Below are positions 1 to 64,000 of a stretch of DNA of 64,000 nucleotides, in pieces. The DNA comes from Bacteroidales bacterium (lineage in GTDB: Bacteria > Bacteroidota > Bacteroidia > Bacteroidales > UBA932). The position numbers and the translations under genes are program-made. The stretch is from positions 62,001 through 126,000 of the forward strand of contig JAFRXO010000011.1 in assembly GCA_017443465.1 (NCBI GenBank), in the 5' to 3' direction. The number at the start of each line of letters is the position of its first letter. Position 1 is the stretch's first letter. The notes under the pieces are model-generated. The model was given only the letters and a program-made list of their open reading frames with translations, did no database searches and was not told the origin of the DNA.

Positions 1-2142
1 ATGCAGAGCACTCTGACATCGGATATACAGTACTTGCCAGGTGTCGGGCCGAGGAGGGCACAACTGTTGCGTTCCGAACTCGGGCTCGGGACATTCGGTG
101 ACCTGATCCATTTCTACCCCTTCCGCTACATCGACAGAAGTACCATCCAGCCAATCGCTTCCGTGCTGCCTGACATGGCATATGTCCAGATACTGGGCAC
201 CGTGATGCGCGCCGACCTTATAGCGAAGGGCGGAGTCCAGGTAACCCCGGACAAGTCCCAGCGGGCCACCAGGCTCAGCGTCTGGGTAAGCGACCAGAGC
301 GGCTCCATCGAACTGGTGTTTTTCCGCGGCATCAAGTACACATATGAAAAACTCCGTCCGGGGCAGACGTTTCTGTTCTTCGGGAAGCCTACCGCATTCG
401 GGAACAGGCTGAACATAGTTCACCCTGAGATAGACACTCCGCCTGCAGCAGGGGCCGACACCTCCGGCCTCACCATGACAGGAGTATACACCTCGACCGA
501 GAAACTGAAAAACGCAGGAGTCACAGGAAAAGTGATGCTGAGAATGGTGAGTGCAGCCCTGAATTCCTGCATGGACAGCATACAGGAGACCCTCCCTGAG
601 TACATATTGAAGGAAAAAGGTCTCGTGCCTCTTAAATATGCCCTGAGGAACATACACTTCCCATCCGATGCCCAGGCCCTCTCAAAGGCCAGGTACAGGC
701 TGAAATTCGAAGAGCTGTTCTACCTTCAGCTCTCCCTGGTGCGCCAGAAATATGTCCGCAGCCGCTCCGAGAACGGGATAGTGATGCCTCATGTGGGAGA
801 AGCGTTCCACAAATGCTACAATGCCCTTCCATATGAACTCACAGGAGCGCAGAAAAGGGTCATTAAGGAAATCAGGGCCGACATGGCCAGCGGACACCAG
901 ATGAACCGCCTGCTCCAGGGAGACGTCGGTTCCGGGAAGACCATGGTTGCGGTCCTATGCTCACTGATAGCCATAGGAAACGGCTGGCAATCCTGCATCA
1001 TGGCCCCCACGGAAGTGCTTGCACAACAGCACTATAAGAACATATGCCGCTATCTGGAACCGACCGGATGCAAATGCGCCCTTCTCACCGGAAGCACTCC
1101 GGCAAAAGAGAGGAACTCAATCCTCGCCGGACTGCAAGACGGATCGATAGGCATATGCATAGGCACCCATGCCCTCATCGAAGACAGCGTGATCTTCCAC
1201 AGGCTCGGGCTCGCCGTCATTGACGAACAGCACCGGTTCGGGGTTGAACAGAGATCCCGGCTGTGGGCCAAATCGCCTGGACAGACTCTCCCTCATGTGC
1301 TAGTAATGACCGCCACCCCTATCCCGCGCACACTGGCCATGACCCTTTACGGGGACCTGGACGTCTCCGTAATCGATGAAATGCCCCCGGGAAGGAAACC
1401 GGTCGAAACCCTTCAGATTGCAGCCAACCGCCGCCCTGAACTCTACAGGTTCATGAAAAAGCAGATCGAGGCCGGCAGACAGGTATTCGTGGTGTACCCT
1501 CTGATCTTCGAAAGCGAGAAAGTCGATTACCAGAATCTGGAGCAAGGATGGCAGGACATTGTCGACCACTTCCCTTTCCCTCCTTACAAAGTCGCCATAG
1601 TGCATGGAAAGCAGACCTCAGAGGAAAAGACCTTCAACATGGACGCTTTCTCCTCGGGAAGGGCCAACATCCTGGTTTCCACCACTGTGGTCGAAGTGGG
1701 AGTCGATGTCCCGAATGCCTCTGTGATGGTGATCGAGAATGCCGAACGCTTCGGCCTTTCAACCCTCCACCAGCTTCGTGGAAGGGTCGGAAGAGGTGCC
1801 GAAAAATCCTTCTGCATCCTGGTCAAGGGACAGAAGGTCTCCGCAGAATCGAGCAAGAGGCTGGACCTGATGTGCTCTACGGAAAACGGATTCGAACTCG
1901 CAGAGGAAGACATGAAGATGAGGGGCCCCGGAGACTTGGAGGGGACCCAGCAGAGCGGGCTTCCGATCGAACTCAAGATAGCTTCCCTCGCCCATGACGG
2001 GACGATCCTGACCCTGGCCAGGGAATACGCCGTCAGCATCCTGGAGAGGGATCCTTCCCTTTCCCGAAGTGAAAACGCCATCCTGGTACTGGTCCTTCAA
2101 GGGGGAAAATACGACATCAAGAACTTCAGCAAAATCTCCTGA
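1..2142 (+). CDS. recG: ATP-dependent DNA helicase RecG
   Basis: RecG remodels stalled replication forks and Holliday junctions in the cytoplasm. The 713-residue length fits the family. An N-terminal wedge/OB region is followed by a helicase core with Walker A GDVGSGKT at residues 307-314 and the Walker B variant DEQH at 408-411. The second helicase lobe carries the arginine-rich RGRVGRG motif. The frame is open from base 1, where an ATG lies, and the N-terminal sequence looks complete, but an upstream in-frame start outside the window cannot be excluded. It is followed after 2 bases by the WYL regulator, so the two are probably co-transcribed. Function is confident from the motifs; the exact start is less so. 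Confidence 0.95.
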   Translation: MQSTLTSDIQYLPGVGPRRAQLLRSELGLGTFGDLIHFYPFRYIDRSTIQPIASVLPDMAYVQILGTVMRADLIAKGGVQVTPDKSQRATRLSVWVSDQSGSIELVFFRGIKYTYEKLRPGQTFLFFGKPTAFGNRLNIVHPEIDTPPAAGADTSGLTMTGVYTSTEKLKNAGVTGKVMLRMVSAALNSCMDSIQETLPEYILKEKGLVPLKYALRNIHFPSDAQALSKARYRLKFEELFYLQLSLVRQKYVRSRSENGIVMPHVGEAFHKCYNALPYELTGAQKRVIKEIRADMASGHQMNRLLQGDVGSGKTMVAVLCSLIAIGNGWQSCIMAPTEVLAQQHYKNICRYLEPTGCKCALLTGSTPAKERNSILAGLQDGSIGICIGTHALIEDSVIFHRLGLAVIDEQHRFGVEQRSRLWAKSPGQTLPHVLVMTATPIPRTLAMTLYGDLDVSVIDEMPPGRKPVETLQIAANRRPELYRFMKKQIEAGRQVFVVYPLIFESEKVDYQNLEQGWQDIVDHFPFPPYKVAIVHGKQTSEEKTFNMDAFSSGRANILVSTTVVEVGVDVPNASVMVIENAERFGLSTLHQLRGRVGRGAEKSFCILVKGQKVSAESSKRLDLMCSTENGFELAEEDMKMRGPGDLEGTQQSGLPIELKIASLAHDGTILTLAREYAVSILERDPSLSRSENAILVLVLQGGKYDIKNFSKIS

Positions 2143-2144
2143 GA

Positions 2145-3128
2145 ATGGTAGCCGGACTCATACAGAAATACGTCTGGCTCATCCAGACATTCACAGACGC
2201 CCAGGAGCGGGGTCTGACCCTGGAGGAACTGCAGGACAAATGGGAGGACAATTTCGGGGCGGCACTTGCCAGGAGTTCCTTCGTCAACCACAGGAAGGCC
2301 ATTGAAGACATATTCGGAATCAGCATCCTGTGCGACCGCTCCACCAACCGCTATTACCTCCCCTTCGCGGACGATGCCATCGACATGGATTCCTCCCAGC
2401 GCTGGCTCGTCAACACATTCACAGTCAGCAATATGCTATCCCTTGGAAGGGAGAGGCTCAGCGGCAGGGTCTCGGTAGAGGACATCCCTTCCGGACACAA
2501 GTTCCTCCCCACGGTGATGGACGCTATGCTGAAGTCTTCCACCCTCGAGATCGAATACGGCAAATACACCCAGGACATGACAAGCACGAGGCACGTCCAT
2601 CCATATGCCGTGAAAGAATATGCAAAGCGCTGGTATCTGGTCGGTTACAGCGAGGAGCGGGACTCCGTAAGGGTTTACAGCCTTGACAGGATCAGGCGTG
2701 CGTCCCTCACCGGCACATCATTCAAACTTCCGAAGGGTTTCGACGTGGACCAGCTGTTCGAGAACAGTTTCGGCATATACATACCTTCCCCGGACCAGAC
2801 TCCGGTTACCATCCGCTTCCAGGCCGACGGGATCGATGCCGGCTATCTCAGGGACCTGCCTCTTCACCGTGCCCAACGTGAGATCGATCCGCAGAATCAC
2901 ATATTCCGGATGAAGGTAGTTCCCACTCCGGACCTTTACATGCAACTCTGCAGCTTTGCAGGGCGCATACGGATCCTCTCCCCTGACTCGGTCCGCGAAA
3001 ATATGCTCGCACTCCTCGAAAAGGGATGCGCGATGAATGGAAACAACAACGAAAACAAGGATACATATGAAAAAATCAATTCTTCTGATGACAGCAGCAG
3101 CGATCATGGCTATGGGATGCAAGAATGA
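2145..3128 (+). CDS. WYL-domain transcriptional regulator
   Basis: A predicted DNA-binding regulator of 327 residues. The first ~70 residues look like a helix-turn-helix region, and the middle holds a WYL domain with the hallmark KRWYLVGYSEE near residue 165 followed by the typical VYSLDRI strand. WYL domains generally sense small ligands or nucleic acid; the ligand here is unknown. It starts 2 bases after recG. The reading frame runs 62 bases past the start of the next gene, and the last ~30 residues are hydrophilic, asparagine/serine-rich and look like read-through into the next gene's signal peptide. This is either a real overlapping tail or a sign of a lost stop codon. Confidence 0.8.
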   Translation: MVAGLIQKYVWLIQTFTDAQERGLTLEELQDKWEDNFGAALARSSFVNHRKAIEDIFGISILCDRSTNRYYLPFADDAIDMDSSQRWLVNTFTVSNMLSLGRERLSGRVSVEDIPSGHKFLPTVMDAMLKSSTLEIEYGKYTQDMTSTRHVHPYAVKEYAKRWYLVGYSEERDSVRVYSLDRIRRASLTGTSFKLPKGFDVDQLFENSFGIYIPSPDQTPVTIRFQADGIDAGYLRDLPLHRAQREIDPQNHIFRMKVVPTPDLYMQLCSFAGRIRILSPDSVRENMLALLEKGCAMNGNNNENKDTYEKINSSDDSSSDHGYGMQE

Positions 3129-5385
3129 GAAACAGGCTCCCCAGGGAAGCTATATCGGTCCGTCCGACATCACCATCAGTGACGGGCATTTCTCTCCCGA
3201 GGTAATGCTTTCCCTCGGAAGGCTCTCCGATCCTCAGCTCTCTCCTGACGGCACAAAGATCCTCTACGGCGTGAGTTACACCTCTGTGAAAGACAACAGG
3301 AGCGTCCGCAACCTCTTCATATGCAATGTGGACGGCAGCGGAAAGGTCCAGCTCACCTCTGAAGGGAAGAGCGTCTCCAATGCGAGATGGTCCCGCGACG
3401 GCAAGCACATCTATTACCTGAAAGGCGGACAGCTTTACAAGGCCCCCTACAAGGACGGCGCGCTGGGAAGAAGCCGCTGCCTGAGCGATGTGAAGGACGG
3501 AATCGGTGAGTTCAGTCTCTCTCCCGATGAGAGCCGCGTAATGTGGAGCGGCACTGTCCCAAACCCGAAACTGACCGGCCCGTCCGACCTTGATCCCGCC
3601 CTCGACAAGGCCAAGGCATATGTCACCGAAGACCTGATGTACCGCCACTGGGACCACTGGGTAGAGACCCTTCCCCAGACATATGTAGCCGATCTGGGCA
3701 AGACGGCATTCACCCAGGATGGCTCGGTGAACATCCTCGGCGAGGACGCCGGAAAGTACGAACTCCCCATCGAGCCCTTCAGCGGACTGGAGCAGTGCTC
3801 CTGGAGTCCCGACGGGAGATACATCGCCTATTCCTGCAAAAAGCTCTCGGGAAAGGAATACGCTTTTTCCACCAATACCGAGATCTATGTCTGGGACAGC
3901 AGGGACGGAAAGACTTCCTGCATCCCCGTAGGAGGAGGCTATGACACCGATCCCCTCTGGAGTCCGGACGGCACAAAACTGGCCTGGATCCGCATGGCCA
4001 GGGACGGATATGAGGCCGACAAGACCGACATCATGGTCACTGACGTGATTGACGGAGCAGACGGCAGCCTCTCCTTCAATAACATCAGGAATCTCACCCA
4101 GAACTTCAAATACAATGCAGCAGGCCTCGTGTGGTCAGATGATTCCAAATCCCTCTACTTCAACTCATCCGCAGAAGGGATCCAGGGAATCTTCCTGGCA
4201 AGGGAATCCAAAGGCGACATCGTCCGCCTGACTGACGAGAACCTCTGGTACAACTTCAACTCTCCCTTCGCTGTACTTGAGGACGGGACTCTCCTTACCA
4301 GCTACTGCAGCCTGGAATTCCCCAACGAACTGGTCGCAGTAAAATGCGGCACCGGGGAGGCCAGCCTTACCGGCCGCACCGATGCGCTCTCCCTCGATCC
4401 CGTAAATGGCGAGGAGATAGTAAAGGACAAATTCCTCTATGCCGAATGCCCTGTAATCCACGGAGCTACAGTTACCAGGATCACCCATGAGAATGACCAC
4501 ATCTTGGACCAGCTGGATCCGGTTACCATGGAAGCCCGCTGGACCAGGACGATTGACGGAGAAAGGATGCTGACCTGGATCCTCTATCCCCCGAAATTCG
4601 ACCCGTCAAAGACCTATCCGGCTATCGAGATCCTTCTCGGAGGCCCTCAGGGAGCCCTTGACCAGGGGTGGTCCTACCGCTGGAATTATCGGCTGATGGC
4701 TTCACAGGGCTTCATAGTGACAATGCCCAACCGAAGAGGGACCACCTCTTTCGGCCAGCCATGGTGCGAAGAGATTTCCGGAGACTATCCAGGCCTCAAC
4801 ATGCAGGATTACCTTACCGCAGGACGCAACATCAAGGCTGAACCATATGTCGGGAAACTCGCCGGATGCGGAGCTTCATATGGCGGTTATTCAGTTTATT
4901 ATCTGGCTGGTGTCCATGGCGACCTTTATGATTGCTTCATCGCGCATGCCGGCATATTCGATGAGAAATACATGTGGTCCGAGACAGAGGAGATGTGGTT
5001 CCCGAACTGGGACAACGGCGGCCTGACGGAGTATGCATATGAGCCCGGAAAGACCGGTCCTGAGGGAGACGGGATAACATTCGGCGGCCTGCAGCAGGCA
5101 GGTGCTCCATGGAGTTCTTCTCCAAAGGCCTTCAGGCATTATTTCAACTCTCCCATGGACAGGGTGACTTCATGGCATACCCCCATCCTCTGCATCCACG
5201 GAATGATGGACTTCAGGATCCCATATGACCAGGGTATGGCGGCCTTCAATTCAGCGCAGATGATGGGAGTTCCTTCGAAACTGATTGTGTTCCCGGAAGA
5301 ATGCCACTGGATCCTTCAGCCGCAGAACGCCCTGTTCTGGCACAAGGAATATTTCAACTGGCTCGACCGCTGGTGCAAAGACTGA
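3067..5385 (+). CDS. S9-family prolyl oligopeptidase / dipeptidyl peptidase lipoprotein
   Basis: An envelope serine peptidase of the DPP/prolyl oligopeptidase type, expected to trim short peptides. I start it at 3067 (772 residues), because that gives a clean lipoprotein signal with a lipobox ending at Cys18 (MAMGC); an upstream ATG at 3037 adds a hydrophilic leader. Residues ~45-430 contain PD40-like beta-propeller repeats (SPDG, LWSPDGTKLAW). The C-terminal alpha/beta hydrolase has the GASYGG nucleophile elbow with Ser604, a likely Asp715 (GMMDFRIP) and His747 (EECHW). The start lies inside a CATATG and overlaps the WYL gene. Exact cleavage specificity is not readable from the sequence. Confidence 0.88.
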   Translation: MKKSILLMTAAAIMAMGCKNEKQAPQGSYIGPSDITISDGHFSPEVMLSLGRLSDPQLSPDGTKILYGVSYTSVKDNRSVRNLFICNVDGSGKVQLTSEGKSVSNARWSRDGKHIYYLKGGQLYKAPYKDGALGRSRCLSDVKDGIGEFSLSPDESRVMWSGTVPNPKLTGPSDLDPALDKAKAYVTEDLMYRHWDHWVETLPQTYVADLGKTAFTQDGSVNILGEDAGKYELPIEPFSGLEQCSWSPDGRYIAYSCKKLSGKEYAFSTNTEIYVWDSRDGKTSCIPVGGGYDTDPLWSPDGTKLAWIRMARDGYEADKTDIMVTDVIDGADGSLSFNNIRNLTQNFKYNAAGLVWSDDSKSLYFNSSAEGIQGIFLARESKGDIVRLTDENLWYNFNSPFAVLEDGTLLTSYCSLEFPNELVAVKCGTGEASLTGRTDALSLDPVNGEEIVKDKFLYAECPVIHGATVTRITHENDHILDQLDPVTMEARWTRTIDGERMLTWILYPPKFDPSKTYPAIEILLGGPQGALDQGWSYRWNYRLMASQGFIVTMPNRRGTTSFGQPWCEEISGDYPGLNMQDYLTAGRNIKAEPYVGKLAGCGASYGGYSVYYLAGVHGDLYDCFIAHAGIFDEKYMWSETEEMWFPNWDNGGLTEYAYEPGKTGPEGDGITFGGLQQAGAPWSSSPKAFRHYFNSPMDRVTSWHTPILCIHGMMDFRIPYDQGMAAFNSAQMMGVPSKLIVFPEECHWILQPQNALFWHKEYFNWLDRWCKD

Positions 5386-5397
5386 CAATAATCTCAT

Positions 5398-6456
5398 ATG
5401 ACCATGAAAATCAGGACTGCCACCATAGGCACCAATTTCATAGTAGACTCCTTCATCAAAGGAGCCAGGATGGACGAGCGCTTCGACTACGCTGCAGTCT
5501 ATTCCCGCAATCAGGAAACCGCCTCGGCATTCGCCTCAAAATACGGCGCCCGCAGAACCTTCACTTCGCTTCAGGAACTGGCGGAAAGTCCTGACATTGA
5601 TGCAGTTTACATTGCTTCACCCAACATATGCCACCCCTCTCATGCGATCATGATGATGGATCACGGCAAGCATGTCATATGCGAAAAGCCGATGGCCCCC
5701 TCCCCTTCAGAAGCCATATCCATGATAGAGGCTTCACGGAGGAACGGGGTTGCATTGATGGAAGCGATGAAGACTACCCTCCTGCCGAATTTCAGGAATG
5801 TAAAAGATGCGCTGGGGCGCATAGGGAAAGTCAGGTGCTACAACTCCTCATTCTGCCAGTATTCTTCCAGATTCGCGGCATTCCTCCAGGGCGGCCCTGT
5901 CGCCAATGTGTTCAATCCTGCAATGAAGGGAGGATCGCTTCGTGACTTGGGAGTCTATTGCATAGCCCCGATGGTCCACCTTTTCGGTGTCCCGTGGGAG
6001 GGAGAGTACACCATGGAGAAGATGCTGGACTGCGTTTCAGTCACTCCGATGATGATGCTCCCCGGAGGCTGCAATGATCCCTCCTGCGCGATCGACGTCC
6101 AGGGATCGATGGTCGTTTCATATCCCGGGATGCAGGCTACAATTACCTGGTCCAAGGCCTGTGACGGGGCATGGGGCACCCAGATCCTGGGTGAAGACGG
6201 CACGATAGAGATCACCAAGACTTCCACTATGATTGCTCCCAGGATCAGGCTCCGCACCGGAGTCGGTGATGCAGGACTGAGGAAAGGGACCGACGAGTGG
6301 GAAGACCTCAGTACTCCGACCCCGGATTTCATGTACCCAGAAGTCAAGGAGTTCTTCGACCTTATAGAATCAGGAAAGACAGAGTCCGCAATCAATACCC
6401 ACCAGCGCAGTCTGGACACTGCCAGGATCGTGGACAGCCTTTACAGGGTCGGCTGA
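5398..6456 (+). CDS. Gfo/Idh/MocA-family oxidoreductase
   Basis: A NAD(P)-dependent sugar or polyol dehydrogenase of 352 residues. The N-terminal Rossmann fold is followed by the family hallmark CEKPMAP near residue 98 and a C-terminal alpha/beta domain. The usual glycine-rich GxGxxG reads IGTNFIVDSF here, a known variant in some subfamilies, so cofactor binding may differ. ATG codons lie at 5398 (within CATATG) and 5404; the first is chosen but both are possible. It follows the S9 peptidase by 12 bases and is 3 bases from the next gene, which suggests one transcription unit. The substrate is unknown. Confidence 0.87.
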   Translation: MTMKIRTATIGTNFIVDSFIKGARMDERFDYAAVYSRNQETASAFASKYGARRTFTSLQELAESPDIDAVYIASPNICHPSHAIMMMDHGKHVICEKPMAPSPSEAISMIEASRRNGVALMEAMKTTLLPNFRNVKDALGRIGKVRCYNSSFCQYSSRFAAFLQGGPVANVFNPAMKGGSLRDLGVYCIAPMVHLFGVPWEGEYTMEKMLDCVSVTPMMMLPGGCNDPSCAIDVQGSMVVSYPGMQATITWSKACDGAWGTQILGEDGTIEITKTSTMIAPRIRLRTGVGDAGLRKGTDEWEDLSTPTPDFMYPEVKEFFDLIESGKTESAINTHQRSLDTARIVDSLYRVG

Positions 6457-6459
6457 CAT

Positions 6460-8490
6460 ATGTTCCATCCCTTCCTGTACATCCTCTCTGTGTCATTATT
6501 CCTGAATCTCCAGCCTCAGGACACCACCGTTTCAGGCGGCGTCCTGAAGGAGTCATCCGTCAAGGGCCTCCGTTCAGCCGCGTCAGCATATGCCGGAGAC
6601 AGGGTCGCTGCGGATGAACTGCGCAGAGCCACTGACCTTTCGGATGCCGTAAGGGTGTTCGGGGGGCTCCAGGTGAAGGATTACGGGGGCGTGGGTGGAC
6701 TGAAAACAGTGAACATACGCAGCCTGGGAAGCGAGTTTACAGGGGTATTCATCGACGGGATCCAGGTGTCGAATGCCCAGAATATGCAGGTGGACCTGGG
6801 GCGATTCGGAGCCGATGAATTCTCCTCGGCGGCCCTGTCATATGGCGAGGGTTCTAATTCTGTTGGAGCCGCCGTTCCCGGGGCCAGGGAGGAAGCGGGT
6901 GGAAACAATCTGATGCTGACAAGCGGTGAGCCTCGCTTTTTCCCGGGCAGGAAGGACACATGGTCTGTGCGCCTGAGGGGAGGCTCTTTCGGAACTGTCT
7001 CGCCCTCAATGGCATGGAATCACAGGGCAGGCAACCTGACCAGCCGGCTATCAGCGGAATGGATAAAGACGGACGGACGCTACCGCTTCCACGACACCGG
7101 TGCCGGCTACGACACCACAATGGTGCGGGAGAACAGCGACCTGCAGAGTTTCCGGGCATCATGGAGGCTTTCAGGAAAGTCCGGGAACAACTCGTGGCGC
7201 ACACTAGCGCATTTCTATGATTCAGAGAGGGGCCTGCCCGGCCCGGTAGTGAGAAGGGCATCGGCGGCCATAACTACAAAGGACCGCCAGCGTGACAGGG
7301 ACATTTTCGTACAGTGGAGCGGAGAGCATCGCTTCAGCAACTCCAGCATAATAGGCGCAAAGGCAAGATATTCATATGCTTACACGAATTACCGCACTAA
7401 TCCATATGAAGATCCCGCTGCCATGCCGGTGGACAACCGCTTCGCCCTAAGCACTGCATATCTTTCCCTGTCCCATGTGTTTACACCTGTCCAGTGGTGG
7501 AAAGGGACACTCGCCGCAGACTATGAGTTCAGCTATCTTCACTCCAATCAGAGGAGTTTCGTATTCCCGAGGAGGCACAGCATATTCCTGCTCTGGGGTA
7601 ACTCCTTCTATTTCAAGAACCTTCAAATAGATTTGAAGCTCCCTGCACAATTTGCGTTCGACAAACTGGGAGCAGAGGGACCTGCCGGTTTCCCGTCCGT
7701 GGAGAAGGACCGCTCCGCCTTTACCCCGTCAATCTCGGCGATCTGGCTCCCCTCAAGGCTGAAACACCTGACTTTCAACGGTTTCATCCGCCGCTCCTTT
7801 AGGATGCCTTCCTTCAATGACCTCTACTACACCTTCGTCGGCAATTCCTCGCTCAAGCCTGAGAATGCAATGCAATACGACTTGGGATTCCGGCATGGTT
7901 TCGAACCAGTCCGGGGACTGGAATCTGAATTCAAGGCTGATTTCTACTATAACATGGTTACGGACAAGATCATCGCCGTCCCGACAGCGAACCAGTTCCG
8001 CTGGACGATGTACAACATAGGGCGGGTACATGTCCAGGGAATGGACCTGAAATGGAGCCTTAACTGGGACAAGAAGGCCCAGGATGCCCTCAAGGCGTCA
8101 CTTACCATGCGTTACAGTTTCCAGCGCTCCAGAGACTTCTCTACTCCGGGAAGCGTCACATGGAAAGGCCAGATCCCTTACATCCCGATGCACAGCGGAT
8201 CGGCCACGGGAACAGTCGGCTGGAAGGACTGGGACCTCAGCCTCAACTATGTAGCCAGCTCGACCAGGTGGAGTTCCTCAGCGAACATCCCGGATTACAG
8301 GACAGCCCCCTTCCAGACCCTGGATGCATGGATCTCCAGGACTTTCAAGGAAAAAGGTTCCGCAGGGCGGCCGGGGGAACTGACCCTCAGGCTCGCACTG
8401 CGGAACCTTATGGATGAGAAGTACGAAGTGGTCCAGGGCTACCCGATGCCGGGATTCAATCTGCTGGCCACAATTGAATACTCCTTCTGA
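6460..8490 (+). CDS. TonB-dependent outer membrane receptor, BtuB-like architecture
   Basis: An outer membrane active transporter of 676 residues. After a hydrophobic leader there is a plug domain (residues ~45-150, with VNIRSLGSEFTGVFIDGIQV) and a 22-strand-type barrel ending in the expected terminal aromatic residue (IEYSF). It lacks the N-terminal carboxypeptidase-like domain of SusC proteins, and no SusD follows, so it is a simple receptor of the BtuB/vitamin or siderophore type rather than a SusC. The ATG overlaps a CATATG, 3 bases after the oxidoreductase. No cobalamin riboswitch is visible before it. The beta-propeller lipoprotein at 14856 might be its surface partner, but the genes are separated. 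The ligand is uncertain. Confidence 0.85.
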   Translation: MFHPFLYILSVSLFLNLQPQDTTVSGGVLKESSVKGLRSAASAYAGDRVAADELRRATDLSDAVRVFGGLQVKDYGGVGGLKTVNIRSLGSEFTGVFIDGIQVSNAQNMQVDLGRFGADEFSSAALSYGEGSNSVGAAVPGAREEAGGNNLMLTSGEPRFFPGRKDTWSVRLRGGSFGTVSPSMAWNHRAGNLTSRLSAEWIKTDGRYRFHDTGAGYDTTMVRENSDLQSFRASWRLSGKSGNNSWRTLAHFYDSERGLPGPVVRRASAAITTKDRQRDRDIFVQWSGEHRFSNSSIIGAKARYSYAYTNYRTNPYEDPAAMPVDNRFALSTAYLSLSHVFTPVQWWKGTLAADYEFSYLHSNQRSFVFPRRHSIFLLWGNSFYFKNLQIDLKLPAQFAFDKLGAEGPAGFPSVEKDRSAFTPSISAIWLPSRLKHLTFNGFIRRSFRMPSFNDLYYTFVGNSSLKPENAMQYDLGFRHGFEPVRGLESEFKADFYYNMVTDKIIAVPTANQFRWTMYNIGRVHVQGMDLKWSLNWDKKAQDALKASLTMRYSFQRSRDFSTPGSVTWKGQIPYIPMHSGSATGTVGWKDWDLSLNYVASSTRWSSSANIPDYRTAPFQTLDAWISRTFKEKGSAGRPGELTLRLALRNLMDEKYEVVQGYPMPGFNLLATIEYSF

Positions 8491-8493
8491 ATC

Positions 8494-10548
8494 CTACCTC
8501 TGGGTGATGGTGATCTTGTAGCTGCCCTTCAACGGAGCATTAGCAGATGACTTGAGCATTATCCTGCTGATCTGGTCGCCCCAGACAGTGGTAATGTTCC
8601 TGTCATCCAAAGGTTTCTCTTCAACCGTTACTGAGAGGGTCTTCGGATACGCTATCTGAAGGACGGTGTTCCCGTCATGGATCAGGACCATTCCTTCTGC
8701 TATTGTCTGTCCGTCGAACACATCTCCCGGGATGAAGACATCACCTGCGGTAATGAAGTGCTCCTCATCGGCACCGAGCCTCTTGGAAAGCGAATAGGTG
8801 TCGGTAATGGTCATTACACTGCCCTTCTTCCCTTCGCTGACATTGATGCTCCTCTTCCAGGAATTGCATGAAGCATCGGGAAGATATGCACCCTTGAGGT
8901 CCATCGAAAGGGTTGAAGCTGAGCCTTTGCTGCTGAAAGAGATGTCGGAAGCCTTGTACTGCTTTCCTTCTTTCTGCTCGAAACCGTTGATAACCGGAGC
9001 ATTGTGCCATCCGGACTGCATCGCGAAGATCTGGTACCTTTCAGACGAGAAAGTCTGGCGGGTGTAAGTCGGCTGGCCTACGTCGATAAGGACCGGATGC
9101 CCGCCGGCTGACAGGATGAATGAACCGATATCATTATGGTTGTGGCTTTCTCCGTTGTGTCCACCCTTGGCGGCGATGCTCCAGTCGGAGGTGTGCATGA
9201 AGGCAACCTCGGTCTGGTCGTACCAGGTGTTGGAGGGAACGTCCTTGCGCAGTGAAGCCACTACATTTTCATATCCTTCTTTCTTACAGCGTTCGTTGAG
9301 GGCTTCAATCTCCTTGACCATGAGGGCACGGTTCCATATCGTCTCAAGACCTCCTCCTGCATTTCCTGAACCTGCAGCAGTAGGGATATTGAAACCATCC
9401 TTACCATTACGCATGCAGTAAAGGCCGTAGTTCACGAGCTCCGGGCTGCCCATTGCCTTGCCATAGTTCCACAGTGAAAGACCACCGGGATTCATCCTGG
9501 CACGTGCATCGGCGAAATTGGCCATGAAGCCTCCTCCCATGTCCGCCCTGGATTCGTATTCGCCCATGCGGCGGATCTTGTCGTTGTCGAAGGGATTGAA
9601 TTTGCCGCCTGATGCGTCGTACATCTCCTGCATCCACCTGAACATGATTCCTGCTGCTACCGTAAAATAGGACGGGCCCTCGTCGCAGGCGCCGTCATCA
9701 GGGAACTGGTCGATGTAGATGTCTACGCTCCTGACACTTCTGGCAACCGCTTCATTGATCTTGGCCTGGTCTTCCTCCACAAGCAGGAAAGCCTGGATGA
9801 CATTGTAGTTACACCACGGATTCCAGTTGTTGACACCCTCACCGCGGAATCCCATCCACCACTGCTGCGGTTCCTTGTCGGGATCCAGGAACGGATTGAT
9901 GATGTTGTCGTTGAGTGCCCTGCGGGTTGCGCGACATATGAATGGGTCTATTTTATCCACCTCTTCTTTCATGAAATAGAGACACCATGAAATGACAGAG
10001 CATGCCTCTCCGTCAAAGAGATCGATGAAATGATAGTCTCCGCTGGGAAGGGAACTGCCACCGGGCTGCCTCACGATGTGGGCGGCGATGATCCATGCAG
10101 GCATGAAGGCGAAATAATACATTCCGTCGGCGATCTTGGGGATGAAACGCCCTTTTCCCTCAGCGAGTTCAGCTAGAAGCAGGCGGGAAAGTGCAGTCCT
10201 GTTCGCGCTGTACGGGTTCTCCATGATGGTACGGTTGCCCGATTTGTTGAACTCCAGGTAAGAAGAAGCGGGGATGTACTTCCACTCGTAGTCGAGATAG
10301 TCCTCTCCCGATGCAATGATCTTTGCCGCCTCCTCCTTCCCAAGCACCTTATCCCATGCGGCACGGTCCTTATAGGCAGGATACTTCTTACCGAGGCAAC
10401 CGGGAGTAAAGGATTCAGCTACGCCCGGCTGGGATAGTACCCCCTGCATGAATTTCCTGGGACTGGACTGCGCTGATGCTTCGCTGGAGGTAAGCAGCAT
10501 TACCAACCCCGTAAATAACGATAAAAAGACGATTTTGTGTTTTAACAT
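8494..10548 (-). CDS. Heparinase II/III-like secreted protein, set 1 copy A
   Basis: A predicted polysaccharide lyase of the heparinase II/III fold, 684 residues, with a type I signal peptide ending SEASAQ. An alpha/alpha-toroid N-terminal half includes NWNPWCNYN around residues 238-246. The C-terminal beta-sandwich half carries the hallmark ESHNHNDIGSF around residues 466-476. Families of this type cleave uronic-acid polymers such as heparin, chondroitin or alginate by beta-elimination; the substrate cannot be told. It is the last of three tandem paralogs read on the minus strand, 37 bases after copy B. It has no SusC/SusD pair or sulfatase beside it. Confidence 0.82.
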   Translation of the reverse strand: MLKHKIVFLSLFTGLVMLLTSSEASAQSSPRKFMQGVLSQPGVAESFTPGCLGKKYPAYKDRAAWDKVLGKEEAAKIIASGEDYLDYEWKYIPASSYLEFNKSGNRTIMENPYSANRTALSRLLLAELAEGKGRFIPKIADGMYYFAFMPAWIIAAHIVRQPGGSSLPSGDYHFIDLFDGEACSVISWCLYFMKEEVDKIDPFICRATRRALNDNIINPFLDPDKEPQQWWMGFRGEGVNNWNPWCNYNVIQAFLLVEEDQAKINEAVARSVRSVDIYIDQFPDDGACDEGPSYFTVAAGIMFRWMQEMYDASGGKFNPFDNDKIRRMGEYESRADMGGGFMANFADARARMNPGGLSLWNYGKAMGSPELVNYGLYCMRNGKDGFNIPTAAGSGNAGGGLETIWNRALMVKEIEALNERCKKEGYENVVASLRKDVPSNTWYDQTEVAFMHTSDWSIAAKGGHNGESHNHNDIGSFILSAGGHPVLIDVGQPTYTRQTFSSERYQIFAMQSGWHNAPVINGFEQKEGKQYKASDISFSSKGSASTLSMDLKGAYLPDASCNSWKRSINVSEGKKGSVMTITDTYSLSKRLGADEEHFITAGDVFIPGDVFDGQTIAEGMVLIHDGNTVLQIAYPKTLSVTVEEKPLDDRNITTVWGDQISRIMLKSSANAPLKGSYKITITQR

Positions 10549-10585
10549 GATACTATGATAAATTGAACTGAAATTATCATTTGAT

Positions 10586-12637
10586 CTATTTCTGCGTTAT
10601 CGTCATCTTGTAGGTCCCCTTAACCGGAGCATTGGGAGCGGACCTGAGGACGATCCTGCTGATCTTCGGACCCCAGACATTGGATATCTTGGGATCATCC
10701 AATTCCTTCTCTTCTACCGAAGGAGTCAGGGTCTTGGGATATGCGATTTCGAGAACGGTGTTGCCGTCATGTACCAGGACTTTCCCTTCTGCGACCGCAG
10801 TTCCGTCGAAGACGTCTCCGGGCAGGTAAACCTCACCTGCAGTCATGAAGCGTTCCTCATCGGCTGCTTTCCTTGAAGACAGGGAATAGGTGTCGGTAAT
10901 CGTCATCACGCTCCCCTTCTTTCCGTCAGTGACGGTAAAGGTCCTGACCCACGAATTGCAGGCAGCTTCAGGCAGATAAGCGCCCTTGAGATCCATGGAA
11001 AGGGTGCTTGTAGCTCCTTTGGTCTTGAATGAGGTATTGGAAGCGGCAAACTCCTCTCCATCCTTCTGCTCTGTGCCATTGATAATCGGAACATTGTGCC
11101 AGCCGGACTGCATGGTGAAGATTCCATATCTCTCATCGGAGAATGTCTGGCGGGTATATGTCGGGGCACCTACGTCTATCAAGACAGGATGGTCGTTGGA
11201 TGAAAGGATGAAATTACCGATGTCGTTGTGGTTGTGGCTCTCACCGTTGTTTCCACCCTTAGCTGCTATGTTCCAGTCGGAAGTGTGGAGGAATGCTACT
11301 TCGGTCTGGGGATACCAGGTGTTTGCCGGCACACTCTTCCTCAGAGAAGCGAGTACCTTGTCATATCCCTCGCTTGCAACTCTGGCATTGACAGCATCTA
11401 CATCACTTCCTATCTTGGATGCATTCCATATGCGTTCAAGTGCCCTTCCGACATTTGACTCAGCAACCACCTTCGGTTTGTCGAAACCGCCATTGTCATT
11501 GCGAAGGCAGAAGAGACCGTAGTCTACTAGTTCCTGGCTATCAAATGCCTTTCCATAATTCCAAAGCAGACTGCCGTCCGGACGAAGTTTTGCAGCCGCG
11601 TCAGCGAAATTGGCCATATATCCTCCGCCCATGTCAGCCCTGGATTCAAACTCGCCCATGCGGCGGATCTTGTCATTTCCAAAGGCGTTGAACTTACCGC
11701 CGGAAGCATCATACATTTCCTGTATCCAATTGTAAAGCATTCCTGCTGCACGGTCGAAATAGCCCGGGCCTTCATCGCAAGCGCCATCATCGTTGAACTG
11801 GTCTATATAGATGTCAATACTCTTGATACTCCTTGCAACAGCCTCATTGATCTTGGCTTGGTCTTTTTCCACCAAGAGGAAGGCCTGCATAGCATTGTAA
11901 TTGCACCAAGGGTTCCAGTTGTTCACAAAGCCTCCATCAAAGCCCATCCACCATTGAGCGGTCTCCTGGGCAGGATCAAGGAACGGATTGATAATATTAT
12001 TGTCAAGAGCCCTGCGCACAGCACGGCAGATTACAGGATCGAGCTTGTCCACTTCATCCTCAATGTAATAGAGGCACCAGGAAATCACCGAGCCAACTTC
12101 TCCGTCGAAAAGATCAATGAAGAAATCATCTCCGCTCGGGAGAGGACCGTTCCCTGGCTTATAATGATTATGCGCGGCAATGATCCAGGCAGGCATGAAC
12201 GCGAAATAATACATTCCGTCTGCGATCTTTTGTATGAACCGACCTTTCCCTTCTGCTAGTTCAGCAAAGAGCAAAGCGGCAAGCGCAGCTCTGTTCTGGC
12301 TATGGGGCCTTTCCATGTTAGTCCTGTTTCCTGACCTGTTGAATTCCAGGTAGACCGAAGCAGGAATATGCTGCCAAATGTAATCCAGATAACTCTCTCC
12401 ATTCTCAATAATCTGCGCGGTCATATCCTTTCCCAGCAGTTTCGCCCAACCTGCACGGTCGGAATAGGCCGGATACTTCTTCCCCAGACAACCGGGTGTG
12501 AAAGATTCCGCTACTCCTGGCTGGGAATATAGCTTCTGCATATATTTTCTCGGGCTGTCCTGTGCCGACGCTCCAGCACAGAACAGCAACGACGCAAAAA
12601 CTGCAATCGCCGTCAAAATGGTTTTGTTCTTCAACAT
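10586..12637 (-). CDS. Heparinase II/III-like secreted protein, set 1 copy B
   Basis: Middle copy of the minus-strand triplet, 683 residues, signal peptide ending GASAQ. It keeps the NWNPWCNYN block and the ESHNHNDIGNF block (residue ~468), with the same overall length as its neighbours. Long stretches match copy A and copy C almost residue for residue, for example the start of the mature protein (SQPGVAESFTPGCLGKKYPA) and the C-terminal strands. This indicates tandem duplication. It is 27 bases downstream of copy C. Like copies A and C it lacks a lipobox, so a soluble periplasmic or secreted location is expected. Confidence 0.82.
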   Translation of the reverse strand: MLKNKTILTAIAVFASLLFCAGASAQDSPRKYMQKLYSQPGVAESFTPGCLGKKYPAYSDRAGWAKLLGKDMTAQIIENGESYLDYIWQHIPASVYLEFNRSGNRTNMERPHSQNRAALAALLFAELAEGKGRFIQKIADGMYYFAFMPAWIIAAHNHYKPGNGPLPSGDDFFIDLFDGEVGSVISWCLYYIEDEVDKLDPVICRAVRRALDNNIINPFLDPAQETAQWWMGFDGGFVNNWNPWCNYNAMQAFLLVEKDQAKINEAVARSIKSIDIYIDQFNDDGACDEGPGYFDRAAGMLYNWIQEMYDASGGKFNAFGNDKIRRMGEFESRADMGGGYMANFADAAAKLRPDGSLLWNYGKAFDSQELVDYGLFCLRNDNGGFDKPKVVAESNVGRALERIWNASKIGSDVDAVNARVASEGYDKVLASLRKSVPANTWYPQTEVAFLHTSDWNIAAKGGNNGESHNHNDIGNFILSSNDHPVLIDVGAPTYTRQTFSDERYGIFTMQSGWHNVPIINGTEQKDGEEFAASNTSFKTKGATSTLSMDLKGAYLPEAACNSWVRTFTVTDGKKGSVMTITDTYSLSSRKAADEERFMTAGEVYLPGDVFDGTAVAEGKVLVHDGNTVLEIAYPKTLTPSVEEKELDDPKISNVWGPKISRIVLRSAPNAPVKGTYKMTITQK

Positions 12638-12664
12638 GGTTATTAATCTTAGTTAGGTTAGACT

Positions 12665-14725
12665 TTATTTCTGTGTAACAGTGAGTTTATACGTACCCTT
12701 CAGAGGAGCGTTCGGAGCCGATTTGAGGATGATCCTGCGGATCTGGGGTCCCCAGACCATTGCGATACGCCTGTCATCCAGATCCCTGACCTCGACCGAT
12801 GGAGTAAGGTTCCTGGAATAGGCGATTTCAAGCACATTCTCTCCGTCCTTGACGAACAAGGTACCGGGACTCACAGTCCTTCCTTCGAAACTGTCACCGG
12901 GCACGAAGACAAGTCCGGCAGTAATCAGGTGTTCCTCGTCCGGAGCATTCCTTGAAGAGAGAGAATAGGTGTCAGTGATTGTCATCACGCTCCCCTTGCT
13001 GCTCCCGTTGACAATGAAGGTCCTCTTCCAGGAGTCACATGCAGCTTTAGCCGGATATGCGCCCTCTATGTTGAGGGAGAAGGTACTGGTGCTCCCTTTT
13101 GACTTGAACGATGTGTTCGAAGCCGCATATTGCTCACCGTCCATTTGCTCGACTCCGTTGATGACAGGAGTATTGTGCCAGCCGGACTGCATCGCGAAGA
13201 TAGTATACCTCTCAGCCGAGAAAGTCTGACGGACATATGTAGTCTGTCCTACATCTATCAATGCCGGGTGCTCCCTGGAAGAGAGGATGAAAGAACCGAT
13301 GTCGTTATGGTTGTGGTTCTCGTTGTTGTGGCCTCCCTTTGCGGCGAAATTCCAGTCAGGAGTGGTGACGAAAAGTACCTGGGTCTGTGGGAACCAAGAG
13401 TTCGCAGGCACGTCTTTCCTGAGGGAAGCGAGCACCTTCTCATATCCCTCGGTCTGGCACCTTGCATTAAGAGCATCTACATCCTTGTAGAGCTCGTCTG
13501 CTTCTTTGATGCGCTGTAGAGCCCTGCCTACGTTTCCGGTAACACCGGGAGCGGGCTTGTTGAAACCATCCTTGTCGTTCCTCAGGCAGTACAGGCCGAA
13601 GTCCTCCAGTTCCTTGCTGCCGAGGGATTTTCCGTAGCTCCAGAGAAGGGAGCCGGAAGGACGGAGCCTAGCCGCGGCATCGGCGAAATTGGCCATATAA
13701 CCTCCCTTCATGTCCGCCCTGGATTCATACTCGCCCATGCGGCGGATCTTGGGATTGTTGAAGCAGTCGAATTTGCCGCCTGAAGCCTCATACATCTCCT
13801 GCATCCAGCTGTAAAGCATTCCGGCAGCCTGATTGAAATACGACGGGCCTTCGTCGCAGGCGCCGTCATCCCTGAACTGATCGATGAAAATGTCGTTGCT
13901 CCTGACGCACCTCGAAAGAGCCTCGTCAATCTTCGCCTGGTCTTTTTCCACCAGCAGGAAAGCCTGCATGCAGTTGAAATTGCACCAGGGGGTCCAGTTG
14001 CACACTATCTCATCATGGAATCCCATCCACCACTGCGGGACTTCCTTGTTGAAATCCAGGTATGGCTCTATGATGTTCTTGTCCAGAGCCCTGCGTGCGG
14101 CCCTGCATATGAACGGATCCAGTTTGTCCACTTCATCCTCCATGAAATACAGGCACCAGGAGACAAGTCCTCCTACCTCACCGTCAAAGAGGTCTATGAA
14201 ATGATAATCCCCGCTGGGAAGCGAACTTCCGGTAGGCTGACGCCATATGTGCGCAGCGATGATCCAGGCCGGCATGAAGGCGAAATAATACAAACCGTCA
14301 CCGATCTTGGGGACGAAACGGCCCTTTCCTTCAGCCAGTTCAGCGAAAAGCAATGCGGCAAGCGCAGCCCTGTTCTGGCCATGGGGCCCTTCCATGACGG
14401 TCCTGTTGCCCGACTTGTTGAATTCCAGGTAAGCAGAGGCTGGAATATACTTCCATTCGTAATCCAGATAGCGTTCCCCGGTCTCGATGATCTGCCTGGT
14501 AAGGTCTTCACCCAGGAGATCCGCCCAGCCTTCACGGTCGATGTAGGAAGGATAAGCCCTTCCAAGGCACCCTGGAGTAAAGGACTCCGCGACTCCCGGC
14601 TGGGAATACAAGGTCTCCATGAAATTGCGGGGAGTGTCCGATTCTTGTGCTGCAGAGGAAAAAACGCAGAACTGCAATCCCAGGAGGCACAATAAATAGA
14701 TTAATCCGGTCTTTATTTTAGACAT
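12665..14725 (-). CDS. Heparinase II/III-like secreted protein, set 1 copy C
   Basis: First gene of the minus-strand triplet, 686 residues, with a signal peptide ending FSSAAQ. The fold and length match copies A and B. The HNHNDIGSF core is kept at residue ~469, but the residues just before it read NNEN where the other two copies have NGES. The toroid block reads NWTPWCNFN instead of NWNPWCNYN. These changes are near the presumed active site and could alter substrate choice. The gene is preceded by a 130-bp AT-rich gap shared with the divergent lipoprotein gene, which must hold the promoter of the triplet. Confidence 0.82.
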   Translation of the reverse strand: MSKIKTGLIYLLCLLGLQFCVFSSAAQESDTPRNFMETLYSQPGVAESFTPGCLGRAYPSYIDREGWADLLGEDLTRQIIETGERYLDYEWKYIPASAYLEFNKSGNRTVMEGPHGQNRAALAALLFAELAEGKGRFVPKIGDGLYYFAFMPAWIIAAHIWRQPTGSSLPSGDYHFIDLFDGEVGGLVSWCLYFMEDEVDKLDPFICRAARRALDKNIIEPYLDFNKEVPQWWMGFHDEIVCNWTPWCNFNCMQAFLLVEKDQAKIDEALSRCVRSNDIFIDQFRDDGACDEGPSYFNQAAGMLYSWMQEMYEASGGKFDCFNNPKIRRMGEYESRADMKGGYMANFADAAARLRPSGSLLWSYGKSLGSKELEDFGLYCLRNDKDGFNKPAPGVTGNVGRALQRIKEADELYKDVDALNARCQTEGYEKVLASLRKDVPANSWFPQTQVLFVTTPDWNFAAKGGHNNENHNHNDIGSFILSSREHPALIDVGQTTYVRQTFSAERYTIFAMQSGWHNTPVINGVEQMDGEQYAASNTSFKSKGSTSTFSLNIEGAYPAKAACDSWKRTFIVNGSSKGSVMTITDTYSLSSRNAPDEEHLITAGLVFVPGDSFEGRTVSPGTLFVKDGENVLEIAYSRNLTPSVEVRDLDDRRIAMVWGPQIRRIILKSAPNAPLKGTYKLTVTQK

Positions 14726-14855
14726 AGTATTGCTATGGTTATTAATTGAATGATTGTTTGAGTGTTAGTATGTAGCGAATTTAACAAATTTTTCTATTAG
14801 TTGCCACACTGGCGAAAAAAAGTTATTTTTGTCCTGCAAACAACAATCAAGTTCT
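14726..14855. promoter_or_regulatory. Divergent intergenic promoter region
   Basis: An AT-rich 130-bp gap between the heparinase triplet (minus) and the beta-propeller lipoprotein (plus). A plus-strand box TTATTTTTG at about 14823-14831 resembles the TAnnTTTG minus-7 element for the lipoprotein gene. The minus-strand element is less clear. No operator palindrome was recognised. Confidence 0.45.
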
Positions 14856-16046
14856 ATGAAATCGAAAGCACTGCTGGTTTTCAGCATGGTGGCCGTGGCG
14901 ATAGCCGCAGGCTGCACCAAAGATGAAACTGCCTCCAGGGACGAGGACCTTGCGGGCATCAATGTCGCAGTAGGTGAAACTTCGGGGCCTTATCAGAAGC
15001 TCTTTGTACTCAACGAGGGGAAACAAGGCACCAACAATGCTACACTGGACTTTTTCCGTTTCTCTGACGGGAACTATGTCCAGAGCACGTTCAGAAAAAT
15101 GAACCCGACCGTCACGGGCGGATTGGGCGACACCGGAAACGACTTGAAAATAGACAAAGACAAGGCCTGGGCCGTACTAAACGGAGGCCCCGGGCTGGTA
15201 GAAGTATTGTCCGCGAAGAACGAGACGCACATCGCGACCATCAGCATCCCGACTCCCAGGAACATCGCGTTCGACGATGACTACGCATATGTAAGTTCGT
15301 GGTCCGGAGCATATTACGGCGGAGCGGACAGGAAAGGTGCGGTCGTCCGCGTTCGGAAAAGCAAGTACGAGGTAGTTGACTCGGTAACAGTAGGCTATCA
15401 GCCCGAAGGGATAGCGGTATATGACGGGAAGATCTATGTAGCCTGCTGCGGCGGAGCGAAGAGCGATTATTCATATGATGACAGGATATTCGTTCTGGAT
15501 GCAAAGACCTTCAAGCCTACCGACACCATCACGGTCGCAAAGAACCTGAAGGACATCTTCATTGACTCCAAGGGGAACGGATGGGTTACCGCCATGGGTG
15601 ACTTCTTCAGCATACACTCCGGAGTGTACAAGTTCCTCGGCGATAACGCAGAATCCTGCAACTCAACTGTTTCCGATACCCCGGTCAGGTTCTCGTGCGC
15701 GACCCTTTCCGAGGGGGCGTCCGGCAGTAACCTTTACATCATAGGGACTGAAGACGAATGGGTCTGGGACCCGAAGGCAGAGAAAAACTGGAAACTTTAC
15801 ACTGTAAACACCGGCACCGGTGCCGTGGCCGTGGAAGACTTCACCCCGGAAGGAGCCGCACTCGGACCAAGATCCGCTGTTCCCTACGGCATATGCGTGA
15901 ACGGATCCAACGGTGACCTTTACATCGGTGATGCAGGTGACTATGTCGCCCCTGGGACGATAAGCTGCTACTCCCAAGACCTGCGCCTGAAATGGATGAC
16001 CACTGCCGGAGTGGATCCGGGACATATGGCCTTATACCGGAAATAA
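14856..16046 (+). CDS. Surface beta-propeller lipoprotein (YncE/DUF5074-like)
   Basis: A 396-residue lipoprotein; I start at ATG 14856 because it gives a lipobox (IAAGC) at once, while the longer frame starts with TTG. Just after the cysteine comes TKDET, which resembles the Bacteroidota lipoprotein export signal (K followed by two acidic residues), so exposure on the cell surface is likely. The rest is built from YVTN/YncE-like propeller blades (AYVSSWSG, PEGIAVYDGKIYVACCGG, KDIFIDSKGNGWV). BtuG, the vitamin B12-capturing lipoprotein of Bacteroides, has this kind of build, so pairing with the BtuB-like receptor at 6460 is a possibility but not shown. Its last bases overlap the convergent wbqC gene by 15 bp. 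Confidence 0.78.
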   Translation: MKSKALLVFSMVAVAIAAGCTKDETASRDEDLAGINVAVGETSGPYQKLFVLNEGKQGTNNATLDFFRFSDGNYVQSTFRKMNPTVTGGLGDTGNDLKIDKDKAWAVLNGGPGLVEVLSAKNETHIATISIPTPRNIAFDDDYAYVSSWSGAYYGGADRKGAVVRVRKSKYEVVDSVTVGYQPEGIAVYDGKIYVACCGGAKSDYSYDDRIFVLDAKTFKPTDTITVAKNLKDIFIDSKGNGWVTAMGDFFSIHSGVYKFLGDNAESCNSTVSDTPVRFSCATLSEGASGSNLYIIGTEDEWVWDPKAEKNWKLYTVNTGTGAVAVEDFTPEGAALGPRSAVPYGICVNGSNGDLYIGDAGDYVAPGTISCYSQDLRLKWMTTAGVDPGHMALYRK

Positions 16047-16697
16047 ATACGACAACGCCTCCGGTCCCTCATTGAACAGGAGGTCAAGAGCAGAGAGCCC
16101 TCCGCAGAATCCGAAACGTTCTGAGAAGACCTGCCAGTAAGGCCTGTCAAGCCCAAGGTCCGCCATTATATGGTCTGGACGTTTCGGGTGTATGACATAA
16201 CGGTAATCCCCTTCGGGGCATTCCGCCGACCCAGGCGCCACGAAAGCCACGGTGCAGGAGAGATCGCAGACAATCTTCAGCTTGTCAAGCAGATATTCCA
16301 GGCTCAGGGTATTGAGTTCAAAAAGGGTTTCGGGACGGGAATCCAGGACATCGAAGAGGGAATCCTTGTAGAAATCGAAGAAAGGAGAACTTTCATATGC
16401 CGAAACAAGGGCTCTCTTGAAACGGGTCACCCAGGGGACCGAATAGTCCACCTTCACCTCAGTGACAGGGCGCCCGAGCGCCGGACGGACTACCGGATAG
16501 CTGAAATCTTCGGGACCCGATGAGGACAGGAAGCGGCACCTGTTGCGCCAGCTCTGCTTCTGGTAATTCTCGCAGGCCTCCAGGGAAACCTTTGACGCAA
16601 TGACGGTTCCGGAAGGATTCTCCGGAACCGTCATGCCGCTGGCGATGAGCGCCAGGTATTCCACAGGGGGAAAGAATGCCGTCGAAAGGAGCAGCAT
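16032..16697 (-). CDS. WbqC-family protein
   Basis: A 221-residue protein of the WbqC-like family. The start FFPPVEYLALI, the block YQKQSWRNRCRFL and the later NTLSLEYLLDKL are typical of the family. WbqC members occur in lipopolysaccharide/O-antigen or sugar-nucleotide loci; their biochemical role is not settled. It abuts lpxA with no spacer (stop TAG directly followed by ATG), so translation is probably coupled and a role linked to lipid A or surface glycans is reasonable. The coding region contains a 13-bp perfect inverted repeat at 16601-16633. Its 3' end overlaps the convergent lipoprotein gene. Confidence 0.82.
   Translation of the reverse strand: MLLLSTAFFPPVEYLALIASGMTVPENPSGTVIASKVSLEACENYQKQSWRNRCRFLSSSGPEDFSYPVVRPALGRPVTEVKVDYSVPWVTRFKRALVSAYESSPFFDFYKDSLFDVLDSRPETLFELNTLSLEYLLDKLKIVCDLSCTVAFVAPGSAECPEGDYRYVIHPKRPDHIMADLGLDRPYWQVFSERFGFCGGLSALDLLFNEGPEALSYLFPV
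16601..16633. repeat. 13-bp perfect inverted repeat inside wbqC
   Basis: Arms TGACGGTTCCGGA (16601-16613) and TCCGGAACCGTCA (16621-16633) enclose a 7-base loop. The hairpin lies in the coding region of the WbqC protein near residues 22-32. No T-run follows, so it does not look like a simple terminator. Confidence 0.75.
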
Positions 16698-17510
16698 CTA
16701 CTCTATGTCTCCCCTCTCTTTTATATCGTTCGCGCGGATGATGCCGCGACGGGAGTTCTTGATGAAAGACAGGATCTGATCACGCTCGGGTGTCTGCGGG
16801 AAACCGGCTTCCACCTTGGAACAACCGTCGGTTATGTTGTAACCCTGGAAGTAGATGGTGTCGTAGATGTCCTTGATCTCCCTGATTACGGAAGACTCGA
16901 AACCGCGCCTCTTGAGGCCGACCAGGTTGATTCCGCAGTAGCAGATGGGATCACGGCCTGCAAGCACGAAGGGCGGGATGTCCTTGTTGATCTTGGAGGC
17001 ACCTCCGATCATTGCATGCGCACCGATCCTGGAGAACTGGTGAGCCTTGGCACCACCACCGAGGATAGCCCAGTCTTCGACGTCGGTCTCGCCTGCGATC
17101 CCTACATAACTTACGAGGATGCAATGCTTTCCGACATTGCAGTCGTGGGCGATGTGGACATATGACATGATGAGGCTGTCGTCCCCTACCTTGGTCACAC
17201 CTTTGCCGCTGGCCTTGGTGCCTCTGTTGATAGTGGCGCATTCGCGGATAGTGACATTGTCACCAATTTCCACATATGAAACCTCTCCGTCATATTTGAG
17301 GTCCTGCGGTATTGCTCCTACGACTGCACCGGGGAAAACCGTACAGTTCCTGCCCATGCGGACATATTGGAAAATAACTGCGTGAGGAAGTATCCTGCAA
17401 CCGTCACCGATCTCGACGTCAGCATCTATGAATGCATATGGTCCTATCTCGATATTGTCTCCCAGCTTCGCAGCAGGACTGACAGTTGCCAAAGGGCTGA
17501 TGTTGTTCAT
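16698..17510 (-). CDS. lpxA: Acyl-[ACP]--UDP-N-acetylglucosamine O-acyltransferase LpxA
   Basis: First enzyme of lipid A synthesis: it transfers a 3-hydroxyacyl chain from ACP to UDP-GlcNAc in the cytoplasm. The 270 residues match the family. Residues ~5-190 form hexapeptide repeats of a left-handed beta-helix (GDNIEIGPYAFIDADVEIG), including HIAHDCNVGKHCIL with the catalytic-type histidine and the GLKRRGF segment typical of LpxA. It lies 12 bases after lpxC and directly before wbqC. Confidence 0.95.
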   Translation of the reverse strand: MNNISPLATVSPAAKLGDNIEIGPYAFIDADVEIGDGCRILPHAVIFQYVRMGRNCTVFPGAVVGAIPQDLKYDGEVSYVEIGDNVTIRECATINRGTKASGKGVTKVGDDSLIMSYVHIAHDCNVGKHCILVSYVGIAGETDVEDWAILGGGAKAHQFSRIGAHAMIGGASKINKDIPPFVLAGRDPICYCGINLVGLKRRGFESSVIREIKDIYDTIYFQGYNITDGCSKVEAGFPQTPERDQILSFIKNSRRGIIRANDIKERGDIE

Positions 17511-17522
17511 TACGATAAAAAA

Positions 17523-18440
17523 TTATTCTTCGGATGCGGTAGTGAGCAATTTCCGTACCGCTTTAGCTGCGTTGGTGTTGATCCTGTGTCCCGGCTTGTA
17601 GGCAGTGACCTTAGCCCTGAGCCTGCCTCCGCAAAGGCAGAAGTCCCCCATGATGTCGAGAAGCTTGTGGCGGCCGCATTCATTCGGAAAATGCAGCTTG
17701 AGGTTGCTGAGATATCCTTCGGGGGTGACAAAGAGCCCGTGATAGCCAAGGCTGGACGCGATTTCGTCCAGGTGCTCCTGCTCTACCGGCTTCTCCACCA
17801 CAATGATTGCATTGTCGATGTCACCGCCCTTGATAAGGCCATGGCTGAGGAGGAACTCGATCTCATGAAGGAACACGAAGGTGCGGCATATGCCGATCTC
17901 GCAGGGATAATCGACATCTTCATCCCAATGGGCGGTCTGGACGCCGAGGACTCTGGAGCCGAAATCGGCAGTGACGTCGAATGATGGGGCATCGGCCGGT
18001 TCGACCCGTACCCATGATCCACTTTCATCGTCCTTTATCTCAATTGCTTCCGGAATCTCGACATACCTGCGCTCCGCATCCTGCTCCTCAAGTCCGTCAG
18101 CGGTTATTGCCTCGATGTAAGGCCTTGCACTGCCGTCCAGGATGGGTACTTCGAGATTGTCAAGGGAAATCTTCGCATTGTCAACACCAAGGCCTAAAAG
18201 CGCCGAAAGGATGTGCTCGACAGTGACGGCCTGGGCCTCGCCGTAAGCGATGGTAGTGCTCCTTGCGGTAGTAGTGACAAATTCAGCGAGAGCCGGAATC
18301 TGAGCGTCCTCCATGTCGGTACGTACGAAGACGATACCGGTGTCCACGGGGGCCGGAGACAACGTCATATGAGAGAAAGTGCCGGTGTGAAGGCCCTTTC
18401 CCTCGAATTCATATGCTCTCTTCAAAGTCCTTTGCTTCAT
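17523..18440 (-). CDS. lpxC: UDP-3-O-acyl-N-acetylglucosamine deacetylase LpxC, not fused to FabZ
   Basis: The committed zinc deacetylase of lipid A synthesis. ATG at 18440 gives MKQRTLKRAYEFEGKGLHTG, the expected N terminus, and 305 residues. Zinc-site features are present: VEHILSALLGLG and, near the end, GRHKLLDIMGDF. In many Bacteroidota LpxC is fused to the dehydratase FabZ in a ~460-residue protein; here the frame stops right after the LpxC domain and the 12 bases to lpxA leave no room for FabZ. A separate fabZ must therefore lie elsewhere, or the split form is ancestral here. A promoter box lies just upstream. Confidence 0.94.
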   Translation of the reverse strand: MKQRTLKRAYEFEGKGLHTGTFSHMTLSPAPVDTGIVFVRTDMEDAQIPALAEFVTTTARSTTIAYGEAQAVTVEHILSALLGLGVDNAKISLDNLEVPILDGSARPYIEAITADGLEEQDAERRYVEIPEAIEIKDDESGSWVRVEPADAPSFDVTADFGSRVLGVQTAHWDEDVDYPCEIGICRTFVFLHEIEFLLSHGLIKGGDIDNAIIVVEKPVEQEHLDEIASSLGYHGLFVTPEGYLSNLKLHFPNECGRHKLLDIMGDFCLCGGRLRAKVTAYKPGHRINTNAAKAVRKLLTTASEE

Positions 18441-18461
18441 CTCGAAACAAGATTGGGGCTG

Positions 18462-18490
18462 CAAAGATAGCAATTTATTTTAATACCAAA
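18462..18490 (-). promoter_or_regulatory. Promoter of lpxC-lpxA-wbqC
   Basis: On the minus strand a minus-7 box TATCTTTG (18462-18469) follows TTTG (18487-18490) with 17 bases between, close to the Bacteroidota consensus TTTG/TAnnTTTG. It sits in the short gap between lpxD and lpxC, so lpxC can be transcribed apart from lpxD. Confidence 0.65.
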
Positions 18491-18495
18491 GCTAT

Positions 18496-19497
18496 TTACT
18501 TTCCGAACCCCTCTTTGCCGTTCTTGCGGAAGACGGCATAGCCCCTCATGTACTCTTTGACCGGAATGGCGGGAGAACCGAGGAGAGTCTCCCCTTCTTT
18601 CTTCGGGCTGCCGATGACTCCGGCCTGGGCCCCGATGGTGGTGTGGTCGGGGATGACTATATGTCCGACGATGCCGACCTGTCCGGCGAGAATGCAGTTC
18701 TTTCCGATCTTGGTGGATCCTGCTATTCCGCACTGGGCGGCCATTACGGTATTGTCACCTATCTGGACGTTGTGTGCAATCTGGCAGAGGTTGTCGATCT
18801 TGACTCCCTTGCCGATGATGGTGGATTCCATTTCAGCCCGGTCGATAGTGGTGCCGGCCCCTATCTCGCAATTGTCGCCGATTATCACGTTGCCAAGATG
18901 CTCGATCTTCTCCCACGTGCCGTCGCTCTGGGGCACGTTGCCGAAACCGTCGGAGCCTATCACGGCATTTGCATGGATGATGACATTGTCACCTATAACC
19001 ATACCGGGATAGATGACAACGCCGGGATAGATGATGCAGTTCTTTCCGATGCGGGTGTCATCACCGACGTACACATTCTCGTAAATCTTGGTGAAATCCC
19101 CTACATATGCATGATGTCCGACATATGAATGGCTTCCCAGATAGACCTTCTTGCCGAATTTTGTGGTCAGGAAATATGACGAACGGAATCCGCGGTGACG
19201 GCCGGAAGTACGCTTCTGCGTGGCGGCATACTTGAGGAGAGTGGCGATGGCTTCATATGAATTATCTACCCTCACCATTGTGGGGGTCACCTTCTCCTTG
19301 GGCTGGAAATCCTTGTTTACCAGCAGGATGCTGGCCTTGCAGGTGTAAACGTAGTTCTCGTATTTGGGATTTGCGAAAAAGCAGAGCTGTCCGCTCTTGC
19401 CGTGCTCGATCTTGGCGAATGATGTAATAGTTGCAGCGGGATCGCCCTCTACCGTACCCTTCAGGATCCTTGCTAACTGTTTTGCAGTTAATTCCAT
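18496..19497 (-). CDS. lpxD: UDP-3-O-(3-hydroxyacyl)glucosamine N-acyltransferase LpxD
   Basis: Third lipid A enzyme, adding the N-linked acyl chain. 333 residues: an N-terminal uridine-binding domain ([26 protein letters not shown]) then a left-handed beta-helix of hexapeptide repeats from about residue 105 to 300, including [21 protein letters not shown] with the conserved histidine. It heads the minus-strand lipid A cluster lpxD-lpxC-lpxA-wbqC and diverges from rimP. Confidence 0.95.
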
Positions 19498-19526
19498 TTG
19501 CGCTTTTTGGATATAATTTTGGTTTA

Positions 19527-19534
19527 CAAATGTA
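19527..19534 (-). promoter_or_regulatory. Minus-7 box of lpxD
   Basis: TACATTTG on the minus strand, 30 bases before the lpxD start, fits TAnnTTTG. No clear TTTG minus-33 box was seen at the usual distance. Confidence 0.5.
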
Positions 19535-19543
19535 AGTATATTT

Positions 19544-19573
19544 TTTGAATTAAAATAAATATTCGTATCTTTG
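19544..19573 (+). promoter_or_regulatory. Promoter of rimP-nusA-infB
   Basis: TTTG (19544-19547) and TATCTTTG (19566-19573) are separated by 18 bases, a near-consensus Bacteroidota housekeeping promoter. It leaves a leader of roughly 50 bases before the rimP start. Confidence 0.7.
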
Positions 19574-19629
19574 CACCGTTGATATGTGGGATAGGGGCCG
19601 AAAGGTTCCTATCCCTTGTTTTAAGGAAA

Positions 19630-20103
19630 ATGCCGATGAACGGAAAGGATATCCTCGAAAAGATGACTCCCGTGGTGGAAAGCCGCGGTTGTTTCGTAGT
19701 GGATGTGGAAGTGTCCCCGGACAATGACATCACTTTCACTATCGAGAAGACGGAGGGTGCCGTGGAGATGGATGACTGCATAGCTGTCAACAACGCGTTC
19801 CTGGACTCGTTCGACCGCGACGTGGAAGACTACTCCCTGACAGTTACTTCCGCCGGACTGGACCAGCCCCTGAAGGTATATGCCCAGTTCCGCAAGGCTC
19901 TCGGCACGGAAGTCACCGTAAGCCTCAAGGGCGGCAGGCGTCACACCGGCACGCTCACCGCCGCGGACGAAGAAGGCATATGCCTGCGTTACACGGCAAA
20001 CGAGGCGGTTGAAGGCAAGAAGAAAAAAGTGGCCGTGGAGCACGAGGAGAATTTCCCGTTCACCCAGATCAACTCGGTCATTCCATACATAGAATTCAAA
20101 TAA
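19630..20103 (+). CDS. rimP: Ribosome maturation factor RimP
   Basis: Assists 30S ribosomal subunit maturation. I take ATG 19630 (157 residues; ATG 19636 is an alternative) because the frame further upstream runs into the promoter. The N-terminal domain has GCFVVDVEVSPDNDITFTIEK and VTSAGLDQPLK, and the C-terminal SH3-like part TGTLTAADEEGICLRY. The order rimP-nusA-infB is the classic translation/transcription cluster. Confidence 0.93.
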   Translation: MPMNGKDILEKMTPVVESRGCFVVDVEVSPDNDITFTIEKTEGAVEMDDCIAVNNAFLDSFDRDVEDYSLTVTSAGLDQPLKVYAQFRKALGTEVTVSLKGGRRHTGTLTAADEEGICLRYTANEAVEGKKKKVAVEHEENFPFTQINSVIPYIEFK

Positions 20104-20115
20104 CAGAAAAATAAA

Positions 20116-21387
20116 ATGGCAAAGAAAACCGAAAAAGAAGACACCCTCATTGATGCTTTCAAGATTTTCAAGGAAGAAAAGAACATTGACCGTCCGGTCA
20201 TGATGGGTGTGCTCAAGGATGTGTTCCTGACCCAGATAACGAAGACATATGGTTCTTCGGACAATTTCGACGTGATCATCAACGTCGACAAGGGTGACTG
20301 TGAGATCTACCAGAACTTCGAGATAGTCGAAGAGGTTGAGAATCCCAACACTCAGATGACACTTGAGCAGGTGACCGAGGATTCCGGCGATGACGATTAC
20401 GAAATCGGAGACACCTACACGAAGAAGCTCAGCCTCGAGTCCTTCGGCCGCAGGGGTATCCTCAACATCCGCCAGAACCTTCAGGGCCGCATCATGGACA
20501 TCGACAAGGCCAATGTGTACAAGAAATACAGCGAGAAGGTCGGCGACCTCTTCAACGGTGAGATCTACCAGACCTGGTCGAAAGAAGTCCTCATCCTCGA
20601 TGAAGACGGAAACGAGCTCCATCTTCCCAGGACCGAGCAGATTCCTGGTGAGCACTTCAAGAAGAACGACACTGTCCGCGCCATAATCAAGAGCGTGGAG
20701 ATGAAGAACAACACTACTCCCTACATCACCCTTTCCCGTACATCGAACGAGTTCCTCGAGAAGCTTTTCGAGCAGGAAGTGCCTGAGATCCTCGACGGTC
20801 TCATCACTATCAAGAAAGTCGTCCGTATCCCGGGAGAGCGCTCCAAGGTCGCTGTCGAGTCATATGACGACAGGGTCGATCCCATCGGAGCCTGCATCGG
20901 TGTGAAGGGATCCAGGATCATAGGAATAGTACACGAGCTCCATAACGAGAACATCGACGTGCTCCAGTGGACGAACAACACCCAGCTCCTGATCCAGAGG
21001 GCCCTGAATCCTGCAAAGATATCTTCCTTCGACATGGGAACCTCCGACCAGGACACCATCAAGGTCTACATGCAGCCTGACGAGGTCCGCATAGGTATCG
21101 GCCGCGGCGGATGCAACATCAAGCTCGCAAGCATGCTGGCAGGCAGGGAAATCGAAGTCTGGAGGGAGTCACCCAAGGGTGTTGACGAAGAGGAGGACGA
21201 CGTGCTTCTCGACGAATTCGACAACGAAATCGAGCCTTGGGTGATCGACCAGCTCAAGAGCATCGGATGCGAGACCGCCAAGAGCGTACTCGCCTTCCCC
21301 GAAGAGGACATCGCAAACAGGGCCGACCTGGACGAAGAGACAGTCAAGCACGTGTTTGAAGTACTGAAAGCTGAATTCGAAGACTAA
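20116..21387 (+). CDS. nusA: Transcription termination/antitermination factor NusA
   Basis: RNA polymerase accessory factor. 423 residues with the N-terminal polymerase-binding domain, an S1 domain (GEIYQTWSKEVLILDEDGNELHLPRTEQ), and KH domains including VDPIGACIGVKGSRI and IGIGRGGCNIKLA. The C terminus ends in one helix-hairpin-helix-like acidic segment (FPEEDIANRADLDEETVKHV), normal for this phylum. It lies 12 bases after rimP and 39 bases before infB. Confidence 0.96.
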   Translation: MAKKTEKEDTLIDAFKIFKEEKNIDRPVMMGVLKDVFLTQITKTYGSSDNFDVIINVDKGDCEIYQNFEIVEEVENPNTQMTLEQVTEDSGDDDYEIGDTYTKKLSLESFGRRGILNIRQNLQGRIMDIDKANVYKKYSEKVGDLFNGEIYQTWSKEVLILDEDGNELHLPRTEQIPGEHFKKNDTVRAIIKSVEMKNNTTPYITLSRTSNEFLEKLFEQEVPEILDGLITIKKVVRIPGERSKVAVESYDDRVDPIGACIGVKGSRIIGIVHELHNENIDVLQWTNNTQLLIQRALNPAKISSFDMGTSDQDTIKVYMQPDEVRIGIGRGGCNIKLASMLAGREIEVWRESPKGVDEEEDDVLLDEFDNEIEPWVIDQLKSIGCETAKSVLAFPEEDIANRADLDEETVKHVFEVLKAEFED

Positions 21388-21426
21388 TACAGAAAGACTA
21401 AGCCAACAACAAACAGGGGTCAATAT

Positions 21427-24297
21427 ATGGCAGAAATCAGATTAAACAAGATTTTCAAAAAGTACAACATCGGACTTCAGACTCTGGTGGATTTCCTGAA
21501 CAGCAAAGGAGCCGGAATAGAAGCCAACCCGAATCTCAAGATATCGGATTCATGGATTCCCGACATCGAGAAGCAGTTCGGCAAGGACCTGGCGCTTAAG
21601 GAAGCATCCGAGAAGGTGGACATCAAACTCACCGAGATTCTCGAGAAGAACACCCGCAAACAGGAAGAGGAGACAGAAGAAGAACCTGAAAGGGAGACCA
21701 TCATCAAGAGCACCAGCCTGATGCATGACAGGAAACCCAAGTCCCAGGCGTCTGCCCAGCAGGAAAGCCCTGTTGAATCCGCACCTGAACCTGCTCCGGA
21801 GAAGGCTCCGGAACCGCAGCAGCCCCAGGAGACCGCACCGGAACCAGCCGAGCCCAAGCAGGAAACACCTGCAGAAGAGAAGGTCGAAATCCCGGCTTCC
21901 AAGGAAGAAATCCCCGAGCCGGTTAAAGAACCTGAAATCGCAGAACATCCTGAAGGCCAGGTGGAAAGCGAGACCTCCAAGACCCCGGAGGAAAGCGTTC
22001 CCGAAGCCGAAGAGGTTAATGCCCCTGCAACGGTGGAACCCGAGCCCCAGCCCGAGGAGGAGCCTGAATCAAGTGCTCCGCTGATGGAGGAGGATGAGGA
22101 AGCCGCACCCCAGGAGGCTGACGCCTCACAGGCCAATGTCCCAGGCCTGAAAGTCCTCGGAAAGATCGACGTTTCCCAGTTCGAAAGGAAGAGCAAGAAG
22201 CGTGAGAGAATCACCAAGGGCTCCCAGAAAGTGGATGTCGAGAAGGTAGGAAAGACTGCCGAGAACACCAACAGGCGCGACAAGAAGGCAGCTCCGGCTC
22301 CTGCAGCCGCTGCTGGAAAAGGCAAGAGAAGCCGCGCCCGCGACCGCTTCAAGCCCGCGATGACCGAGGCCGAGCAGGAAGAGATGCAGAAAGAGATCCA
22401 GAAGCAGGTCAAGGAGACATATGCGCGCATGAACGAAACCAAGACGAAGAACGCGTTCGGCGCCAAGTACCGCAAGGAGAAGAGAGAGGCTGCAGCCGCC
22501 AGGACCATGGAGGAATCGGCAGAGCTCGCAGCGATGAAGAAGACCCTGAAGGTGACCGAGTTCCTTACCGTAAACGACCTCGCGACCCTCATGGACAACA
22601 CTCCGGTAGTGAAGGTGATCTCAGCCTGCATGTCACTCGGACTTATGGTTTCCATCAACCAGAGGCTCGATGCCGAGACCATCGTCCTGGTCGCCGAGGA
22701 ATTCGGCTACAAGGTCGAATTCGTAACGGCCGAACTTACTGAAGAAATCAACAAAGATGATGTCGCGGACGATGAGAAGGACCTCGTGGAGAGGCCTCCG
22801 ATCATTACCGTCATGGGTCATGTAGACCACGGTAAGACTTCATTGCTCGACTACATCCGCAAGTCCAACGTCATCGCAGGAGAGGCCGGAGGTATCACCC
22901 AGCACATCGGTGCCTACACTGTCGTCCTCCCCAGCGGAAAGAGGATCACTTTCCTCGACACCCCTGGACATGAGGCGTTTACAGCCATGCGTGCCCGTGG
23001 AGCCCAGCTCACCGACCTTGCAATCATCATCATCGCCGCAGACGACGCGGTCATGCCGCAGACTATCGAGGCCATCAACCACGCACAGGCTGCCGGAGTC
23101 CCGATGGTGTTCGCAATCAACAAGATAGACAAGCCCGGCGCTAATGCCGACAGGATCTACCAGCAGCTTTCCCAGATGAACATCCTGACGGAGAACTGGG
23201 GAGGTAAATACCAGTGTGAGGAAATTTCCGCGAAGAAGGGCCTCAACGTGGACAAACTTCTCGATAAAGTCCTCCTTGAGACCGACCTCCTTGAACTTAA
23301 GGCCAATCCCAAGAGGATAGCCCAGGGTGCCGTCATAGAATCCTCCCTCGACAAGGGACGCGGATTCCTGGCAACCGTCCTCGTCCAGAACGGAACCCTC
23401 AGGACCGGAGACATGATCCTTTCCGGAATCTATTTCGGACGCGTCAAGGCCATGTTCAACGAACGTGGGCAGAAGGTTGACGAGGCAGGTCCCTCCACCC
23501 CTGTTTCGGTACTCGGACTCAACGGCGCTCCCTCCGCAGGTGACAAGTTCAATGTCATGCTCGATGAGAAGGAAGCCAAGTCCATCGCGAACAAGAGGGA
23601 ACAGCTCATCCGCATCCAGGGTATCAAGACCCAGAAGCATATGACTCTCGAGGAGATAGGCCGCCGTATCGCAATCGGCAACTTCAAGGAACTCAACACC
23701 ATCGTCAAGGGCGATGTGGACGGATCCGTGGAGGCTATGGCCGACTCTCTCATCAAGCTCTCGACCGAGCAGGTCAAGGTCAACGTCATCCACAAAGCCG
23801 TCGGAGCCATCACCGAATCCGATGTCCTGCTTGCAGAGGCATCCGATGCCATCATCATCGGATTCCAGGTACGCCCGACTACGGAAGCCAAGAAGACTGC
23901 CGAACAGGAAGGCATCGAAATCCGTCTCTACTCTGTCATCTACGACGCCATCAACGAAGTCAAGGACGGTATCGAAGGTATGCTGGAGCCTATCAAGAAG
24001 GAGGAGGTCACTGCGACTGTCGAAATCAAGCAGACATTCCACATCTCCAAGGTCGGCACGATCGCCGGCTGCCTCGTCAGGGACGGAAAGATCTCCAAAG
24101 ATGCACAGGTCAGGGTTATCCGCGACGGTATCGTCGTACACACCGGACCGCTCGCTTCCCTCAAGAGGGTCAAGGACGATGTCAAGGAGGTTTCCGCCGG
24201 AATGGAATGCGGCGTCGCCCTCCAGTCCTACAACGACATCCTCCCGGGAGATATACTAGAGGCATTCAAGATAGTGGAAATCAAGCAGACCCTGTAA
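21427..24297 (+). CDS. infB: Translation initiation factor IF-2
   Basis: GTPase that places initiator tRNA on the 30S subunit. 956 residues. A short N-terminal IF2 domain is followed by a long proline/glutamate-rich low-complexity linker (about residues 100-245) and a basic stretch. The G domain begins with GHVDHGKT at 464-471, then DTPGHEAF and NKIDKPGA, and domains II-IV complete the protein. The long acidic linker is a variable feature of the family. Last gene of the rimP-nusA-infB set, 12 bases before tmk. Confidence 0.97.
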
Positions 24298-24309
24298 TCC
24301 CGGGACATC

Positions 24310-24999
24310 ATGCTCGTAGTAATGGAAGGCCTGGACGGCTCAGGCAAGTCCACACAGGTCAGGAAACTGAGGGAACACCTGGAGAGTATTTCCGGGACAG
24401 TGGAATACATCCACTTCCCCCGCTACGACGCTCCGGTGTATGGAGAGCTCATAAGCCGTTTCCTCAGAGGTGATTACGGTTCCAATGAGCTGGTTCATCC
24501 GCAGTTGGTGGCACTTCTCTACGCCGAGGACAGGCACGGAGCTGCGCCTCAGATGAATGCCGCCCTTTCCCGCGGGGAGACTGTCCTCCTGGACAGGTAC
24601 GTCTATTCCAATGTAGCATACCAGTGCGCCAAGGTGGACAATGTGGATGAAAGGGAAGAACTCAGGGAATGGATCCTGAACACCGAGTTCGGGGAATTCG
24701 GACTTCCCCGTCCGGACCTGAACATATTCCTCGACGTCCCCATCGGCTTCGTGGAAGCAAAGCTTACCTCCAGCCGTACCGGAGCCGACCGGAGCTATCT
24801 GGAAGGGCACAGGGACATCCATGAGGCAGATCTCGGATTCCAGAAGAAGGTGAGGGATGTCTATCTGCGCCAGGCTTCCCTGGATCCTAACTTCATCCGG
24901 ATAGACTGTTCTTCTCCCGAAGGGGAGATGCTTCCTCCTGAGGAAATCTCTTCGAAGGTCAGGGCGGCTGTAGATGCTTTCCTTGCCTCCGGGAAATAA
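24310..24999 (+). CDS. tmk: Thymidylate kinase
   Basis: Phosphorylates dTMP to dTDP for DNA synthesis. 229 residues. The P-loop GLDGSGKST is at residues 7-15, DRYVYSNVAYQ matches the DR(Y/H) substrate motif, and a LID region with SSRTGADRSYLEG follows. The product is somewhat longer than enterobacterial Tmk but normal for Bacteroidota. It is 12 bases after infB and probably in the same transcript. Confidence 0.92.
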   Translation: MLVVMEGLDGSGKSTQVRKLREHLESISGTVEYIHFPRYDAPVYGELISRFLRGDYGSNELVHPQLVALLYAEDRHGAAPQMNAALSRGETVLLDRYVYSNVAYQCAKVDNVDEREELREWILNTEFGEFGLPRPDLNIFLDVPIGFVEAKLTSSRTGADRSYLEGHRDIHEADLGFQKKVRDVYLRQASLDPNFIRIDCSSPEGEMLPPEEISSKVRAAVDAFLASGK

Positions 25000-25006
25000 A
25001 TTTCAT

Positions 25007-26239
25007 ATGAACATAGCATACCACCGTATCAGACGTACCGCAGCAATCCTGACAGGGCTTGTTTTCTTTTTCGCGGGCGCGCTGAAGCTCATGGACCCAA
25101 CGGGCGCAGGGCTGGTGGTAGCAGACTATCTTTCTTTTTTCCACCTTGGATTCCTGTCTCCGCTTTCCAAAGCGATTGGCGTAGGGATGGCCTTTCTCGA
25201 GACAGCAGTCGGTGCGGCGCTGATACTCGGAGTGTGGAAAAAAGTCGTTGCGATAATCACCTCGGTGCTGATCGCCATATTCACGATCATCACCCTGATC
25301 CTGGCCATATTCAATCCCCAGATGGACTGCGGCTGCTTCGGTGAAGCCATCCACCTCAGCCATATGCAGACATTCCTGAAGAACCTGGGGCTCTGCCTTG
25401 TCGCCGCCCTGGCCTTCCTCCCCTTCCGGGAGCTGGGAGGCAACAGGACCCGCAAGCTCGTCACATTCCCGATAGTCCTCGTGCTTATCGCTCTGTTTAC
25501 CATCCACCAGCTTTTCTCCCTGCCGCTCATAGACTTCACTTCATTCAGGCCGGGAACCGAACTGTCTGCCGGATGGACGGAAGACCTGGAAAATCTGGAT
25601 GTCATGCCTCCTGCTCAATTCATATACGAGAAGGACGGCCAGAGACAGACCTTCTCCCTGGAAAACCTCCCGGATTCCACATGGACATTCGTCGATGCGA
25701 TCGCACCTGAGATTCCCACGAAGGCAGATAATGACGGTTTCGTAAACCTTCCCTTCCGGGATGCGGAAGGCAACTCGCGTGACTCCCTGGCAATCACCGG
25801 AAAAGTCTTCGCGATTTCGGTTACACAGCCTTCCAAACTCAGCCCTGCACAATGGCAGAAAGCAGCATCAGCCCTTTCAGCTGCATCGGACAACGGGTTC
25901 ACTCCCCTGCTCCTGGCTGCAGCTACACCTGCATCCCTCGAAGAGATGATCAAGCCCATGTCCCTTCAAAACGGCGCCGAAGCCATCCTGCTGATGAACG
26001 CATACAGCGCGGACTACAGGACGCTCATCTCCCTGAACCGCTCCAACGGCGGCGCGACATGGTTCGATGACGGACAGCTCATATGCAAATGGCCTGCAGG
26101 GAAACTGCCCTCATCTTCCGCCCTCAGGCAAGCTGCGGCGGACAATCCGCTCGAGCATATGATTTCATATGACACCCGCGGCCGCATCGCATCCCAGGCA
26201 TGGCTCATTGCCGTTTTCGCGGTAATGATACTCTTCTGA
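25007..26239 (+). CDS. DoxX / BT_3928-like membrane protein
   Basis: A 410-residue inner membrane protein. ATG 25007, inside a CATATG and 7 bases after tmk, gives MNIAYHRIRRTAAILTG; an upstream in-frame start would overlap tmk. The first ~180 residues hold four membrane helices of the DoxX/MauE type (FFFAGALKLMDPTGAGLVVADYL) with a DCGCFG segment that may bind a thiol partner or metal. A soluble region of ~200 residues follows, and a hydrophobic C-terminal helix (AWLIAVFAVMILF). Its function is unknown; DoxX relatives are linked to redox or thiol balance. Confidence 0.75.
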   Translation: MNIAYHRIRRTAAILTGLVFFFAGALKLMDPTGAGLVVADYLSFFHLGFLSPLSKAIGVGMAFLETAVGAALILGVWKKVVAIITSVLIAIFTIITLILAIFNPQMDCGCFGEAIHLSHMQTFLKNLGLCLVAALAFLPFRELGGNRTRKLVTFPIVLVLIALFTIHQLFSLPLIDFTSFRPGTELSAGWTEDLENLDVMPPAQFIYEKDGQRQTFSLENLPDSTWTFVDAIAPEIPTKADNDGFVNLPFRDAEGNSRDSLAITGKVFAISVTQPSKLSPAQWQKAASALSAASDNGFTPLLLAAATPASLEEMIKPMSLQNGAEAILLMNAYSADYRTLISLNRSNGGATWFDDGQLICKWPAGKLPSSSALRQAAADNPLEHMISYDTRGRIASQAWLIAVFAVMILF

Positions 26240-26342
26240 TGGGAAGCAAGTTTTTAACTTTGGAGTGTTGATAACTTTATTTGCGGACAGCCTAAAAAGT
26301 CTCTAAATTAGAACCCCGGAAAACATAAACCTAAATTCTATT

Positions 26343-27653
26343 ATGTCTTACGGGAAAAAGCTGACCCTGGGCCTTCAGCACATGTTCGCCATGTTCGGCG
26401 CAACTGTCCTGGTCCCAGTTATCACCGGACTCTCGATGTCCGCGACCCTCCTCTTCGCCGGTATCGGCACTCTCCTGTTCCACCTTTGCACCAAAATGAA
26501 AGTCCCTGCATTCCTGGGATCTTCATTCGCATTCCTCGGAGGCTACGCTTCTGTAGTACAGATGGGCATGGCGAATGGACTGACTCAGGCTCAGGCACTT
26601 CCATATGCATGCATCGGTGTTTTCTGCGCCGGCCTCATCTATTTCATCGTGGCTGCCCTCTTCAAGATGTTCGGTCCCAAGAGGGTCATGCGCTACTTCC
26701 CGCCGATCGTTACCGGCCCCATCATCATCGCAATCGGCCTGACTCTCTCCGGCTCGGCAATCAGCAGCTGCTCTTCCAACTGGTGGATCGCACTGCTCGC
26801 CATCGCGATAGTGATCATATGCAACATATGGGGCAAGGGAATGATCAAGATCATCCCCATCCTTCTGGGAATCGTCGGCTCATATCTGGTTGCAGCATGC
26901 TTCGGAATGTGTGACTTCAGTCCGGTCAAGGATGCAGCCTGGATCGGAATGCCGGTCAAATGGCAGAACACCGCCCTTTCCGTTTTCAGCAATCCCGACT
27001 GGGGTCTGGTCGTAGCGGCCATAATCGCTATCGTCCCCATTTCGATCGCTACTATGATGGAGCACATCGGAGACGTCTGCGCAATCTCCTCGACCGTCGG
27101 CGAGAACTTCATCGAGGATCCCGGCCTTCACCGCACCCTCTTTGGTGACGGTCTTGCAACGGCTGTCGCTTCCATGTTCGGCGCTCCCGCCAACACTACC
27201 TACGGCGAGAACACCGGCGTCCTGAATCTTACCCGGGTTTACGACCCCGGCATCATCCGCATAGCCGCAGTCTTCGCAATCGTACTCTCCTTCTGCCCGA
27301 AGTTCTCCGCAATGATATCCTGCATGCCGGCAGCCACCATCGGCGGTGTCTCCCTTGTGCTCTACGGTATGATTTCGGCTGTAGGTGTGCGCAACATCGT
27401 TGAGAACCAAGTTGATTTCAAGGCCTCCCGCAACGTTATAATCGCAGCCCTCATCCTCGTTCTCGCTATCGGTATCAAATACGGAGCGAATGACGCCCTC
27501 GACCTGGGATTCACCTCCCTCTCCGGCCTCGCTGTCGCCGCCCTCGTGGGTGTAATCCTCAACGCCATCCTTCCCGGAAAGGACTATGAATTCGGCATCA
27601 ACCCGCAGGGTGACACCTCCGTCGAGCTCAGCGGCAAAGCCGAGAAACACTGA
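26343..27653 (+). CDS. NCS2-family uracil/xanthine permease
   Basis: Inner membrane nucleobase importer of 436 residues with about 12-14 hydrophobic segments. Family signs are GLQHMFAMFGATVLVPVITGLSMSATLLFAGIGT near the N terminus and the conserved TTYGENTGVLNLTRVYDPGIIRIAA near residues 283-305, the UraA/UapA signature region. It starts a three-gene set with a Tsx-like channel and an AzgA-like permease. The 103-bp gap upstream is AT-rich and holds possible TAnnTTTG-like boxes; no purine riboswitch fold was recognised. Uracil is the likeliest substrate, but xanthine cannot be excluded. Confidence 0.9.
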   Translation: MSYGKKLTLGLQHMFAMFGATVLVPVITGLSMSATLLFAGIGTLLFHLCTKMKVPAFLGSSFAFLGGYASVVQMGMANGLTQAQALPYACIGVFCAGLIYFIVAALFKMFGPKRVMRYFPPIVTGPIIIAIGLTLSGSAISSCSSNWWIALLAIAIVIICNIWGKGMIKIIPILLGIVGSYLVAACFGMCDFSPVKDAAWIGMPVKWQNTALSVFSNPDWGLVVAAIIAIVPISIATMMEHIGDVCAISSTVGENFIEDPGLHRTLFGDGLATAVASMFGAPANTTYGENTGVLNLTRVYDPGIIRIAAVFAIVLSFCPKFSAMISCMPAATIGGVSLVLYGMISAVGVRNIVENQVDFKASRNVIIAALILVLAIGIKYGANDALDLGFTSLSGLAVAALVGVILNAILPGKDYEFGINPQGDTSVELSGKAEKH

Positions 27654-27697
27654 GGCGCAAGCCATTATCGGAAAACACCTTAAAAACTCAAACACAT

Positions 27698-28441
27698 ATG
27701 AACAAAAAATTACTGTTCACAGCTGCAACTGCAGCAGGGCTTCTGGTGGCTTCCATCGCTGAAGCACAGACCAATTTCCAGACCTTCTATGATTTCAGCC
27801 GCGAGCATTTCACCACGACTCTTGAAGGATTCTACGGTGATGACTGGGGTAACACCTTCTTCTTCATCGATTACGATTTCAACGGAAAGAACGGCGACGG
27901 AGCGAAGAGTCTCGCAAGCGGAAGCTATTTCGAGATCGCACGCTGCCTGAATTTCTGGCAGGATTCCGCCCTGGGTGCCCTCAGTGCACATGTTGAGTAT
28001 AACGGTGGAGTAGGTTTCCCGAGCCAGAACTTCCTCTTCGGTGTTGACTACTTCGTTCACAATGCCAATTTCAGCAACACATTCAACTTCAAGCTGCTCT
28101 ACAAGACTTTCAGCAAGGGAACCACCAGCGACCTCCCGCTCCAGTTCACCTTCGTCTGGGGCATGCAGGACATCTTCGGAGTCAAAGGCCTGCGCTTCAG
28201 CGGCTTTGCAGATTTCTGGGGTGAGGACGTAGTTGCATTCGCAGAGGATCCCGATAGCGACAAATTCCTCAAGGAAGGACACTTCGTATTCCTCTCCGAG
28301 CCACAGCTCTGGTACAACATCGGACAGCACTTCGGCTGCAAGAATTTCAACATCGGCGGCGAGGTCGAGTTCTCTTACAATTTCGCCGGATACGACGGAT
28401 TCAAGGTCCGCCCCTGCATCGGTACCAAGTGGGTCTTCTAA
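27698..28441 (+). CDS. DUF5020 / Tsx-like outer membrane nucleoside channel
   Basis: A 247-residue protein with a signal peptide ending AEAQ and alternating beta-strand pattern (TTTLEGFYGDDWGNTFFFID, FSYNFAGYDGFKVRPCIGTKWVF), ending in a phenylalanine as outer membrane barrels do. DUF5020 proteins resemble Tsx, the nucleoside-specific porin. Its place between two nucleobase permeases, 44 bases after the first and 17 before the second, supports a role as the outer membrane entry pore of the same uptake route. The start lies in a CATATG. Confidence 0.85.
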   Translation: MNKKLLFTAATAAGLLVASIAEAQTNFQTFYDFSREHFTTTLEGFYGDDWGNTFFFIDYDFNGKNGDGAKSLASGSYFEIARCLNFWQDSALGALSAHVEYNGGVGFPSQNFLFGVDYFVHNANFSNTFNFKLLYKTFSKGTTSDLPLQFTFVWGMQDIFGVKGLRFSGFADFWGEDVVAFAEDPDSDKFLKEGHFVFLSEPQLWYNIGQHFGCKNFNIGGEVEFSYNFAGYDGFKVRPCIGTKWVF

Positions 28442-28458
28442 ATTAATCCTATACTGTC

Positions 28459-29781
28459 ATGGCATCATTTCTTGAAAAAGCCTTCGGGTTCAAGTCTGGT
28501 GTAAATTCCGTCCGCACCGAGGTCCTGGCCGGAATCACCACCTTCCTTACGATGGCCTACATCCTGGCCGTCAACCCGAACATCTTCAGCGCACTTGAGG
28601 GGATGCCCCGCGGATCTGTCTTCACGGCAACCGCACTGGCCGCCCTCATAGGTACCCTTGTGATGGCCTTCCTCGCCAAGAAGCCTTTTGCACTGGCTCC
28701 GGGAATGGGCCTGAATGCCTTCTTCGTATTCACTGTCTGCCTCACCATGGGCAAGACATGGCAGTTCGCACTGACAGCTGTCTTCCTTGAAGGTATCATC
28801 TTCATAATCCTGACGCTCACCAAAGTACGTTCATGGATCCTGAATGCGATCCCGCTGACCCTGAAACACGCGATCGGCGCAGGTATCGGCCTGTTCATAG
28901 CCTTCATCGGCCTCCAGAACGCAGGGATCATCGCCAACAATGACGCCACCCTCGTTGCTCTCGGCGAGATCACAAAAGGCACCGCCCTGCTGGCTGTCAT
29001 CGGCATCGCAATCACCGGCGCCCTGGTAATCCTCAAGGTCAAGGGAGGCATCCTCCTCGGCATCCTGGCCACTACGGTCCTCGGTCTCTTCATCAAGGAT
29101 CCCGCAACCGGTGAAGCCATCACCAAGTTCTCCGGCCTGGTGTCCACTCCGGACAGCGTTTCCCCGATCTTCTGCAAGTTCGAGTGGGGACAGATCCTGA
29201 CATGGGACATGCTCGCAGTTGTCTTCACCTTCCTCTTCATCGACATGTTCGACACAATGGGTACCGTCATCGGCGTTTCCCAGAAGGCCGGCATGGTGGA
29301 CGAGAAGGGCAACGTGGATGGTATCGACAAGATGTTCATGGCTGACTCCATCGCAACTGTCTGCGGTGCATGCCTTGGAACTTCCACTACCACTACATAT
29401 GTCGAGAGCGCATCCGGCGTCGGCGCCGGCGGACGTACAGGCCTCACCGCCTTCACAACCGCGGCCCTTTTCGCCCTTGCACTCCTGTTCTCTCCCCTCT
29501 TCCTCGCGATCCCCGGTGCCGCAACGGCTCCCGCCCTTGTCATCGTGGGTGTGATGATGATGGGACCGATCGTGAAGATTGACTGGGATGATTTCTCAGA
29601 GAGCATTCCTGCATTCATCACAGTGCTCCTGATGCCCGTCGCCTATTCTATTTCCGACGGTATCCTGATCGGTGTCATTTCATATGTCCTGCTGAATGCA
29701 TGCGCCGGCAAGTTCAAGAAGATATCCCCGACCATGTGGGTACTTGCCGCCCTGTTCATCTGCAAGTACATATTCATCTAG
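28459..29781 (+). CDS. NCS2-family AzgA-like purine permease
   Basis: A 440-residue inner membrane permease of the AzgA branch, which imports adenine, guanine or hypoxanthine. Features include LAGITTFLTMAYILAVNP at the N terminus, MGLNAFFVFTVCLTMGKTWQ, and the strongly conserved GTSTTTTYVESASGVGAGGRTGLTA stretch, here given only by position (residues ~310-330). Last gene of the nucleobase set; a strong inverted repeat follows 15 bases downstream. Confidence 0.9.
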   Translation: MASFLEKAFGFKSGVNSVRTEVLAGITTFLTMAYILAVNPNIFSALEGMPRGSVFTATALAALIGTLVMAFLAKKPFALAPGMGLNAFFVFTVCLTMGKTWQFALTAVFLEGIIFIILTLTKVRSWILNAIPLTLKHAIGAGIGLFIAFIGLQNAGIIANNDATLVALGEITKGTALLAVIGIAITGALVILKVKGGILLGILATTVLGLFIKDPATGEAITKFSGLVSTPDSVSPIFCKFEWGQILTWDMLAVVFTFLFIDMFDTMGTVIGVSQKAGMVDEKGNVDGIDKMFMADSIATVCGACLGTSTTTTYVESASGVGAGGRTGLTAFTTAALFALALLFSPLFLAIPGAATAPALVIVGVMMMGPIVKIDWDDFSESIPAFITVLLMPVAYSISDGILIGVISYVLLNACAGKFKKISPTMWVLAALFICKYIFI

Positions 29782-29796
29782 CGCTGGATAGTCCGT

Positions 29797-29866
29797 TCCC
29801 CGGGCCAGTGCCCTGCAGCTCATAAGTCGCATCCGCTCAAATCGCTGCAGGGCACTGGCCCGGGGA
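29797..29866. terminator. 23-bp perfect inverted repeat, probable strong terminator
   Basis: Arms 29797-29819 and 29844-29866 are perfectly complementary (TCCCCGGGCC... outermost, ...CTGCAGC innermost) around a 24-base loop. Five Ts follow at 29872-29876 on the plus strand. It lies between two convergent genes, so a terminator for the nucleobase set is likely, but the stem and loop are longer than in typical intrinsic terminators and its GC-rich ends resemble the ends of the repeat elements at 33751 and 60698. Confidence 0.7.
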
Positions 29867-29888
29867 GCCGCTTTTTCCAAGCCGAAAA

Positions 29889-30800
29889 CTATTTCACGAC
29901 GTTCTTGTAACGCTCGAATGAGGTCTTGGAGAGGTCGGCCAGGAATGCCGCATACTCTTCATCTGTGAGCGTATGGAACGGGAGGCGTGTGGGGCCCATA
30001 TCGAATCCTGCCGCCTTCATGAAAGCCTTTCCCGCACCGTTGCCGTATTTCCCGAGGAGCTGGATCATCCTGTTCGTCTCCAGCTGAAGGGCAGCCGCCT
30101 TCTTCATGTCGCCTGAAGCATATGCTTTCATGAGTTCGTGATAGACAGGGGCGCTGTAGCCATATGTACTGCCAATGAAAGTGTCGGCTCCCACTGAAAG
30201 CGCCGGGAGCATCATTTCGTCGCGACCGTACATTATCTTGTACTTGCGGTCTTTGAACTCCACGCAGAGCTGGAAGTCCATAAGGTCTTCATATGTGTAC
30301 TTGATGCCGGCGAAGTTCGGTATCATGCTGTCAGCGAGCTTAAGCACCTCGATCATATGGAAGTTTACATGGGTCAGGACCGGGATATGATAGTAGAAAA
30401 ACGGGGTCTCGGGCACCGCTGAGGCCACTTCGCTGAGGGTCAGGACCAGATCCCTGACATTCGCCGCCTTCTGGTAATAGGGGGCAGTCATGGCCACGGC
30501 ATCGACTCCGATCTCACTGGCATAACGGGCAAGCGAGATGCATTCCCTGGTGCTGGTCCCGCCCAGGAAGGCAATCACCGCAAAACCCGGCTCCCTGTAC
30601 TTAACCCACTCTTTGAGAAGGAGTTTCTTCTCCTCCATCGTCAGGGCAGAGCCCTCTCCGGTCGTACCGCAGGCGAAAACCCCGGAAATGCCATTGTCCT
30701 TATAATACTTCTGCTGAGCCTCGACGCGGCCATAATCCACATCGCCCGAAGCGGTAAAAGCCGTATAGGGAGCGGCCACCAAACCTTTGACTGAAATCAT
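29889..30800 (-). CDS. nanA: N-acetylneuraminate lyase-like DHDPS-family aldolase
   Basis: A 303-residue TIM-barrel class I aldolase. The Schiff-base lysine is Lys167 in GIKYTYED, the catalytic tyrosine is in FYYHIP near residue 139, and GTTGEGS matches the pyruvate-binding loop. YHIPVLTHVNF and GIKYT favour N-acetylneuraminate lyase over dihydrodipicolinate synthase. Divergent from a Kelch-symporter fusion that looks like a sialic acid importer, which strengthens the call: imported sialic acid would be split to N-acetylmannosamine and pyruvate. nanE and nanK homologs are not in the window. Confidence 0.82.
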   Translation of the reverse strand: MISVKGLVAAPYTAFTASGDVDYGRVEAQQKYYKDNGISGVFACGTTGEGSALTMEEKKLLLKEWVKYREPGFAVIAFLGGTSTRECISLARYASEIGVDAVAMTAPYYQKAANVRDLVLTLSEVASAVPETPFFYYHIPVLTHVNFHMIEVLKLADSMIPNFAGIKYTYEDLMDFQLCVEFKDRKYKIMYGRDEMMLPALSVGADTFIGSTYGYSAPVYHELMKAYASGDMKKAAALQLETNRMIQLLGKYGNGAGKAFMKAAGFDMGPTRLPFHTLTDEEYAAFLADLSKTSFERYKNVVK

Positions 30801-30811
30801 ATCCCGTTTTT

Positions 30812-30844
30812 TTTGACAAATTTATCACTTTATTCGTATTTTCG
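30812..30844. promoter_or_regulatory. Divergent promoters of nanA-like and symporter genes
   Basis: In the 47-bp gap the minus strand has TAAATTTG (30817-30824) for the lyase. The plus strand has TTTG (30812-30815) and TATTTTCG (30837-30844), 21 bases apart, for the symporter. The two promoters overlap, so they are probably controlled together. No operator was recognised. Confidence 0.5.
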
Positions 30845-30847
30845 TGC

Positions 30848-33403
30848 ATGGGACTGAAGAAATCACTCCTGCAGGCACTTCTGGCCATCCTGCTCTTCTT
30901 CACGGCATCCGGGGCATATGCTTCGGACATGGTCATTTCCCGCTCATATGGACTGTTCCCGGGGCCAGGTCGTGGCACTGCGGGCGCATTCATCGGTGCG
31001 CTGGACCCCGAAACCATTATCGTTGCCGGAGGCTCCGATTTCATTGACCTTCCGCCGTGGAAAGGCGGACAGAAGACCTGGCTGGACAACATATGGCTGG
31101 TCAGGCGCGACGGTGGCGCCGAGGAGATGGTGCTCACAGAAGCACATCTTCCGGTCGCTTTGGGGAACGGATGCACCGCTGTGGTTTCAGGCACAATGTA
31201 CTGCTTCGGAGGCCGGAATGCAGAAGGTTCCTCCGACAAGGTGATCACCATAAGCAAGGGCGCTGATGGGCTGTCCATCACCACCGTGTGCTCCCTTCCT
31301 GAAGGCTTTGTCCCGGCCGGAGCAACCGAAGACAACGGAATGGTGTTCGTCCATGGAACCACCTCAGGCAGAAACAGTTTATACAGATTCACCCCCGGAT
31401 CGAATTCATGGAAGGAGCTCTCTCCCCTCCCCGGTGCTACGCTCTCTGAAGGCGTTACTCTCGTCCACAGGCACAACGGCCTCGAAGACGCGATCTATCT
31501 TATCGGCGGAAGGCACCAGGAAGGCAGCGAGGTCCACATCGCCGGCCATGTCTGGGAATACCAGACCGCACATGACATATGGAAGGAAAAAGCCGCATAC
31601 ACAGATGACGGAAAGCCTCTGCAGCTGATGTACAGCGCCGCCGTGCCATATGGTTCTTCGCATATCCTGGTGTTCGGCGGGGACGACGGAGTGGAGTTTC
31701 TCAGACGCATGCACCTGGAAGAAGCCGGAGACTTGGAAGCTCTGACGGAGGCCTTCGAATCGCATCCCGGATTCGACCGGAACGTCTATGCCTATCACGT
31801 GATAACTGACACCTGGATAACCCTGTGCAAGGCTCCGGAGCCGCTCCCGGCGGTCACTACTGCAGTGAGGTCCGGGAAAGACATCCTTCTCCCCGGCGGA
31901 GAAGCCAGGCCAGGAGTCAGGAGCGGAGACCTGGTGGTCGCCAAGGTGGTGGAGCAGCCCCGGTTCGGGACCTGGAACTACATCGTCCTGATCGCCTATC
32001 TGGCAGTCATGCTAGGGATGGGCTTCTATTTCTCAAAGCGTAACAACGCTTCCGACAAGTTCTTCAAGGGAGGCGGGAAAATCCCCTGGTGGGCGGCCGG
32101 AATCAGCATATTCGCAACCGCTCTGAGCGCCATTACATTCCTGTCCATCCCTGCCAAGACATATTCCGGAGACTGGAGGATGTTCATGTACAACATGGCC
32201 ATAATCATGGTTGTACCGATAGTCATCAACTTCTTCCTTCCATATGTCAAGAAACTGAAGGTGGCGTCCATCTACCAGTACCTGGAAGAGCGTTTCAGCC
32301 CGGCTGCGAGGTACATGGCCTCGGTGTTTTTCTGCCTCTTCATGCTGGCCAGGATAGCCATAGTGCTTTTCCTGCCCTCACTCGCCCTGAATGCCGTCAC
32401 CGGGCTGGACATATACCTATGCATCCTGCTGATGGGAGTCATAACCATTGTCTATTCGGCCATGGGAGGTATCGAAGCCGTTGTCTGGGGCGATGTCATA
32501 CAGGGCTTCCTGCTGGTGGGCGGAGCGATAATATCCCTCATATGGATAATTTCGGGGATAGACGGCGGACTAGGGACCATGGTGGACGTCGCGGTTTCGG
32601 ACAATAAATTCCACATCCTGGACTTCGCCTTGGATTTCACCCAGCCGGTCTTCTGGGTAACTCTTCTGGGAGGTCTCTCCAACCAGCTCCTGACATATTC
32701 CAGCGACCAGTCCGTAGTTCAGAAGTATCTTACTGTCAAGGACTTTTCCCAGACAAAAAGAGGTCTGTGGCTGAACGGGATAATCACAATCCCCATCACC
32801 ATCCTGTTCTTCTCCATAGGAACCGCCCTCTTCGTCTTCTTCAAGACCCATCCGCAGCTGCTCAGTGTCGGAATGCCGAACAATGATTCCATCTATCCTC
32901 ACTACATGATGAGCCAGCTTCCGGCAGGAGTCGCCGGACTGCTCATAGCAGCTGTTTTCGCGGCGGCGATGTCAACCCTCTCCTCGAACATAAATTCCTC
33001 TGCCACGGTCCTTTCCGAAGACTTCTACTCGAGGTTCAGCCGAGGCGGGAAGGACGATTCCCGCAAGATGCGCTTCGCCCGTTTTTCGAGCGTGGCGGTT
33101 GGACTGCTGGGAATGTGTATGGCCCTGGTCCTGGCCAGCTTCGACATCGTCTCCCTATGGGACCAGTTCAATTTCTTCCTCGGACTGCTTACCAGCGGAG
33201 TAGGAGGCCTCTTCGTCATGGGAGTTGCGGCGCCGAGGATCGGCCCGCGCAGCGCGCTCACCGGCTTCGTGGCCAGCATCGTCCTGCTGGTACTCTGCAA
33301 CATGTACAGCGGGATATCCTCAACCCTGTACGGCTTCATCGGCCTGATTTCCAGCTTCATCTTCGCCTTGACCGCCAGCTTAATCTACGGAAAGGGGCGG
33401 TAA
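30848..33403 (+). CDS. Kelch (NanM-like) domain fused to sodium:solute symporter
   Basis: An 851-residue two-domain protein. After a signal peptide (TASGAYA), residues ~25-360 are Kelch-type propeller repeats (GNGCTAVVSGTMYCFGGRN, DAIYLIGGRHQEGSE, HILVFGGDDGVEF) like the sialic acid mutarotase NanM. From about residue 375 a sodium:solute symporter with some 13 membrane helices follows (YFSKRNNASDKFFKGGGKIP, SIPAKTYSGDW). The lyase on the other strand points to sialic acid: the periplasmic propeller would convert alpha to beta anomer or hold the sugar and hand it to the transporter. No stop or frameshift separates the domains. Confidence 0.85.
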   Translation: MGLKKSLLQALLAILLFFTASGAYASDMVISRSYGLFPGPGRGTAGAFIGALDPETIIVAGGSDFIDLPPWKGGQKTWLDNIWLVRRDGGAEEMVLTEAHLPVALGNGCTAVVSGTMYCFGGRNAEGSSDKVITISKGADGLSITTVCSLPEGFVPAGATEDNGMVFVHGTTSGRNSLYRFTPGSNSWKELSPLPGATLSEGVTLVHRHNGLEDAIYLIGGRHQEGSEVHIAGHVWEYQTAHDIWKEKAAYTDDGKPLQLMYSAAVPYGSSHILVFGGDDGVEFLRRMHLEEAGDLEALTEAFESHPGFDRNVYAYHVITDTWITLCKAPEPLPAVTTAVRSGKDILLPGGEARPGVRSGDLVVAKVVEQPRFGTWNYIVLIAYLAVMLGMGFYFSKRNNASDKFFKGGGKIPWWAAGISIFATALSAITFLSIPAKTYSGDWRMFMYNMAIIMVVPIVINFFLPYVKKLKVASIYQYLEERFSPAARYMASVFFCLFMLARIAIVLFLPSLALNAVTGLDIYLCILLMGVITIVYSAMGGIEAVVWGDVIQGFLLVGGAIISLIWIISGIDGGLGTMVDVAVSDNKFHILDFALDFTQPVFWVTLLGGLSNQLLTYSSDQSVVQKYLTVKDFSQTKRGLWLNGIITIPITILFFSIGTALFVFFKTHPQLLSVGMPNNDSIYPHYMMSQLPAGVAGLLIAAVFAAAMSTLSSNINSSATVLSEDFYSRFSRGGKDDSRKMRFARFSSVAVGLLGMCMALVLASFDIVSLWDQFNFFLGLLTSGVGGLFVMGVAAPRIGPRSALTGFVASIVLLVLCNMYSGISSTLYGFIGLISSFIFALTASLIYGKGR

Positions 33404-33452
33404 GTTCTGTCTCTGCTCTCCCGAGCGTGGGGAGGGAGGCCTGAAAGTGGTC

Positions 33453-33488
33453 ACAGAATGGGGTTTTCGTTACCTACAGCCATTCTGT
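33453..33488. repeat. Hairpin unit H1
   Basis: Arms ACAGAATGG and CCATTCTGT are perfectly complementary (9 bp) around an 18-base loop that ends CTACAG. A related but weaker unit follows 36 bases later. Confidence 0.7.
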
Positions 33489-33524
33489 CGCACTGAAACG
33501 CCTCTAAAACCTGGAAGGACTGCG

Positions 33525-33560
33525 ATAGAATGAGAATTTGCCCCCCTACAGCCACTCTGT
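33525..33560. repeat. Hairpin unit H2
   Basis: Same length and layout as H1: left arm ATAGAATGA, right arm CCACTCTGT, and again CTACAG before the right arm. Pairing is imperfect (two mismatches and a wobble). Its left part AGAATGAGAATTT recurs exactly, in opposite orientation, at 60907-60919 beside the second element copy. Confidence 0.6.
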
Positions 33561-33612
33561 GGTAATGGACTGCCGACTGCACGCCCGGTCCGGAGGAGAC
33601 GACGGCATCCCA

Positions 33613-33714
33613 GGTTCCCCGTCGCGCACAGTTTTGCCTGTTTTTGTGCTCGACTGAGAACTTAGGATCTTACTCGAGCACGTTTTAACGTTTTTTCGTG
33701 TGCGACCGGGAACC
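33613..33714. repeat. Nested inverted repeat with T-rich spacers
   Basis: Outer arms 33613-33629 and 33698-33714 pair at 16 of 17 positions counting one wobble (GGTTCCCC... against ...CGGGAACC). Inner arms GTGCTCGA (33646-33653) and TCGAGCAC (33674-33681) are perfect. The two spacers, 33630-33645 and 33682-33697, are both 16 bases and T-rich (GTTTT then GTTTTT). Two smaller side-by-side hairpins (33621-33654 and 33673-33706) are an alternative fold. Confidence 0.7.
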
Positions 33715-33750
33715 TTTTACCGGGATTCGTATTATAACGTTGACAATGCC

Positions 33751-33948
33751 GCTCCCCGGACCGGGACAAGCCGATTTGGAGACGTCAGGTTCCCGGCAGG
33801 ACGAGTGGAACCGGCGCCTCGCGACGGCGAGTGTTTGAGGAACGTTATACGCCGTCAGGCGGATAAAAGTTCCGAGTTAGCCGTCGAGCCGGTGGAGCGA
33901 AGTCCTGCCCTGACGTCGACGCATGAGGCGCGTCCCAGTCCGGGGAGC
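33751..33948 (+). repeat. Two-copy structured element, copy 1
   Basis: 198 bp with terminal inverted repeats (GCTCCCCGGACCGGGAC at the left, its complement with one mismatch at the right). Inside, nested arms pair in order: GACGTCAGG/CCTGACGTC, GGCAGGAC/GTCCTGCC, ACCGGC/GCCGGT, CGACGGC/GCCGTCG, GGAAC/GTTCC and an apical CGCC/GGCG hairpin. Copy 2 (60698-60899, opposite strand) is about 90% identical without gaps and has compensating changes in two stems. Unpaired conserved parts include CCGATTTGGAGACG and GGATAAAAG. It ends 7 bases from the folP stop. A frame is open through both copies but most differences change the amino acid, so coding is unlikely. Structured RNA or a non-autonomous mobile element are the main options. 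Confidence 0.8.
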
Positions 33949-33955
33949 AACAGCC

Positions 33956-34771
33956 TCAGAGCAACCTATAAAGATTGACGGTGCGGACTGCTTCGGCTAC
34001 GTCATGGACGCGGAGGATGTCGGCTCCGCCCTGGAGCGCAGACATATGCACGAGCTGGGTGGCACTGAGCGATTCAGCGGCAGTGATGCCCAGTGGCTTG
34101 TATATGAAGCTTTTCCGCGACACTCCGACCAGCATAGGACGCCCGAAGCGTTCCTTCAGCGCAGGCAGGGCGCGAAGCAGTTCGTAATTCTGGACTACCG
34201 TTTTGCTGAAGCCGAAGCCGGGGTCCAGCCACCAGTCCTGGAGCCCTGCGGACTCGGCACGGGAAGAAAACTTTTCGAACCAATCCGTCACCGAATCCAC
34301 AACGGATCCTATAGATGGAGTCATGGAAGTATCTCCCGGCCAGTGCATTGCGACATATGTAAGGCCGAGTTCCGAGGCAGTTTCGAGCATTGAAGCGGAG
34401 CCATATGCACAATCCTGTCCCGCCGAGGTAACGTCGTTCACTATCACCGGCCCGACCAGGTCATATGCCTTGCGGATCACTGATGGCCAATAGGTGTCAA
34501 GCGACAGGACAGCGTCAGGGAAGGTATCCCGAATCATAGGAAGGGCACTCTCAAAACGCCTCCATTCCATCTCCTCTCCTACAGGCTCCGATCCCGGGCG
34601 CGTAGAACATGCCCCCAGGTCGATTATGTCCGCCCCTTCGGAAAGCATAGTGCCAACCCTGTCGAGAAGGACATCAGGAGCAGTCCCTGCCGGAATGCGG
34701 CTGGGGCCATAGAAAGAATCGTCAGTCAGATTGACGATTCCCATTATCCTGATCGTCCTGTTTTTGTCCAT
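33956..34771 (-). CDS. folP: Dihydropteroate synthase
   Basis: Folate pathway enzyme joining p-aminobenzoate to the pterin diphosphate. 271 residues forming a TIM barrel. The N-terminal signature reads MGIVNLTDDSFYGPSR, close to the usual MGI(V/L)NVTPDSF; DLGACSTRPGSEPV is the second loop, and GVSRKSFIYKPLG near residue 220 is the sulfonamide/pterin-binding strand. Convergent with the symporter gene, from which the repeat block separates it. It diverges from the second heparinase set. Confidence 0.94.
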   Translation of the reverse strand: MDKNRTIRIMGIVNLTDDSFYGPSRIPAGTAPDVLLDRVGTMLSEGADIIDLGACSTRPGSEPVGEEMEWRRFESALPMIRDTFPDAVLSLDTYWPSVIRKAYDLVGPVIVNDVTSAGQDCAYGSASMLETASELGLTYVAMHWPGDTSMTPSIGSVVDSVTDWFEKFSSRAESAGLQDWWLDPGFGFSKTVVQNYELLRALPALKERFGRPMLVGVSRKSFIYKPLGITAAESLSATQLVHMSALQGGADILRVHDVAEAVRTVNLYRLL

Positions 34772-34812
34772 AATCGGTGTAAAAATACAATAATTAACTG
34801 AAATTATTTCTT

Positions 34813-34820
34813 AAATTTGA
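34813..34820 (+). promoter_or_regulatory. Minus-7 box before heparinase set 2
   Basis: TAAATTTG 49 bases upstream of the first lipoprotein heparinase gene fits TAnnTTTG. The whole 97-bp gap is AT-rich and shared with folP. Confidence 0.5.
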
Positions 34821-34868
34821 AATTGGGAAAATCGACATCAAATCACAACAACACTAAACCATCTCCAA

Positions 34869-36764
34869 ATGAAATTCACCGGAAGATTCATCTCCTTCAT
34901 CGCTGCCGGGATAGCAGCATTGATAATCGCAGGATGCAACAGCGGAAGCAAGACCGCAGTCACGACTCCTGCAAAGAGCCTGGACGAGGCTGACCTGTCC
35001 ACCCTGACAGCACAGAACCATCCCCGCCTGTTCATCAATGCAGGGACATTCAAATACATACGCAAATCCCTCAAGAAGAACCCCCTACTGGCCAACCTCC
35101 ACGGCCAGATGATGCAGCAGGCTCAGGACTTCGGCCTGGCTGAGGCGCCTCTGGTTTACAAGAAAGACCAGAGCAACAGGAGGATCCTCCACGTATCGCG
35201 CGCCGCAATGACCAGGATAGCATCAGCGGCATATGCTTACAGGATGACAGGCGACAAGAGGTATCTTGAGCATGCTGAGAAAGACCTGAATGACGTCTGC
35301 GACTTCGCGAACTGGAATCCCTCACACTACCTGGACACAGGCGAGATGTCACTTGCAGTTTCGATCGGATACGACTGGCTCTACGATGTGCTCAGCCCCG
35401 AAACGAAGAAAAAGATTGAAGAAAAACTGGTGGAATACGCTTTCAACACCTCCGAAGGACAGGCTTTCTACAACCGCACAAACAACTGGAACCAGGTCTG
35501 CAACGCCGGACTCATCTCTGCTGCGCTTACCATATGGGAGACCAATCCTGAATTCTACAAGGCACAGGTAGCCAAGTCCATAGAAAGTAACAAGGGAGCC
35601 CTGAAAGCAGGTTACTCCCCCGACGGCGCCTATCCGGAAGGTTCAACCTACTGGGAATACGGGACAGAGTTCCAGTGCATAATGGTTTCAGCCCTTGAGA
35701 GCACCCTCGGAAGCGACTTCGGCATATGCTCGGCTGAAGGATTCGACAAGACCGCCGACTACCAGATGCATTCGGTTAGCAACACGCTCGAGCGTTTCAA
35801 CTATTCTGATTGCGGAAGTGGTTTCAGGGCCAATCCCGCCTTGTGGTTCTTCGCGGTCAGGTTCAACAGACCGGACGTACTTTATCTCGAGCAGGCCGCC
35901 CTGGAAAGGAAAGCATATGTAGACAACCGCACCCTTTTCCTCGCCCTGACATGCGCTGCAAAGGCCGGCTTCTCAACGATTCCAACTCCCGAAAAAAATA
36001 TGTACACCGGAGCCGGAATCACCCCGGTTGCGATGATGCGCACCGGATGGGATGAAAAGGACCTCTACCTCGGCGTCAAGGGAGGAAAATCGTCGAACCC
36101 GCACGGACATATGGACATCGGAGAGTTCGTATTCGATGCATATGGATACCGCTGGGCCGTCGATTACGGCCAGCCGGCGTATTCCATCATCGAGTCGTTC
36201 TTCATCAAGGAACTGGGAAGCAGTCCCCTTTTCAACGGCAGGCAGGATTCCCCGCGCTGGGATCTCTTCTCCTACAACTGCAAGCAACACAACACCATAA
36301 CTATCAACGACAGTAAGTTCGACGTAAGCGCCTTCTGCCCCATCACCGCGACTTCCGACGACCCGATGAGGATGAGCGCCACCGTGGACCTCACAGCATC
36401 CTATTTCGGAGCCGTGGAATCCGTGGTACGCACCGCCGCCATAGTCGACAAGGCATATCTCGAAGTAAAGGACAACCTCAAGGGCGGATCGAAGCCTGCC
36501 CGTGTACGCTGGACCCTCGTCACCCGCGGCGAGCCTGAATTCACTGATGACGGCATAATCCTCAGCCAGGGAGGGATCAAGATGAAACTCCATGCCGACG
36601 GAGCCGCAGTCACCTACAAGAGCTGGCCGACTGACGAGGAATCTATGGGCCTGGACGGAAAGGATTTCGTCCAGCTGGTCAGCGGAAGCTGGATCGTAGG
36701 ATACGAATTCGACCTCCAGAAGAATGCCGAGGTCAATCTCGTTACTACCCTGAAAAAAATCTGA
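34869..36764 (+). CDS. Heparinase II/III-like lipoprotein, set 2 copy A
   Basis: A 631-residue putative polysaccharide lyase with a lipoprotein signal (IIAGC). The residues after the cysteine are NSGSK, without an acidic export signal, so a periplasm-facing anchor is more likely than surface display. The toroid domain has NWNQVCNAGL at about 206 and the beta-sandwich has HGHMDIGEFVFDAYGYRW near 412, matching the heparinase II/III active region. The family is distinct from set 1 (different N terminus, HGHxD instead of HNHND). First of three tandem paralogs; only 2 bases separate it from copy B. Substrate unknown. Confidence 0.82.
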   Translation: MKFTGRFISFIAAGIAALIIAGCNSGSKTAVTTPAKSLDEADLSTLTAQNHPRLFINAGTFKYIRKSLKKNPLLANLHGQMMQQAQDFGLAEAPLVYKKDQSNRRILHVSRAAMTRIASAAYAYRMTGDKRYLEHAEKDLNDVCDFANWNPSHYLDTGEMSLAVSIGYDWLYDVLSPETKKKIEEKLVEYAFNTSEGQAFYNRTNNWNQVCNAGLISAALTIWETNPEFYKAQVAKSIESNKGALKAGYSPDGAYPEGSTYWEYGTEFQCIMVSALESTLGSDFGICSAEGFDKTADYQMHSVSNTLERFNYSDCGSGFRANPALWFFAVRFNRPDVLYLEQAALERKAYVDNRTLFLALTCAAKAGFSTIPTPEKNMYTGAGITPVAMMRTGWDEKDLYLGVKGGKSSNPHGHMDIGEFVFDAYGYRWAVDYGQPAYSIIESFFIKELGSSPLFNGRQDSPRWDLFSYNCKQHNTITINDSKFDVSAFCPITATSDDPMRMSATVDLTASYFGAVESVVRTAAIVDKAYLEVKDNLKGGSKPARVRWTLVTRGEPEFTDDGIILSQGGIKMKLHADGAAVTYKSWPTDEESMGLDGKDFVQLVSGSWIVGYEFDLQKNAEVNLVTTLKKI

Positions 36765-36766
36765 CG

Positions 36767-38662
36767 ATGAAACTCTTGAAACACTCTGTTTCTGTACTCA
36801 CCGTCCTTGTGGCACTCCTGCTTGCCGCAGGATGCAATGGAGGTGGTGTAACCTCAACGACAACCCCGGCCAAGACTCTGGACGAAGCTGACTTTTCCGT
36901 CCTCACCGCCGCGAACCATCCCCGTCTCTTCCTGGATGCCAAGACCTTCAAGGACATTCGGAAATCCCTCAAAAAGAATCACATCCTCTCCAATCTCCAT
37001 GAACAGATGATGGAGCAAGCCGAAAAATACGGCCTGGCGGAGGCACCTGTCCTGCTCGAGAAAGACGAATCCAACAAGAGGATTCAGAATGTCACGAAGA
37101 TCGCGACCCGGATCACTGCAGCCGCATATGCCTACAGGATGACCGGGGACAGGAAGTATCTGGAGCACGCAGAGAAAGACATCAATGACGTGTGTGACTT
37201 CCCGACCTGGAATCCCGCCCATTTCCTGGATACCGGCGGACTCTCGCTGGGAGTCGCGATAGGATACGACTGGCTTTACGACGTCCTCAGCCCTGAGACA
37301 AAGAAGAAGGTTGAGGAAACTCTTGTCAAATATGCATTTGAAACTGCTGATGGGAGGGATTTCTACACGAAGGCCAGCAATTGGAACCAGGTCTGCAACG
37401 CCGGGCTCATCTCTGCCGCGCTGGCAATCTGGGAGACCAATCCAGAAATCTGCAAGACAATAGTCACCAAAGGAGTGGAAAGCAACAAGGCGGCACTTGA
37501 AGCATGCTACTCCCCTGACGGCGCCTTCCCGGAGGGATCCAGCTACTGGGCTTACGGCACGGAACACCAGTGCATCATGACCGCAGCCCTGGAAAGTGCC
37601 CTCGGAAGTGATTTCGGCATATGCTCATCAGACGGGTTCGACAGGACTGCCGACTATCAGATGCATTCCATCGGCAATTCTCTCAAGCGATTCAATTATT
37701 CCGACTGCGTGGAGAAAAAGGGATTCAGTCCGGGCATGTTCTTCTTCGCGACCCGTTTCAACAAGCCCTACCTGCTGTTTTATGAGCGCGAAGCGATAGA
37801 GAACAATGGCTATGTAGGCAATCATTCCCTCTTCCTGGGCATTTCCTGCATTGCCAAAAGCAATATATCGGAAATCCCTGATCCGCCGGAAAATATGTAT
37901 TCAGGCAAGGGACACACTCCTGTCGCCCTGATGCGCACGGGGTGGGATGAGAAGGACCTCTACCTCGGCATCAAGGGAGGCAAAGGCGCAGGTCGCCACG
38001 GTCATCTGGACTCAGGCTCCTTTGTGTTCGATGCATATGGCTACCGCTGGGCTTCCGACTACGGTATCGCTCCATATGCCAGGATGGAAGCCTTCTTCAT
38101 AAAAAACGGAACAGGAGAATCCGACCTGTGGGAACTGACTCAGGACTCCAAACGCTGGGACCTTTTCCTGTATAACAACAAGCAGCATAACACGATCACT
38201 GTCAATGACAAAGATTTTGACGTGGACAGCTTCACCCCGCTGACCGCCGTCGAGGACACGCCTTCGAAGATGAGCGCCACCTTCGACATGACCTCATGCT
38301 ACTTCGGAAACGTCCAGTCCGCAGTCCGCACCGCAGCCATAGTGGACAAGGCATATCTCGAAATCAAGGATGACCTCAAGGGCGGATCGAAGCCTGCCCG
38401 CGTCCGCTGGACCCTGGTCACCCGTGGAGAACCTGAATTCACTGATGACGGCATAATCCTCAGCCAGGGTGATGTAAAGATGAAACTCCACGCCGAGGGA
38501 GCAGCGGTAACCTATAAATCCTGGCCTACCGACGTGGATTCCATGGGGCTTGCAGGAGAAGAATTCGTCCAGTTTGTCAAAGGCTCCTTCATCGTAGGCT
38601 ATGAGATGACCCTTCAGAAGAACGCCGAAGTCAACCTCGTTACGACACTTAAAAAAATCTGA
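36767..38662 (+). CDS. Heparinase II/III-like lipoprotein, set 2 copy B
   Basis: 631 residues, lipobox LLAAGC followed by NGGG. Same layout as copy A, with NWNQVCNAGL near 206 and HGHLDSGSFVFDAYGYRW near 411. Its C-terminal ~75 residues are almost identical to copy A, also at DNA level (for instance the stretch coding LKGGSKPARVRWTLVTRGEP), while the middle is more diverged. This suggests gene conversion between the copies. It starts 2 bases after copy A and is 29 bases before copy C. Confidence 0.82.
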   Translation: MKLLKHSVSVLTVLVALLLAAGCNGGGVTSTTTPAKTLDEADFSVLTAANHPRLFLDAKTFKDIRKSLKKNHILSNLHEQMMEQAEKYGLAEAPVLLEKDESNKRIQNVTKIATRITAAAYAYRMTGDRKYLEHAEKDINDVCDFPTWNPAHFLDTGGLSLGVAIGYDWLYDVLSPETKKKVEETLVKYAFETADGRDFYTKASNWNQVCNAGLISAALAIWETNPEICKTIVTKGVESNKAALEACYSPDGAFPEGSSYWAYGTEHQCIMTAALESALGSDFGICSSDGFDRTADYQMHSIGNSLKRFNYSDCVEKKGFSPGMFFFATRFNKPYLLFYEREAIENNGYVGNHSLFLGISCIAKSNISEIPDPPENMYSGKGHTPVALMRTGWDEKDLYLGIKGGKGAGRHGHLDSGSFVFDAYGYRWASDYGIAPYARMEAFFIKNGTGESDLWELTQDSKRWDLFLYNNKQHNTITVNDKDFDVDSFTPLTAVEDTPSKMSATFDMTSCYFGNVQSAVRTAAIVDKAYLEIKDDLKGGSKPARVRWTLVTRGEPEFTDDGIILSQGDVKMKLHAEGAAVTYKSWPTDVDSMGLAGEEFVQFVKGSFIVGYEMTLQKNAEVNLVTTLKKI

Positions 38663-38691
38663 TATATCTCAACCACTTAAACCACTTAAAC

Positions 38692-40590
38692 ATGAAACTA
38701 TTGAAAAACCTGATCCCCGCTGCCGCAGCGCTCATGGCGCTCATGCTCGCAGCAGGATGCAACGGAGGCAAGAAGGCCCCGGCGGCACCTCCGGCCAAGA
38801 CATTTGAGGAGGCTGATTTCTCCGTCCTCACAGCCGCGAACCACCCCCGTGTCTTCGCAGATGCAAACACTTTCAAGATCATTAAGAAGTCCATCAAGAA
38901 GAACGCGCTTCTAGCCAACCTGCATGACCAGATGATGCAGAAGGCCGAGAAATACGGTCTGGCCGAGGAACCTCTTGAGTATAAGAAAGATGCGAGCAAC
39001 AAAAGGATCCTCCACGTTTCCAATGCAGCGGTAAACCGCATCTCCGCCGCCGCATATGCTTACAGGATGACGGGAGACAAGAGGTATCTGGCACATGCCG
39101 AGAAAGACATCAATGACGTGTGCAACTTCCCGGATTGGAATCCGTCCCACTTCCTGGATACCGGTGAGATGTCCCTGGCAGTAGCCATAGGATACGACTG
39201 GCTCTACGATGTCCTCAGCCCCGAGACAAAGAAGAAAGTAGAGGAAACACTTGTCACATATGCATTTGAAGCTTCAAATGACAGGTGGTTCTATCTGGCC
39301 GGCAACAACTGGAACCAGGTCTGCAACGCCGGTCTGGTCTCTGCCGCACTGGCCATCTGGGAAAGCAATCCGGAAATCTGCAAGGCTCAGGTAGCCAAAT
39401 CTATCGAGAGCAACAAGACTCCGCTGAAAGCAGGCTACTCCCCCGACGGAGCCTATCCTGAGGGATCTGGCTACTGGGGATACGGAACCGGCTTCCAGTG
39501 CATCCTGATCGCAGCCCTGGAAAGTGCGCTTGGAAGCGATTTCGGCATCTGCTCGTCCCAGGGGTTCGACAAAACAGCAGACTATGAATTGTTTACCATA
39601 GGCAATACCACCAAACGCTTCAATTATTCCGACTGCGCTGAAGGAAAGGGCGGCATGTCTACGATGATGTTCTTCGCTACCCGCTTCAACAAACCTTATC
39701 TGCTCTATTTCGAGCGTCCGGAAATCGAGAACGGAGGCTATGTAAACGACCGCACCCTCTTCCTGGGCATAACCTCGATTGCCAAGAGCAACATAACCGA
39801 TATCCCTGCCCCCACGGACAAGATGTACTCCGGAAAGGGAGATACCCCCGTTGCAATGATGCGCACCGGCTGGGGTGAAAAAGACCTTTACCTGGGCATC
39901 AAGGGTGGCAAGGGTGCAGGCCCTCACGGACACTTTGATTCAGGAAATTTCGTATACGATGCATATGGCTATCGCTGGGCTTCCGACTTCGGTGCTCCTC
40001 CCTATGCCAAGCTGGAAGCTTTCTTCATCAGTTTGGGAGGCACTAGCGAAGACCTGTGGGGCAGTGGCCAGGATGCCTATCGCTGGCAGCTTTTCCCGTA
40101 TAACAACAAGGCTCATAACACTATCACGATCAACGACAAAGATTTTGATATAGCAAGTTTCTCCCCGCTGACCGCAGTAGAGAACACGGCCTCCAGGATG
40201 AGCGCGACCTTCGACCTGACTTCCTGCTACTTCGGGAATGTACAGTCCGCAGTCCGCACCGCTGCCATAGTGGACAATGCGTATCTTGAAATCAAGGATG
40301 ATCTCAAGGGAGGAGCCAAGCCCGCAAGCGTGCGCTGGACTTTCATCACCAAGGCCAAGCCAGAGATCACAGCTGACGGCATCGTACTCAGCCAGGGCGA
40401 CGTCAAGATGAAACTCCACGCCGAAGGGGCGGCGGTCACCTACAAGAGCTGGCCTACCGATGCCAAGTCACTCGGACTTGCCGGCGAAGAGATCGCCCCG
40501 ACCGTTGAAGGATCATATGTAGTCGGCTATGAACTGCCTCTGCAAAAGAACGCAGAAGTCAATCTCGTAACTACTTTGAAGAAGATCTAA
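38692..40590 (+). CDS. Heparinase II/III-like lipoprotein, set 2 copy C
   Basis: 632 residues, lipobox LMLAAGC followed by NGGK. Keeps NWNQVCNAGL and has HGHFDSGNFVYDAYGYRW in the active region. It matches copy B best through the N-terminal 200 residues but in the C-terminal strand reads VRWTFITKAKPEITADGIV where copies A and B share VRWTLVTRGEPEFTDDGII, so the conversion tract seen between A and B does not extend to C. Ends 4 bases from the convergent tcdA stop. Confidence 0.82.
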   Translation: MKLLKNLIPAAAALMALMLAAGCNGGKKAPAAPPAKTFEEADFSVLTAANHPRVFADANTFKIIKKSIKKNALLANLHDQMMQKAEKYGLAEEPLEYKKDASNKRILHVSNAAVNRISAAAYAYRMTGDKRYLAHAEKDINDVCNFPDWNPSHFLDTGEMSLAVAIGYDWLYDVLSPETKKKVEETLVTYAFEASNDRWFYLAGNNWNQVCNAGLVSAALAIWESNPEICKAQVAKSIESNKTPLKAGYSPDGAYPEGSGYWGYGTGFQCILIAALESALGSDFGICSSQGFDKTADYELFTIGNTTKRFNYSDCAEGKGGMSTMMFFATRFNKPYLLYFERPEIENGGYVNDRTLFLGITSIAKSNITDIPAPTDKMYSGKGDTPVAMMRTGWGEKDLYLGIKGGKGAGPHGHFDSGNFVYDAYGYRWASDFGAPPYAKLEAFFISLGGTSEDLWGSGQDAYRWQLFPYNNKAHNTITINDKDFDIASFSPLTAVENTASRMSATFDLTSCYFGNVQSAVRTAAIVDNAYLEIKDDLKGGAKPASVRWTFITKAKPEITADGIVLSQGDVKMKLHAEGAAVTYKSWPTDAKSLGLAGEEIAPTVEGSYVVGYELPLQKNAEVNLVTTLKKI

Positions 40591-40593
40591 GGA

Positions 40594-41325
40594 TCAAAGC
40601 TGAGCGGCATGGCGGATAACCATGCTAGCCAGAGTCATTCCAAAGGTGGCTGTCACCGGCGCCATACTGCCGTTGATGGCCACCTTTCTTGTGTCATGTA
40701 CCTCTTCATCAGAATCGAATGGCTGATTCTTAAGCGCTTCCGGGGACCATACGCATTGGAATTTCCGGGAGGGGAAGACACCTTCATGACGGAATTTCCT
40801 GCGCAGGGCGGCAGCCAGGGAACAACCGTTCACATCCCAGAATTCCGACACGCGCACCTTGGTAGGATCCAGCTTCAATGCAGCGCCCATAGAGCTGAAG
40901 AACACGGCACCGCTGTCACAGGCCTTTAGGATGAGCTCCGCCTTGCATTGGAGGGTGTCAATGGCATCTATGACATAATCGAAAGAATCCAGGTCAAATA
41001 AGGACGAAGTCTCGGGAGAATAGGACCCCTGGATTGCAACTATGTCAGCATCCGGATTGATCTCCAGTAACCTCTCCCGCATGGCCTCGGACTTCTGGCG
41101 TCCTATTGTTGCGGAGGTCGCCGGCAGCTGCCTGTTGACATTGGAAGGGGTAATGACATCATCGTCCACTACGGTTAGATGGGTGACTCCACTGCGGACC
41201 AGTCCCTCGGCACACCAGCTTCCTACGCCCCCCAGTCCGAAAATCACGACGCGCACCTTCGACAGTCTGTCAAGCGCCTCCGAACCGAGCAGTAGCCCGG
41301 ACCTGTTGAAAAAATCCGATCCCAC
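40594..41325 (-). CDS. tcdA: tRNA threonylcarbamoyladenosine dehydratase TcdA
   Basis: An E1-like (ThiF/MoeB fold) ATP-dependent enzyme that cyclises t6A to ct6A at position 37 of ANN-decoding tRNAs. 243 residues. It starts FNRSGLLLGSEALDRL, followed by the nucleotide-binding GLGGVGSWCAEGLVRSG, then VDDDVITPSNVNRQLPA and the ALKLDPTKVRVS segment typical of TcdA/CsdL rather than MoeB. No zinc-binding cysteine pairs are seen, as expected for this branch. It lies 9 bases after divIC on the minus strand. Confidence 0.9.
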   Translation of the reverse strand: MGSDFFNRSGLLLGSEALDRLSKVRVVIFGLGGVGSWCAEGLVRSGVTHLTVVDDDVITPSNVNRQLPATSATIGRQKSEAMRERLLEINPDADIVAIQGSYSPETSSLFDLDSFDYVIDAIDTLQCKAELILKACDSGAVFFSSMGAALKLDPTKVRVSEFWDVNGCSLAAALRRKFRHEGVFPSRKFQCVWSPEALKNQPFDSDEEVHDTRKVAINGSMAPVTATFGMTLASMVIRHAAQL

Positions 41326-41334
41326 TGCGAGAAA

Positions 41335-41667
41335 CTATTTGTCGACTATATAGACATCATCGCCCGGCTCGGCGAAGTTGAAATTCTCACGGGCATACCT
41401 CTCCAGGGAATCACGGTCGTTTGACAGCATCTTCACCTTGGCGTCCATCCTGTCGATTTCCTGCTGGTAAATTTCCATCTGGCGTTCCTGCTTGCGGATC
41501 GTCAGGCCGGCACGCACCCAAGCGATGATATTGTCGTGATTGAACAGGCCGAAGCCGACCAGGATGACGAATATGGACGTAGAGATTATGAAATACCGCA
41601 GGAAAGAACGCTGTTCCTTCTTGTTACCGTCTTTCGACCTGTCCCATATGTCCATAAACCTGCCCAT
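41335..41667 (-). CDS. Septum formation initiator DivIC/FtsB-like
   Basis: A small cell division protein of 110 residues. ATG 41667 is preferred; the longer frame begins with TTG next to the promoter. One membrane helix (YFIISTSIFVILVGFGLF) is followed by a periplasmic coiled coil (IRKQERQMEIYQQEIDRMDA) and a short conserved end (YARENFNFAEPGDDVYIV) typical of FtsB/DivIC. It would act with FtsL and FtsQ at the divisome. Probably co-transcribed with tcdA. Confidence 0.88.
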   Translation of the reverse strand: MGRFMDIWDRSKDGNKKEQRSFLRYFIISTSIFVILVGFGLFNHDNIIAWVRAGLTIRKQERQMEIYQQEIDRMDAKVKMLSNDRDSLERYARENFNFAEPGDDVYIVDK

Positions 41668-41692
41668 TACCGGTGCGATTTTCAAATATATG

Positions 41693-41710
41693 CAAAAATA
41701 GCTATTTTTG
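41693..41710. promoter_or_regulatory. Back-to-back promoter boxes forming an 18-bp palindrome
   Basis: CAAAAATAGCTATTTTTG is a perfect palindrome made of two TAnnTTTG-type boxes, one for divIC (minus) and one for the nucleotidyltransferase (plus), only 2 bases apart. RNA polymerase could serve just one direction at a time, so the two units may compete. Confidence 0.55.
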
Positions 41711-41752
41711 TTCGATTAAAAGCTAATGTCAGTACTAAACTATAGTTGAATC

Positions 41753-42688
41753 ATGAAACCAACCCTTCTTGTCCTTGCAGCCGGTATGGGCAGCAGATAC
41801 GGTGGACTCAAACAGATGGACGGCGTCGGCCCCAGCGGAGAGACTATCATCGATTACTCTATCTACGATGCAGTCAATGCCGGGTTCGGTAAAGTCGTCT
41901 ATATCGTCAGAGAGTCCTTCAAAGAACAATTCGAGCAGACAGTAAGAGAGAAATATTCCAACGTAAGATGCTTCGACGGCTCCCCTCTGGAGTTCGTCTT
42001 CGTAACGCAGGAACTGGACAAGATACCCCAGGGATTCGAAACCAATCCCGAAAGGCAGAAACCGTGGGGAACCGCCCACGCAGTCCTCATGGCAAAGGAT
42101 GTAATCCATGAGCCGTTTGCCGTCATCAACGGGGACGACTACTATGGAAAGGAGTCCTTCAGGATTCTCGGCGGATGGCTCCGCGACCACCAGGACAGCA
42201 AAGGACTCTACAGCATAGTGGGCTTCCAGCTCAACCACACCCTCTCCGAATCCGGAGGCGTCTCCAGAGGCATATGCTTCTATGATGAACTCCAGCACCT
42301 TACCGACATCGCCGAGCACCTGAACATAGCCAGGGAAGAAGACGGAAAAGTCTACGGAGACAATTCCGTCAACGGAGCTTCACATGTCGAACTTGACGGC
42401 ACAGCCCTGTGCTCCATGAATATGTGGGGATTCACTCCTGACTACTTCGACCTCAGCCTCGAAGTGTTCAAGGACTTCCTCAAAACCAACGGAACCGATC
42501 TCAAGAAAGAGTTCTATATCCCATATGCAATCGACTGCATAATTAAGGATGGAAAGGCTGAATGCGACGTGCTTTCCACTCCGTCCCATTGGTTCGGCGT
42601 AACCTACAAGGCCGACCGTCCGGGCGTAGTGGCCAAATTCGCTTCTCTCGCAGAAGAAGGTGTATACCCAACCCCACTCTACAAATAA
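41753..42688 (+). CDS. Sugar-nucleotidyltransferase-like protein
   Basis: A 311-residue NTP transferase. The N-terminal LAAGMGSRYGGLKQMDGVGP is the nucleotide-binding loop, followed by GTAHAVLMAKD and a metal-site INGDDYYGKESF. It resembles glucose-1-phosphate or similar nucleotidyltransferases; the exact sugar is not clear. Its stop codon overlaps the start of the CPBP gene (TAATG), so the two are translationally coupled. Confidence 0.8.
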   Translation: MKPTLLVLAAGMGSRYGGLKQMDGVGPSGETIIDYSIYDAVNAGFGKVVYIVRESFKEQFEQTVREKYSNVRCFDGSPLEFVFVTQELDKIPQGFETNPERQKPWGTAHAVLMAKDVIHEPFAVINGDDYYGKESFRILGGWLRDHQDSKGLYSIVGFQLNHTLSESGGVSRGICFYDELQHLTDIAEHLNIAREEDGKVYGDNSVNGASHVELDGTALCSMNMWGFTPDYFDLSLEVFKDFLKTNGTDLKKEFYIPYAIDCIIKDGKAECDVLSTPSHWFGVTYKADRPGVVAKFASLAEEGVYPTPLYK

Positions 42689-43653
42689 TGGCAAGAAAAG
42701 TACAAGATTACAAGATTTTCGGCAACCACGCCTACTACACGCCGGGAATCAGCGGAATGATCGCCCTGTTCGGGTGGTTCATACTGGGATCCGTCATCGG
42801 ATCGATCCTGGCAGCCCTCCTTGTCCCCATAGGTATGAGCGACTACGCGTTCATGATATCATATGTCGTCTCCTTCATCCCGGCTATGATGTTCGTCGCT
42901 TCGCGCGGAGTCAGGAACGCCGGTTTCGACACAGGATACGTCCTGGACAACAACAATTTCGCCCCGGTAAAGGGCTGGGTGCTCGCTGTAATGGTGATCC
43001 TGGGCACACTCTCCATGAGCTATATCGCCGACTTCTTCACCACCCTGCTTCCCCCGATGCCTGACTTCCTGAAAGAGATGATGGAGAAACTGACCCAGGA
43101 CAGCCCCATCTGGGTCTCATTCATAACGGTCAGCCTCATGGCTCCGTTCTTTGAAGAATGGCTGTGCCGTGGTGTGGTCCTCCGCGGTCTGCTCCATTTC
43201 AAGCACACCGTAAGGGTCAGCACTCCTACAGAAGAAGAGGCTCTCGCCGGAGTGAAACCGGGAGATGTGGTTACCAGGCACGGTCTCAAACCAGTCTGGG
43301 CCATAGTCATTTCCGCCCTCTTCTTCGCAGTACTCCACATGAATCCATGGCAGGGAATCGCAGCCTTCCTCCTGGGCTACCTGTTCGGCTATGTCTATTG
43401 GAAGACCGGTTCGCTGAAGCTTACAATGCTGATGCACTTCACCAACAACACCTTCGCCCTGATCCTGGCCAACTGCTTCCCGGAATATGCTGATGCCGAG
43501 AGCATAATGGACATCCTCCCGCTCTGGCAGTATGCGATCGGCGCGGTCCTGTGCATCGCCATCCTGGTCGTTTTCTTCTGCGTTTTCCGCAAAGTCCAGA
43601 TCAGGGACATCCACGGCAACAGCGATCCGATAGAAGCTACTCTTCCCGAATGA
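42688..43653 (+). CDS. CPBP-family intramembrane glutamic protease
   Basis: A 321-residue membrane protein with about eight helices. ATG 42688 overlaps the preceding stop; upstream in-frame codons lie inside the previous gene. The CPBP (Abi/Rce1) motif 1 appears as FFEEWLCRGVVLRGL, with the catalytic glutamate pair and arginine, motif 2 as FAVLHMNPWQG and motif 3 as LMHFTNNTFAL. Such proteases act on prenylated or other membrane substrates, or in peptide self-immunity; the target here is unknown. It overlaps the convergent MurU-like gene by 17 bp. Confidence 0.87.
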   Translation: MARKVQDYKIFGNHAYYTPGISGMIALFGWFILGSVIGSILAALLVPIGMSDYAFMISYVVSFIPAMMFVASRGVRNAGFDTGYVLDNNNFAPVKGWVLAVMVILGTLSMSYIADFFTTLLPPMPDFLKEMMEKLTQDSPIWVSFITVSLMAPFFEEWLCRGVVLRGLLHFKHTVRVSTPTEEEALAGVKPGDVVTRHGLKPVWAIVISALFFAVLHMNPWQGIAAFLLGYLFGYVYWKTGSLKLTMLMHFTNNTFALILANCFPEYADAESIMDILPLWQYAIGAVLCIAILVVFFCVFRKVQIRDIHGNSDPIEATLPE

Positions 43654-44410
43654 ATTCTTCCACATATGCCAGATCGGAGATCTTCCCGGCATCTATGACG
43701 CGCAGGTTCTCCGGGCATATGCCCCAGACCGGATAACGGTCACAATTATCGATATAGAAATCTGCAATCGAAAAGCTGGTCCCGTCCTCGAGGCCGGCTT
43801 TTTCGAATGCCTGGAATATGCCGGACGAAAGCATATGCACCCCATTGAAGGCGAACTTACGGCAACTGTCGGGATCGAAATCTGGATACGGGCTGCGGAC
43901 GATCCCCTTCTTCTCATCGACCCATCCGCAAAGGCGCATGTCCCCGTCAAAGAGGAAATACCTTCCGCTGCGTGAAATCCTGCTGCTGACAAGGATGGAT
44001 GAAATACCATCTTTACGGGATGCTTCCCCGCTGAAGGCCGCTATGTCCAGGTTCGAGAAGATGTCCACGTTGTGGACCAGGAAACGGCCGCAACCTTCCA
44101 GGAAAGGCCTTGCATGGAGGATTCCTCCTCCGGTGTCGAGGAGGTCAGGGGTTTCTTCCGACAGGTGTATCTCCAGTCCGAAATCCTTCTTCCCTTCCAG
44201 GAAACTGCGGACCATCGGGGCGAAATGATGGATGTTTATGACAAACCTGCCGTAACCGGCTCCCGAGAGTTTCCCGAGGATATGCTCGAGCATGGGACGT
44301 CCTCCGACCTCTACAAGAGCTTTCGGCCGGGACTGGGTCAGTACTCCGAGACGGGATCCGAGGCCCGCGGCGAGCACCATTGCAGTCTTTGTTTCGAGAT
44401 GAGTATCCAT
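43637..44410 (-). CDS. MurU-like N-acetylmuramate-1-phosphate uridylyltransferase
   Basis: A 257-residue nucleotidyltransferase. AMVLAAGLGSRLGVLTQSRPKALVEVGGRP is the nucleotide and magnesium-binding N terminus (first ~40 residues), then LDTGGGILHARPFL as in MurU/RmlA-type enzymes. MurU turns MurNAc-1-phosphate into UDP-MurNAc in peptidoglycan recycling. The kinase that would feed it, an AmgK-like protein, is encoded 1.5 kb away, which supports this assignment over a generic sugar transferase. Divergent from pncB. Confidence 0.75.
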   Translation of the reverse strand: MDTHLETKTAMVLAAGLGSRLGVLTQSRPKALVEVGGRPMLEHILGKLSGAGYGRFVINIHHFAPMVRSFLEGKKDFGLEIHLSEETPDLLDTGGGILHARPFLEGCGRFLVHNVDIFSNLDIAAFSGEASRKDGISSILVSSRISRSGRYFLFDGDMRLCGWVDEKKGIVRSPYPDFDPDSCRKFAFNGVHMLSSGIFQAFEKAGLEDGTSFSIADFYIDNCDRYPVWGICPENLRVIDAGKISDLAYVEEFIREE

Positions 44411-44426
44411 ATGTCCCCTATCGCCG

Positions 44427-44453
44427 CAAAATTAATCAAAATACGTATATTTG
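44427..44453. promoter_or_regulatory. Divergent promoter boxes of the MurU-like gene and pncB
   Basis: Minus-strand TAATTTTG (44427-44434) and plus-strand TATATTTG (44446-44453) both fit TAnnTTTG and sit 12 bases apart in the short divergent gap. Confidence 0.55.
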
Positions 44454-44473
44454 TAAAATTTAAACTTACAGCC

Positions 44474-45973
44474 ATGCCACTACCGAATTTCGCATATTGC
44501 TCCGACAAGTACCAGTACACTATGGGAAAGTCCTTCTTCCAGACAGGCAGGAAAGACCGTATCGCAGTTTTCAACCTATTCTACCGCGTCGCCCCGGAAC
44601 ACAACAACTGGGCTGTAGTCAGCGGAACGGAAGAAGTCATCGAAATGATAGGTAAACTCGGGCAGGAAGCTCCTGATTTCTACGAGAAATTCCTCCCCGG
44701 CGATCTCTACAAGGATTTCCGGGAGTACCTGAGTACCATGAAGTTCACCGGCGAGGTTTACGCCATGAGGGAGGGAGAGATCGCGTTCCCCAACCAGCCG
44801 ATAATCACTGTCAAGGCTCCTATAATCGAGGCCCAGGTGCTTGAGACCCCGATGCTCTGCATAATGAACCACCAGATGGCTGTAGCCACCAAGGCTTCCA
44901 GGGTCTGCAGGGCTACGAAGCATCCGGTAAGCGAATTCGGATCACGCCGCGCCCATGGCCCATGGGCTGCCACCTTCGGGGCAAAGGCCGCCATAATCGC
45001 CGGATGTGCAAGCACTTCCAATATCCTCACGGGAGTCATGAACGGAGTTCCCTCTACAGGGACCATGGCCCACAGTTTCATCACCTCATATGGCAGCACT
45101 GTCGAAGGCGAGCACAAAGCCTTCACGGATTACATAAAGACGCATATGGGTGAGAACCTCATCCTCCTGATCGATACATATGACACCCTCAAGTGCGGCA
45201 TCCTCAACGCGATCCGCTCATTCAAGGAATGCGGTATCGACGACAGTTATCCGGGTGGATACGGCATACGTCTCGACAGCGGAGACCTCGCCTACCTGTC
45301 GGTAAAGGTCAGGAATATCCTCGACGAGCATGGACTGACTAAATGCAAGATTTTCGCTACGAACGGACTGGACGAGTACCTGATCACCGACCTGGAGATC
45401 CAGGGAGCCAGGATCGATTCATATGGAGTCGGTGACGCCATCGCAACTTCGAAGGCCGCCCCATGTTTCGGCGGGGTTTACAAACTTGTCCAGATTGACG
45501 ACGAGCCTGTCCTGAAACGCTCCGAGGACACCATCAAGCTTATCAACCCGGGCTTCCAGGTGACTTACCGCATCTTCAAGACCGATCCTGAATCCGAAAC
45601 CGGGGAGATAGTAAAGGCCGACGTGACATGCCTCAGGGGCGATGCCACGGCCCAGGCGATCGAAAAAGGGGAAAGTTTCACTATCTACGACGAGCAGGAC
45701 CGCTTCAAGCACAAGACCTTTGAAGCCGGATCATATGTCGCCCGTCCCCTTCAGGCCCAGGTCATCAAGGACGGGGCATGCACGGCCCAGCCTCACAGCC
45801 TGACCGAGAAGGCCGCCTATTTCCAGAAGAACCTTCACAGTTTCAGCCCTTCGGAAAGACGACTTATCAATCCGCACTATTCCAAAGTGGACATCTCGGA
45901 AGAACTCCGCAGCCTGAAACTCGGCATCCTCGAGAAACTCAATAAGGAAATCGCCGAATTCAGCATAGACTGA
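44474..45973 (+). CDS. pncB: Nicotinate phosphoribosyltransferase
   Basis: NAD salvage enzyme making nicotinate mononucleotide. ATG 44474 gives 499 residues beginning MPLPNFAYCSDKYQYTMGKS, the normal start; the frame stays open further upstream on the opposite strand of the MurU-like gene but the promoter box lies in that part. Conserved blocks are EFGSRRAHGPWAA, ASTSNILTGVMNGVPSTGTMAHS with the catalytic histidine, LIDTYDTLKCG and YGIRLDSGDLAYLS. It is followed after 7 bases by the AmgK-RapZ gene. Confidence 0.94.
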   Translation: MPLPNFAYCSDKYQYTMGKSFFQTGRKDRIAVFNLFYRVAPEHNNWAVVSGTEEVIEMIGKLGQEAPDFYEKFLPGDLYKDFREYLSTMKFTGEVYAMREGEIAFPNQPIITVKAPIIEAQVLETPMLCIMNHQMAVATKASRVCRATKHPVSEFGSRRAHGPWAATFGAKAAIIAGCASTSNILTGVMNGVPSTGTMAHSFITSYGSTVEGEHKAFTDYIKTHMGENLILLIDTYDTLKCGILNAIRSFKECGIDDSYPGGYGIRLDSGDLAYLSVKVRNILDEHGLTKCKIFATNGLDEYLITDLEIQGARIDSYGVGDAIATSKAAPCFGGVYKLVQIDDEPVLKRSEDTIKLINPGFQVTYRIFKTDPESETGEIVKADVTCLRGDATAQAIEKGESFTIYDEQDRFKHKTFEAGSYVARPLQAQVIKDGACTAQPHSLTEKAAYFQKNLHSFSPSERRLINPHYSKVDISEELRSLKLGILEKLNKEIAEFSID

Positions 45974-45980
45974 TCCCCAT

Positions 45981-47393
45981 ATGCAACAGCTCTGCGACTT
46001 ATACAGGAAATTAACCGGAACTGATGCGGTAGCCGAGCCGCTTCCCTCCTCCGGCAGCCACAGGAGATATTTCAGGCTCAGCGGTCCATCCGGCCAGATG
46101 ATCGGAGTAATCGGGACCTCGGTAGACGAGAACAAGGCTTTCACAGGCCTTGACCGGCACTTCGCCTCCAAGGGGCTCAGGGTCCCGAAGGTCCTGGCAA
46201 TCAGTGAGGACCACACCCGCTACCTCCAGGAAGATTTAGGCAACGTCCTGCTGTTCGACGCAGTAGCCGAGGGACGGGAGAACGGCCGGTACTCCCCCGA
46301 AGAAAGGGAGCTCCTGATCAAGACCATATCATCCCTTCCGGCCCTCCAGTTCAAAGGGGCGGAAGGACTCGACTGGAACATATGCTGGCCCGAGCCGGCT
46401 TTCGACGGCCGTCTGGTAATGTTCGACCTGAACTACTTCAAGTACTGTTTCCTGAAAGCTACCGGATTGGAATTCGATGAGATCCGCCTGCAGGACGACT
46501 TCGAAAAACTCAGGGACGACCTCCTGTGCGATGACACCGACACATTCATGTACAGGGATTTCCAGTCCAGGAATGTAATGGTCAAGGACGGGGAGCCATG
46601 GTTCATCGACTTCCAGGGCGGAAGACGCGGACCGATCTGGTACGACGTCGCATCCTTCATATGGCAGGCAAGGGCGCGTTACCCCGAAGACCTTCGCGAA
46701 GAGATGGTCGCCGCCTACCTTGAGGCCCTCAAGCCATATATGGACATCGACCCGGCCCGGTTCCGCGAGCGTCTGCGCATATTCGTCCTGTTCCGCACCC
46801 TGCAGGTACTCGGAGCATATGGTTTCCGCGGCTATTTCGAAAAGAAGCCCCATTTCATCGCAAGCGTCCCATATGCGCTCGGAAACCTGAGGAGGCTGCT
46901 CAGAACTCCGTTCGAAAGGTATCCCTATCTCAACGGCCTGCTGCTCCTTCTGGCGAATATGCCTGAATTCAACACTATGGCTGACGACAAGAGACTGGAG
47001 GTCAGGATATTCAGCTTCGCCTACAAGAAAGGTATCCCTGCCGACACATCGGGAAACGGAGGCGGCTACGTCTTCGACTGCAGGGCCATAAACAATCCCG
47101 GGAAATTCGAACGGTTCCGCAAGTTTACTGGGCTCGATCCGGAAGTAATTGAATACCTTGAAGATGACGGCGGAGTCCTCACCTTCCTGGATCATGTGTA
47201 CGCCCTGGTGGACGCCCATGCAAAGAGATTCATTGAAAGGAAGTTCACCCACCTTCAGGTGTGCATGGGATGCACCGGAGGACAGCACCGCTCAGTGTAC
47301 TGCGCCGAGCACCTCGCTGCCCACCTGGCATCGAAGTTCGACATCAAGGTAGTTGTAAACCACCGTGAACTCGGTATTGAAAAGATACTCTGA
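45981..47393 (+). CDS. AmgK-like sugar kinase fused to RapZ C-terminal domain
   Basis: A 470-residue two-domain protein. Residues ~1-320 are an aminoglycoside-phosphotransferase-fold kinase with the catalytic loop FMYRDFQSRNVMV and the metal aspartate in WFIDFQGGRRGPIWYD, close to AmgK, the anomeric MurNAc/GlcNAc kinase. Residues ~340-470 match the RapZ C-terminal domain (VFDCRAINNPG, VCMGCTGGQHRSVYCAEHLA), which in E. coli senses glucosamine-6-phosphate. The AmgK product would feed the MurU-like enzyme at 43637. The fusion suggests sensing and phosphorylation of amino sugars are linked. The start lies in a CATATG. Confidence 0.83.
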   Translation: MQQLCDLYRKLTGTDAVAEPLPSSGSHRRYFRLSGPSGQMIGVIGTSVDENKAFTGLDRHFASKGLRVPKVLAISEDHTRYLQEDLGNVLLFDAVAEGRENGRYSPEERELLIKTISSLPALQFKGAEGLDWNICWPEPAFDGRLVMFDLNYFKYCFLKATGLEFDEIRLQDDFEKLRDDLLCDDTDTFMYRDFQSRNVMVKDGEPWFIDFQGGRRGPIWYDVASFIWQARARYPEDLREEMVAAYLEALKPYMDIDPARFRERLRIFVLFRTLQVLGAYGFRGYFEKKPHFIASVPYALGNLRRLLRTPFERYPYLNGLLLLLANMPEFNTMADDKRLEVRIFSFAYKKGIPADTSGNGGGYVFDCRAINNPGKFERFRKFTGLDPEVIEYLEDDGGVLTFLDHVYALVDAHAKRFIERKFTHLQVCMGCTGGQHRSVYCAEHLAAHLASKFDIKVVVNHRELGIEKIL

Positions 47394-47420
47394 AAGCTGG
47401 TTTGAAAAAAGCCTGAAAAA

Positions 47421-47451
47421 TTTGGACTTTCAGTTTTTTCGCGTATCTTTG
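47421..47451 (+). promoter_or_regulatory. Promoter of tRNA-Val
   Basis: TTTG (47421-47424) and TATCTTTG (47444-47451) are 19 bases apart, the best consensus match in the window. The tRNA begins 38 bases downstream. Confidence 0.75.
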
Positions 47452-47489
47452 CACTCCCGTTTGAACAAGTGCTGTTCACGGACTGCTTC

Positions 47490-47564
47490 GGGAGCATAGC
47501 TCAGTCGGTTCAGAGCGTCTGCCTTACAAGCAGAGGGTCGGCGGTTCGAATCCGTCTGCTCCCA
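47490..47564 (+). tRNA. tRNA-Val (anticodon TAC)
   Basis: 75 bases with all arms. The acceptor GGGAGCA pairs with TGCTCCC, the D arm has GCTCAGTCGGTT, the anticodon stem TCTGC/GCAGA encloses the loop CTTACAA with anticodon TAC, and the T arm has GGTTCGAATCC. CCA is not encoded. Confidence 0.95.
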
Positions 47565-47598
47565 CCCTCTATTTAATCCCCACTATATACATTTATGC

Positions 47599-48201
47599 CT
47601 AAAGGACCGAAGAGAAATCTTCGAGGTCCTTTCTTTGGCTATGGCGTGGACTTGGTCCGGCATCAGGTACTCCTACGGGGAAAAGGCACACGATCTCGTA
47701 ACCTTCCGTCTCGGGGAAATCCGCTTTGATTTTCGCCGGGTCGAAGGAGCCTACCCATACGTTTCCGAGCCCCAGGGCAGATGCCTCGAGCATTATGTGG
47801 GTTCCCACGATGGCAGCGTCGATTTCAGCTCCGTTCTTGCCGTCATACTTGCGCACCCAGGCATCCTCGTACCTGCAGCCTACCATGAAAACGGCAGGAG
47901 CCCCATAAGTGTATTCAGTCGCACCCTTGAGCTTTTCAAGGGCTTCCGCGCTCTTTACAACCCACACATGGACCGGTTGCTTGTTTACCGCTGATGGAGC
48001 CAGCCTCGCGGCTTCGAGGATATGGTTGATCTGGAACTCAGTCAAAGGAGTGGACTTGAATGCACGGCAGGAATAACGCTCCTTGGCAATCGCACGGAAG
48101 GTGCTTTCCCTAGTCGGCAGTCTGTCAGGTATGTCAGAAAAAGCAGCCCTGTGATGTATATGGGTCAAGTCAGAAAGCTTGTGGAGAAATTTATTCAACA
48201 T
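47599..48201 (-). CDS. Nitroreductase-family flavoprotein
   Basis: A 200-residue FMN-dependent oxidoreductase. RYSCRAFKSTPLTEFQINHI is the N-terminal FMN-binding signature, followed by EAARLAPSAVNKQPVHVWVV, and ALGLGNVWVGSF near residue 150. The N-terminal ~35 residues (DLTHIHHRAAF) are an extra leader, so a later start is possible. The substrate is unknown. The AraC regulator is encoded just upstream on the same strand. Confidence 0.85.
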   Translation of the reverse strand: MLNKFLHKLSDLTHIHHRAAFSDIPDRLPTRESTFRAIAKERYSCRAFKSTPLTEFQINHILEAARLAPSAVNKQPVHVWVVKSAEALEKLKGATEYTYGAPAVFMVGCRYEDAWVRKYDGKNGAEIDAAIVGTHIMLEASALGLGNVWVGSFDPAKIKADFPETEGYEIVCLFPVGVPDAGPSPRHSQRKDLEDFSSVL

Positions 48202-48292
48202 GTGTCGTTCTTTTATGAATTGACCGGAAATATAACGTTTTTTCGCGAGATTTCAAAGTCAGACGCGTCCCAAACGAGGCAATCGCAGGATG

Positions 48293-49225
48293 CTATTGCT
48301 TGCGTCTCTGGAAGGCCAGAGGAGTCTCCCCCGTCGCCTTCAGGTAATAGCGTCCGAAATACGACGGATTGGGAAAATGAAGCATATGACTGACCTGTTG
48401 GACGTTAAGTTCTCCCTGAGAAAGCAGGAGCTGCGCCTCGGATATGACATTGTCCCTGATAAGGTCCACCGCCCGCCGGCCTGATACCCGGGTGACGACG
48501 CGTGACAGGTATTTTGGAGATATGTACAATGCTTCCGCGTAGAATGGCAGGTCACGGTGTTCCCTGCAGTTTTTCTGGACCATATCCAAGAACCTGTCGA
48601 GCAGGTACCTCTCCCTGGAGCTGTGTTCTGGCGCCTGCTGGTGCTCCAGGATCATTTTGGCAAGACCGCCGGAAAGCATCTCCGCAAATCCGGCTATGAT
48701 ATCTTCACGGAAATAGTATTCAGGCCCTCCGGATGCCACATGGAGGGTGATACTCAACAGCTGGACGTACCGGTCCATACGCTCCCTGCTGATAGGCAGA
48801 TGAAGGGGTGCGACCATCGCACGACGGAGTATATGGGCCGAACGGGAATTCATAGTGGCGAAAAGCTGCGCCGAATTCCACGCGATAATGAGGAAGCGGG
48901 TCCCGGCCTGATACTCTATCGAGTGCAGTACCGCTCCGGAGGGAACAAGCAGGATCGAACAGGCATTCATCCTGTAAGAACTGGTGTTTATCACGCTGTC
49001 AACCCTTCCTGTCTCTACGAAAAGGATGCAACTGAAATCCAGGCGGTAAGGGAAACGCATGCCATATGGCCGGAGGGTCCTGGTAGGCAGGCCTGCCGCC
49101 AGCAGGGACGCTATCCTGGAAGGAAGGCGTATGTCCAGGTTGTCGGATATTACGAAGGCGTCCTTCACGTGAAGCGTTCGCGCCATCCGAGGTACCATCT
49201 CAAGTCTGAAAATCTGATCATCCAT
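48293..49225 (-). CDS. AraC-family transcriptional regulator
   Basis: 310 residues. A cupin-like N-terminal sensor domain (SCILFVETGRVDSVINTSSY) is followed by a C-terminal double helix-turn-helix with AEALYISPKYLSRVVTRVSG and VSHMLHFPNPSYFGRYYLKATG, the usual AraC finger. It diverges from an acyl-CoA synthetase gene and is followed on its strand by the nitroreductase, which are the likeliest targets. The inducer is unknown. Confidence 0.88.
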   Translation of the reverse strand: MDDQIFRLEMVPRMARTLHVKDAFVISDNLDIRLPSRIASLLAAGLPTRTLRPYGMRFPYRLDFSCILFVETGRVDSVINTSSYRMNACSILLVPSGAVLHSIEYQAGTRFLIIAWNSAQLFATMNSRSAHILRRAMVAPLHLPISRERMDRYVQLLSITLHVASGGPEYYFREDIIAGFAEMLSGGLAKMILEHQQAPEHSSRERYLLDRFLDMVQKNCREHRDLPFYAEALYISPKYLSRVVTRVSGRRAVDLIRDNVISEAQLLLSQGELNVQQVSHMLHFPNPSYFGRYYLKATGETPLAFQRRKQ

Positions 49226-49291
49226 GGCGTAAAGATAGGAAATTTAGATAAGATTTAACTGTTTCCAATCAAAAAATGTCCATATTTCCCA

Positions 49292-49299
49292 CAAAGATA
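49292..49299 (-). promoter_or_regulatory. Minus-7 box of the AraC-type gene
   Basis: TATCTTTG on the minus strand, 66 bases before the start codon, fits TAnnTTTG. A weaker TAATTTTG for the divergent synthetase lies near 49342. Confidence 0.5.
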
Positions 49300-49372
49300 G
49301 CGCTTATTCCATACTGATTTAGAGAATGCGGAACAATCAGATAATTTTGTTCCCGAATTAAAAAACAAACCT

Positions 49373-51001
49373 ATGACCGGATTCAAGGAAATATTCGAAA
49401 CCCACTATACGTGGCTCGAAGGATTCATGCGCAACGTGCGCCGCTACTCCAACCGCACTGCTATGATTGATCCGCAGACTGACAGCGTCTGGACATATGA
49501 CGCGCTGAACCGGGATGCGAACCGGTTCGCCAACGCCATCAATGCAGATGGATTCAGCAAAGGTGACGTCATCATGGCAATGCTCCCGAACTGCCCGGAA
49601 TTCGTTTTCTGTTACCTCGCAGCCCATAAGACCGGAGGGATCTTCTGCCCGGCGAGTTTCCGCCTCAGCGCAGGCGAGCTGGCTTATAGCATAGATGACT
49701 CCAAACCTTTCATATTCATATACGACAAAAGCTTCGAAAAAACTGTCAGCCAGGCACTTTCAATGAGTGAATGGAAGCCCTCGCGAATCCTCGTCACAGG
49801 CGACGGAGCCCCGGAAGGATCCAGGACATATGATGAATTTGTCAGTTCCGCTCCCACCTCGGACCCCGCCCTTCCCGACGGATGCACCATCTTCGATGAG
49901 ACGACACGCCTATATACTTCTGGCACTACGGGGCATCCGAAAGGAGTTCCGATGACCAGCATAAACGAGGTCCTCTCCGCACATGACGTAATGATACATT
50001 TCCCGATGGGATACCAGGACATAACGATGAACACTACTCCCTGGTTCCACCGAGGAGGACTGCATTGCGCAGGGCCGTGCCCCGCTTTCTACGCCGGAGC
50101 AGCCATAGTGATAATGAGGAAATTCGATGCCGCGACGACCCTGGAGTACACCTCCCGCTACGGCATCACGTTCCTGATCGGGGTCCCGACAGTCCTCGGC
50201 GCACTCGCGGATGAGAAAGAGAACGGGGATTACGACCTTCCGACCCTTAAAGGAATCGTGACTATGGGCAGCCCGCTCGAGAAAGAGGCCTGTATCCGTT
50301 ACCAGAAGGTCCTGACTCCCAACATCTTCAACGGATACGGCACGACCGAAACATTCTGGAACACCTTCCTCAGGCCGTTCAACCTGCCCGAAGGGGCAGG
50401 CACAGCCGGGGCATCCTGCATCGACGACGATGTAAGGGTGGTGAAAGTCTATGAAGACCGCCGTGCGGAACCGGATGACCTGGCTGCTTGCGACGGGACG
50501 GAGATTGGCGAAGTAATCATATCCTCCCCTGCAAAATCCCCATATGCATATTTCAACAACGACGCTGAAACGCAGCGGAAGTACTACAAGGGATTCCTCT
50601 ACACCAACGACCTGGCAAGCTGGGACGAGCAGCAGTTCATCACCATTGCAGGCCGCAAGGATGACATGATCATCTCTTCAGGTGAGAACATCTATCCTAC
50701 TGAAATAGAGGCCGTACTGAATACAAATGAGAAAGTGCGCGACTGCATCGTGACATCAGTGCCTGACAAGGTGCGCGGCCAGAAAGTTGTGGCATATGTG
50801 ATACCTTCCGACCCGTCGCTGACTGCCGCCGACCTCGACCTTTTCTGCAAGGCGAGTCCCATGCTGGCCAATTTCAAGCGCCCGAGGCTCTACCGCTTCA
50901 CGGACACCATCCCGTACACCGCGACGGGGAAGAAAAGGCATGTGGAAATAAAGGAAACCGCATTGCGGGACCTGGAATCAGGCCGCCTCATGGAGCCCTG
51001 A
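49373..51001 (+). CDS. AMP-forming acyl-CoA synthetase
   Basis: A 542-residue adenylate-forming enzyme that activates a carboxylic acid with ATP and CoA. Motifs are LYTSGTTGHPKGVPMT near residue 183 (P-loop), NGYGTTETFW (motif A5), YTNDLASWDEQQFITIAGRKDD (A7-A8) and a C-terminal lysine in TGKKRHVEIKE (A10). Chain length or substrate cannot be read. It diverges from the AraC gene, so it may be controlled by it. Confidence 0.88.
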   Translation: MTGFKEIFETHYTWLEGFMRNVRRYSNRTAMIDPQTDSVWTYDALNRDANRFANAINADGFSKGDVIMAMLPNCPEFVFCYLAAHKTGGIFCPASFRLSAGELAYSIDDSKPFIFIYDKSFEKTVSQALSMSEWKPSRILVTGDGAPEGSRTYDEFVSSAPTSDPALPDGCTIFDETTRLYTSGTTGHPKGVPMTSINEVLSAHDVMIHFPMGYQDITMNTTPWFHRGGLHCAGPCPAFYAGAAIVIMRKFDAATTLEYTSRYGITFLIGVPTVLGALADEKENGDYDLPTLKGIVTMGSPLEKEACIRYQKVLTPNIFNGYGTTETFWNTFLRPFNLPEGAGTAGASCIDDDVRVVKVYEDRRAEPDDLAACDGTEIGEVIISSPAKSPYAYFNNDAETQRKYYKGFLYTNDLASWDEQQFITIAGRKDDMIISSGENIYPTEIEAVLNTNEKVRDCIVTSVPDKVRGQKVVAYVIPSDPSLTAADLDLFCKASPMLANFKRPRLYRFTDTIPYTATGKKRHVEIKETALRDLESGRLMEP

Positions 51002-51024
51002 GGGACTCTCTGAGCCTTTGATGG

Positions 51025-51096
51025 TACCTCCGCAGGGATTCGAACCCTGATCGTCAGAACCGGAATCTGAAATCCTATCCATTAGACTACAGAGGC
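51025..51096 (-). tRNA. tRNA-Arg (anticodon CCG)
   Basis: 72 bases on the minus strand. The acceptor GCCTCTG pairs with CGGAGGT (one G-T end pair), the anticodon stem TCAGA/TCTGA encloses TTCCGGT with anticodon CCG, and the T arm has GGGTTCGAATCCC. CC follows the discriminator but no full CCA. Confidence 0.92.
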
Positions 51097-51133
51097 ATAC
51101 GCCGAATCATGCATATCTGCACATGAATGACAT

Positions 51134-51174
51134 TGCAAAGTTAGCATTTTTTCAGATAAAAGGCTAACTTTGCA
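51134..51174. promoter_or_regulatory. Divergent promoter boxes as a 12-bp inverted repeat
   Basis: TGCAAAGTTAGC (51134-51145) and GCTAACTTTGCA (51163-51174) are perfect complements. Each contains a TAACTTTG minus-7 box, one reading toward tRNA-Arg and the other toward fabD. The pair could be two promoters, or also an operator. Confidence 0.6.
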
Positions 51175-51199
51175 TCATTACGTGTTAACAAACCTGACT

Positions 51200-52096
51200 A
51201 TGAAGAAAGCATACATCTTTCCAGGACAAGGGTCACAATACCCAGGGATGGGCAAAGACCTGTACGACAAGATTCCCAAAGCCAGGGAAATGTTCGAGAC
51301 CGCCAACGGGATCCTCGGATTCCGGATAACCGACATAATGTTCGACGGCACTGCCGAAGATCTCAAGCAGACAAGGGTCACGCAGCCCGCCATCTTCCTC
51401 CACTCAACGATACTTGCCGCATGCCTCGACGATTTCGAGCCTGACATGGTTGCAGGGCACTCGCTGGGAGAGTTCTCGGCCCTCACCGCCGCAGGCGCCA
51501 TAAGGTTCGAGGACGGGGTCAGGCTGGTTTCCATCCGCGCCTCCGAAATGCAGAAATGCTGCGAGCATATCCCCGGAGGGATGGCTGCCATCATTGGACT
51601 CGATGACGAACAGGTCCAGCAGATCTGCATGGGCTGCGACGGAATCGTGATTCCCGCGAACTACAACTGCAACGGACAGGTCGTCATCTCAGGCGAGCAG
51701 GCTTCCGTCGCCCAGGCATGCGCATTCGCCAAGGAAGCAGGTGCAAAGCGCGCCCTTCCCCTGGCGGTCAGCGGAGCCTTCCACTCTCCCCTGATGGAGC
51801 CGGCCCGCGAAGAACTTGCAAAGGCCATCGACAAGACTGAAATCACGGCTCCGCGCTGCCCTGTTTACCAGAACGTATCCGCAAAGGCCGAGACAGATCC
51901 GGCCGTCATCCGGAAGAACCTGCTCGCGCAGCTGACCTCCCCGGTCTGCTGGACACAGTCCGTAAAGAACATGATTGCGGACGGAGCCGGCTTCTTCATG
52001 GAGCTCGGCCCGGGGGCTGTGCTGCAGGGACTGGTGAAGCGCATCGCAGGTGCCACAGAAGGGATCACACTCGCCGGAAAATCCTCCCTTGAGTAA
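51200..52096 (+). CDS. fabD: Malonyl-CoA:ACP transacylase FabD
   Basis: Loads malonyl groups on ACP for fatty acid synthesis. ATG 51200 gives 298 residues starting MKKAYIFPGQGSQYPGMGKD; the earlier frame start lies in the promoter. The nucleophile Ser88 is in GHSLGEFSAL, with AVSGAFHSPLM carrying the catalytic histidine. Confidence 0.95.
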   Translation: MKKAYIFPGQGSQYPGMGKDLYDKIPKAREMFETANGILGFRITDIMFDGTAEDLKQTRVTQPAIFLHSTILAACLDDFEPDMVAGHSLGEFSALTAAGAIRFEDGVRLVSIRASEMQKCCEHIPGGMAAIIGLDDEQVQQICMGCDGIVIPANYNCNGQVVISGEQASVAQACAFAKEAGAKRALPLAVSGAFHSPLMEPAREELAKAIDKTEITAPRCPVYQNVSAKAETDPAVIRKNLLAQLTSPVCWTQSVKNMIADGAGFFMELGPGAVLQGLVKRIAGATEGITLAGKSSLE

Positions 52097-52146
52097 ATAA
52101 ATCAACTGATTAATACCACAAAAAACCGTTATTGCGAATTTTTGAT

Positions 52147-52154
52147 TAAATTTG
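52147..52154 (+). promoter_or_regulatory. Minus-7 box before the PFOR gene
   Basis: TAAATTTG in a 99-bp AT-rich gap, 41 bases before the start codon. Confidence 0.5.
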
Positions 52155-52195
52155 CATAATTTGTGACCAATCAAATAATAATTCTTTTATAAACT

Positions 52196-55100
52196 ATGGC
52201 TAAAGAAAAAAAATTCATCACTTGTGACGGGAACACCGCGGTGGCCAACATCGCATACCTGTTCAGCGAGCACGCCGCGATCTATCCCATCACACCGTCA
52301 TCTCCGATGGCAGAAAACATTGATGAATGGGCAGCCCACGGGAAAACCAACCTGTGGGGCGAAACTGTAAAGGTAACTGAGATGGAAAGTGAGGGAGGTG
52401 CCTCCGGTGCGGTCCACGGATCGCTTCAGGCAGGCGTCCTTACCACCACTTACACTGCATCCCAGGGACTGCTCCTCATGATTCCGAACATGTACAAGAT
52501 TGCCGGTGAGATGCTTCCCGCTGTCTTCCATGTTTCAGCACGTTCCCTTGCAACCCATGCCCTTTCCATCTTCGGTGACCACCAGGACGTAATGGCTTGC
52601 CGCCAGACCGGCTTCGCGCTCCTCGCATCCGGTTCTGTCCAGGAGGCACAGGACCTCGCAGCCGTCGCACACCTGTCGGCAATAAAGTCCAGCATTCCTT
52701 TCCTCCACTTCTTCGACGGATTCCGCACATCACACGAGATCCAGAAGATCGAGGCCCTGGACAAAGATGACCTGGCTCCGCTTGTAAGCACCAAGTCCCT
52801 CGAGAAGTTCCGCCTCCGCGCCCTGAATCCCGACGTGCCCGTCACCCGCGGTACCGCACAGAACGGCGACGTCTATTTCCAGGCCGTAGAATCCAGGAAT
52901 GAAGCATATGCTGCAGTCCCCGACATCGTAGCCCGCTACATGGGCGAGATCAGCGAGATCACCGGACGCGAGTACAGGCCCTTCACCTATTACGGTGCAC
53001 CTGACGCAGAGAAGGTCATCGTCGCCATGGGTTCAGTCACCGAGACCGCCAAGGAGACTATCGACTACCTCGCATCCAAAGGCCGCAAGTACGGTCTTAT
53101 CACCGTCCACCTCTACAGGCCCTTCTCGGAGGATTACTTCTTCAAAGTACTTCCCAAGACCGTCAAGAGGATTGCAGTCCTCGACAGGACCAAGGAGCCC
53201 GGATCGCTCGGAGAGCCCCTCTTCCTCGATGTCAAGGCCCTCTTCCAGGGCAAAGAGAACCAGCCCCTCGTAATCGGAGGACGTTACGGTCTCTCTTCCA
53301 AGGACACCACTCCCGCACAGATCGTGGCAGTCTTCGACAACCTTGAGAACGAGAAGCCCAAGACCGATTTCACCATCGGTATCGTAGATGACGTCACCTT
53401 CAAGTCCCTGCCGATCAAGAACGAGATTTCCATCGTCAAGCCCGGCACCACTGAGTGCAAGTTCTACGGACTCGGATCCGACGGTACCGTAGGTGCCAAC
53501 AAGAACACCATCAAGATCATCGGCGGCCACACGCAGCTCTACAGCCAGGCTTACTTCGACTACGACTCCAAGAAGTCCGGCGGTTACACCTGCTCTCACC
53601 TCCGTTTCGGCCCGGTGCCCATCAAGGCCCCCTACCTGGTCTCCACTCCTGACTTCGTAGCCTGCCACGTTCCCTCCTACCTCGAGAAATACGATGTCCT
53701 CAAGGGCATCAAGGACGGCGGCACCCTCCTCCTCAACAGCCTCTGGGATGAAGAGGAGACAGTCAAGAGGATTCCCGACCATGTCAAGTCAATCATCGGC
53801 AAGAAGCACATACGCCTCTTCATTATCAACGCCACCAAGATCGCACGCGAGATAGGACTCGGCGGAAGGACAAACACCATCCTCCAGTCCGCATTCTTCA
53901 AGATTACCAGCATCATCCCATATGAGGACGCTGTCAAGTACATGAAGGATGCCATAGTGCACAGCTACGGCAAGAAGGGCGAGAATGTGGTCAATATGAA
54001 CTACGCTGCCGTTGACCGCGGCGGAGAGTACACCGAGGTCACCGTTCCCGCAGAGTGGGCCAAGATTTCCGCCAAGTTCGAGAACGACAAGAAAGACAGA
54101 CTCGCTCCCGAATTCGTGAAGAAGGTCGCCGACATAGTGAACGCACAGGCAGGTGACACACTCCCCGTAAGCGCATTCACCAAGTACTCAGACGGCACCA
54201 TGCCTTCAGGCACTTCAGCATATGAGAAACGCGGAGTGGCCGTCATGGTTCCCGAGTGGGATGCAGACAAGTGTATCCAGTGCAACACCTGTGCATTCGT
54301 CTGCCCGCACGCCGCCATCCGTCCGTTCCTCCTCACTGACGAGCAGGCTGCCGGAGTTCCCGAAGGACTCAAGCTCGCACAGGGCAAGGGCCTCCAGAAG
54401 GAATTCAAGTATGCAATGTCGATCTCTGTTGACGACTGCACCGGTTGCGGTAACTGCGTCGACGTCTGCCTCGCCAAGCCCGAGAAGGCCCTCAAGCTCG
54501 TTTCCGCTCAGGAACAGGAGCAGGAGCAGGCCAACTTCGACTGGCTCAACACAAAGGTCGGTTACACCGACGAATGGCTGAAGAAGGGTGTCAATCTCAA
54601 GAACGCCCAGTTCGCACAGCCTCTGTTCGAGTTCTCCGGCGCATGCGCAGGCTGCGGTGAGACTCCTTACATCAAGAACATCACCCAGCTCTTCGGCGAC
54701 CATATGATGATTGCCAACGCTACCGGCTGCTCTTCGATCTACGGAGCTTCCTTCCCGGCATCACCCTACTGCACCAACGCCCAGGGTCACGGTCCGGCAT
54801 GGCAGAACTCCCTGTTCGAGGACAACGCCGAGTTCGGACTCGGAATGAAACTCGGTAGCGACCGTGCAAGGGAGACCGTGGCGGAATACATGCTCAAGGG
54901 ACTCCAGAGCGACAGGTTCTCCGACGAGGTCAAGGCCCTCTTCCAGAAGTGGCTCGACAACAAGAACGTCTATGCCGCTACCCGCGAAGTCGCCGACGAA
55001 CTCCTTCCGCTCATCAAGGACAAGAGGGATGCCATCAGCAAGAAACTCATTGAGTACAGGCACTTCATCCCGTCCCGTTCACAGTGGATATTCGGTGGTG

Positions 55101-55726
55101 ACGGCTGGGCATATGACATCGGTTACGGCGGACTCGACCACGTCCTCGCCTCCGGTGAGAATGTCAATGTCCTCGTACTTGACACCGAGGTTTACTCCAA
55201 CACCGGCGGACAGTCCTCCAAGGCCACACCGGCCGGAGCTATCGCCAAGTTCGCAGCCTCCGGAAAGAAGATCCGCAAGAAGGACCTCGGAATGATGGCC
55301 ATCAGCTACGGATACGTCTATGTCGCCCAGGTTGCAATGGGAGCCAGCCCCGCACAGTACATGAATGCCATCAAAGAGGCCGAGGCATATGACGGACCTT
55401 CCCTCATAATTGCATATGCTCCGTGTATCAACCACGGTCTGAGGGCAGGTATGGGTCTTAGCCAGAAAGAGGAGAAGCTCGCAGTGGATTGCGGCTACTG
55501 GCACCTCTACAGGTACAACCCGATGCTCGAGGGAACCGACAAGAATCCGTTCACTCTCGACAGCAAGGAGCCTGACTGGAGCAAGTTCCAGGACTTCCTC
55601 AAGGGCGAGGTCCGTTTCTCATCTCTCTACAAGCTCTTCCCCGACAGGGCTCAGGAGCTTCTGGACAAGACCGAGGAATTCGCCAAGATCCGTCTCGCTA
55701 CTTACAAGCGCATGGCAGGCAAATAA
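52196..55726 (+). CDS. nifJ: Pyruvate:ferredoxin (flavodoxin) oxidoreductase
   Basis: Oxidises pyruvate to acetyl-CoA and CO2 with reduction of ferredoxin, the central anaerobic step. 1176 residues in one chain: pyruvate-binding domain I (YPITPSSPMAENIDEWAA), domains II-III, a ferredoxin domain with two 4Fe-4S motifs at residues 693 (CIQCNTCAFVCP) and 748 (CTGCGNCVDVC), then the thiamine diphosphate domain (CAGCGETPYIKN, GDGWAYDIGYGGLDHV, NTGGQSSKATPAG). Codon use looks highly expressed. No partner gene is needed; a small ferredoxin lies at 63541. Confidence 0.97.
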   Translation: MAKEKKFITCDGNTAVANIAYLFSEHAAIYPITPSSPMAENIDEWAAHGKTNLWGETVKVTEMESEGGASGAVHGSLQAGVLTTTYTASQGLLLMIPNMYKIAGEMLPAVFHVSARSLATHALSIFGDHQDVMACRQTGFALLASGSVQEAQDLAAVAHLSAIKSSIPFLHFFDGFRTSHEIQKIEALDKDDLAPLVSTKSLEKFRLRALNPDVPVTRGTAQNGDVYFQAVESRNEAYAAVPDIVARYMGEISEITGREYRPFTYYGAPDAEKVIVAMGSVTETAKETIDYLASKGRKYGLITVHLYRPFSEDYFFKVLPKTVKRIAVLDRTKEPGSLGEPLFLDVKALFQGKENQPLVIGGRYGLSSKDTTPAQIVAVFDNLENEKPKTDFTIGIVDDVTFKSLPIKNEISIVKPGTTECKFYGLGSDGTVGANKNTIKIIGGHTQLYSQAYFDYDSKKSGGYTCSHLRFGPVPIKAPYLVSTPDFVACHVPSYLEKYDVLKGIKDGGTLLLNSLWDEEETVKRIPDHVKSIIGKKHIRLFIINATKIAREIGLGGRTNTILQSAFFKITSIIPYEDAVKYMKDAIVHSYGKKGENVVNMNYAAVDRGGEYTEVTVPAEWAKISAKFENDKKDRLAPEFVKKVADIVNAQAGDTLPVSAFTKYSDGTMPSGTSAYEKRGVAVMVPEWDADKCIQCNTCAFVCPHAAIRPFLLTDEQAAGVPEGLKLAQGKGLQKEFKYAMSISVDDCTGCGNCVDVCLAKPEKALKLVSAQEQEQEQANFDWLNTKVGYTDEWLKKGVNLKNAQFAQPLFEFSGACAGCGETPYIKNITQLFGDHMMIANATGCSSIYGASFPASPYCTNAQGHGPAWQNSLFEDNAEFGLGMKLGSDRARETVAEYMLKGLQSDRFSDEVKALFQKWLDNKNVYAATREVADELLPLIKDKRDAISKKLIEYRHFIPSRSQWIFGGDGWAYDIGYGGLDHVLASGENVNVLVLDTEVYSNTGGQSSKATPAGAIAKFAASGKKIRKKDLGMMAISYGYVYVAQVAMGASPAQYMNAIKEAEAYDGPSLIIAYAPCINHGLRAGMGLSQKEEKLAVDCGYWHLYRYNPMLEGTDKNPFTLDSKEPDWSKFQDFLKGEVRFSSLYKLFPDRAQELLDKTEEFAKIRLATYKRMAGK

Positions 55727-55739
55727 TCCAGAATCATAA

Positions 55740-56828
55740 ATGGATAAGAAACTCTTTATCGCGGCGCTGCTCCTTGGGGGCAGCGTCGCCTTTTCTCTCC
55801 AGGCACAGACTCCCGTGTGCCCCTGCAATCTCAAACCGAATGAGTCCTATCTCCTCTACCCGAAAGGACAGGGAGTGGATGAGGGAATCATGGTAGAAAA
55901 AACCGTAGTCCTGGACAAGGCGGCAGCCCGCAAGGCCCGCTCCAAGACCTCGGTGGTACGCACTCCGATCACTCTCGGCCCGGGTGAATCCAACGGCTAC
56001 ACTGTCCCGGAGAGCATGAACAGCAATGGCAACATCGAGTTCGTAGGAGACAGTGCCAGGATAGACATATACATACCGGAACATCCTAACGGCCAGATGG
56101 TTGTCAACTGCGCCGGTGGCGGCTACCGCATCGTTTCCTCCTGGAATGAGGGAGTGTACGCGGCAAACTGGCTGGTAAGCCAGGGTATCACCGCATGCAT
56201 AGTGACTTACCGCCTCCCGAACGGCCACTGGGAAATCCCTCTGCGTGACATGCAGAACGCCTTCCGCTGGTGCAGGGCCAATGCCAAGCGCCTTGGGGTA
56301 GACCAGATCGGTGTGATGGGTTATTCGGCCGGAGGACATCTCGCAGCCAGCGTATCCACAATGTACGTTGACTCTCTCACCCGCCCGGATTTCTCGGTGC
56401 TTATCTATCCTGTCATCACACTGGAGAAGCGCGACACCCATATGGGGACCCGCCAGTACCTCCTCGGCAAGGATGCGGAATGGGCTGAGAAGGCCCAGAA
56501 CGGAGATGCATATGCCGAGGCTGTCCACTACGGTCTTCAGGCGCGCTATTCCCTCCAAAACAACGTCACACCTGACACTCCCCCGACTTTCATGGCCCTC
56601 AGTGCCAACGACAAGACAGTCCCTGTCAGCAACAGCCTCATGTACTTCCAGAAACTGGTAGACAACAAAGTGCCTTGCGAGATGCACATCTATCCCACAG
56701 GAGGACACGGATGGGGTTTCACCACGTCAGAATTCGGTGCAGGAGGACGGGACGGGATCAAAGAATACCGCTCAGAATTCTTCACGGCGCTTTCGCGTTT
56801 CCTCAAGGACGTCCACAGCAAGAAATGA
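55740..56828 (+). CDS. Secreted alpha/beta hydrolase (esterase-like)
   Basis: 362 residues with a signal peptide ending SLQAQ. The alpha/beta hydrolase fold has the oxyanion GGGYR, nucleophile MGYSAGGHLAAS (serine near residue 199), and a C-terminal HGWGFT histidine. It resembles the carbohydrate esterase/BD-FAE lipase group, so it may remove acetyl or other acyl groups from glycans. It lies 13 bases after the PFOR gene but is unlikely to be functionally linked. Confidence 0.82.
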   Translation: MDKKLFIAALLLGGSVAFSLQAQTPVCPCNLKPNESYLLYPKGQGVDEGIMVEKTVVLDKAAARKARSKTSVVRTPITLGPGESNGYTVPESMNSNGNIEFVGDSARIDIYIPEHPNGQMVVNCAGGGYRIVSSWNEGVYAANWLVSQGITACIVTYRLPNGHWEIPLRDMQNAFRWCRANAKRLGVDQIGVMGYSAGGHLAASVSTMYVDSLTRPDFSVLIYPVITLEKRDTHMGTRQYLLGKDAEWAEKAQNGDAYAEAVHYGLQARYSLQNNVTPDTPPTFMALSANDKTVPVSNSLMYFQKLVDNKVPCEMHIYPTGGHGWGFTTSEFGAGGRDGIKEYRSEFFTALSRFLKDVHSKK

Positions 56829-56833
56829 GTCTC

Positions 56834-57643
56834 TCAGAGGTTGTCTGACAGGATTTCCGCGAACTTCCTTCCCAGGGGAGAATCCCCGGCCCGGAGGCGC
56901 AGGTCGCACTGAAGGTGCGGAAGCGGGACGGAAATCAACTGCAGACCGGATGACTTTACGGCCGGAAACGGCAGTATTCCAATGGTTTCGGTTTCGGCCG
57001 AAACCATTTGTTTTATCATCCCGGCCGATTCACCGGCAAGGCATATGCGCGAGGTGATGTCCAAGGGAAGGAACTGGACATATGGCTTCCAGACCGCGAA
57101 GCGCACTCCCGGCCCGGCATCTTCGAGGGCGGCAAGCGAAGCATATGCATGATTCGAGGTGAAAGCCACCGCCCGAACCGTCCCGGCTATTTCTCCGCTG
57201 AAATCCAGGACTCCGTTGCGGCGCGATAAAGAGAGGCTGATGTCCGGCTCTTCATCATAAGCTGAAATTATGAAATCCAGCTCGGGATCAGATGCTTTCA
57301 AAGCGAGAATTACAGGGGGAAGGATATAATCTGCCACCATTTCACCGGCCATCAGACGTATCGGGCGCTTAGGGACTCCGGGACCAAGGGTCGCGAACAT
57401 ATCCGACACAGCGCCGTACCAGTACTGTATCTTATCAGCATATGACTTGAATACAAGGCCTTGCTGTGTCAGTGTAACCTCGTTTCGTCCCCTTTCGAAG
57501 AGCTGCCGTCCGAGATCTTTCTCAAGCTGTGCAACGCTCTGGCTGACTGCTGGTTGGGTTATGCCAAGTTCGCGTGCCGCACGGGTGAAATTCCCGGTGC
57601 GCGCCACAGTCAGAAATATTTTGAGCCTGGAGTCTTCGAACAT
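56834..57643 (-). CDS. LysR-family transcriptional regulator
   Basis: 269 residues. The N-terminal winged helix (RLKIFLTVARTGNFTRAARE, LGITQPAVSQSVAQLEKDLG) is classic LysR. The ligand-binding half is a little short but complete (PIRLMAGEMVADYILPPVIL). It diverges from an M16 peptidase, which may be its target, and is convergent with the esterase. Confidence 0.9.
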   Translation of the reverse strand: MFEDSRLKIFLTVARTGNFTRAARELGITQPAVSQSVAQLEKDLGRQLFERGRNEVTLTQQGLVFKSYADKIQYWYGAVSDMFATLGPGVPKRPIRLMAGEMVADYILPPVILALKASDPELDFIISAYDEEPDISLSLSRRNGVLDFSGEIAGTVRAVAFTSNHAYASLAALEDAGPGVRFAVWKPYVQFLPLDITSRICLAGESAGMIKQMVSAETETIGILPFPAVKSSGLQLISVPLPHLQCDLRLRAGDSPLGRKFAEILSDNL

Positions 57644-57660
57644 AAGTTTGGCTTATGATG

Positions 57661-57687
57661 CAAAAATAAATAATTGCTGTATATTTG
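57661..57687. promoter_or_regulatory. Divergent promoter boxes of lysR-type and M16 genes
   Basis: Minus-strand TATTTTTG (57661-57668) and plus-strand TATATTTG (57680-57687) fit TAnnTTTG and lie 11 bases apart in the 84-bp gap. Confidence 0.55.
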
Positions 57688-57727
57688 CATACTTTTTTGC
57701 ACAATTATTTCATTATCTGATTCTAAT

Positions 57728-60550
57728 ATGAAAAGAAGCTTAATCTTGGTTGTTTCCCTCCTGCTCGCAGGCGTGACACTCTTTGCCCAGGGACAGCCCC
57801 AGGTCCTTCCGAACGATCCTGAAGTACGTCAGGGTAAGCTCGAAAACGGGATGACCTACTACATCCGTCACAATGCACTGCCTGAAAAGAGGGCAGAGTT
57901 CTATCTTGCCACCAACGTCGGTGCAATCCAGGAGACTCCCGACCAGGACGGTCTTGCCCACTTCCTGGAGCATATGTGCTTCAATGGGACGAAGAATTTC
58001 CCCGGAAAGGGAATCCTTGACTGGCTCCAGAGCATCGGTGCTTCCTTCGGAGGAAATGTAAATGCATCCACCGGTTTCGAAGAGACCCAGTACATGCTCA
58101 ATAACATTCCCCTTGTCCGCCAGAGCGTTATCGACACATGTATCCTCATCCTCCACGACTACTCCCACTTCGTAACCAACGACCCGAAGGAGATAGACCT
58201 TGAGCGCCCTGTGATCCTCGAGGAGCGCCGCGCCAGGCGCAATGCCAGCTGGAGGACCTTCGAGCGTTCCCTTCCCTACTACTATGCAGACAGTAAATAT
58301 GCTACCTGCACCCTTATCGGAAGCGAAGAGAACCTCAAGACCTTCAAGCCCGAAAGCCTCTGGAACTTCTACAAGACCTGGTACACTCCTGACAAGCAGG
58401 CTATCATAGTAGTCGGAGACGTAGATGTGGATTATGTAGAGAATGTACTCAAGAAGACTTTCGCCGACATCCCCGCAGCCGAGAACCCCGCCGAGAAGGC
58501 CTACATCAAGGTCCCTGGATGTGCTGAGCCCAGGATCGGAATCATCACCGACCCGGAAACCACAGCCTCCTCCATCGAGATGCTCTGGCTGAGCGAAGCC
58601 ATGCCGGAAATCTACAACAGCACAATCGTAGGTGAGCTCACAGACATCATGAAGGACATCATCAGCCAGGTAATGGCCGAGCGCTTCGAGGACATCACCG
58701 CCAAGCCGGATGCACCGTTCCTTTCCGGTTCCTTCGGCATCGGGAACCTCTGCGAGACCACCGAGGCCTCCATGGCCGATGTAAGGCTCTCACCCGACAA
58801 CATCCTCGCCGGCTTTGAAGCTTTCTACACTGAAATCGAGAAAATGCGCCGCTTCGGCCTCGGAGACGCTGAGGTAGAACGTGCCAAGAGCAACATCCTC
58901 TCTTACTATGAGTCCGCTGCTAAGAAGGCTGAGACCCGCAAGAACCCCGAGTTCGTGCGCCCGCTCATCCAGAACTTCTTCGACAGCTACGCATATATGG
59001 ATCCTAACACCGAGTACGAACTGGTCCAGCAGATCATGCCTATGATCAATGCCCAGGCCGTCAACCAGGCAGCCCAGACATGCGTCACCGACTCCAACCT
59101 CGTAGTCATATATTCGGCTCCCGAGAAGGCCGGCATGAATCACCCGACCCAGGCCCAGCTCCTGGAAATCATCAACAAGGTAAAGGCATCTGACATCAAG
59201 GCCAATGTCGAAGAAGCAGTTGTCACCGAACTCCTCGACCCGTCAGCCCTTAAGGGCTCCAAGGTAAAGAAGACCGCAGACGCCATCTACGGTGCCAAGG
59301 AAATCGCTCTCAAGAACGGAGTTACCGTTCTCCTTTATCCTTCTGACAGGGAGAAAGACAGGATTTCCTTCACACTCGAGAAGAAGGGCGGCCTTTCCAT
59401 CCTTCCCGTAGAGGACATGCCCAGCTTCGATGAGAACATCATGAGTCTCTTCGAGAGGAACCAGGGTGTTTCCAAGTTCAGCAGCACAGACCTCACGAAG
59501 GCCCTTTCCGGAAAGAACGTTTCCGTCAATCCTTACATCAGTGAACTGTTCCACGGAATCTCCGGAAACAGCACTGTGAAAGACCTGGAGACCGCATTCC
59601 AGCTGATGTATCTCTACTTCACGGATCCCCGCTTCGACCAGAACGAGTATGACACTGCCATCAAGTCGCTCAACGCTATCCTCCCGAACTTCATGAGCAC
59701 TCCGACCTATCCGCTCTACAAGGCCCTTTACAAGACAGCCTACGGCGACAATCCCCGCAAGCTTTTCGTCTCACCCGAGATCGTTGAAAAGGCAAATCTC
59801 CAGACCATTGAAAAGGACTACCGCAAGCTCTTCAGCGATGCTGCCGGTGCAGTCGCCATAATTGTCGGAGATTTCAAGGTAGATGAGATCACTCCGCTAG
59901 TAGTGAAGTATTTCGGTTCCCTGCCCAAGGGTAAGAAAGCCACTGACTGGGTAGATCCCAAGACCGACGTCCTTCCGGGTGCCCGCACCAATGACTTCAC
60001 GACCGACATGGAGACCCCGATGACCACCGTCATCGACATCTACTCCGCCGATGCGGAGTATTCCGAGAAACTCCGTGCAGCCATCAGTGCAGTCGATTAC
60101 ATCCTCAACATGAGGTACGTCACTTCCCTGCGTGAGGAAGCAGGCGGCACCTATGGTGCAAGCGTCAGCGCCTCCCTGGAAAGGATCCCGACTCCTAAGG
60201 CAGAAGTCCAGATTTCCTTCAACAGCAAGCCGGCTTCAGCCGACCAGCTCCGTGAACTTGCAGCCAAGGGCTTCAAGGAACTTGCTGAGCAGGGTCCGAC
60301 CGATTCCGAGTTCGACATGACGATCAAGAATCTCCAGAAGAACATCCCGGAGAGCCGCCAGCGCAATGCTTACTGGACCTCTGCTATCCGCACCAACTAC
60401 TACTATGGTGAGGACCGCGACCAGGCCTGGGAGGCTGCCGTGAATGCCCTCACCGCCGATGACATCAAGGCTGCCGCCGCCCTCGTCTATGGTGCAGGCA
60501 ACTTCGTCGAAATCGTCCAGAGACCCGGCTCCACCTCCGAGAAAGAGTAG
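57728..60550 (+). CDS. M16-family zinc metallopeptidase
   Basis: A 940-residue secreted pitrilysin/insulinase-type protease. ATG 57728 gives a signal peptide ending TLFAQ; the longer frame begins in the promoter. The inverted zinc motif HFLEH is at residues 78-82, with a downstream glutamate in ILEERRAR. Both M16 halves are present in one chain: the N-terminal active half and a C-terminal inactive half (SLREEAGGTYGASVSASLER). Its high-expression-like codon use and few CATATG sites differ from its neighbours. Likely digests peptides in the periplasm. Confidence 0.93.
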   Translation: MKRSLILVVSLLLAGVTLFAQGQPQVLPNDPEVRQGKLENGMTYYIRHNALPEKRAEFYLATNVGAIQETPDQDGLAHFLEHMCFNGTKNFPGKGILDWLQSIGASFGGNVNASTGFEETQYMLNNIPLVRQSVIDTCILILHDYSHFVTNDPKEIDLERPVILEERRARRNASWRTFERSLPYYYADSKYATCTLIGSEENLKTFKPESLWNFYKTWYTPDKQAIIVVGDVDVDYVENVLKKTFADIPAAENPAEKAYIKVPGCAEPRIGIITDPETTASSIEMLWLSEAMPEIYNSTIVGELTDIMKDIISQVMAERFEDITAKPDAPFLSGSFGIGNLCETTEASMADVRLSPDNILAGFEAFYTEIEKMRRFGLGDAEVERAKSNILSYYESAAKKAETRKNPEFVRPLIQNFFDSYAYMDPNTEYELVQQIMPMINAQAVNQAAQTCVTDSNLVVIYSAPEKAGMNHPTQAQLLEIINKVKASDIKANVEEAVVTELLDPSALKGSKVKKTADAIYGAKEIALKNGVTVLLYPSDREKDRISFTLEKKGGLSILPVEDMPSFDENIMSLFERNQGVSKFSSTDLTKALSGKNVSVNPYISELFHGISGNSTVKDLETAFQLMYLYFTDPRFDQNEYDTAIKSLNAILPNFMSTPTYPLYKALYKTAYGDNPRKLFVSPEIVEKANLQTIEKDYRKLFSDAAGAVAIIVGDFKVDEITPLVVKYFGSLPKGKKATDWVDPKTDVLPGARTNDFTTDMETPMTTVIDIYSADAEYSEKLRAAISAVDYILNMRYVTSLREEAGGTYGASVSASLERIPTPKAEVQISFNSKPASADQLRELAAKGFKELAEQGPTDSEFDMTIKNLQKNIPESRQRNAYWTSAIRTNYYYGEDRDQAWEAAVNALTADDIKAAAALVYGAGNFVEIVQRPGSTSEKE

Positions 60551-60580
60551 AGAGTTCCCTACTGGGATTCCATTTTTAAC

Positions 60581-60616
60581 GCGACCCCCGTATTTTCATC
60601 AATTAACGGGGGTCGT
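60581..60616. repeat. Hairpin unit H3
   Basis: An 11-bp stem, GCGACCCCCGT with ACGGGGGTCGT, one end pair being a wobble, around a 14-base AT-rich loop. It lies 31 bases after the M16 stop and may also act as a terminator. Confidence 0.7.
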
Positions 60617-60650
60617 GCTATATTTTCTGCCCAAAACGGCATTTTAAGCT

Positions 60651-60690
60651 GCGCGACCACGCTGATTCACGTAAACTACAGGGGTCGTGC
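60651..60690. repeat. Hairpin unit H4
   Basis: Arms GCGCGACC and GGTCGTGC (8 pairs with one wobble). The loop contains ACTACAG just before the right arm, as H1 and H2 have CTACAG. Its stem bases match those of H3, so H3 and H4 are sister units. Confidence 0.65.
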
Positions 60691-60697
60691 AATCCTT

Positions 60698-60899
60698 CTC
60701 TCCCCCGGACCGGGACGAGCCTCATACGTCACCGGCAGGGCAGGACTTCGCACCGCCGGCTCGACGGCTGACTCGGAACTTTTATCCGCCTTACGGCGTA
60801 TAACGTTCCTCAGACACTCGCCGTCGCGGGACACCGGCTCCACTCGTCCTGCCGGGAACCTGCCGTCTCCAAATCGGCTCGCCCCGGTCCGGGGGAGAG
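60698..60899 (-). repeat. Two-copy structured element, copy 2
   Basis: 202 bp, reversed relative to copy 1 at 33751. The terminal inverted repeats are perfect over 17 bp (CTCTCCCCCGGACCGGG). The internal nested stems of copy 1 are all kept. Two stem pairs changed on both sides: T-A to G-C in the GACGxCAGG stem and A-T to G-C at the outer end of the xCCGGC stem. The apical loop changed from GTCA to GTAA within an unchanged CGCC/GGCG stem. It is flanked by hairpin units H3 and H4 on one side. Confidence 0.8.
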
Positions 60900-61014
60900 G
60901 CAACTGAAATTCTCATTCTGTGGACCGTTGAAGTAGCTTCAAATACCACGATTGCGCACAATTTATATTTTATTTTTTGTAGATTTACGGTCAGAACACT
61001 AATCACTTACAACC

Positions 61015-62550
61015 ATGAAAGCATCCAGATTAATCGCGGCAGCGACAGTTTTCTTTATTGCAGCTGCGCCTATGTCCGCCCAGGGCTTCCTGAAAAACTT
61101 GGCTGAAAAGGCAAAGAGTGAAGTAAACAAGGCCGTAAACAATGCTGTCGGGACCACCGACAACAACGGATCGAATGCTTCTTCCAACGCCGTCAAAAGC
61201 GTTACTTCTGCTATCCCCGCCGCCAAGGGAAAGACTTATTACGTAAGCGCTTCTACCGGTTCTGCCCGCGCAGACGGTCTCACTCCCTCCACTGCAATGA
61301 GAGACCTTCAGAAAGCCATAGATACGGCCGAGGACAATGACCAGATCTTTGTCGCGGAAGGCAATTATCTCGGGAACCTTGACAGGGGCTATATCCAGGT
61401 CGGAAAATTCGGAGATGCCACTCATGATTTCGGAAAATTCATCAGCCTTTATGGAGGATACTCTCCGGACTTCAGCGAACGGAATGTCATCAAGCATGTG
61501 ACCAAGTTCCAGCCCGTAGACCAGCAGTTCACCGCCCCGCTGTTCAACTTCAACGCCAGGAGACCTTACGGTTACACCGGACCGGAAGGGACAGTGGTAA
61601 TCGACGGCTTCGTCTTCGACTTCGGAGAGAACAACCTCTACTGCGTCGCAAATGTGGACGACCATGTTACGGGAACCCCCAATGAAGGTGTCCTTACCGG
61701 CCGTTTCATCGAACCCGGTGCATCAGTCAGCGTTCCCAAGGTAGGATACGCCAACGGAGATGAATACGGCCTGCATATGGATGTTGAAGGCAAGGTCCGC
61801 ATTTCGAACTGCATATTCGTCAACTGCCGCGACTACGGTATCCAGGCACTTATGGGCAAGGGACATATGGAGATATGCAACAACATTTTCATCGCCTGCC
61901 GTTATGCCGCATGCCAGGTCAGGGGCAATGTCAAGGATGCCGACATCGAAAAAGTCTCCCTTGATTTCCATCACAACACCGTCCTCTTCAGCTGGACCCG
62001 CACCAAGGCATATGAAGACATGGGACAGGGCTTCCGCTTCATGAACGGAATCCGCACCATCAATGTTTACAACAACATATTCGGCTGCAACAGCAACTGT
62101 GCAGTCGAAAGGGTGTACTACGAAGCCAACAAAGAACTTGAGAAACTCAAGGTAAGCAACCTGTACAACAATTACTTCTTCGCCAACCGCAGGGACCTCG
62201 AGATCGCAGCATCCGGTGCTGCATCCATTTCAGTACCTGCCGCGAGGATCGATGAGGCTGAGCAGATCGGTCCCAAATACGAAGGGAACATGGAAATGCC
62301 GGAAGGCAACGATGCATTCATCAATGCAATCGACAAGTCTTATCTCGAGGGATTCATGACCCTGAAGATCATCCAGTCCCAGAGCTACAACGCCAACTCC
62401 GCCGCCAACCAGGTCAACCGCCTCTTCGGCCTGAACCAGCAGGGCAGCGAGATAGTCCGTCCCAGCATGTACTTCAACAAGTACCCATGGGAAAAGGCTA
62501 AGGACCTCTTCGGCAGGGTTTCCGGCTACGGCGCCCAGATGCCGAAATAA
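61015..62550 (+). CDS. Secreted right-handed beta-helix repeat protein
   Basis: 511 residues with a signal peptide ending APMSAQ. A ~50-residue alanine/asparagine-rich segment follows, then a DUF1565/pectate-lyase-like start (YYVSASTGSARADGLTPSTA, IFVAEGNYLG) and beta-helix rungs (CIFVNCRDYGIQALMG, HMEICNNIFIACRYAACQV, INVYNNIFGC). Such folds bind or cleave polysaccharides, but no catalytic set can be pointed out. 38 bases separate it from the nuclease gene. Confidence 0.75.
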   Translation: MKASRLIAAATVFFIAAAPMSAQGFLKNLAEKAKSEVNKAVNNAVGTTDNNGSNASSNAVKSVTSAIPAAKGKTYYVSASTGSARADGLTPSTAMRDLQKAIDTAEDNDQIFVAEGNYLGNLDRGYIQVGKFGDATHDFGKFISLYGGYSPDFSERNVIKHVTKFQPVDQQFTAPLFNFNARRPYGYTGPEGTVVIDGFVFDFGENNLYCVANVDDHVTGTPNEGVLTGRFIEPGASVSVPKVGYANGDEYGLHMDVEGKVRISNCIFVNCRDYGIQALMGKGHMEICNNIFIACRYAACQVRGNVKDADIEKVSLDFHHNTVLFSWTRTKAYEDMGQGFRFMNGIRTINVYNNIFGCNSNCAVERVYYEANKELEKLKVSNLYNNYFFANRRDLEIAASGAASISVPAARIDEAEQIGPKYEGNMEMPEGNDAFINAIDKSYLEGFMTLKIIQSQSYNANSAANQVNRLFGLNQQGSEIVRPSMYFNKYPWEKAKDLFGRVSGYGAQMPK

Positions 62551-62588
62551 CCGGCACAAGAACGCAGCCTTCATAAACATGAATAAAC

Positions 62589-63470
62589 ATGAAAAAGATC
62601 CTTCTATTATTCACGCTATCATTCCTGGCCTGCTTCCTCTCCCCGGATGCAAGGTCCTGGGATGAACTGGGACATGCGACTGTGGCCAAGATCGCCCAGG
62701 ACCATCTGACCCCGAAGGCCCGCAAAATCCTCATGAAATACCTTGGAGTTCCACTTGCTGCCATAGCCTCTGACGCTGATTCCTATCGTGCTGTTTGGAC
62801 CATGGACCTCGGTTTCATCCCAACCAATCCGGATGATGCAAGGGTAAGTTTCCTGAAATCCTTCGATTTCTCTACGCCCTTGAACATCTCCCCATGGAGC
62901 CACTCCATAACGGTAGATGAGAACTTCAAGTGCTTCCCTACGGATAACCTGGACGGAGCCTACATCAACAACGACGCCTATTATGTCTCCAAACTGGCCA
63001 AGAAGCTCAGGGATGACGCCGAAAACATGGACTCGCATGAGCGTTATAAAGCCATAGCCCTGATCGTCCATTTCCTCGGTGACATGCACTGCCCTATGCA
63101 CATAGTGTATCTGCCCGCAAACCAGCTGAAAGGGCATATAAACGTGGAATTCCAGCACAAGAAACTGGTGCTCCACAACTTTTGGGATTCGACCGTTTTC
63201 GAAATGAACTTCCCAAAGAGCATCAGTTGCATGGACTTAGCATATTACGCAGATACTGCAACCGCAAAAGAAATCCTGGAAATCACGGAAGGCGATGTCT
63301 TTGACTGGGCAGGACGAAGCGCTGAAAAATGCTGGCCGCTCAACGATGCATGGCATGAAGGCGACACACTCCCTTGGAGATACCATCTTGAAGTCAGGCC
63401 GATTTTACTCAGCCAACTGCGGGATGCAGGTTACAGGCTTGCCAAGGTCTTTAATGAGATCTTCAAATAG
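62589..63470 (+). CDS. S1/P1-family nuclease
   Basis: A 293-residue secreted zinc nuclease. The signal peptide would end just before Trp24; mature S1/P1 enzymes use an N-terminal tryptophan as a zinc ligand, and WDELGH here fits. Other ligands are in HFLGDMHCPMH and HNFWDSTVFE. The enzyme would degrade single-stranded DNA or RNA outside the cytoplasm, which matches the nucleobase uptake genes at 26-30 kb. A bidirectional terminator follows. Confidence 0.9.
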   Translation: MKKILLLFTLSFLACFLSPDARSWDELGHATVAKIAQDHLTPKARKILMKYLGVPLAAIASDADSYRAVWTMDLGFIPTNPDDARVSFLKSFDFSTPLNISPWSHSITVDENFKCFPTDNLDGAYINNDAYYVSKLAKKLRDDAENMDSHERYKAIALIVHFLGDMHCPMHIVYLPANQLKGHINVEFQHKKLVLHNFWDSTVFEMNFPKSISCMDLAYYADTATAKEILEITEGDVFDWAGRSAEKCWPLNDAWHEGDTLPWRYHLEVRPILLSQLRDAGYRLAKVFNEIFK

Positions 63471-63492
63471 GATCTGACAGTTCACATCAGAA

Positions 63493-63524
63493 AAAAGAGC
63501 CGGCTCAGATGAGTCGGCTCTTTT
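63493..63524. terminator. Bidirectional intrinsic terminator
   Basis: AAAAGAGCCG and CGGCTCTTTT pair around a short inner stem and AGAT loop. A-run on one side and T-run on the other serve both the nuclease gene and the convergent ferredoxin gene. Confidence 0.85.
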
Positions 63525-63540
63525 AAACTGGATAGATAAA

Positions 63541-63714
63541 TTATTCAACCGGATGGATAGCACCCATCGGGCAAGCGTCAGCGCAAGTTCCGCAACCTAC
63601 GCATGCATCCGGATCGATGCGATAAACATCACCTTCGAGGATTGCTCCGTTGGGGCATTCTCCCTGACATGTGCCGCATGCGACACAATCTTCTTCGTTA
63701 ATCTTGTAAACCAT
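63541..63714 (-). CDS. 2[4Fe-4S] ferredoxin
   Basis: A 57-residue electron carrier. Two cluster motifs are visible, CVACGTCQGECP and CVGCGTCADACP, each with the CxxCxxCxxxCP spacing. The start MVYKINEEDC is normal for clostridial-type ferredoxins. It is the probable electron acceptor for the PFOR at 52196. A minus-7 box TACATTTG lies at 63747-63754. Confidence 0.95.
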   Translation of the reverse strand: MVYKINEEDCVACGTCQGECPNGAILEGDVYRIDPDACVGCGTCADACPMGAIHPVE

Positions 63715-63746
63715 ATCTTTTCTGTTTTAGCTTAGTTTCGTGGCTG

Positions 63747-63754
63747 CAAATGTA
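63747..63754 (-). promoter_or_regulatory. Minus-7 box of the ferredoxin gene
   Basis: TACATTTG on the minus strand, 33 bases before the start codon, fits TAnnTTTG. Confidence 0.55.
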
Positions 63755-63820
63755 GTCAATATATTCGAAATCTCAAGTTTTGGCGGAAAATTTGCTATAT
63801 TGTCATTGAGATTTACAATA

Positions 63821-64000
63821 ATGGTACCATTGAGAAAAATATGGCTTGCAATCGTCGCCTTCATGGCCCTGGGAATATGCTCATATGCCCAGACGGACCT
63901 CGGCGGCGGCATACGCATCGACAAGACAGTGCATGACTTCGGGGACGTACTCCTGTCAGACGGCCCACTGGGATGCGACTTCACCGTAACGAACACAGGC
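63821..64000 (+). CDS. DUF1573-domain secreted protein, 5' part only
   Basis: The first 60 codons of a gene that runs out of the window. Start ATG 63821 gives a hydrophobic signal peptide ending ICSYAQ, then KTVHDFGDVLLSDGPL, the typical opening of a DUF1573 immunoglobulin-like domain. Members are common secreted proteins of Bacteroidota with unclear roles. No stop is seen before the window ends. Confidence 0.8.
   Translation, partial: MVPLRKIWLAIVAFMALGICSYAQTDLGGGIRIDKTVHDFGDVLLSDGPLGCDFTVTNTG

Follow-up and report, generated by a model that had tools for sequence, protein, structure and literature searches.

The palindrome CATATG is over-used throughout the genomes of two sister gut bacteria, both rumen Bacteroidales, in a manner that points to a process acting on the DNA itself. 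In the 64,000-base stretch analyzed here (the window), CATATG occurs 128 times, or 2.0 per kb; copies lie in coding frames as well as at start codons and in the gaps between genes. Base composition predicts 13.0 copies and an order-3 Markov model predicts 50.4, an expectation that is raised by CATATG itself. We propose, tentatively and at a confidence somewhat short of even, that CATATG is a lineage-specific highly iterated palindrome (HIP) that is kept near saturation by a putative CATATG-specific factor biasing mismatch repair or gene conversion.

CATATG abundance in the genome and the genus

The initial annotation had estimated 125 to 130 copies in the window; the exact count lies within this range, the excess is stronger than first stated, and the sites that had been placed individually agree within a few bases with those located here (1041, 3064, 5395, 6457, 15890, 25004, 26816, 26825, 27695 and 45978). 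CATATG tops the hexamer ranking of the window with a z score of 10.9, followed by a word that overlaps it (5.8); the next palindrome reaches 3.9. The whole genome (G000) contains 4,230 copies in 2,645,555 bases, or 1.6 per kb, compared to 79 copies of the reversed control GTATAC, and its sister (G423, RUG14879) contains 3,353 in 2.1 Mb, also 1.6 per kb. Of 400 sampled genomes from the genus, G000 among them, the sister alone shares this density; the third-ranked genome, G211, has 2,028 copies in 2.8 Mb. Among 2,080 strand-merged hexamers in a sample of the genome's own sequence, CATATG ranks first and ranks 2 to 5 all overlap it, so that the equal excess of unrelated AT-centred hexamers, which had been named as grounds for refutation, did not appear. 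CATATG thus stands far above all other words genome-wide, as a HIP does. Ten of the genome's own contigs read as N and contribute zero counts. Genes were called by a simple custom open reading frame rule, with some starts and small genes wrong. The low-occupancy contigs L268, L010 and L018 were excluded from the intergenic, deviation-odds, sister-retention, gap-spacing, enlarged-shuffle, three-codon, GC3, near-match and start-codon counts and retained in the overall-occupancy, distance-bin and dipeptide counts and in the per-gene table of the window.

In the relatives, the search for other HIPs at 106 loci gave a highest z score of 6.8, at L214, for a word that was itself CATATG. The 12 pieces from the genome and its sister gave CATATG z scores of 6.6 to 19.6, overlapping the relatives' range at one sister piece, L208. 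A locus with 36 copies in 22.9 kb, L146, was considered as a third CATATG lineage and rejected: identical matches make it part of G211, and the G211 sample (seven pieces, L146 included) has 0.80 per kb. L146 and L214 stay locally high, at 2.7-fold and 3.9-fold.

Codons, proteins and gene-free DNA

A codon-preserving shuffle of the enlarged sample predicted 223 coding CATATG sites, whereas 1,151 were observed; in the first sample (299,806 bases), 86 were expected (84 to 87 across repeats) and 449 observed. A codon-pair-preserving null giving a similar count had been the other stated ground for refutation, and the bias was not refuted on that ground either. Codon-pair bias was addressed through a three-codon dependency, in place of a full codon-pair-preserving shuffle. 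An xCA codon precedes TAT in 686 of 765 cases if the next codon begins with G and in 166 of 574 if it does not; because the share depends on the third codon, codon-pair bias is excluded. Occupancy of permitted positions is 0.79 (n = 845) in genes with GC3 above 0.65 but 0.47 (n = 19) and 0.52 (n = 84) at low GC3, and is therefore the opposite of a composition effect. The notion that codon, codon-pair or base-composition bias makes the excess could draw on the congeners G211 and G115, where milder CATATG excesses (2.1-fold and 2.4-fold) accompany an excess of ATATAT. In G211, xCA precedes TAC (28 of 40) as often as TAT (78 of 116), and its excess is therefore mostly a codon-context effect. For the sister pair, the shuffle and the three-codon dependency reject codon and codon-pair bias as the cause, and the excess in all three reading frames, in intergenic DNA and at start codons, together with the high occupancy at high GC3, leaves this explanation a negligible probability.

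Among positions that could synonymously be spelled CATATG, 1,154 of 1,590 (73%) are so spelled in G000 and 338 of 466 in G423, compared to 273 of 2,271 (12%) in relatives (78 loci found by InfB, L074-L152 without L146; L073 was excluded, being G423). In gene-free gaps of G000 there are 31 sites in 27.0 kb (18 tandem, 6 divergent and 7 convergent), against 6.2 expected from a first-order Markov model or 8.3 from base composition; an earlier, smaller strict set had yielded 10 sites in 10.2 kb, where 3.2 were expected. The corresponding gaps hold 20 sites in G423 against 2.7 expected, and 10 in relatives against 16.2 expected. The excess is thus alike in coding (5.2-fold) and gene-free (5.0-fold) DNA, and the strict recount overturned a coding-only effect suggested by early densities of 0.55 (intergenic) versus 1.72 per kb. 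Divergent gaps, a small class, hold their 6 sites against 1.8 expected, and the 3 convergent sites of G423 fall to 0 when the gene-call minimum rises from 60 to 100 residues. If three bases of each gene are included, gaps hold 44 tandem, 20 divergent and 7 convergent sites, of which 26 and 14 in the first two classes are start codons.

CAT precedes 63 of 411 ATG starts in G000, 7 of 106 in G423 and 6 of 797 in relatives; in G423 this excess is less pronounced. Six start-codon sites had been claimed for the window, and all six are found there, two of them at probable starts, listed with two genes that are discussed below:

3064..3069, CAT-ATG at the probable start codon of an S9 peptidase gene
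5395..5400, CAT-ATG whose ATG starts the GFO/IDH/MocA gene 5398..6456
6457..6462, CAT-ATG whose ATG starts the TonB-receptor gene 6460..8490
25004..25009, CAT-ATG whose ATG is a probable start within open reading frame 24974..26239
27695..27700, CAT-ATG whose ATG starts open reading frame 27698..28441
45978..45983, CAT-ATG whose ATG starts open reading frame 45981..47393
21427..24297, + strand, infB; 2 synonymously compatible positions, both CATATG
57674..60550, + strand, M16 peptidase gene; low occupancy, 1 of 5 compatible positions

The pressure shifts protein sequence as well as codon use. His-Met occurs 187 times against 108 expected (1.7-fold), whereas Met-His occurs only 105 times; against its own reverse, the His-Met excess is of moderate significance (P = 0.03 in G000 and 0.0075 with the sister). 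Tripeptides of almost any residue followed by Ile and then Cys or Trp number 435 against 319 expected and 310 in reversed order, and relatives lack the forward excess of both peptides (1.00 and 0.85). A bias that is independent of reading frame and acts on DNA, as initially claimed, is borne out by the three frames, the gaps and the starts.

Of three places described as sparse in CATATG, infB proved ordinary, its low count reflecting just 2 synonymously compatible positions, while lower occupancy was found in the M16 gene and in the first heparinase set, which we take to be the three genes at 8494-14725 (5 of 9 allowed sites occupied). The gene at 8494-10548, the one of these three that was searched, gave no Pfam match at 1e-10 and is a putative heparinase. 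Three equal-sized open reading frames at 34869-40590, taken as the second set, carry CATATG at 6 of 6, 4 of 6 and 4 of 7 permitted positions.

Behavior of single sites and the nature of the pressure

At positions permitted by both proteins, 76 of 79 CATATG sites are kept between G000 and G423. For Tyr preceded by Ala, Pro, Ser or Thr, both codons are identical between the sisters in 52 of 57 compatible versus 49 of 86 noncompatible cases. The xCA-TAT pairs of G000 are kept in G423 in 47 of 50 cases within a CATATG context and 9 of 11 outside, a small control that gives no separation. In recG, five sites were compared with the sister and with the 25 of 28 other relatives that passed an identity filter:

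179..184, Ala-Tyr-Val (nCA TAT G); on in G423; on in 0 of 25 relatives, 10 of 25 with a compatible peptide
341..346, Thr-Tyr-Glu; on in G423; on in 0 of 25 relatives, 13 of 25 compatible
830..835, Pro-Tyr-Glu; on in both sisters; 25 of 25 relatives compatible, 1 on
1041..1046, C-ATA-TG, Asn-Ile-Cys; Asn-Ile-Ser and no site in G423; 24 of 25 relatives incompatible, 1 compatible and off
1152..1157, C-ATA-TG, Gly-Ile-Cys; on in both sisters; another peptide in 25 of 25 usable relatives

The site at 1152..1157 accompanies an amino acid difference, as the peptide differs from that of every usable relative.

Recognition of CATATG is near all-or-none. In synonymous contexts, which with the symmetry of the palindrome cover all nine types of one-base deviation, the odds against a deviation range from 7.1 to 48.4 (both sisters pooled). 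Observed/expected ratios of the neighboring words are 1.14 to 1.55 for position 1 deviants, 0.49 to 0.74 for position 2 and 0.77 to 1.17 for position 3; near matches are neither uniformly depleted nor uniformly enriched. The flanks are weak (G at 0.36 at -1), and a motif extending beyond the bare 6 bp was rejected on this basis. Gaps between sites are exponential (CV of 1.06), that is, randomly spaced, and the sites have no helical phasing (resultant, 0.028). When positions are grouped into five bins by their distance to the closest other site, up to 800 bp, occupancy stays at 0.74 to 0.79 in each bin; where that site is more than 800 bp away, it is 0.52 and below, in a test that retained the low-occupancy contigs. 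The flat profile up to 800 bp shows no diminishing returns, which is what conversion acting site by site would predict.

These features bear on the initial suggestion of a DNA uptake sequence, in which competent cells prefer CATATG fragments and recombination spreads the site. CATATG is clade specific, near saturating and present in coding and intergenic DNA, as such a word could be, and the uptake sequences of Pasteurellaceae and Neisseriaceae likewise consist of one short word over-used genome-wide, possibly by molecular drive. However, those sequences are described in the available part of PMC1939737 as nonpalindromic, evenly spaced and accompanied by a graded excess of near matches, whereas CATATG is a bare palindrome with weak flanks and random spacing, shows no drop in occupancy beside another site and lacks a uniform enrichment of near matches. 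Uptake is thus disfavored, and we consider it very improbable.

Weak selection is a close rival of biased repair or conversion. It could keep each CATATG as the putative site of an abundant DNA-organizing or nucleoid protein, a reading that we regard as unlikely but serious. The sites are specific, strand symmetric, genome-wide and kept between sisters, and odds of 7 to 48 would translate into a scaled selection of roughly 2 to 4, plausible for a large bacterial population. On the other hand, packing or looping predicts regular spacing, phasing and diminishing returns, while spacing is random, the resultant is 0.028 and the distance profile is flat; the frequent presence of the site at start codons (63 of 411) would also be odd for packing. 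Biased conversion and weak selection lead to the same equilibrium, and static sequence therefore cannot part them. We infer that a repair or conversion bias, and the existence of a dedicated factor, are most likely.

In the model that we prefer, the lineage would carry a candidate CATATG-specific DNA-binding or nicking factor, and the pressure would act on double-stranded DNA, read six base pairs and handle each site separately. When a strand or allele with CATATG meets one that deviates at a single base, mismatch repair or gene conversion would favor CATATG. Over time, most positions permitted by protein or regulatory function would become CATATG, and some amino acids would change to accommodate it. 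It is possible, though less likely than not, that a methylation-independent "writer" of CATATG, a repair or conversion system gained once before the sisters split, rewrites one-off hexamers chromosome-wide and does so with enough force to remodel codon choice and proteins.

Methylation and known iterated words

To our knowledge, the origin of HIP1 (GCGATCGC) has long been open. The likeness of CATATG to HIP1 that was drawn initially is supported by an excess in all frames, gaps and starts, that is, by action on DNA. HIP1 and the alternate cyanobacterial HIPs are likewise hugely over-used short palindromes, at about 0.5 to 2.5 per kb, and the alternate HIPs are sporadic in occurrence, as is CATATG (Elhai 2015, PMC4390886, available part). 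CATATG differs in its Bacteroidota host, in being an AT-centred 6-mer and in that no methyltransferase was detected among five families; the site-autonomous occupancy of synonymous positions and the shifted peptide counts are measured additions. By title, the literature on highly iterated palindromes is mostly cyanobacterial, and the titles and abstract openings among the matches listed include none on CATATG over-use.

A methylation-linked HIP would combine methyl-directed repair with an orphan CATATG methyltransferase of another family or beyond the assembled contigs. The accessible text of PMC4390886 lends it weight: in cyanobacteria, a frequent alternate HIP comes with a methyltransferase specific for it, a cognate enzyme is general for HIPs with exceptions noted, the proposed model requires one, and the 1,600 sites per Mb found here lie inside the range of 500 to 2,500 per Mb. 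Both assemblies are also incomplete (96% for G000 and 79% for G423). Against it, Pfam profile searches with PF01555, PF02086, PF00145 and PF02384 gave no match in G000 or G423, and PF07669 gave only matches below the cutoff, two in G000 (PrmC and a TrmN-like protein) and one in G423. The orphan methylase first suggested is therefore without an over-cutoff match to these five families in either sister, whereas 12 of 13 congeners searched likewise have at least one (G012 has none; G314 was searched with PF01555 and PF02086 only). The MT-A70 profile (PF05063) gave no match in the pair, but it gave none in any of the controls either. We consider the methylation-linked explanation distinctly unlikely.

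Very short patch repair by Vsr restores C:G within a cytosine methylase site and alters oligonucleotide abundance in E. coli, a precedent for a sequence-specific mismatch enzyme that changes word counts. Here, in contrast, all positions of CATATG are favored. Vsr was rejected as the source: its profile (PF03852) matches 110 of 400 genomes of the genus, G000 is without a match and G423 is absent from the matching genomes. The same six bases form the NdeI recognition site, which has a corresponding methyltransferase; yet CATATG is multiplied here, with no methyltransferase found among the five families, while restriction sites tend toward avoidance (PMC4687349, available part).

The sister pair thus represents a HIP without a detected methyltransferase of the five families, gained sharply on one branch in a genus of hundreds of sequenced species. 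Selection, methylation and repair bias as origins of HIPs become testable by setting two genomes against their close relatives, and CATATG occupancy may flag foreign genes and mis-binned contigs.

CATATG in two sister genomes

The initial annotation had described CATATG as far in excess of base composition, and we count 128 in the window versus 13 so expected. Genome-wide, the source genome G000 (81 contigs, 2.65 Mb, 96.4% completeness) holds 4,230 CATATG versus 79 copies of the reversed word GTATAC; the sister genome G423, whose contig 69 is identical to the sampled locus L073 (isolate RUG14879), holds 3,353 in 2.1 Mb and is 79% complete. Among 400 genus genomes, an even draw from a larger group with G000 included, only these two reach 1.6 CATATG per kb. 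Next comes G211, with 2,028 over 2.8 Mb; counts in the remaining 397 range from 12 to 1,602. The relatives are uncultured Bacteroidales or Bacteroidia, several of them Candidatus Cryptobacteroides and many from ruminants, and the genus of G000 is inferred from them. The closest RecG relative of G000 is G423 (95%), with at most 73% for the other matches listed. Most simply read, the trait was gained on the branch leading to G000 and G423, before their split. Milder CATATG excess, accompanied by an ATAT excess, was seen in pieces of G211 (L146 and L214, 2.7- to 3.9-fold) and G115 (L217 and L220, 3.1- to 3.7-fold), possibly a weaker or decaying form of the same bias.

Excess within and outside reading frames

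A synonymous shuffle of 299,806 bases of own DNA, keeping proteins and pooled codon usage, failed to yield the count: 449 coding CATATG were observed versus 86 expected. A larger own sample gave 1,151 versus 223, and G423 gave 199 versus 45. The proposed independence from reading frame held in the same shuffle, with excess in the Tyr (279 versus 31.5), His-Met (63 versus 33.6), and Ile-Cys/Trp (107 versus 20.5) frames. Nor was there an equal excess of unrelated hexamers: CATATG ranks first among 2,080 strand-merged words (z = 39.9), with words that overlap it in second to fifth place. Elsewhere among the hexamers, TCCGGA is mildly overused in many samples genus-wide (about 1.3- to 3.4-fold over codon-shuffle expectation; e.g., L130, L144, and G254 pieces L230 to L232), and several samples, those of G000 among them, are strongly depleted in GTCGAC.

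Codon-pair bias was ruled out as the cause, because the share of xCA before TAT depends on the G of the third codon: in the own genome, it was 686/765 if the next codon starts with G and 166/574 otherwise, versus 160/669 and 398/1,202 in the relatives.

Counting only DNA beyond the called genes, and leaving out three low-occupancy own contigs (L268, L010, and L018), we found 31 CATATG in 27.0 kb versus 6.2 (Markov-1) or 8.3 (base composition) expected. Tandem, divergent, and convergent gaps contributed 18 (3.0 expected), 6 (1.8), and 7 (1.2), classes too small to tell whether transcription matters. Intergenic counts were 20 versus 2.7 in G423 and 10 versus 16.2 in the relatives; setting the minimum gene length to 100 residues gave totals of 38 versus 6.7 (own) and 17 versus 2.7 (G423), with none in G423 convergent gaps. 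CAT precedes ATG starts in 63/411 own genes, 7/106 in G423, and 6/797 in the relatives. The excess in gaps and at starts therefore indicates a pressure acting on DNA beyond reading frames.

Occupancy, spacing, and retention

We next counted every compatible position, that is, one where some synonymous choice would give CATATG. Such positions were occupied in 1,154 of 1,590 cases in G000, 338 of 466 in G423, and 273 of 2,271 across 78 loci of relatives. At RecG codon 277, all 25 usable relatives have a compatible peptide and 1 has CATATG; both sisters have it. One-base deviations in synonymous contexts were disfavored by odds of 7 to 48, and near matches were not uniformly enriched (observed/expected 1.14 to 1.55 at position 1, 0.49 to 0.74 at position 2, and 0.77 to 1.17 at position 3). 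The initial description of sparse sites was borne out for the M16 peptidase gene (window 57674-60550), where 1 of 5 compatible positions is occupied; given this low occupancy, the gene may be a recent arrival. Two G000 contigs also stood out, L268 (C33, 15 kb; 8% of 24 positions), with genes resembling carA-carB and pyrG by eye, and L010 (C8, 6.5 kb; 9% of 11). Their composition is not extreme, and they probably belong to another related species and were mis-binned in the assembly. Other features of the window were as follows:

33746-33948, + strand, 200-bp interspersed repeat
60703-60902, - strand, second copy of the repeat, 90% alike
47490-47566, + strand, tRNA-Val (tac)
51022-51096, - strand, tRNA-Arg (ccg)

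The repeat, with further copies in other own contigs and G423, forms a single long hairpin when folded (-113.7 kcal/mol, z = -7.3) and has no Rfam match over the gathering score; it may be of the MITE-like or structured-RNA kind.

Occupancy was 0.79, 0.76, 0.75, 0.74, and 0.77 with the nearest site at 0 to 30, 30 to 100, 100 to 200, 200 to 400, and 400 to 800 bp, and 0.52, 0.36, and 0.07 in successive bins beyond 800 bp, with the low-occupancy contigs included throughout. Gaps between sites were exponential (CV, 1.06; 2.5% exceed 2 kb versus 2.3% expected), with no helical phase seen in the spacing. DNA uptake, strand discrimination, or even packing, each served by one site per stretch, would predict diminishing returns beside another CATATG, and none were seen in occupancy by nearest-site distance.

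In 47.6 kb aligned between the sisters at 86% identity, CATATG conservation (0.82) was the highest among the 110 hexamers that occur 100 times or more (all-hexamer mean, 0.46). Where both proteins are compatible, 76 positions are occupied in both sisters, 3 and 3 in one, and 11 in neither; where one protein is incompatible, the other sister has 13 and 11 occupied and 5 and 8 unoccupied. Both [APST]-Tyr codons were identical in 52/57 compatible cases versus 49/86 noncompatible ones, and xCA-TAT was retained in 47/50 cases in CATATG context and 9/11 outside it.

Candidate causes and effect on proteins

CATATG is a highly iterated palindrome by function. In abundance it matches the cyanobacterial class, but it departs from that class in the methyltransferase feature: the orphan methyltransferase suggested initially did not emerge, as PF01555, PF02086, PF07669, PF00145, and PF02384 gave no over-cutoff match in G000 or G423. 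Weak PF07669 matches were PrmC (over its NCBIfam cutoff) and a TrmN-like protein (best match below cutoff) in G000, and one in G423. At least one family matched over the cutoff in 12 of 13 other congeners, G314 being searched with PF01555 and PF02086 only; G012 had none. Vsr matched in 110 of 400 genomes, with no match in G000 and G423 absent among the matching rows, and the MT-A70 profile matched in no genome, controls included.

Since the process is per-site and near all-or-none, without a spacing effect, the best fit is a repair or conversion bias directed by a putative CATATG-reading factor, which we favor tentatively. Weak selection for CATATG as the site of a putative binding protein fits the same features and seems to us somewhat less likely; the equilibrium is identical under both, so sequence alone cannot decide between them.

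Amino acid order is affected. His-Met occurs 187 times versus 108 expected from amino acid frequencies (Met-His, 105), almost any residue followed by Ile-[Cys/Trp] 435 versus 319 (reverse order, 310), and [APST]-Tyr-[ADEGV] 968 versus 803 (reverse order, 837). The relatives' ratios for the His-Met, Ile, and Tyr classes were 1.00, 0.85, and 0.99 forward and 0.80, 1.20, and 1.03 in reverse. Forward versus reverse counts differed between both sisters and the relatives (Fisher test) for His-Met (P = 0.0075), Tyr (P = 0.00016), and Ile (P = 3e-15, partly reflecting the relatives, because their own reverse ratio is 1.20). Protein sequences have shifted to fit CATATG.
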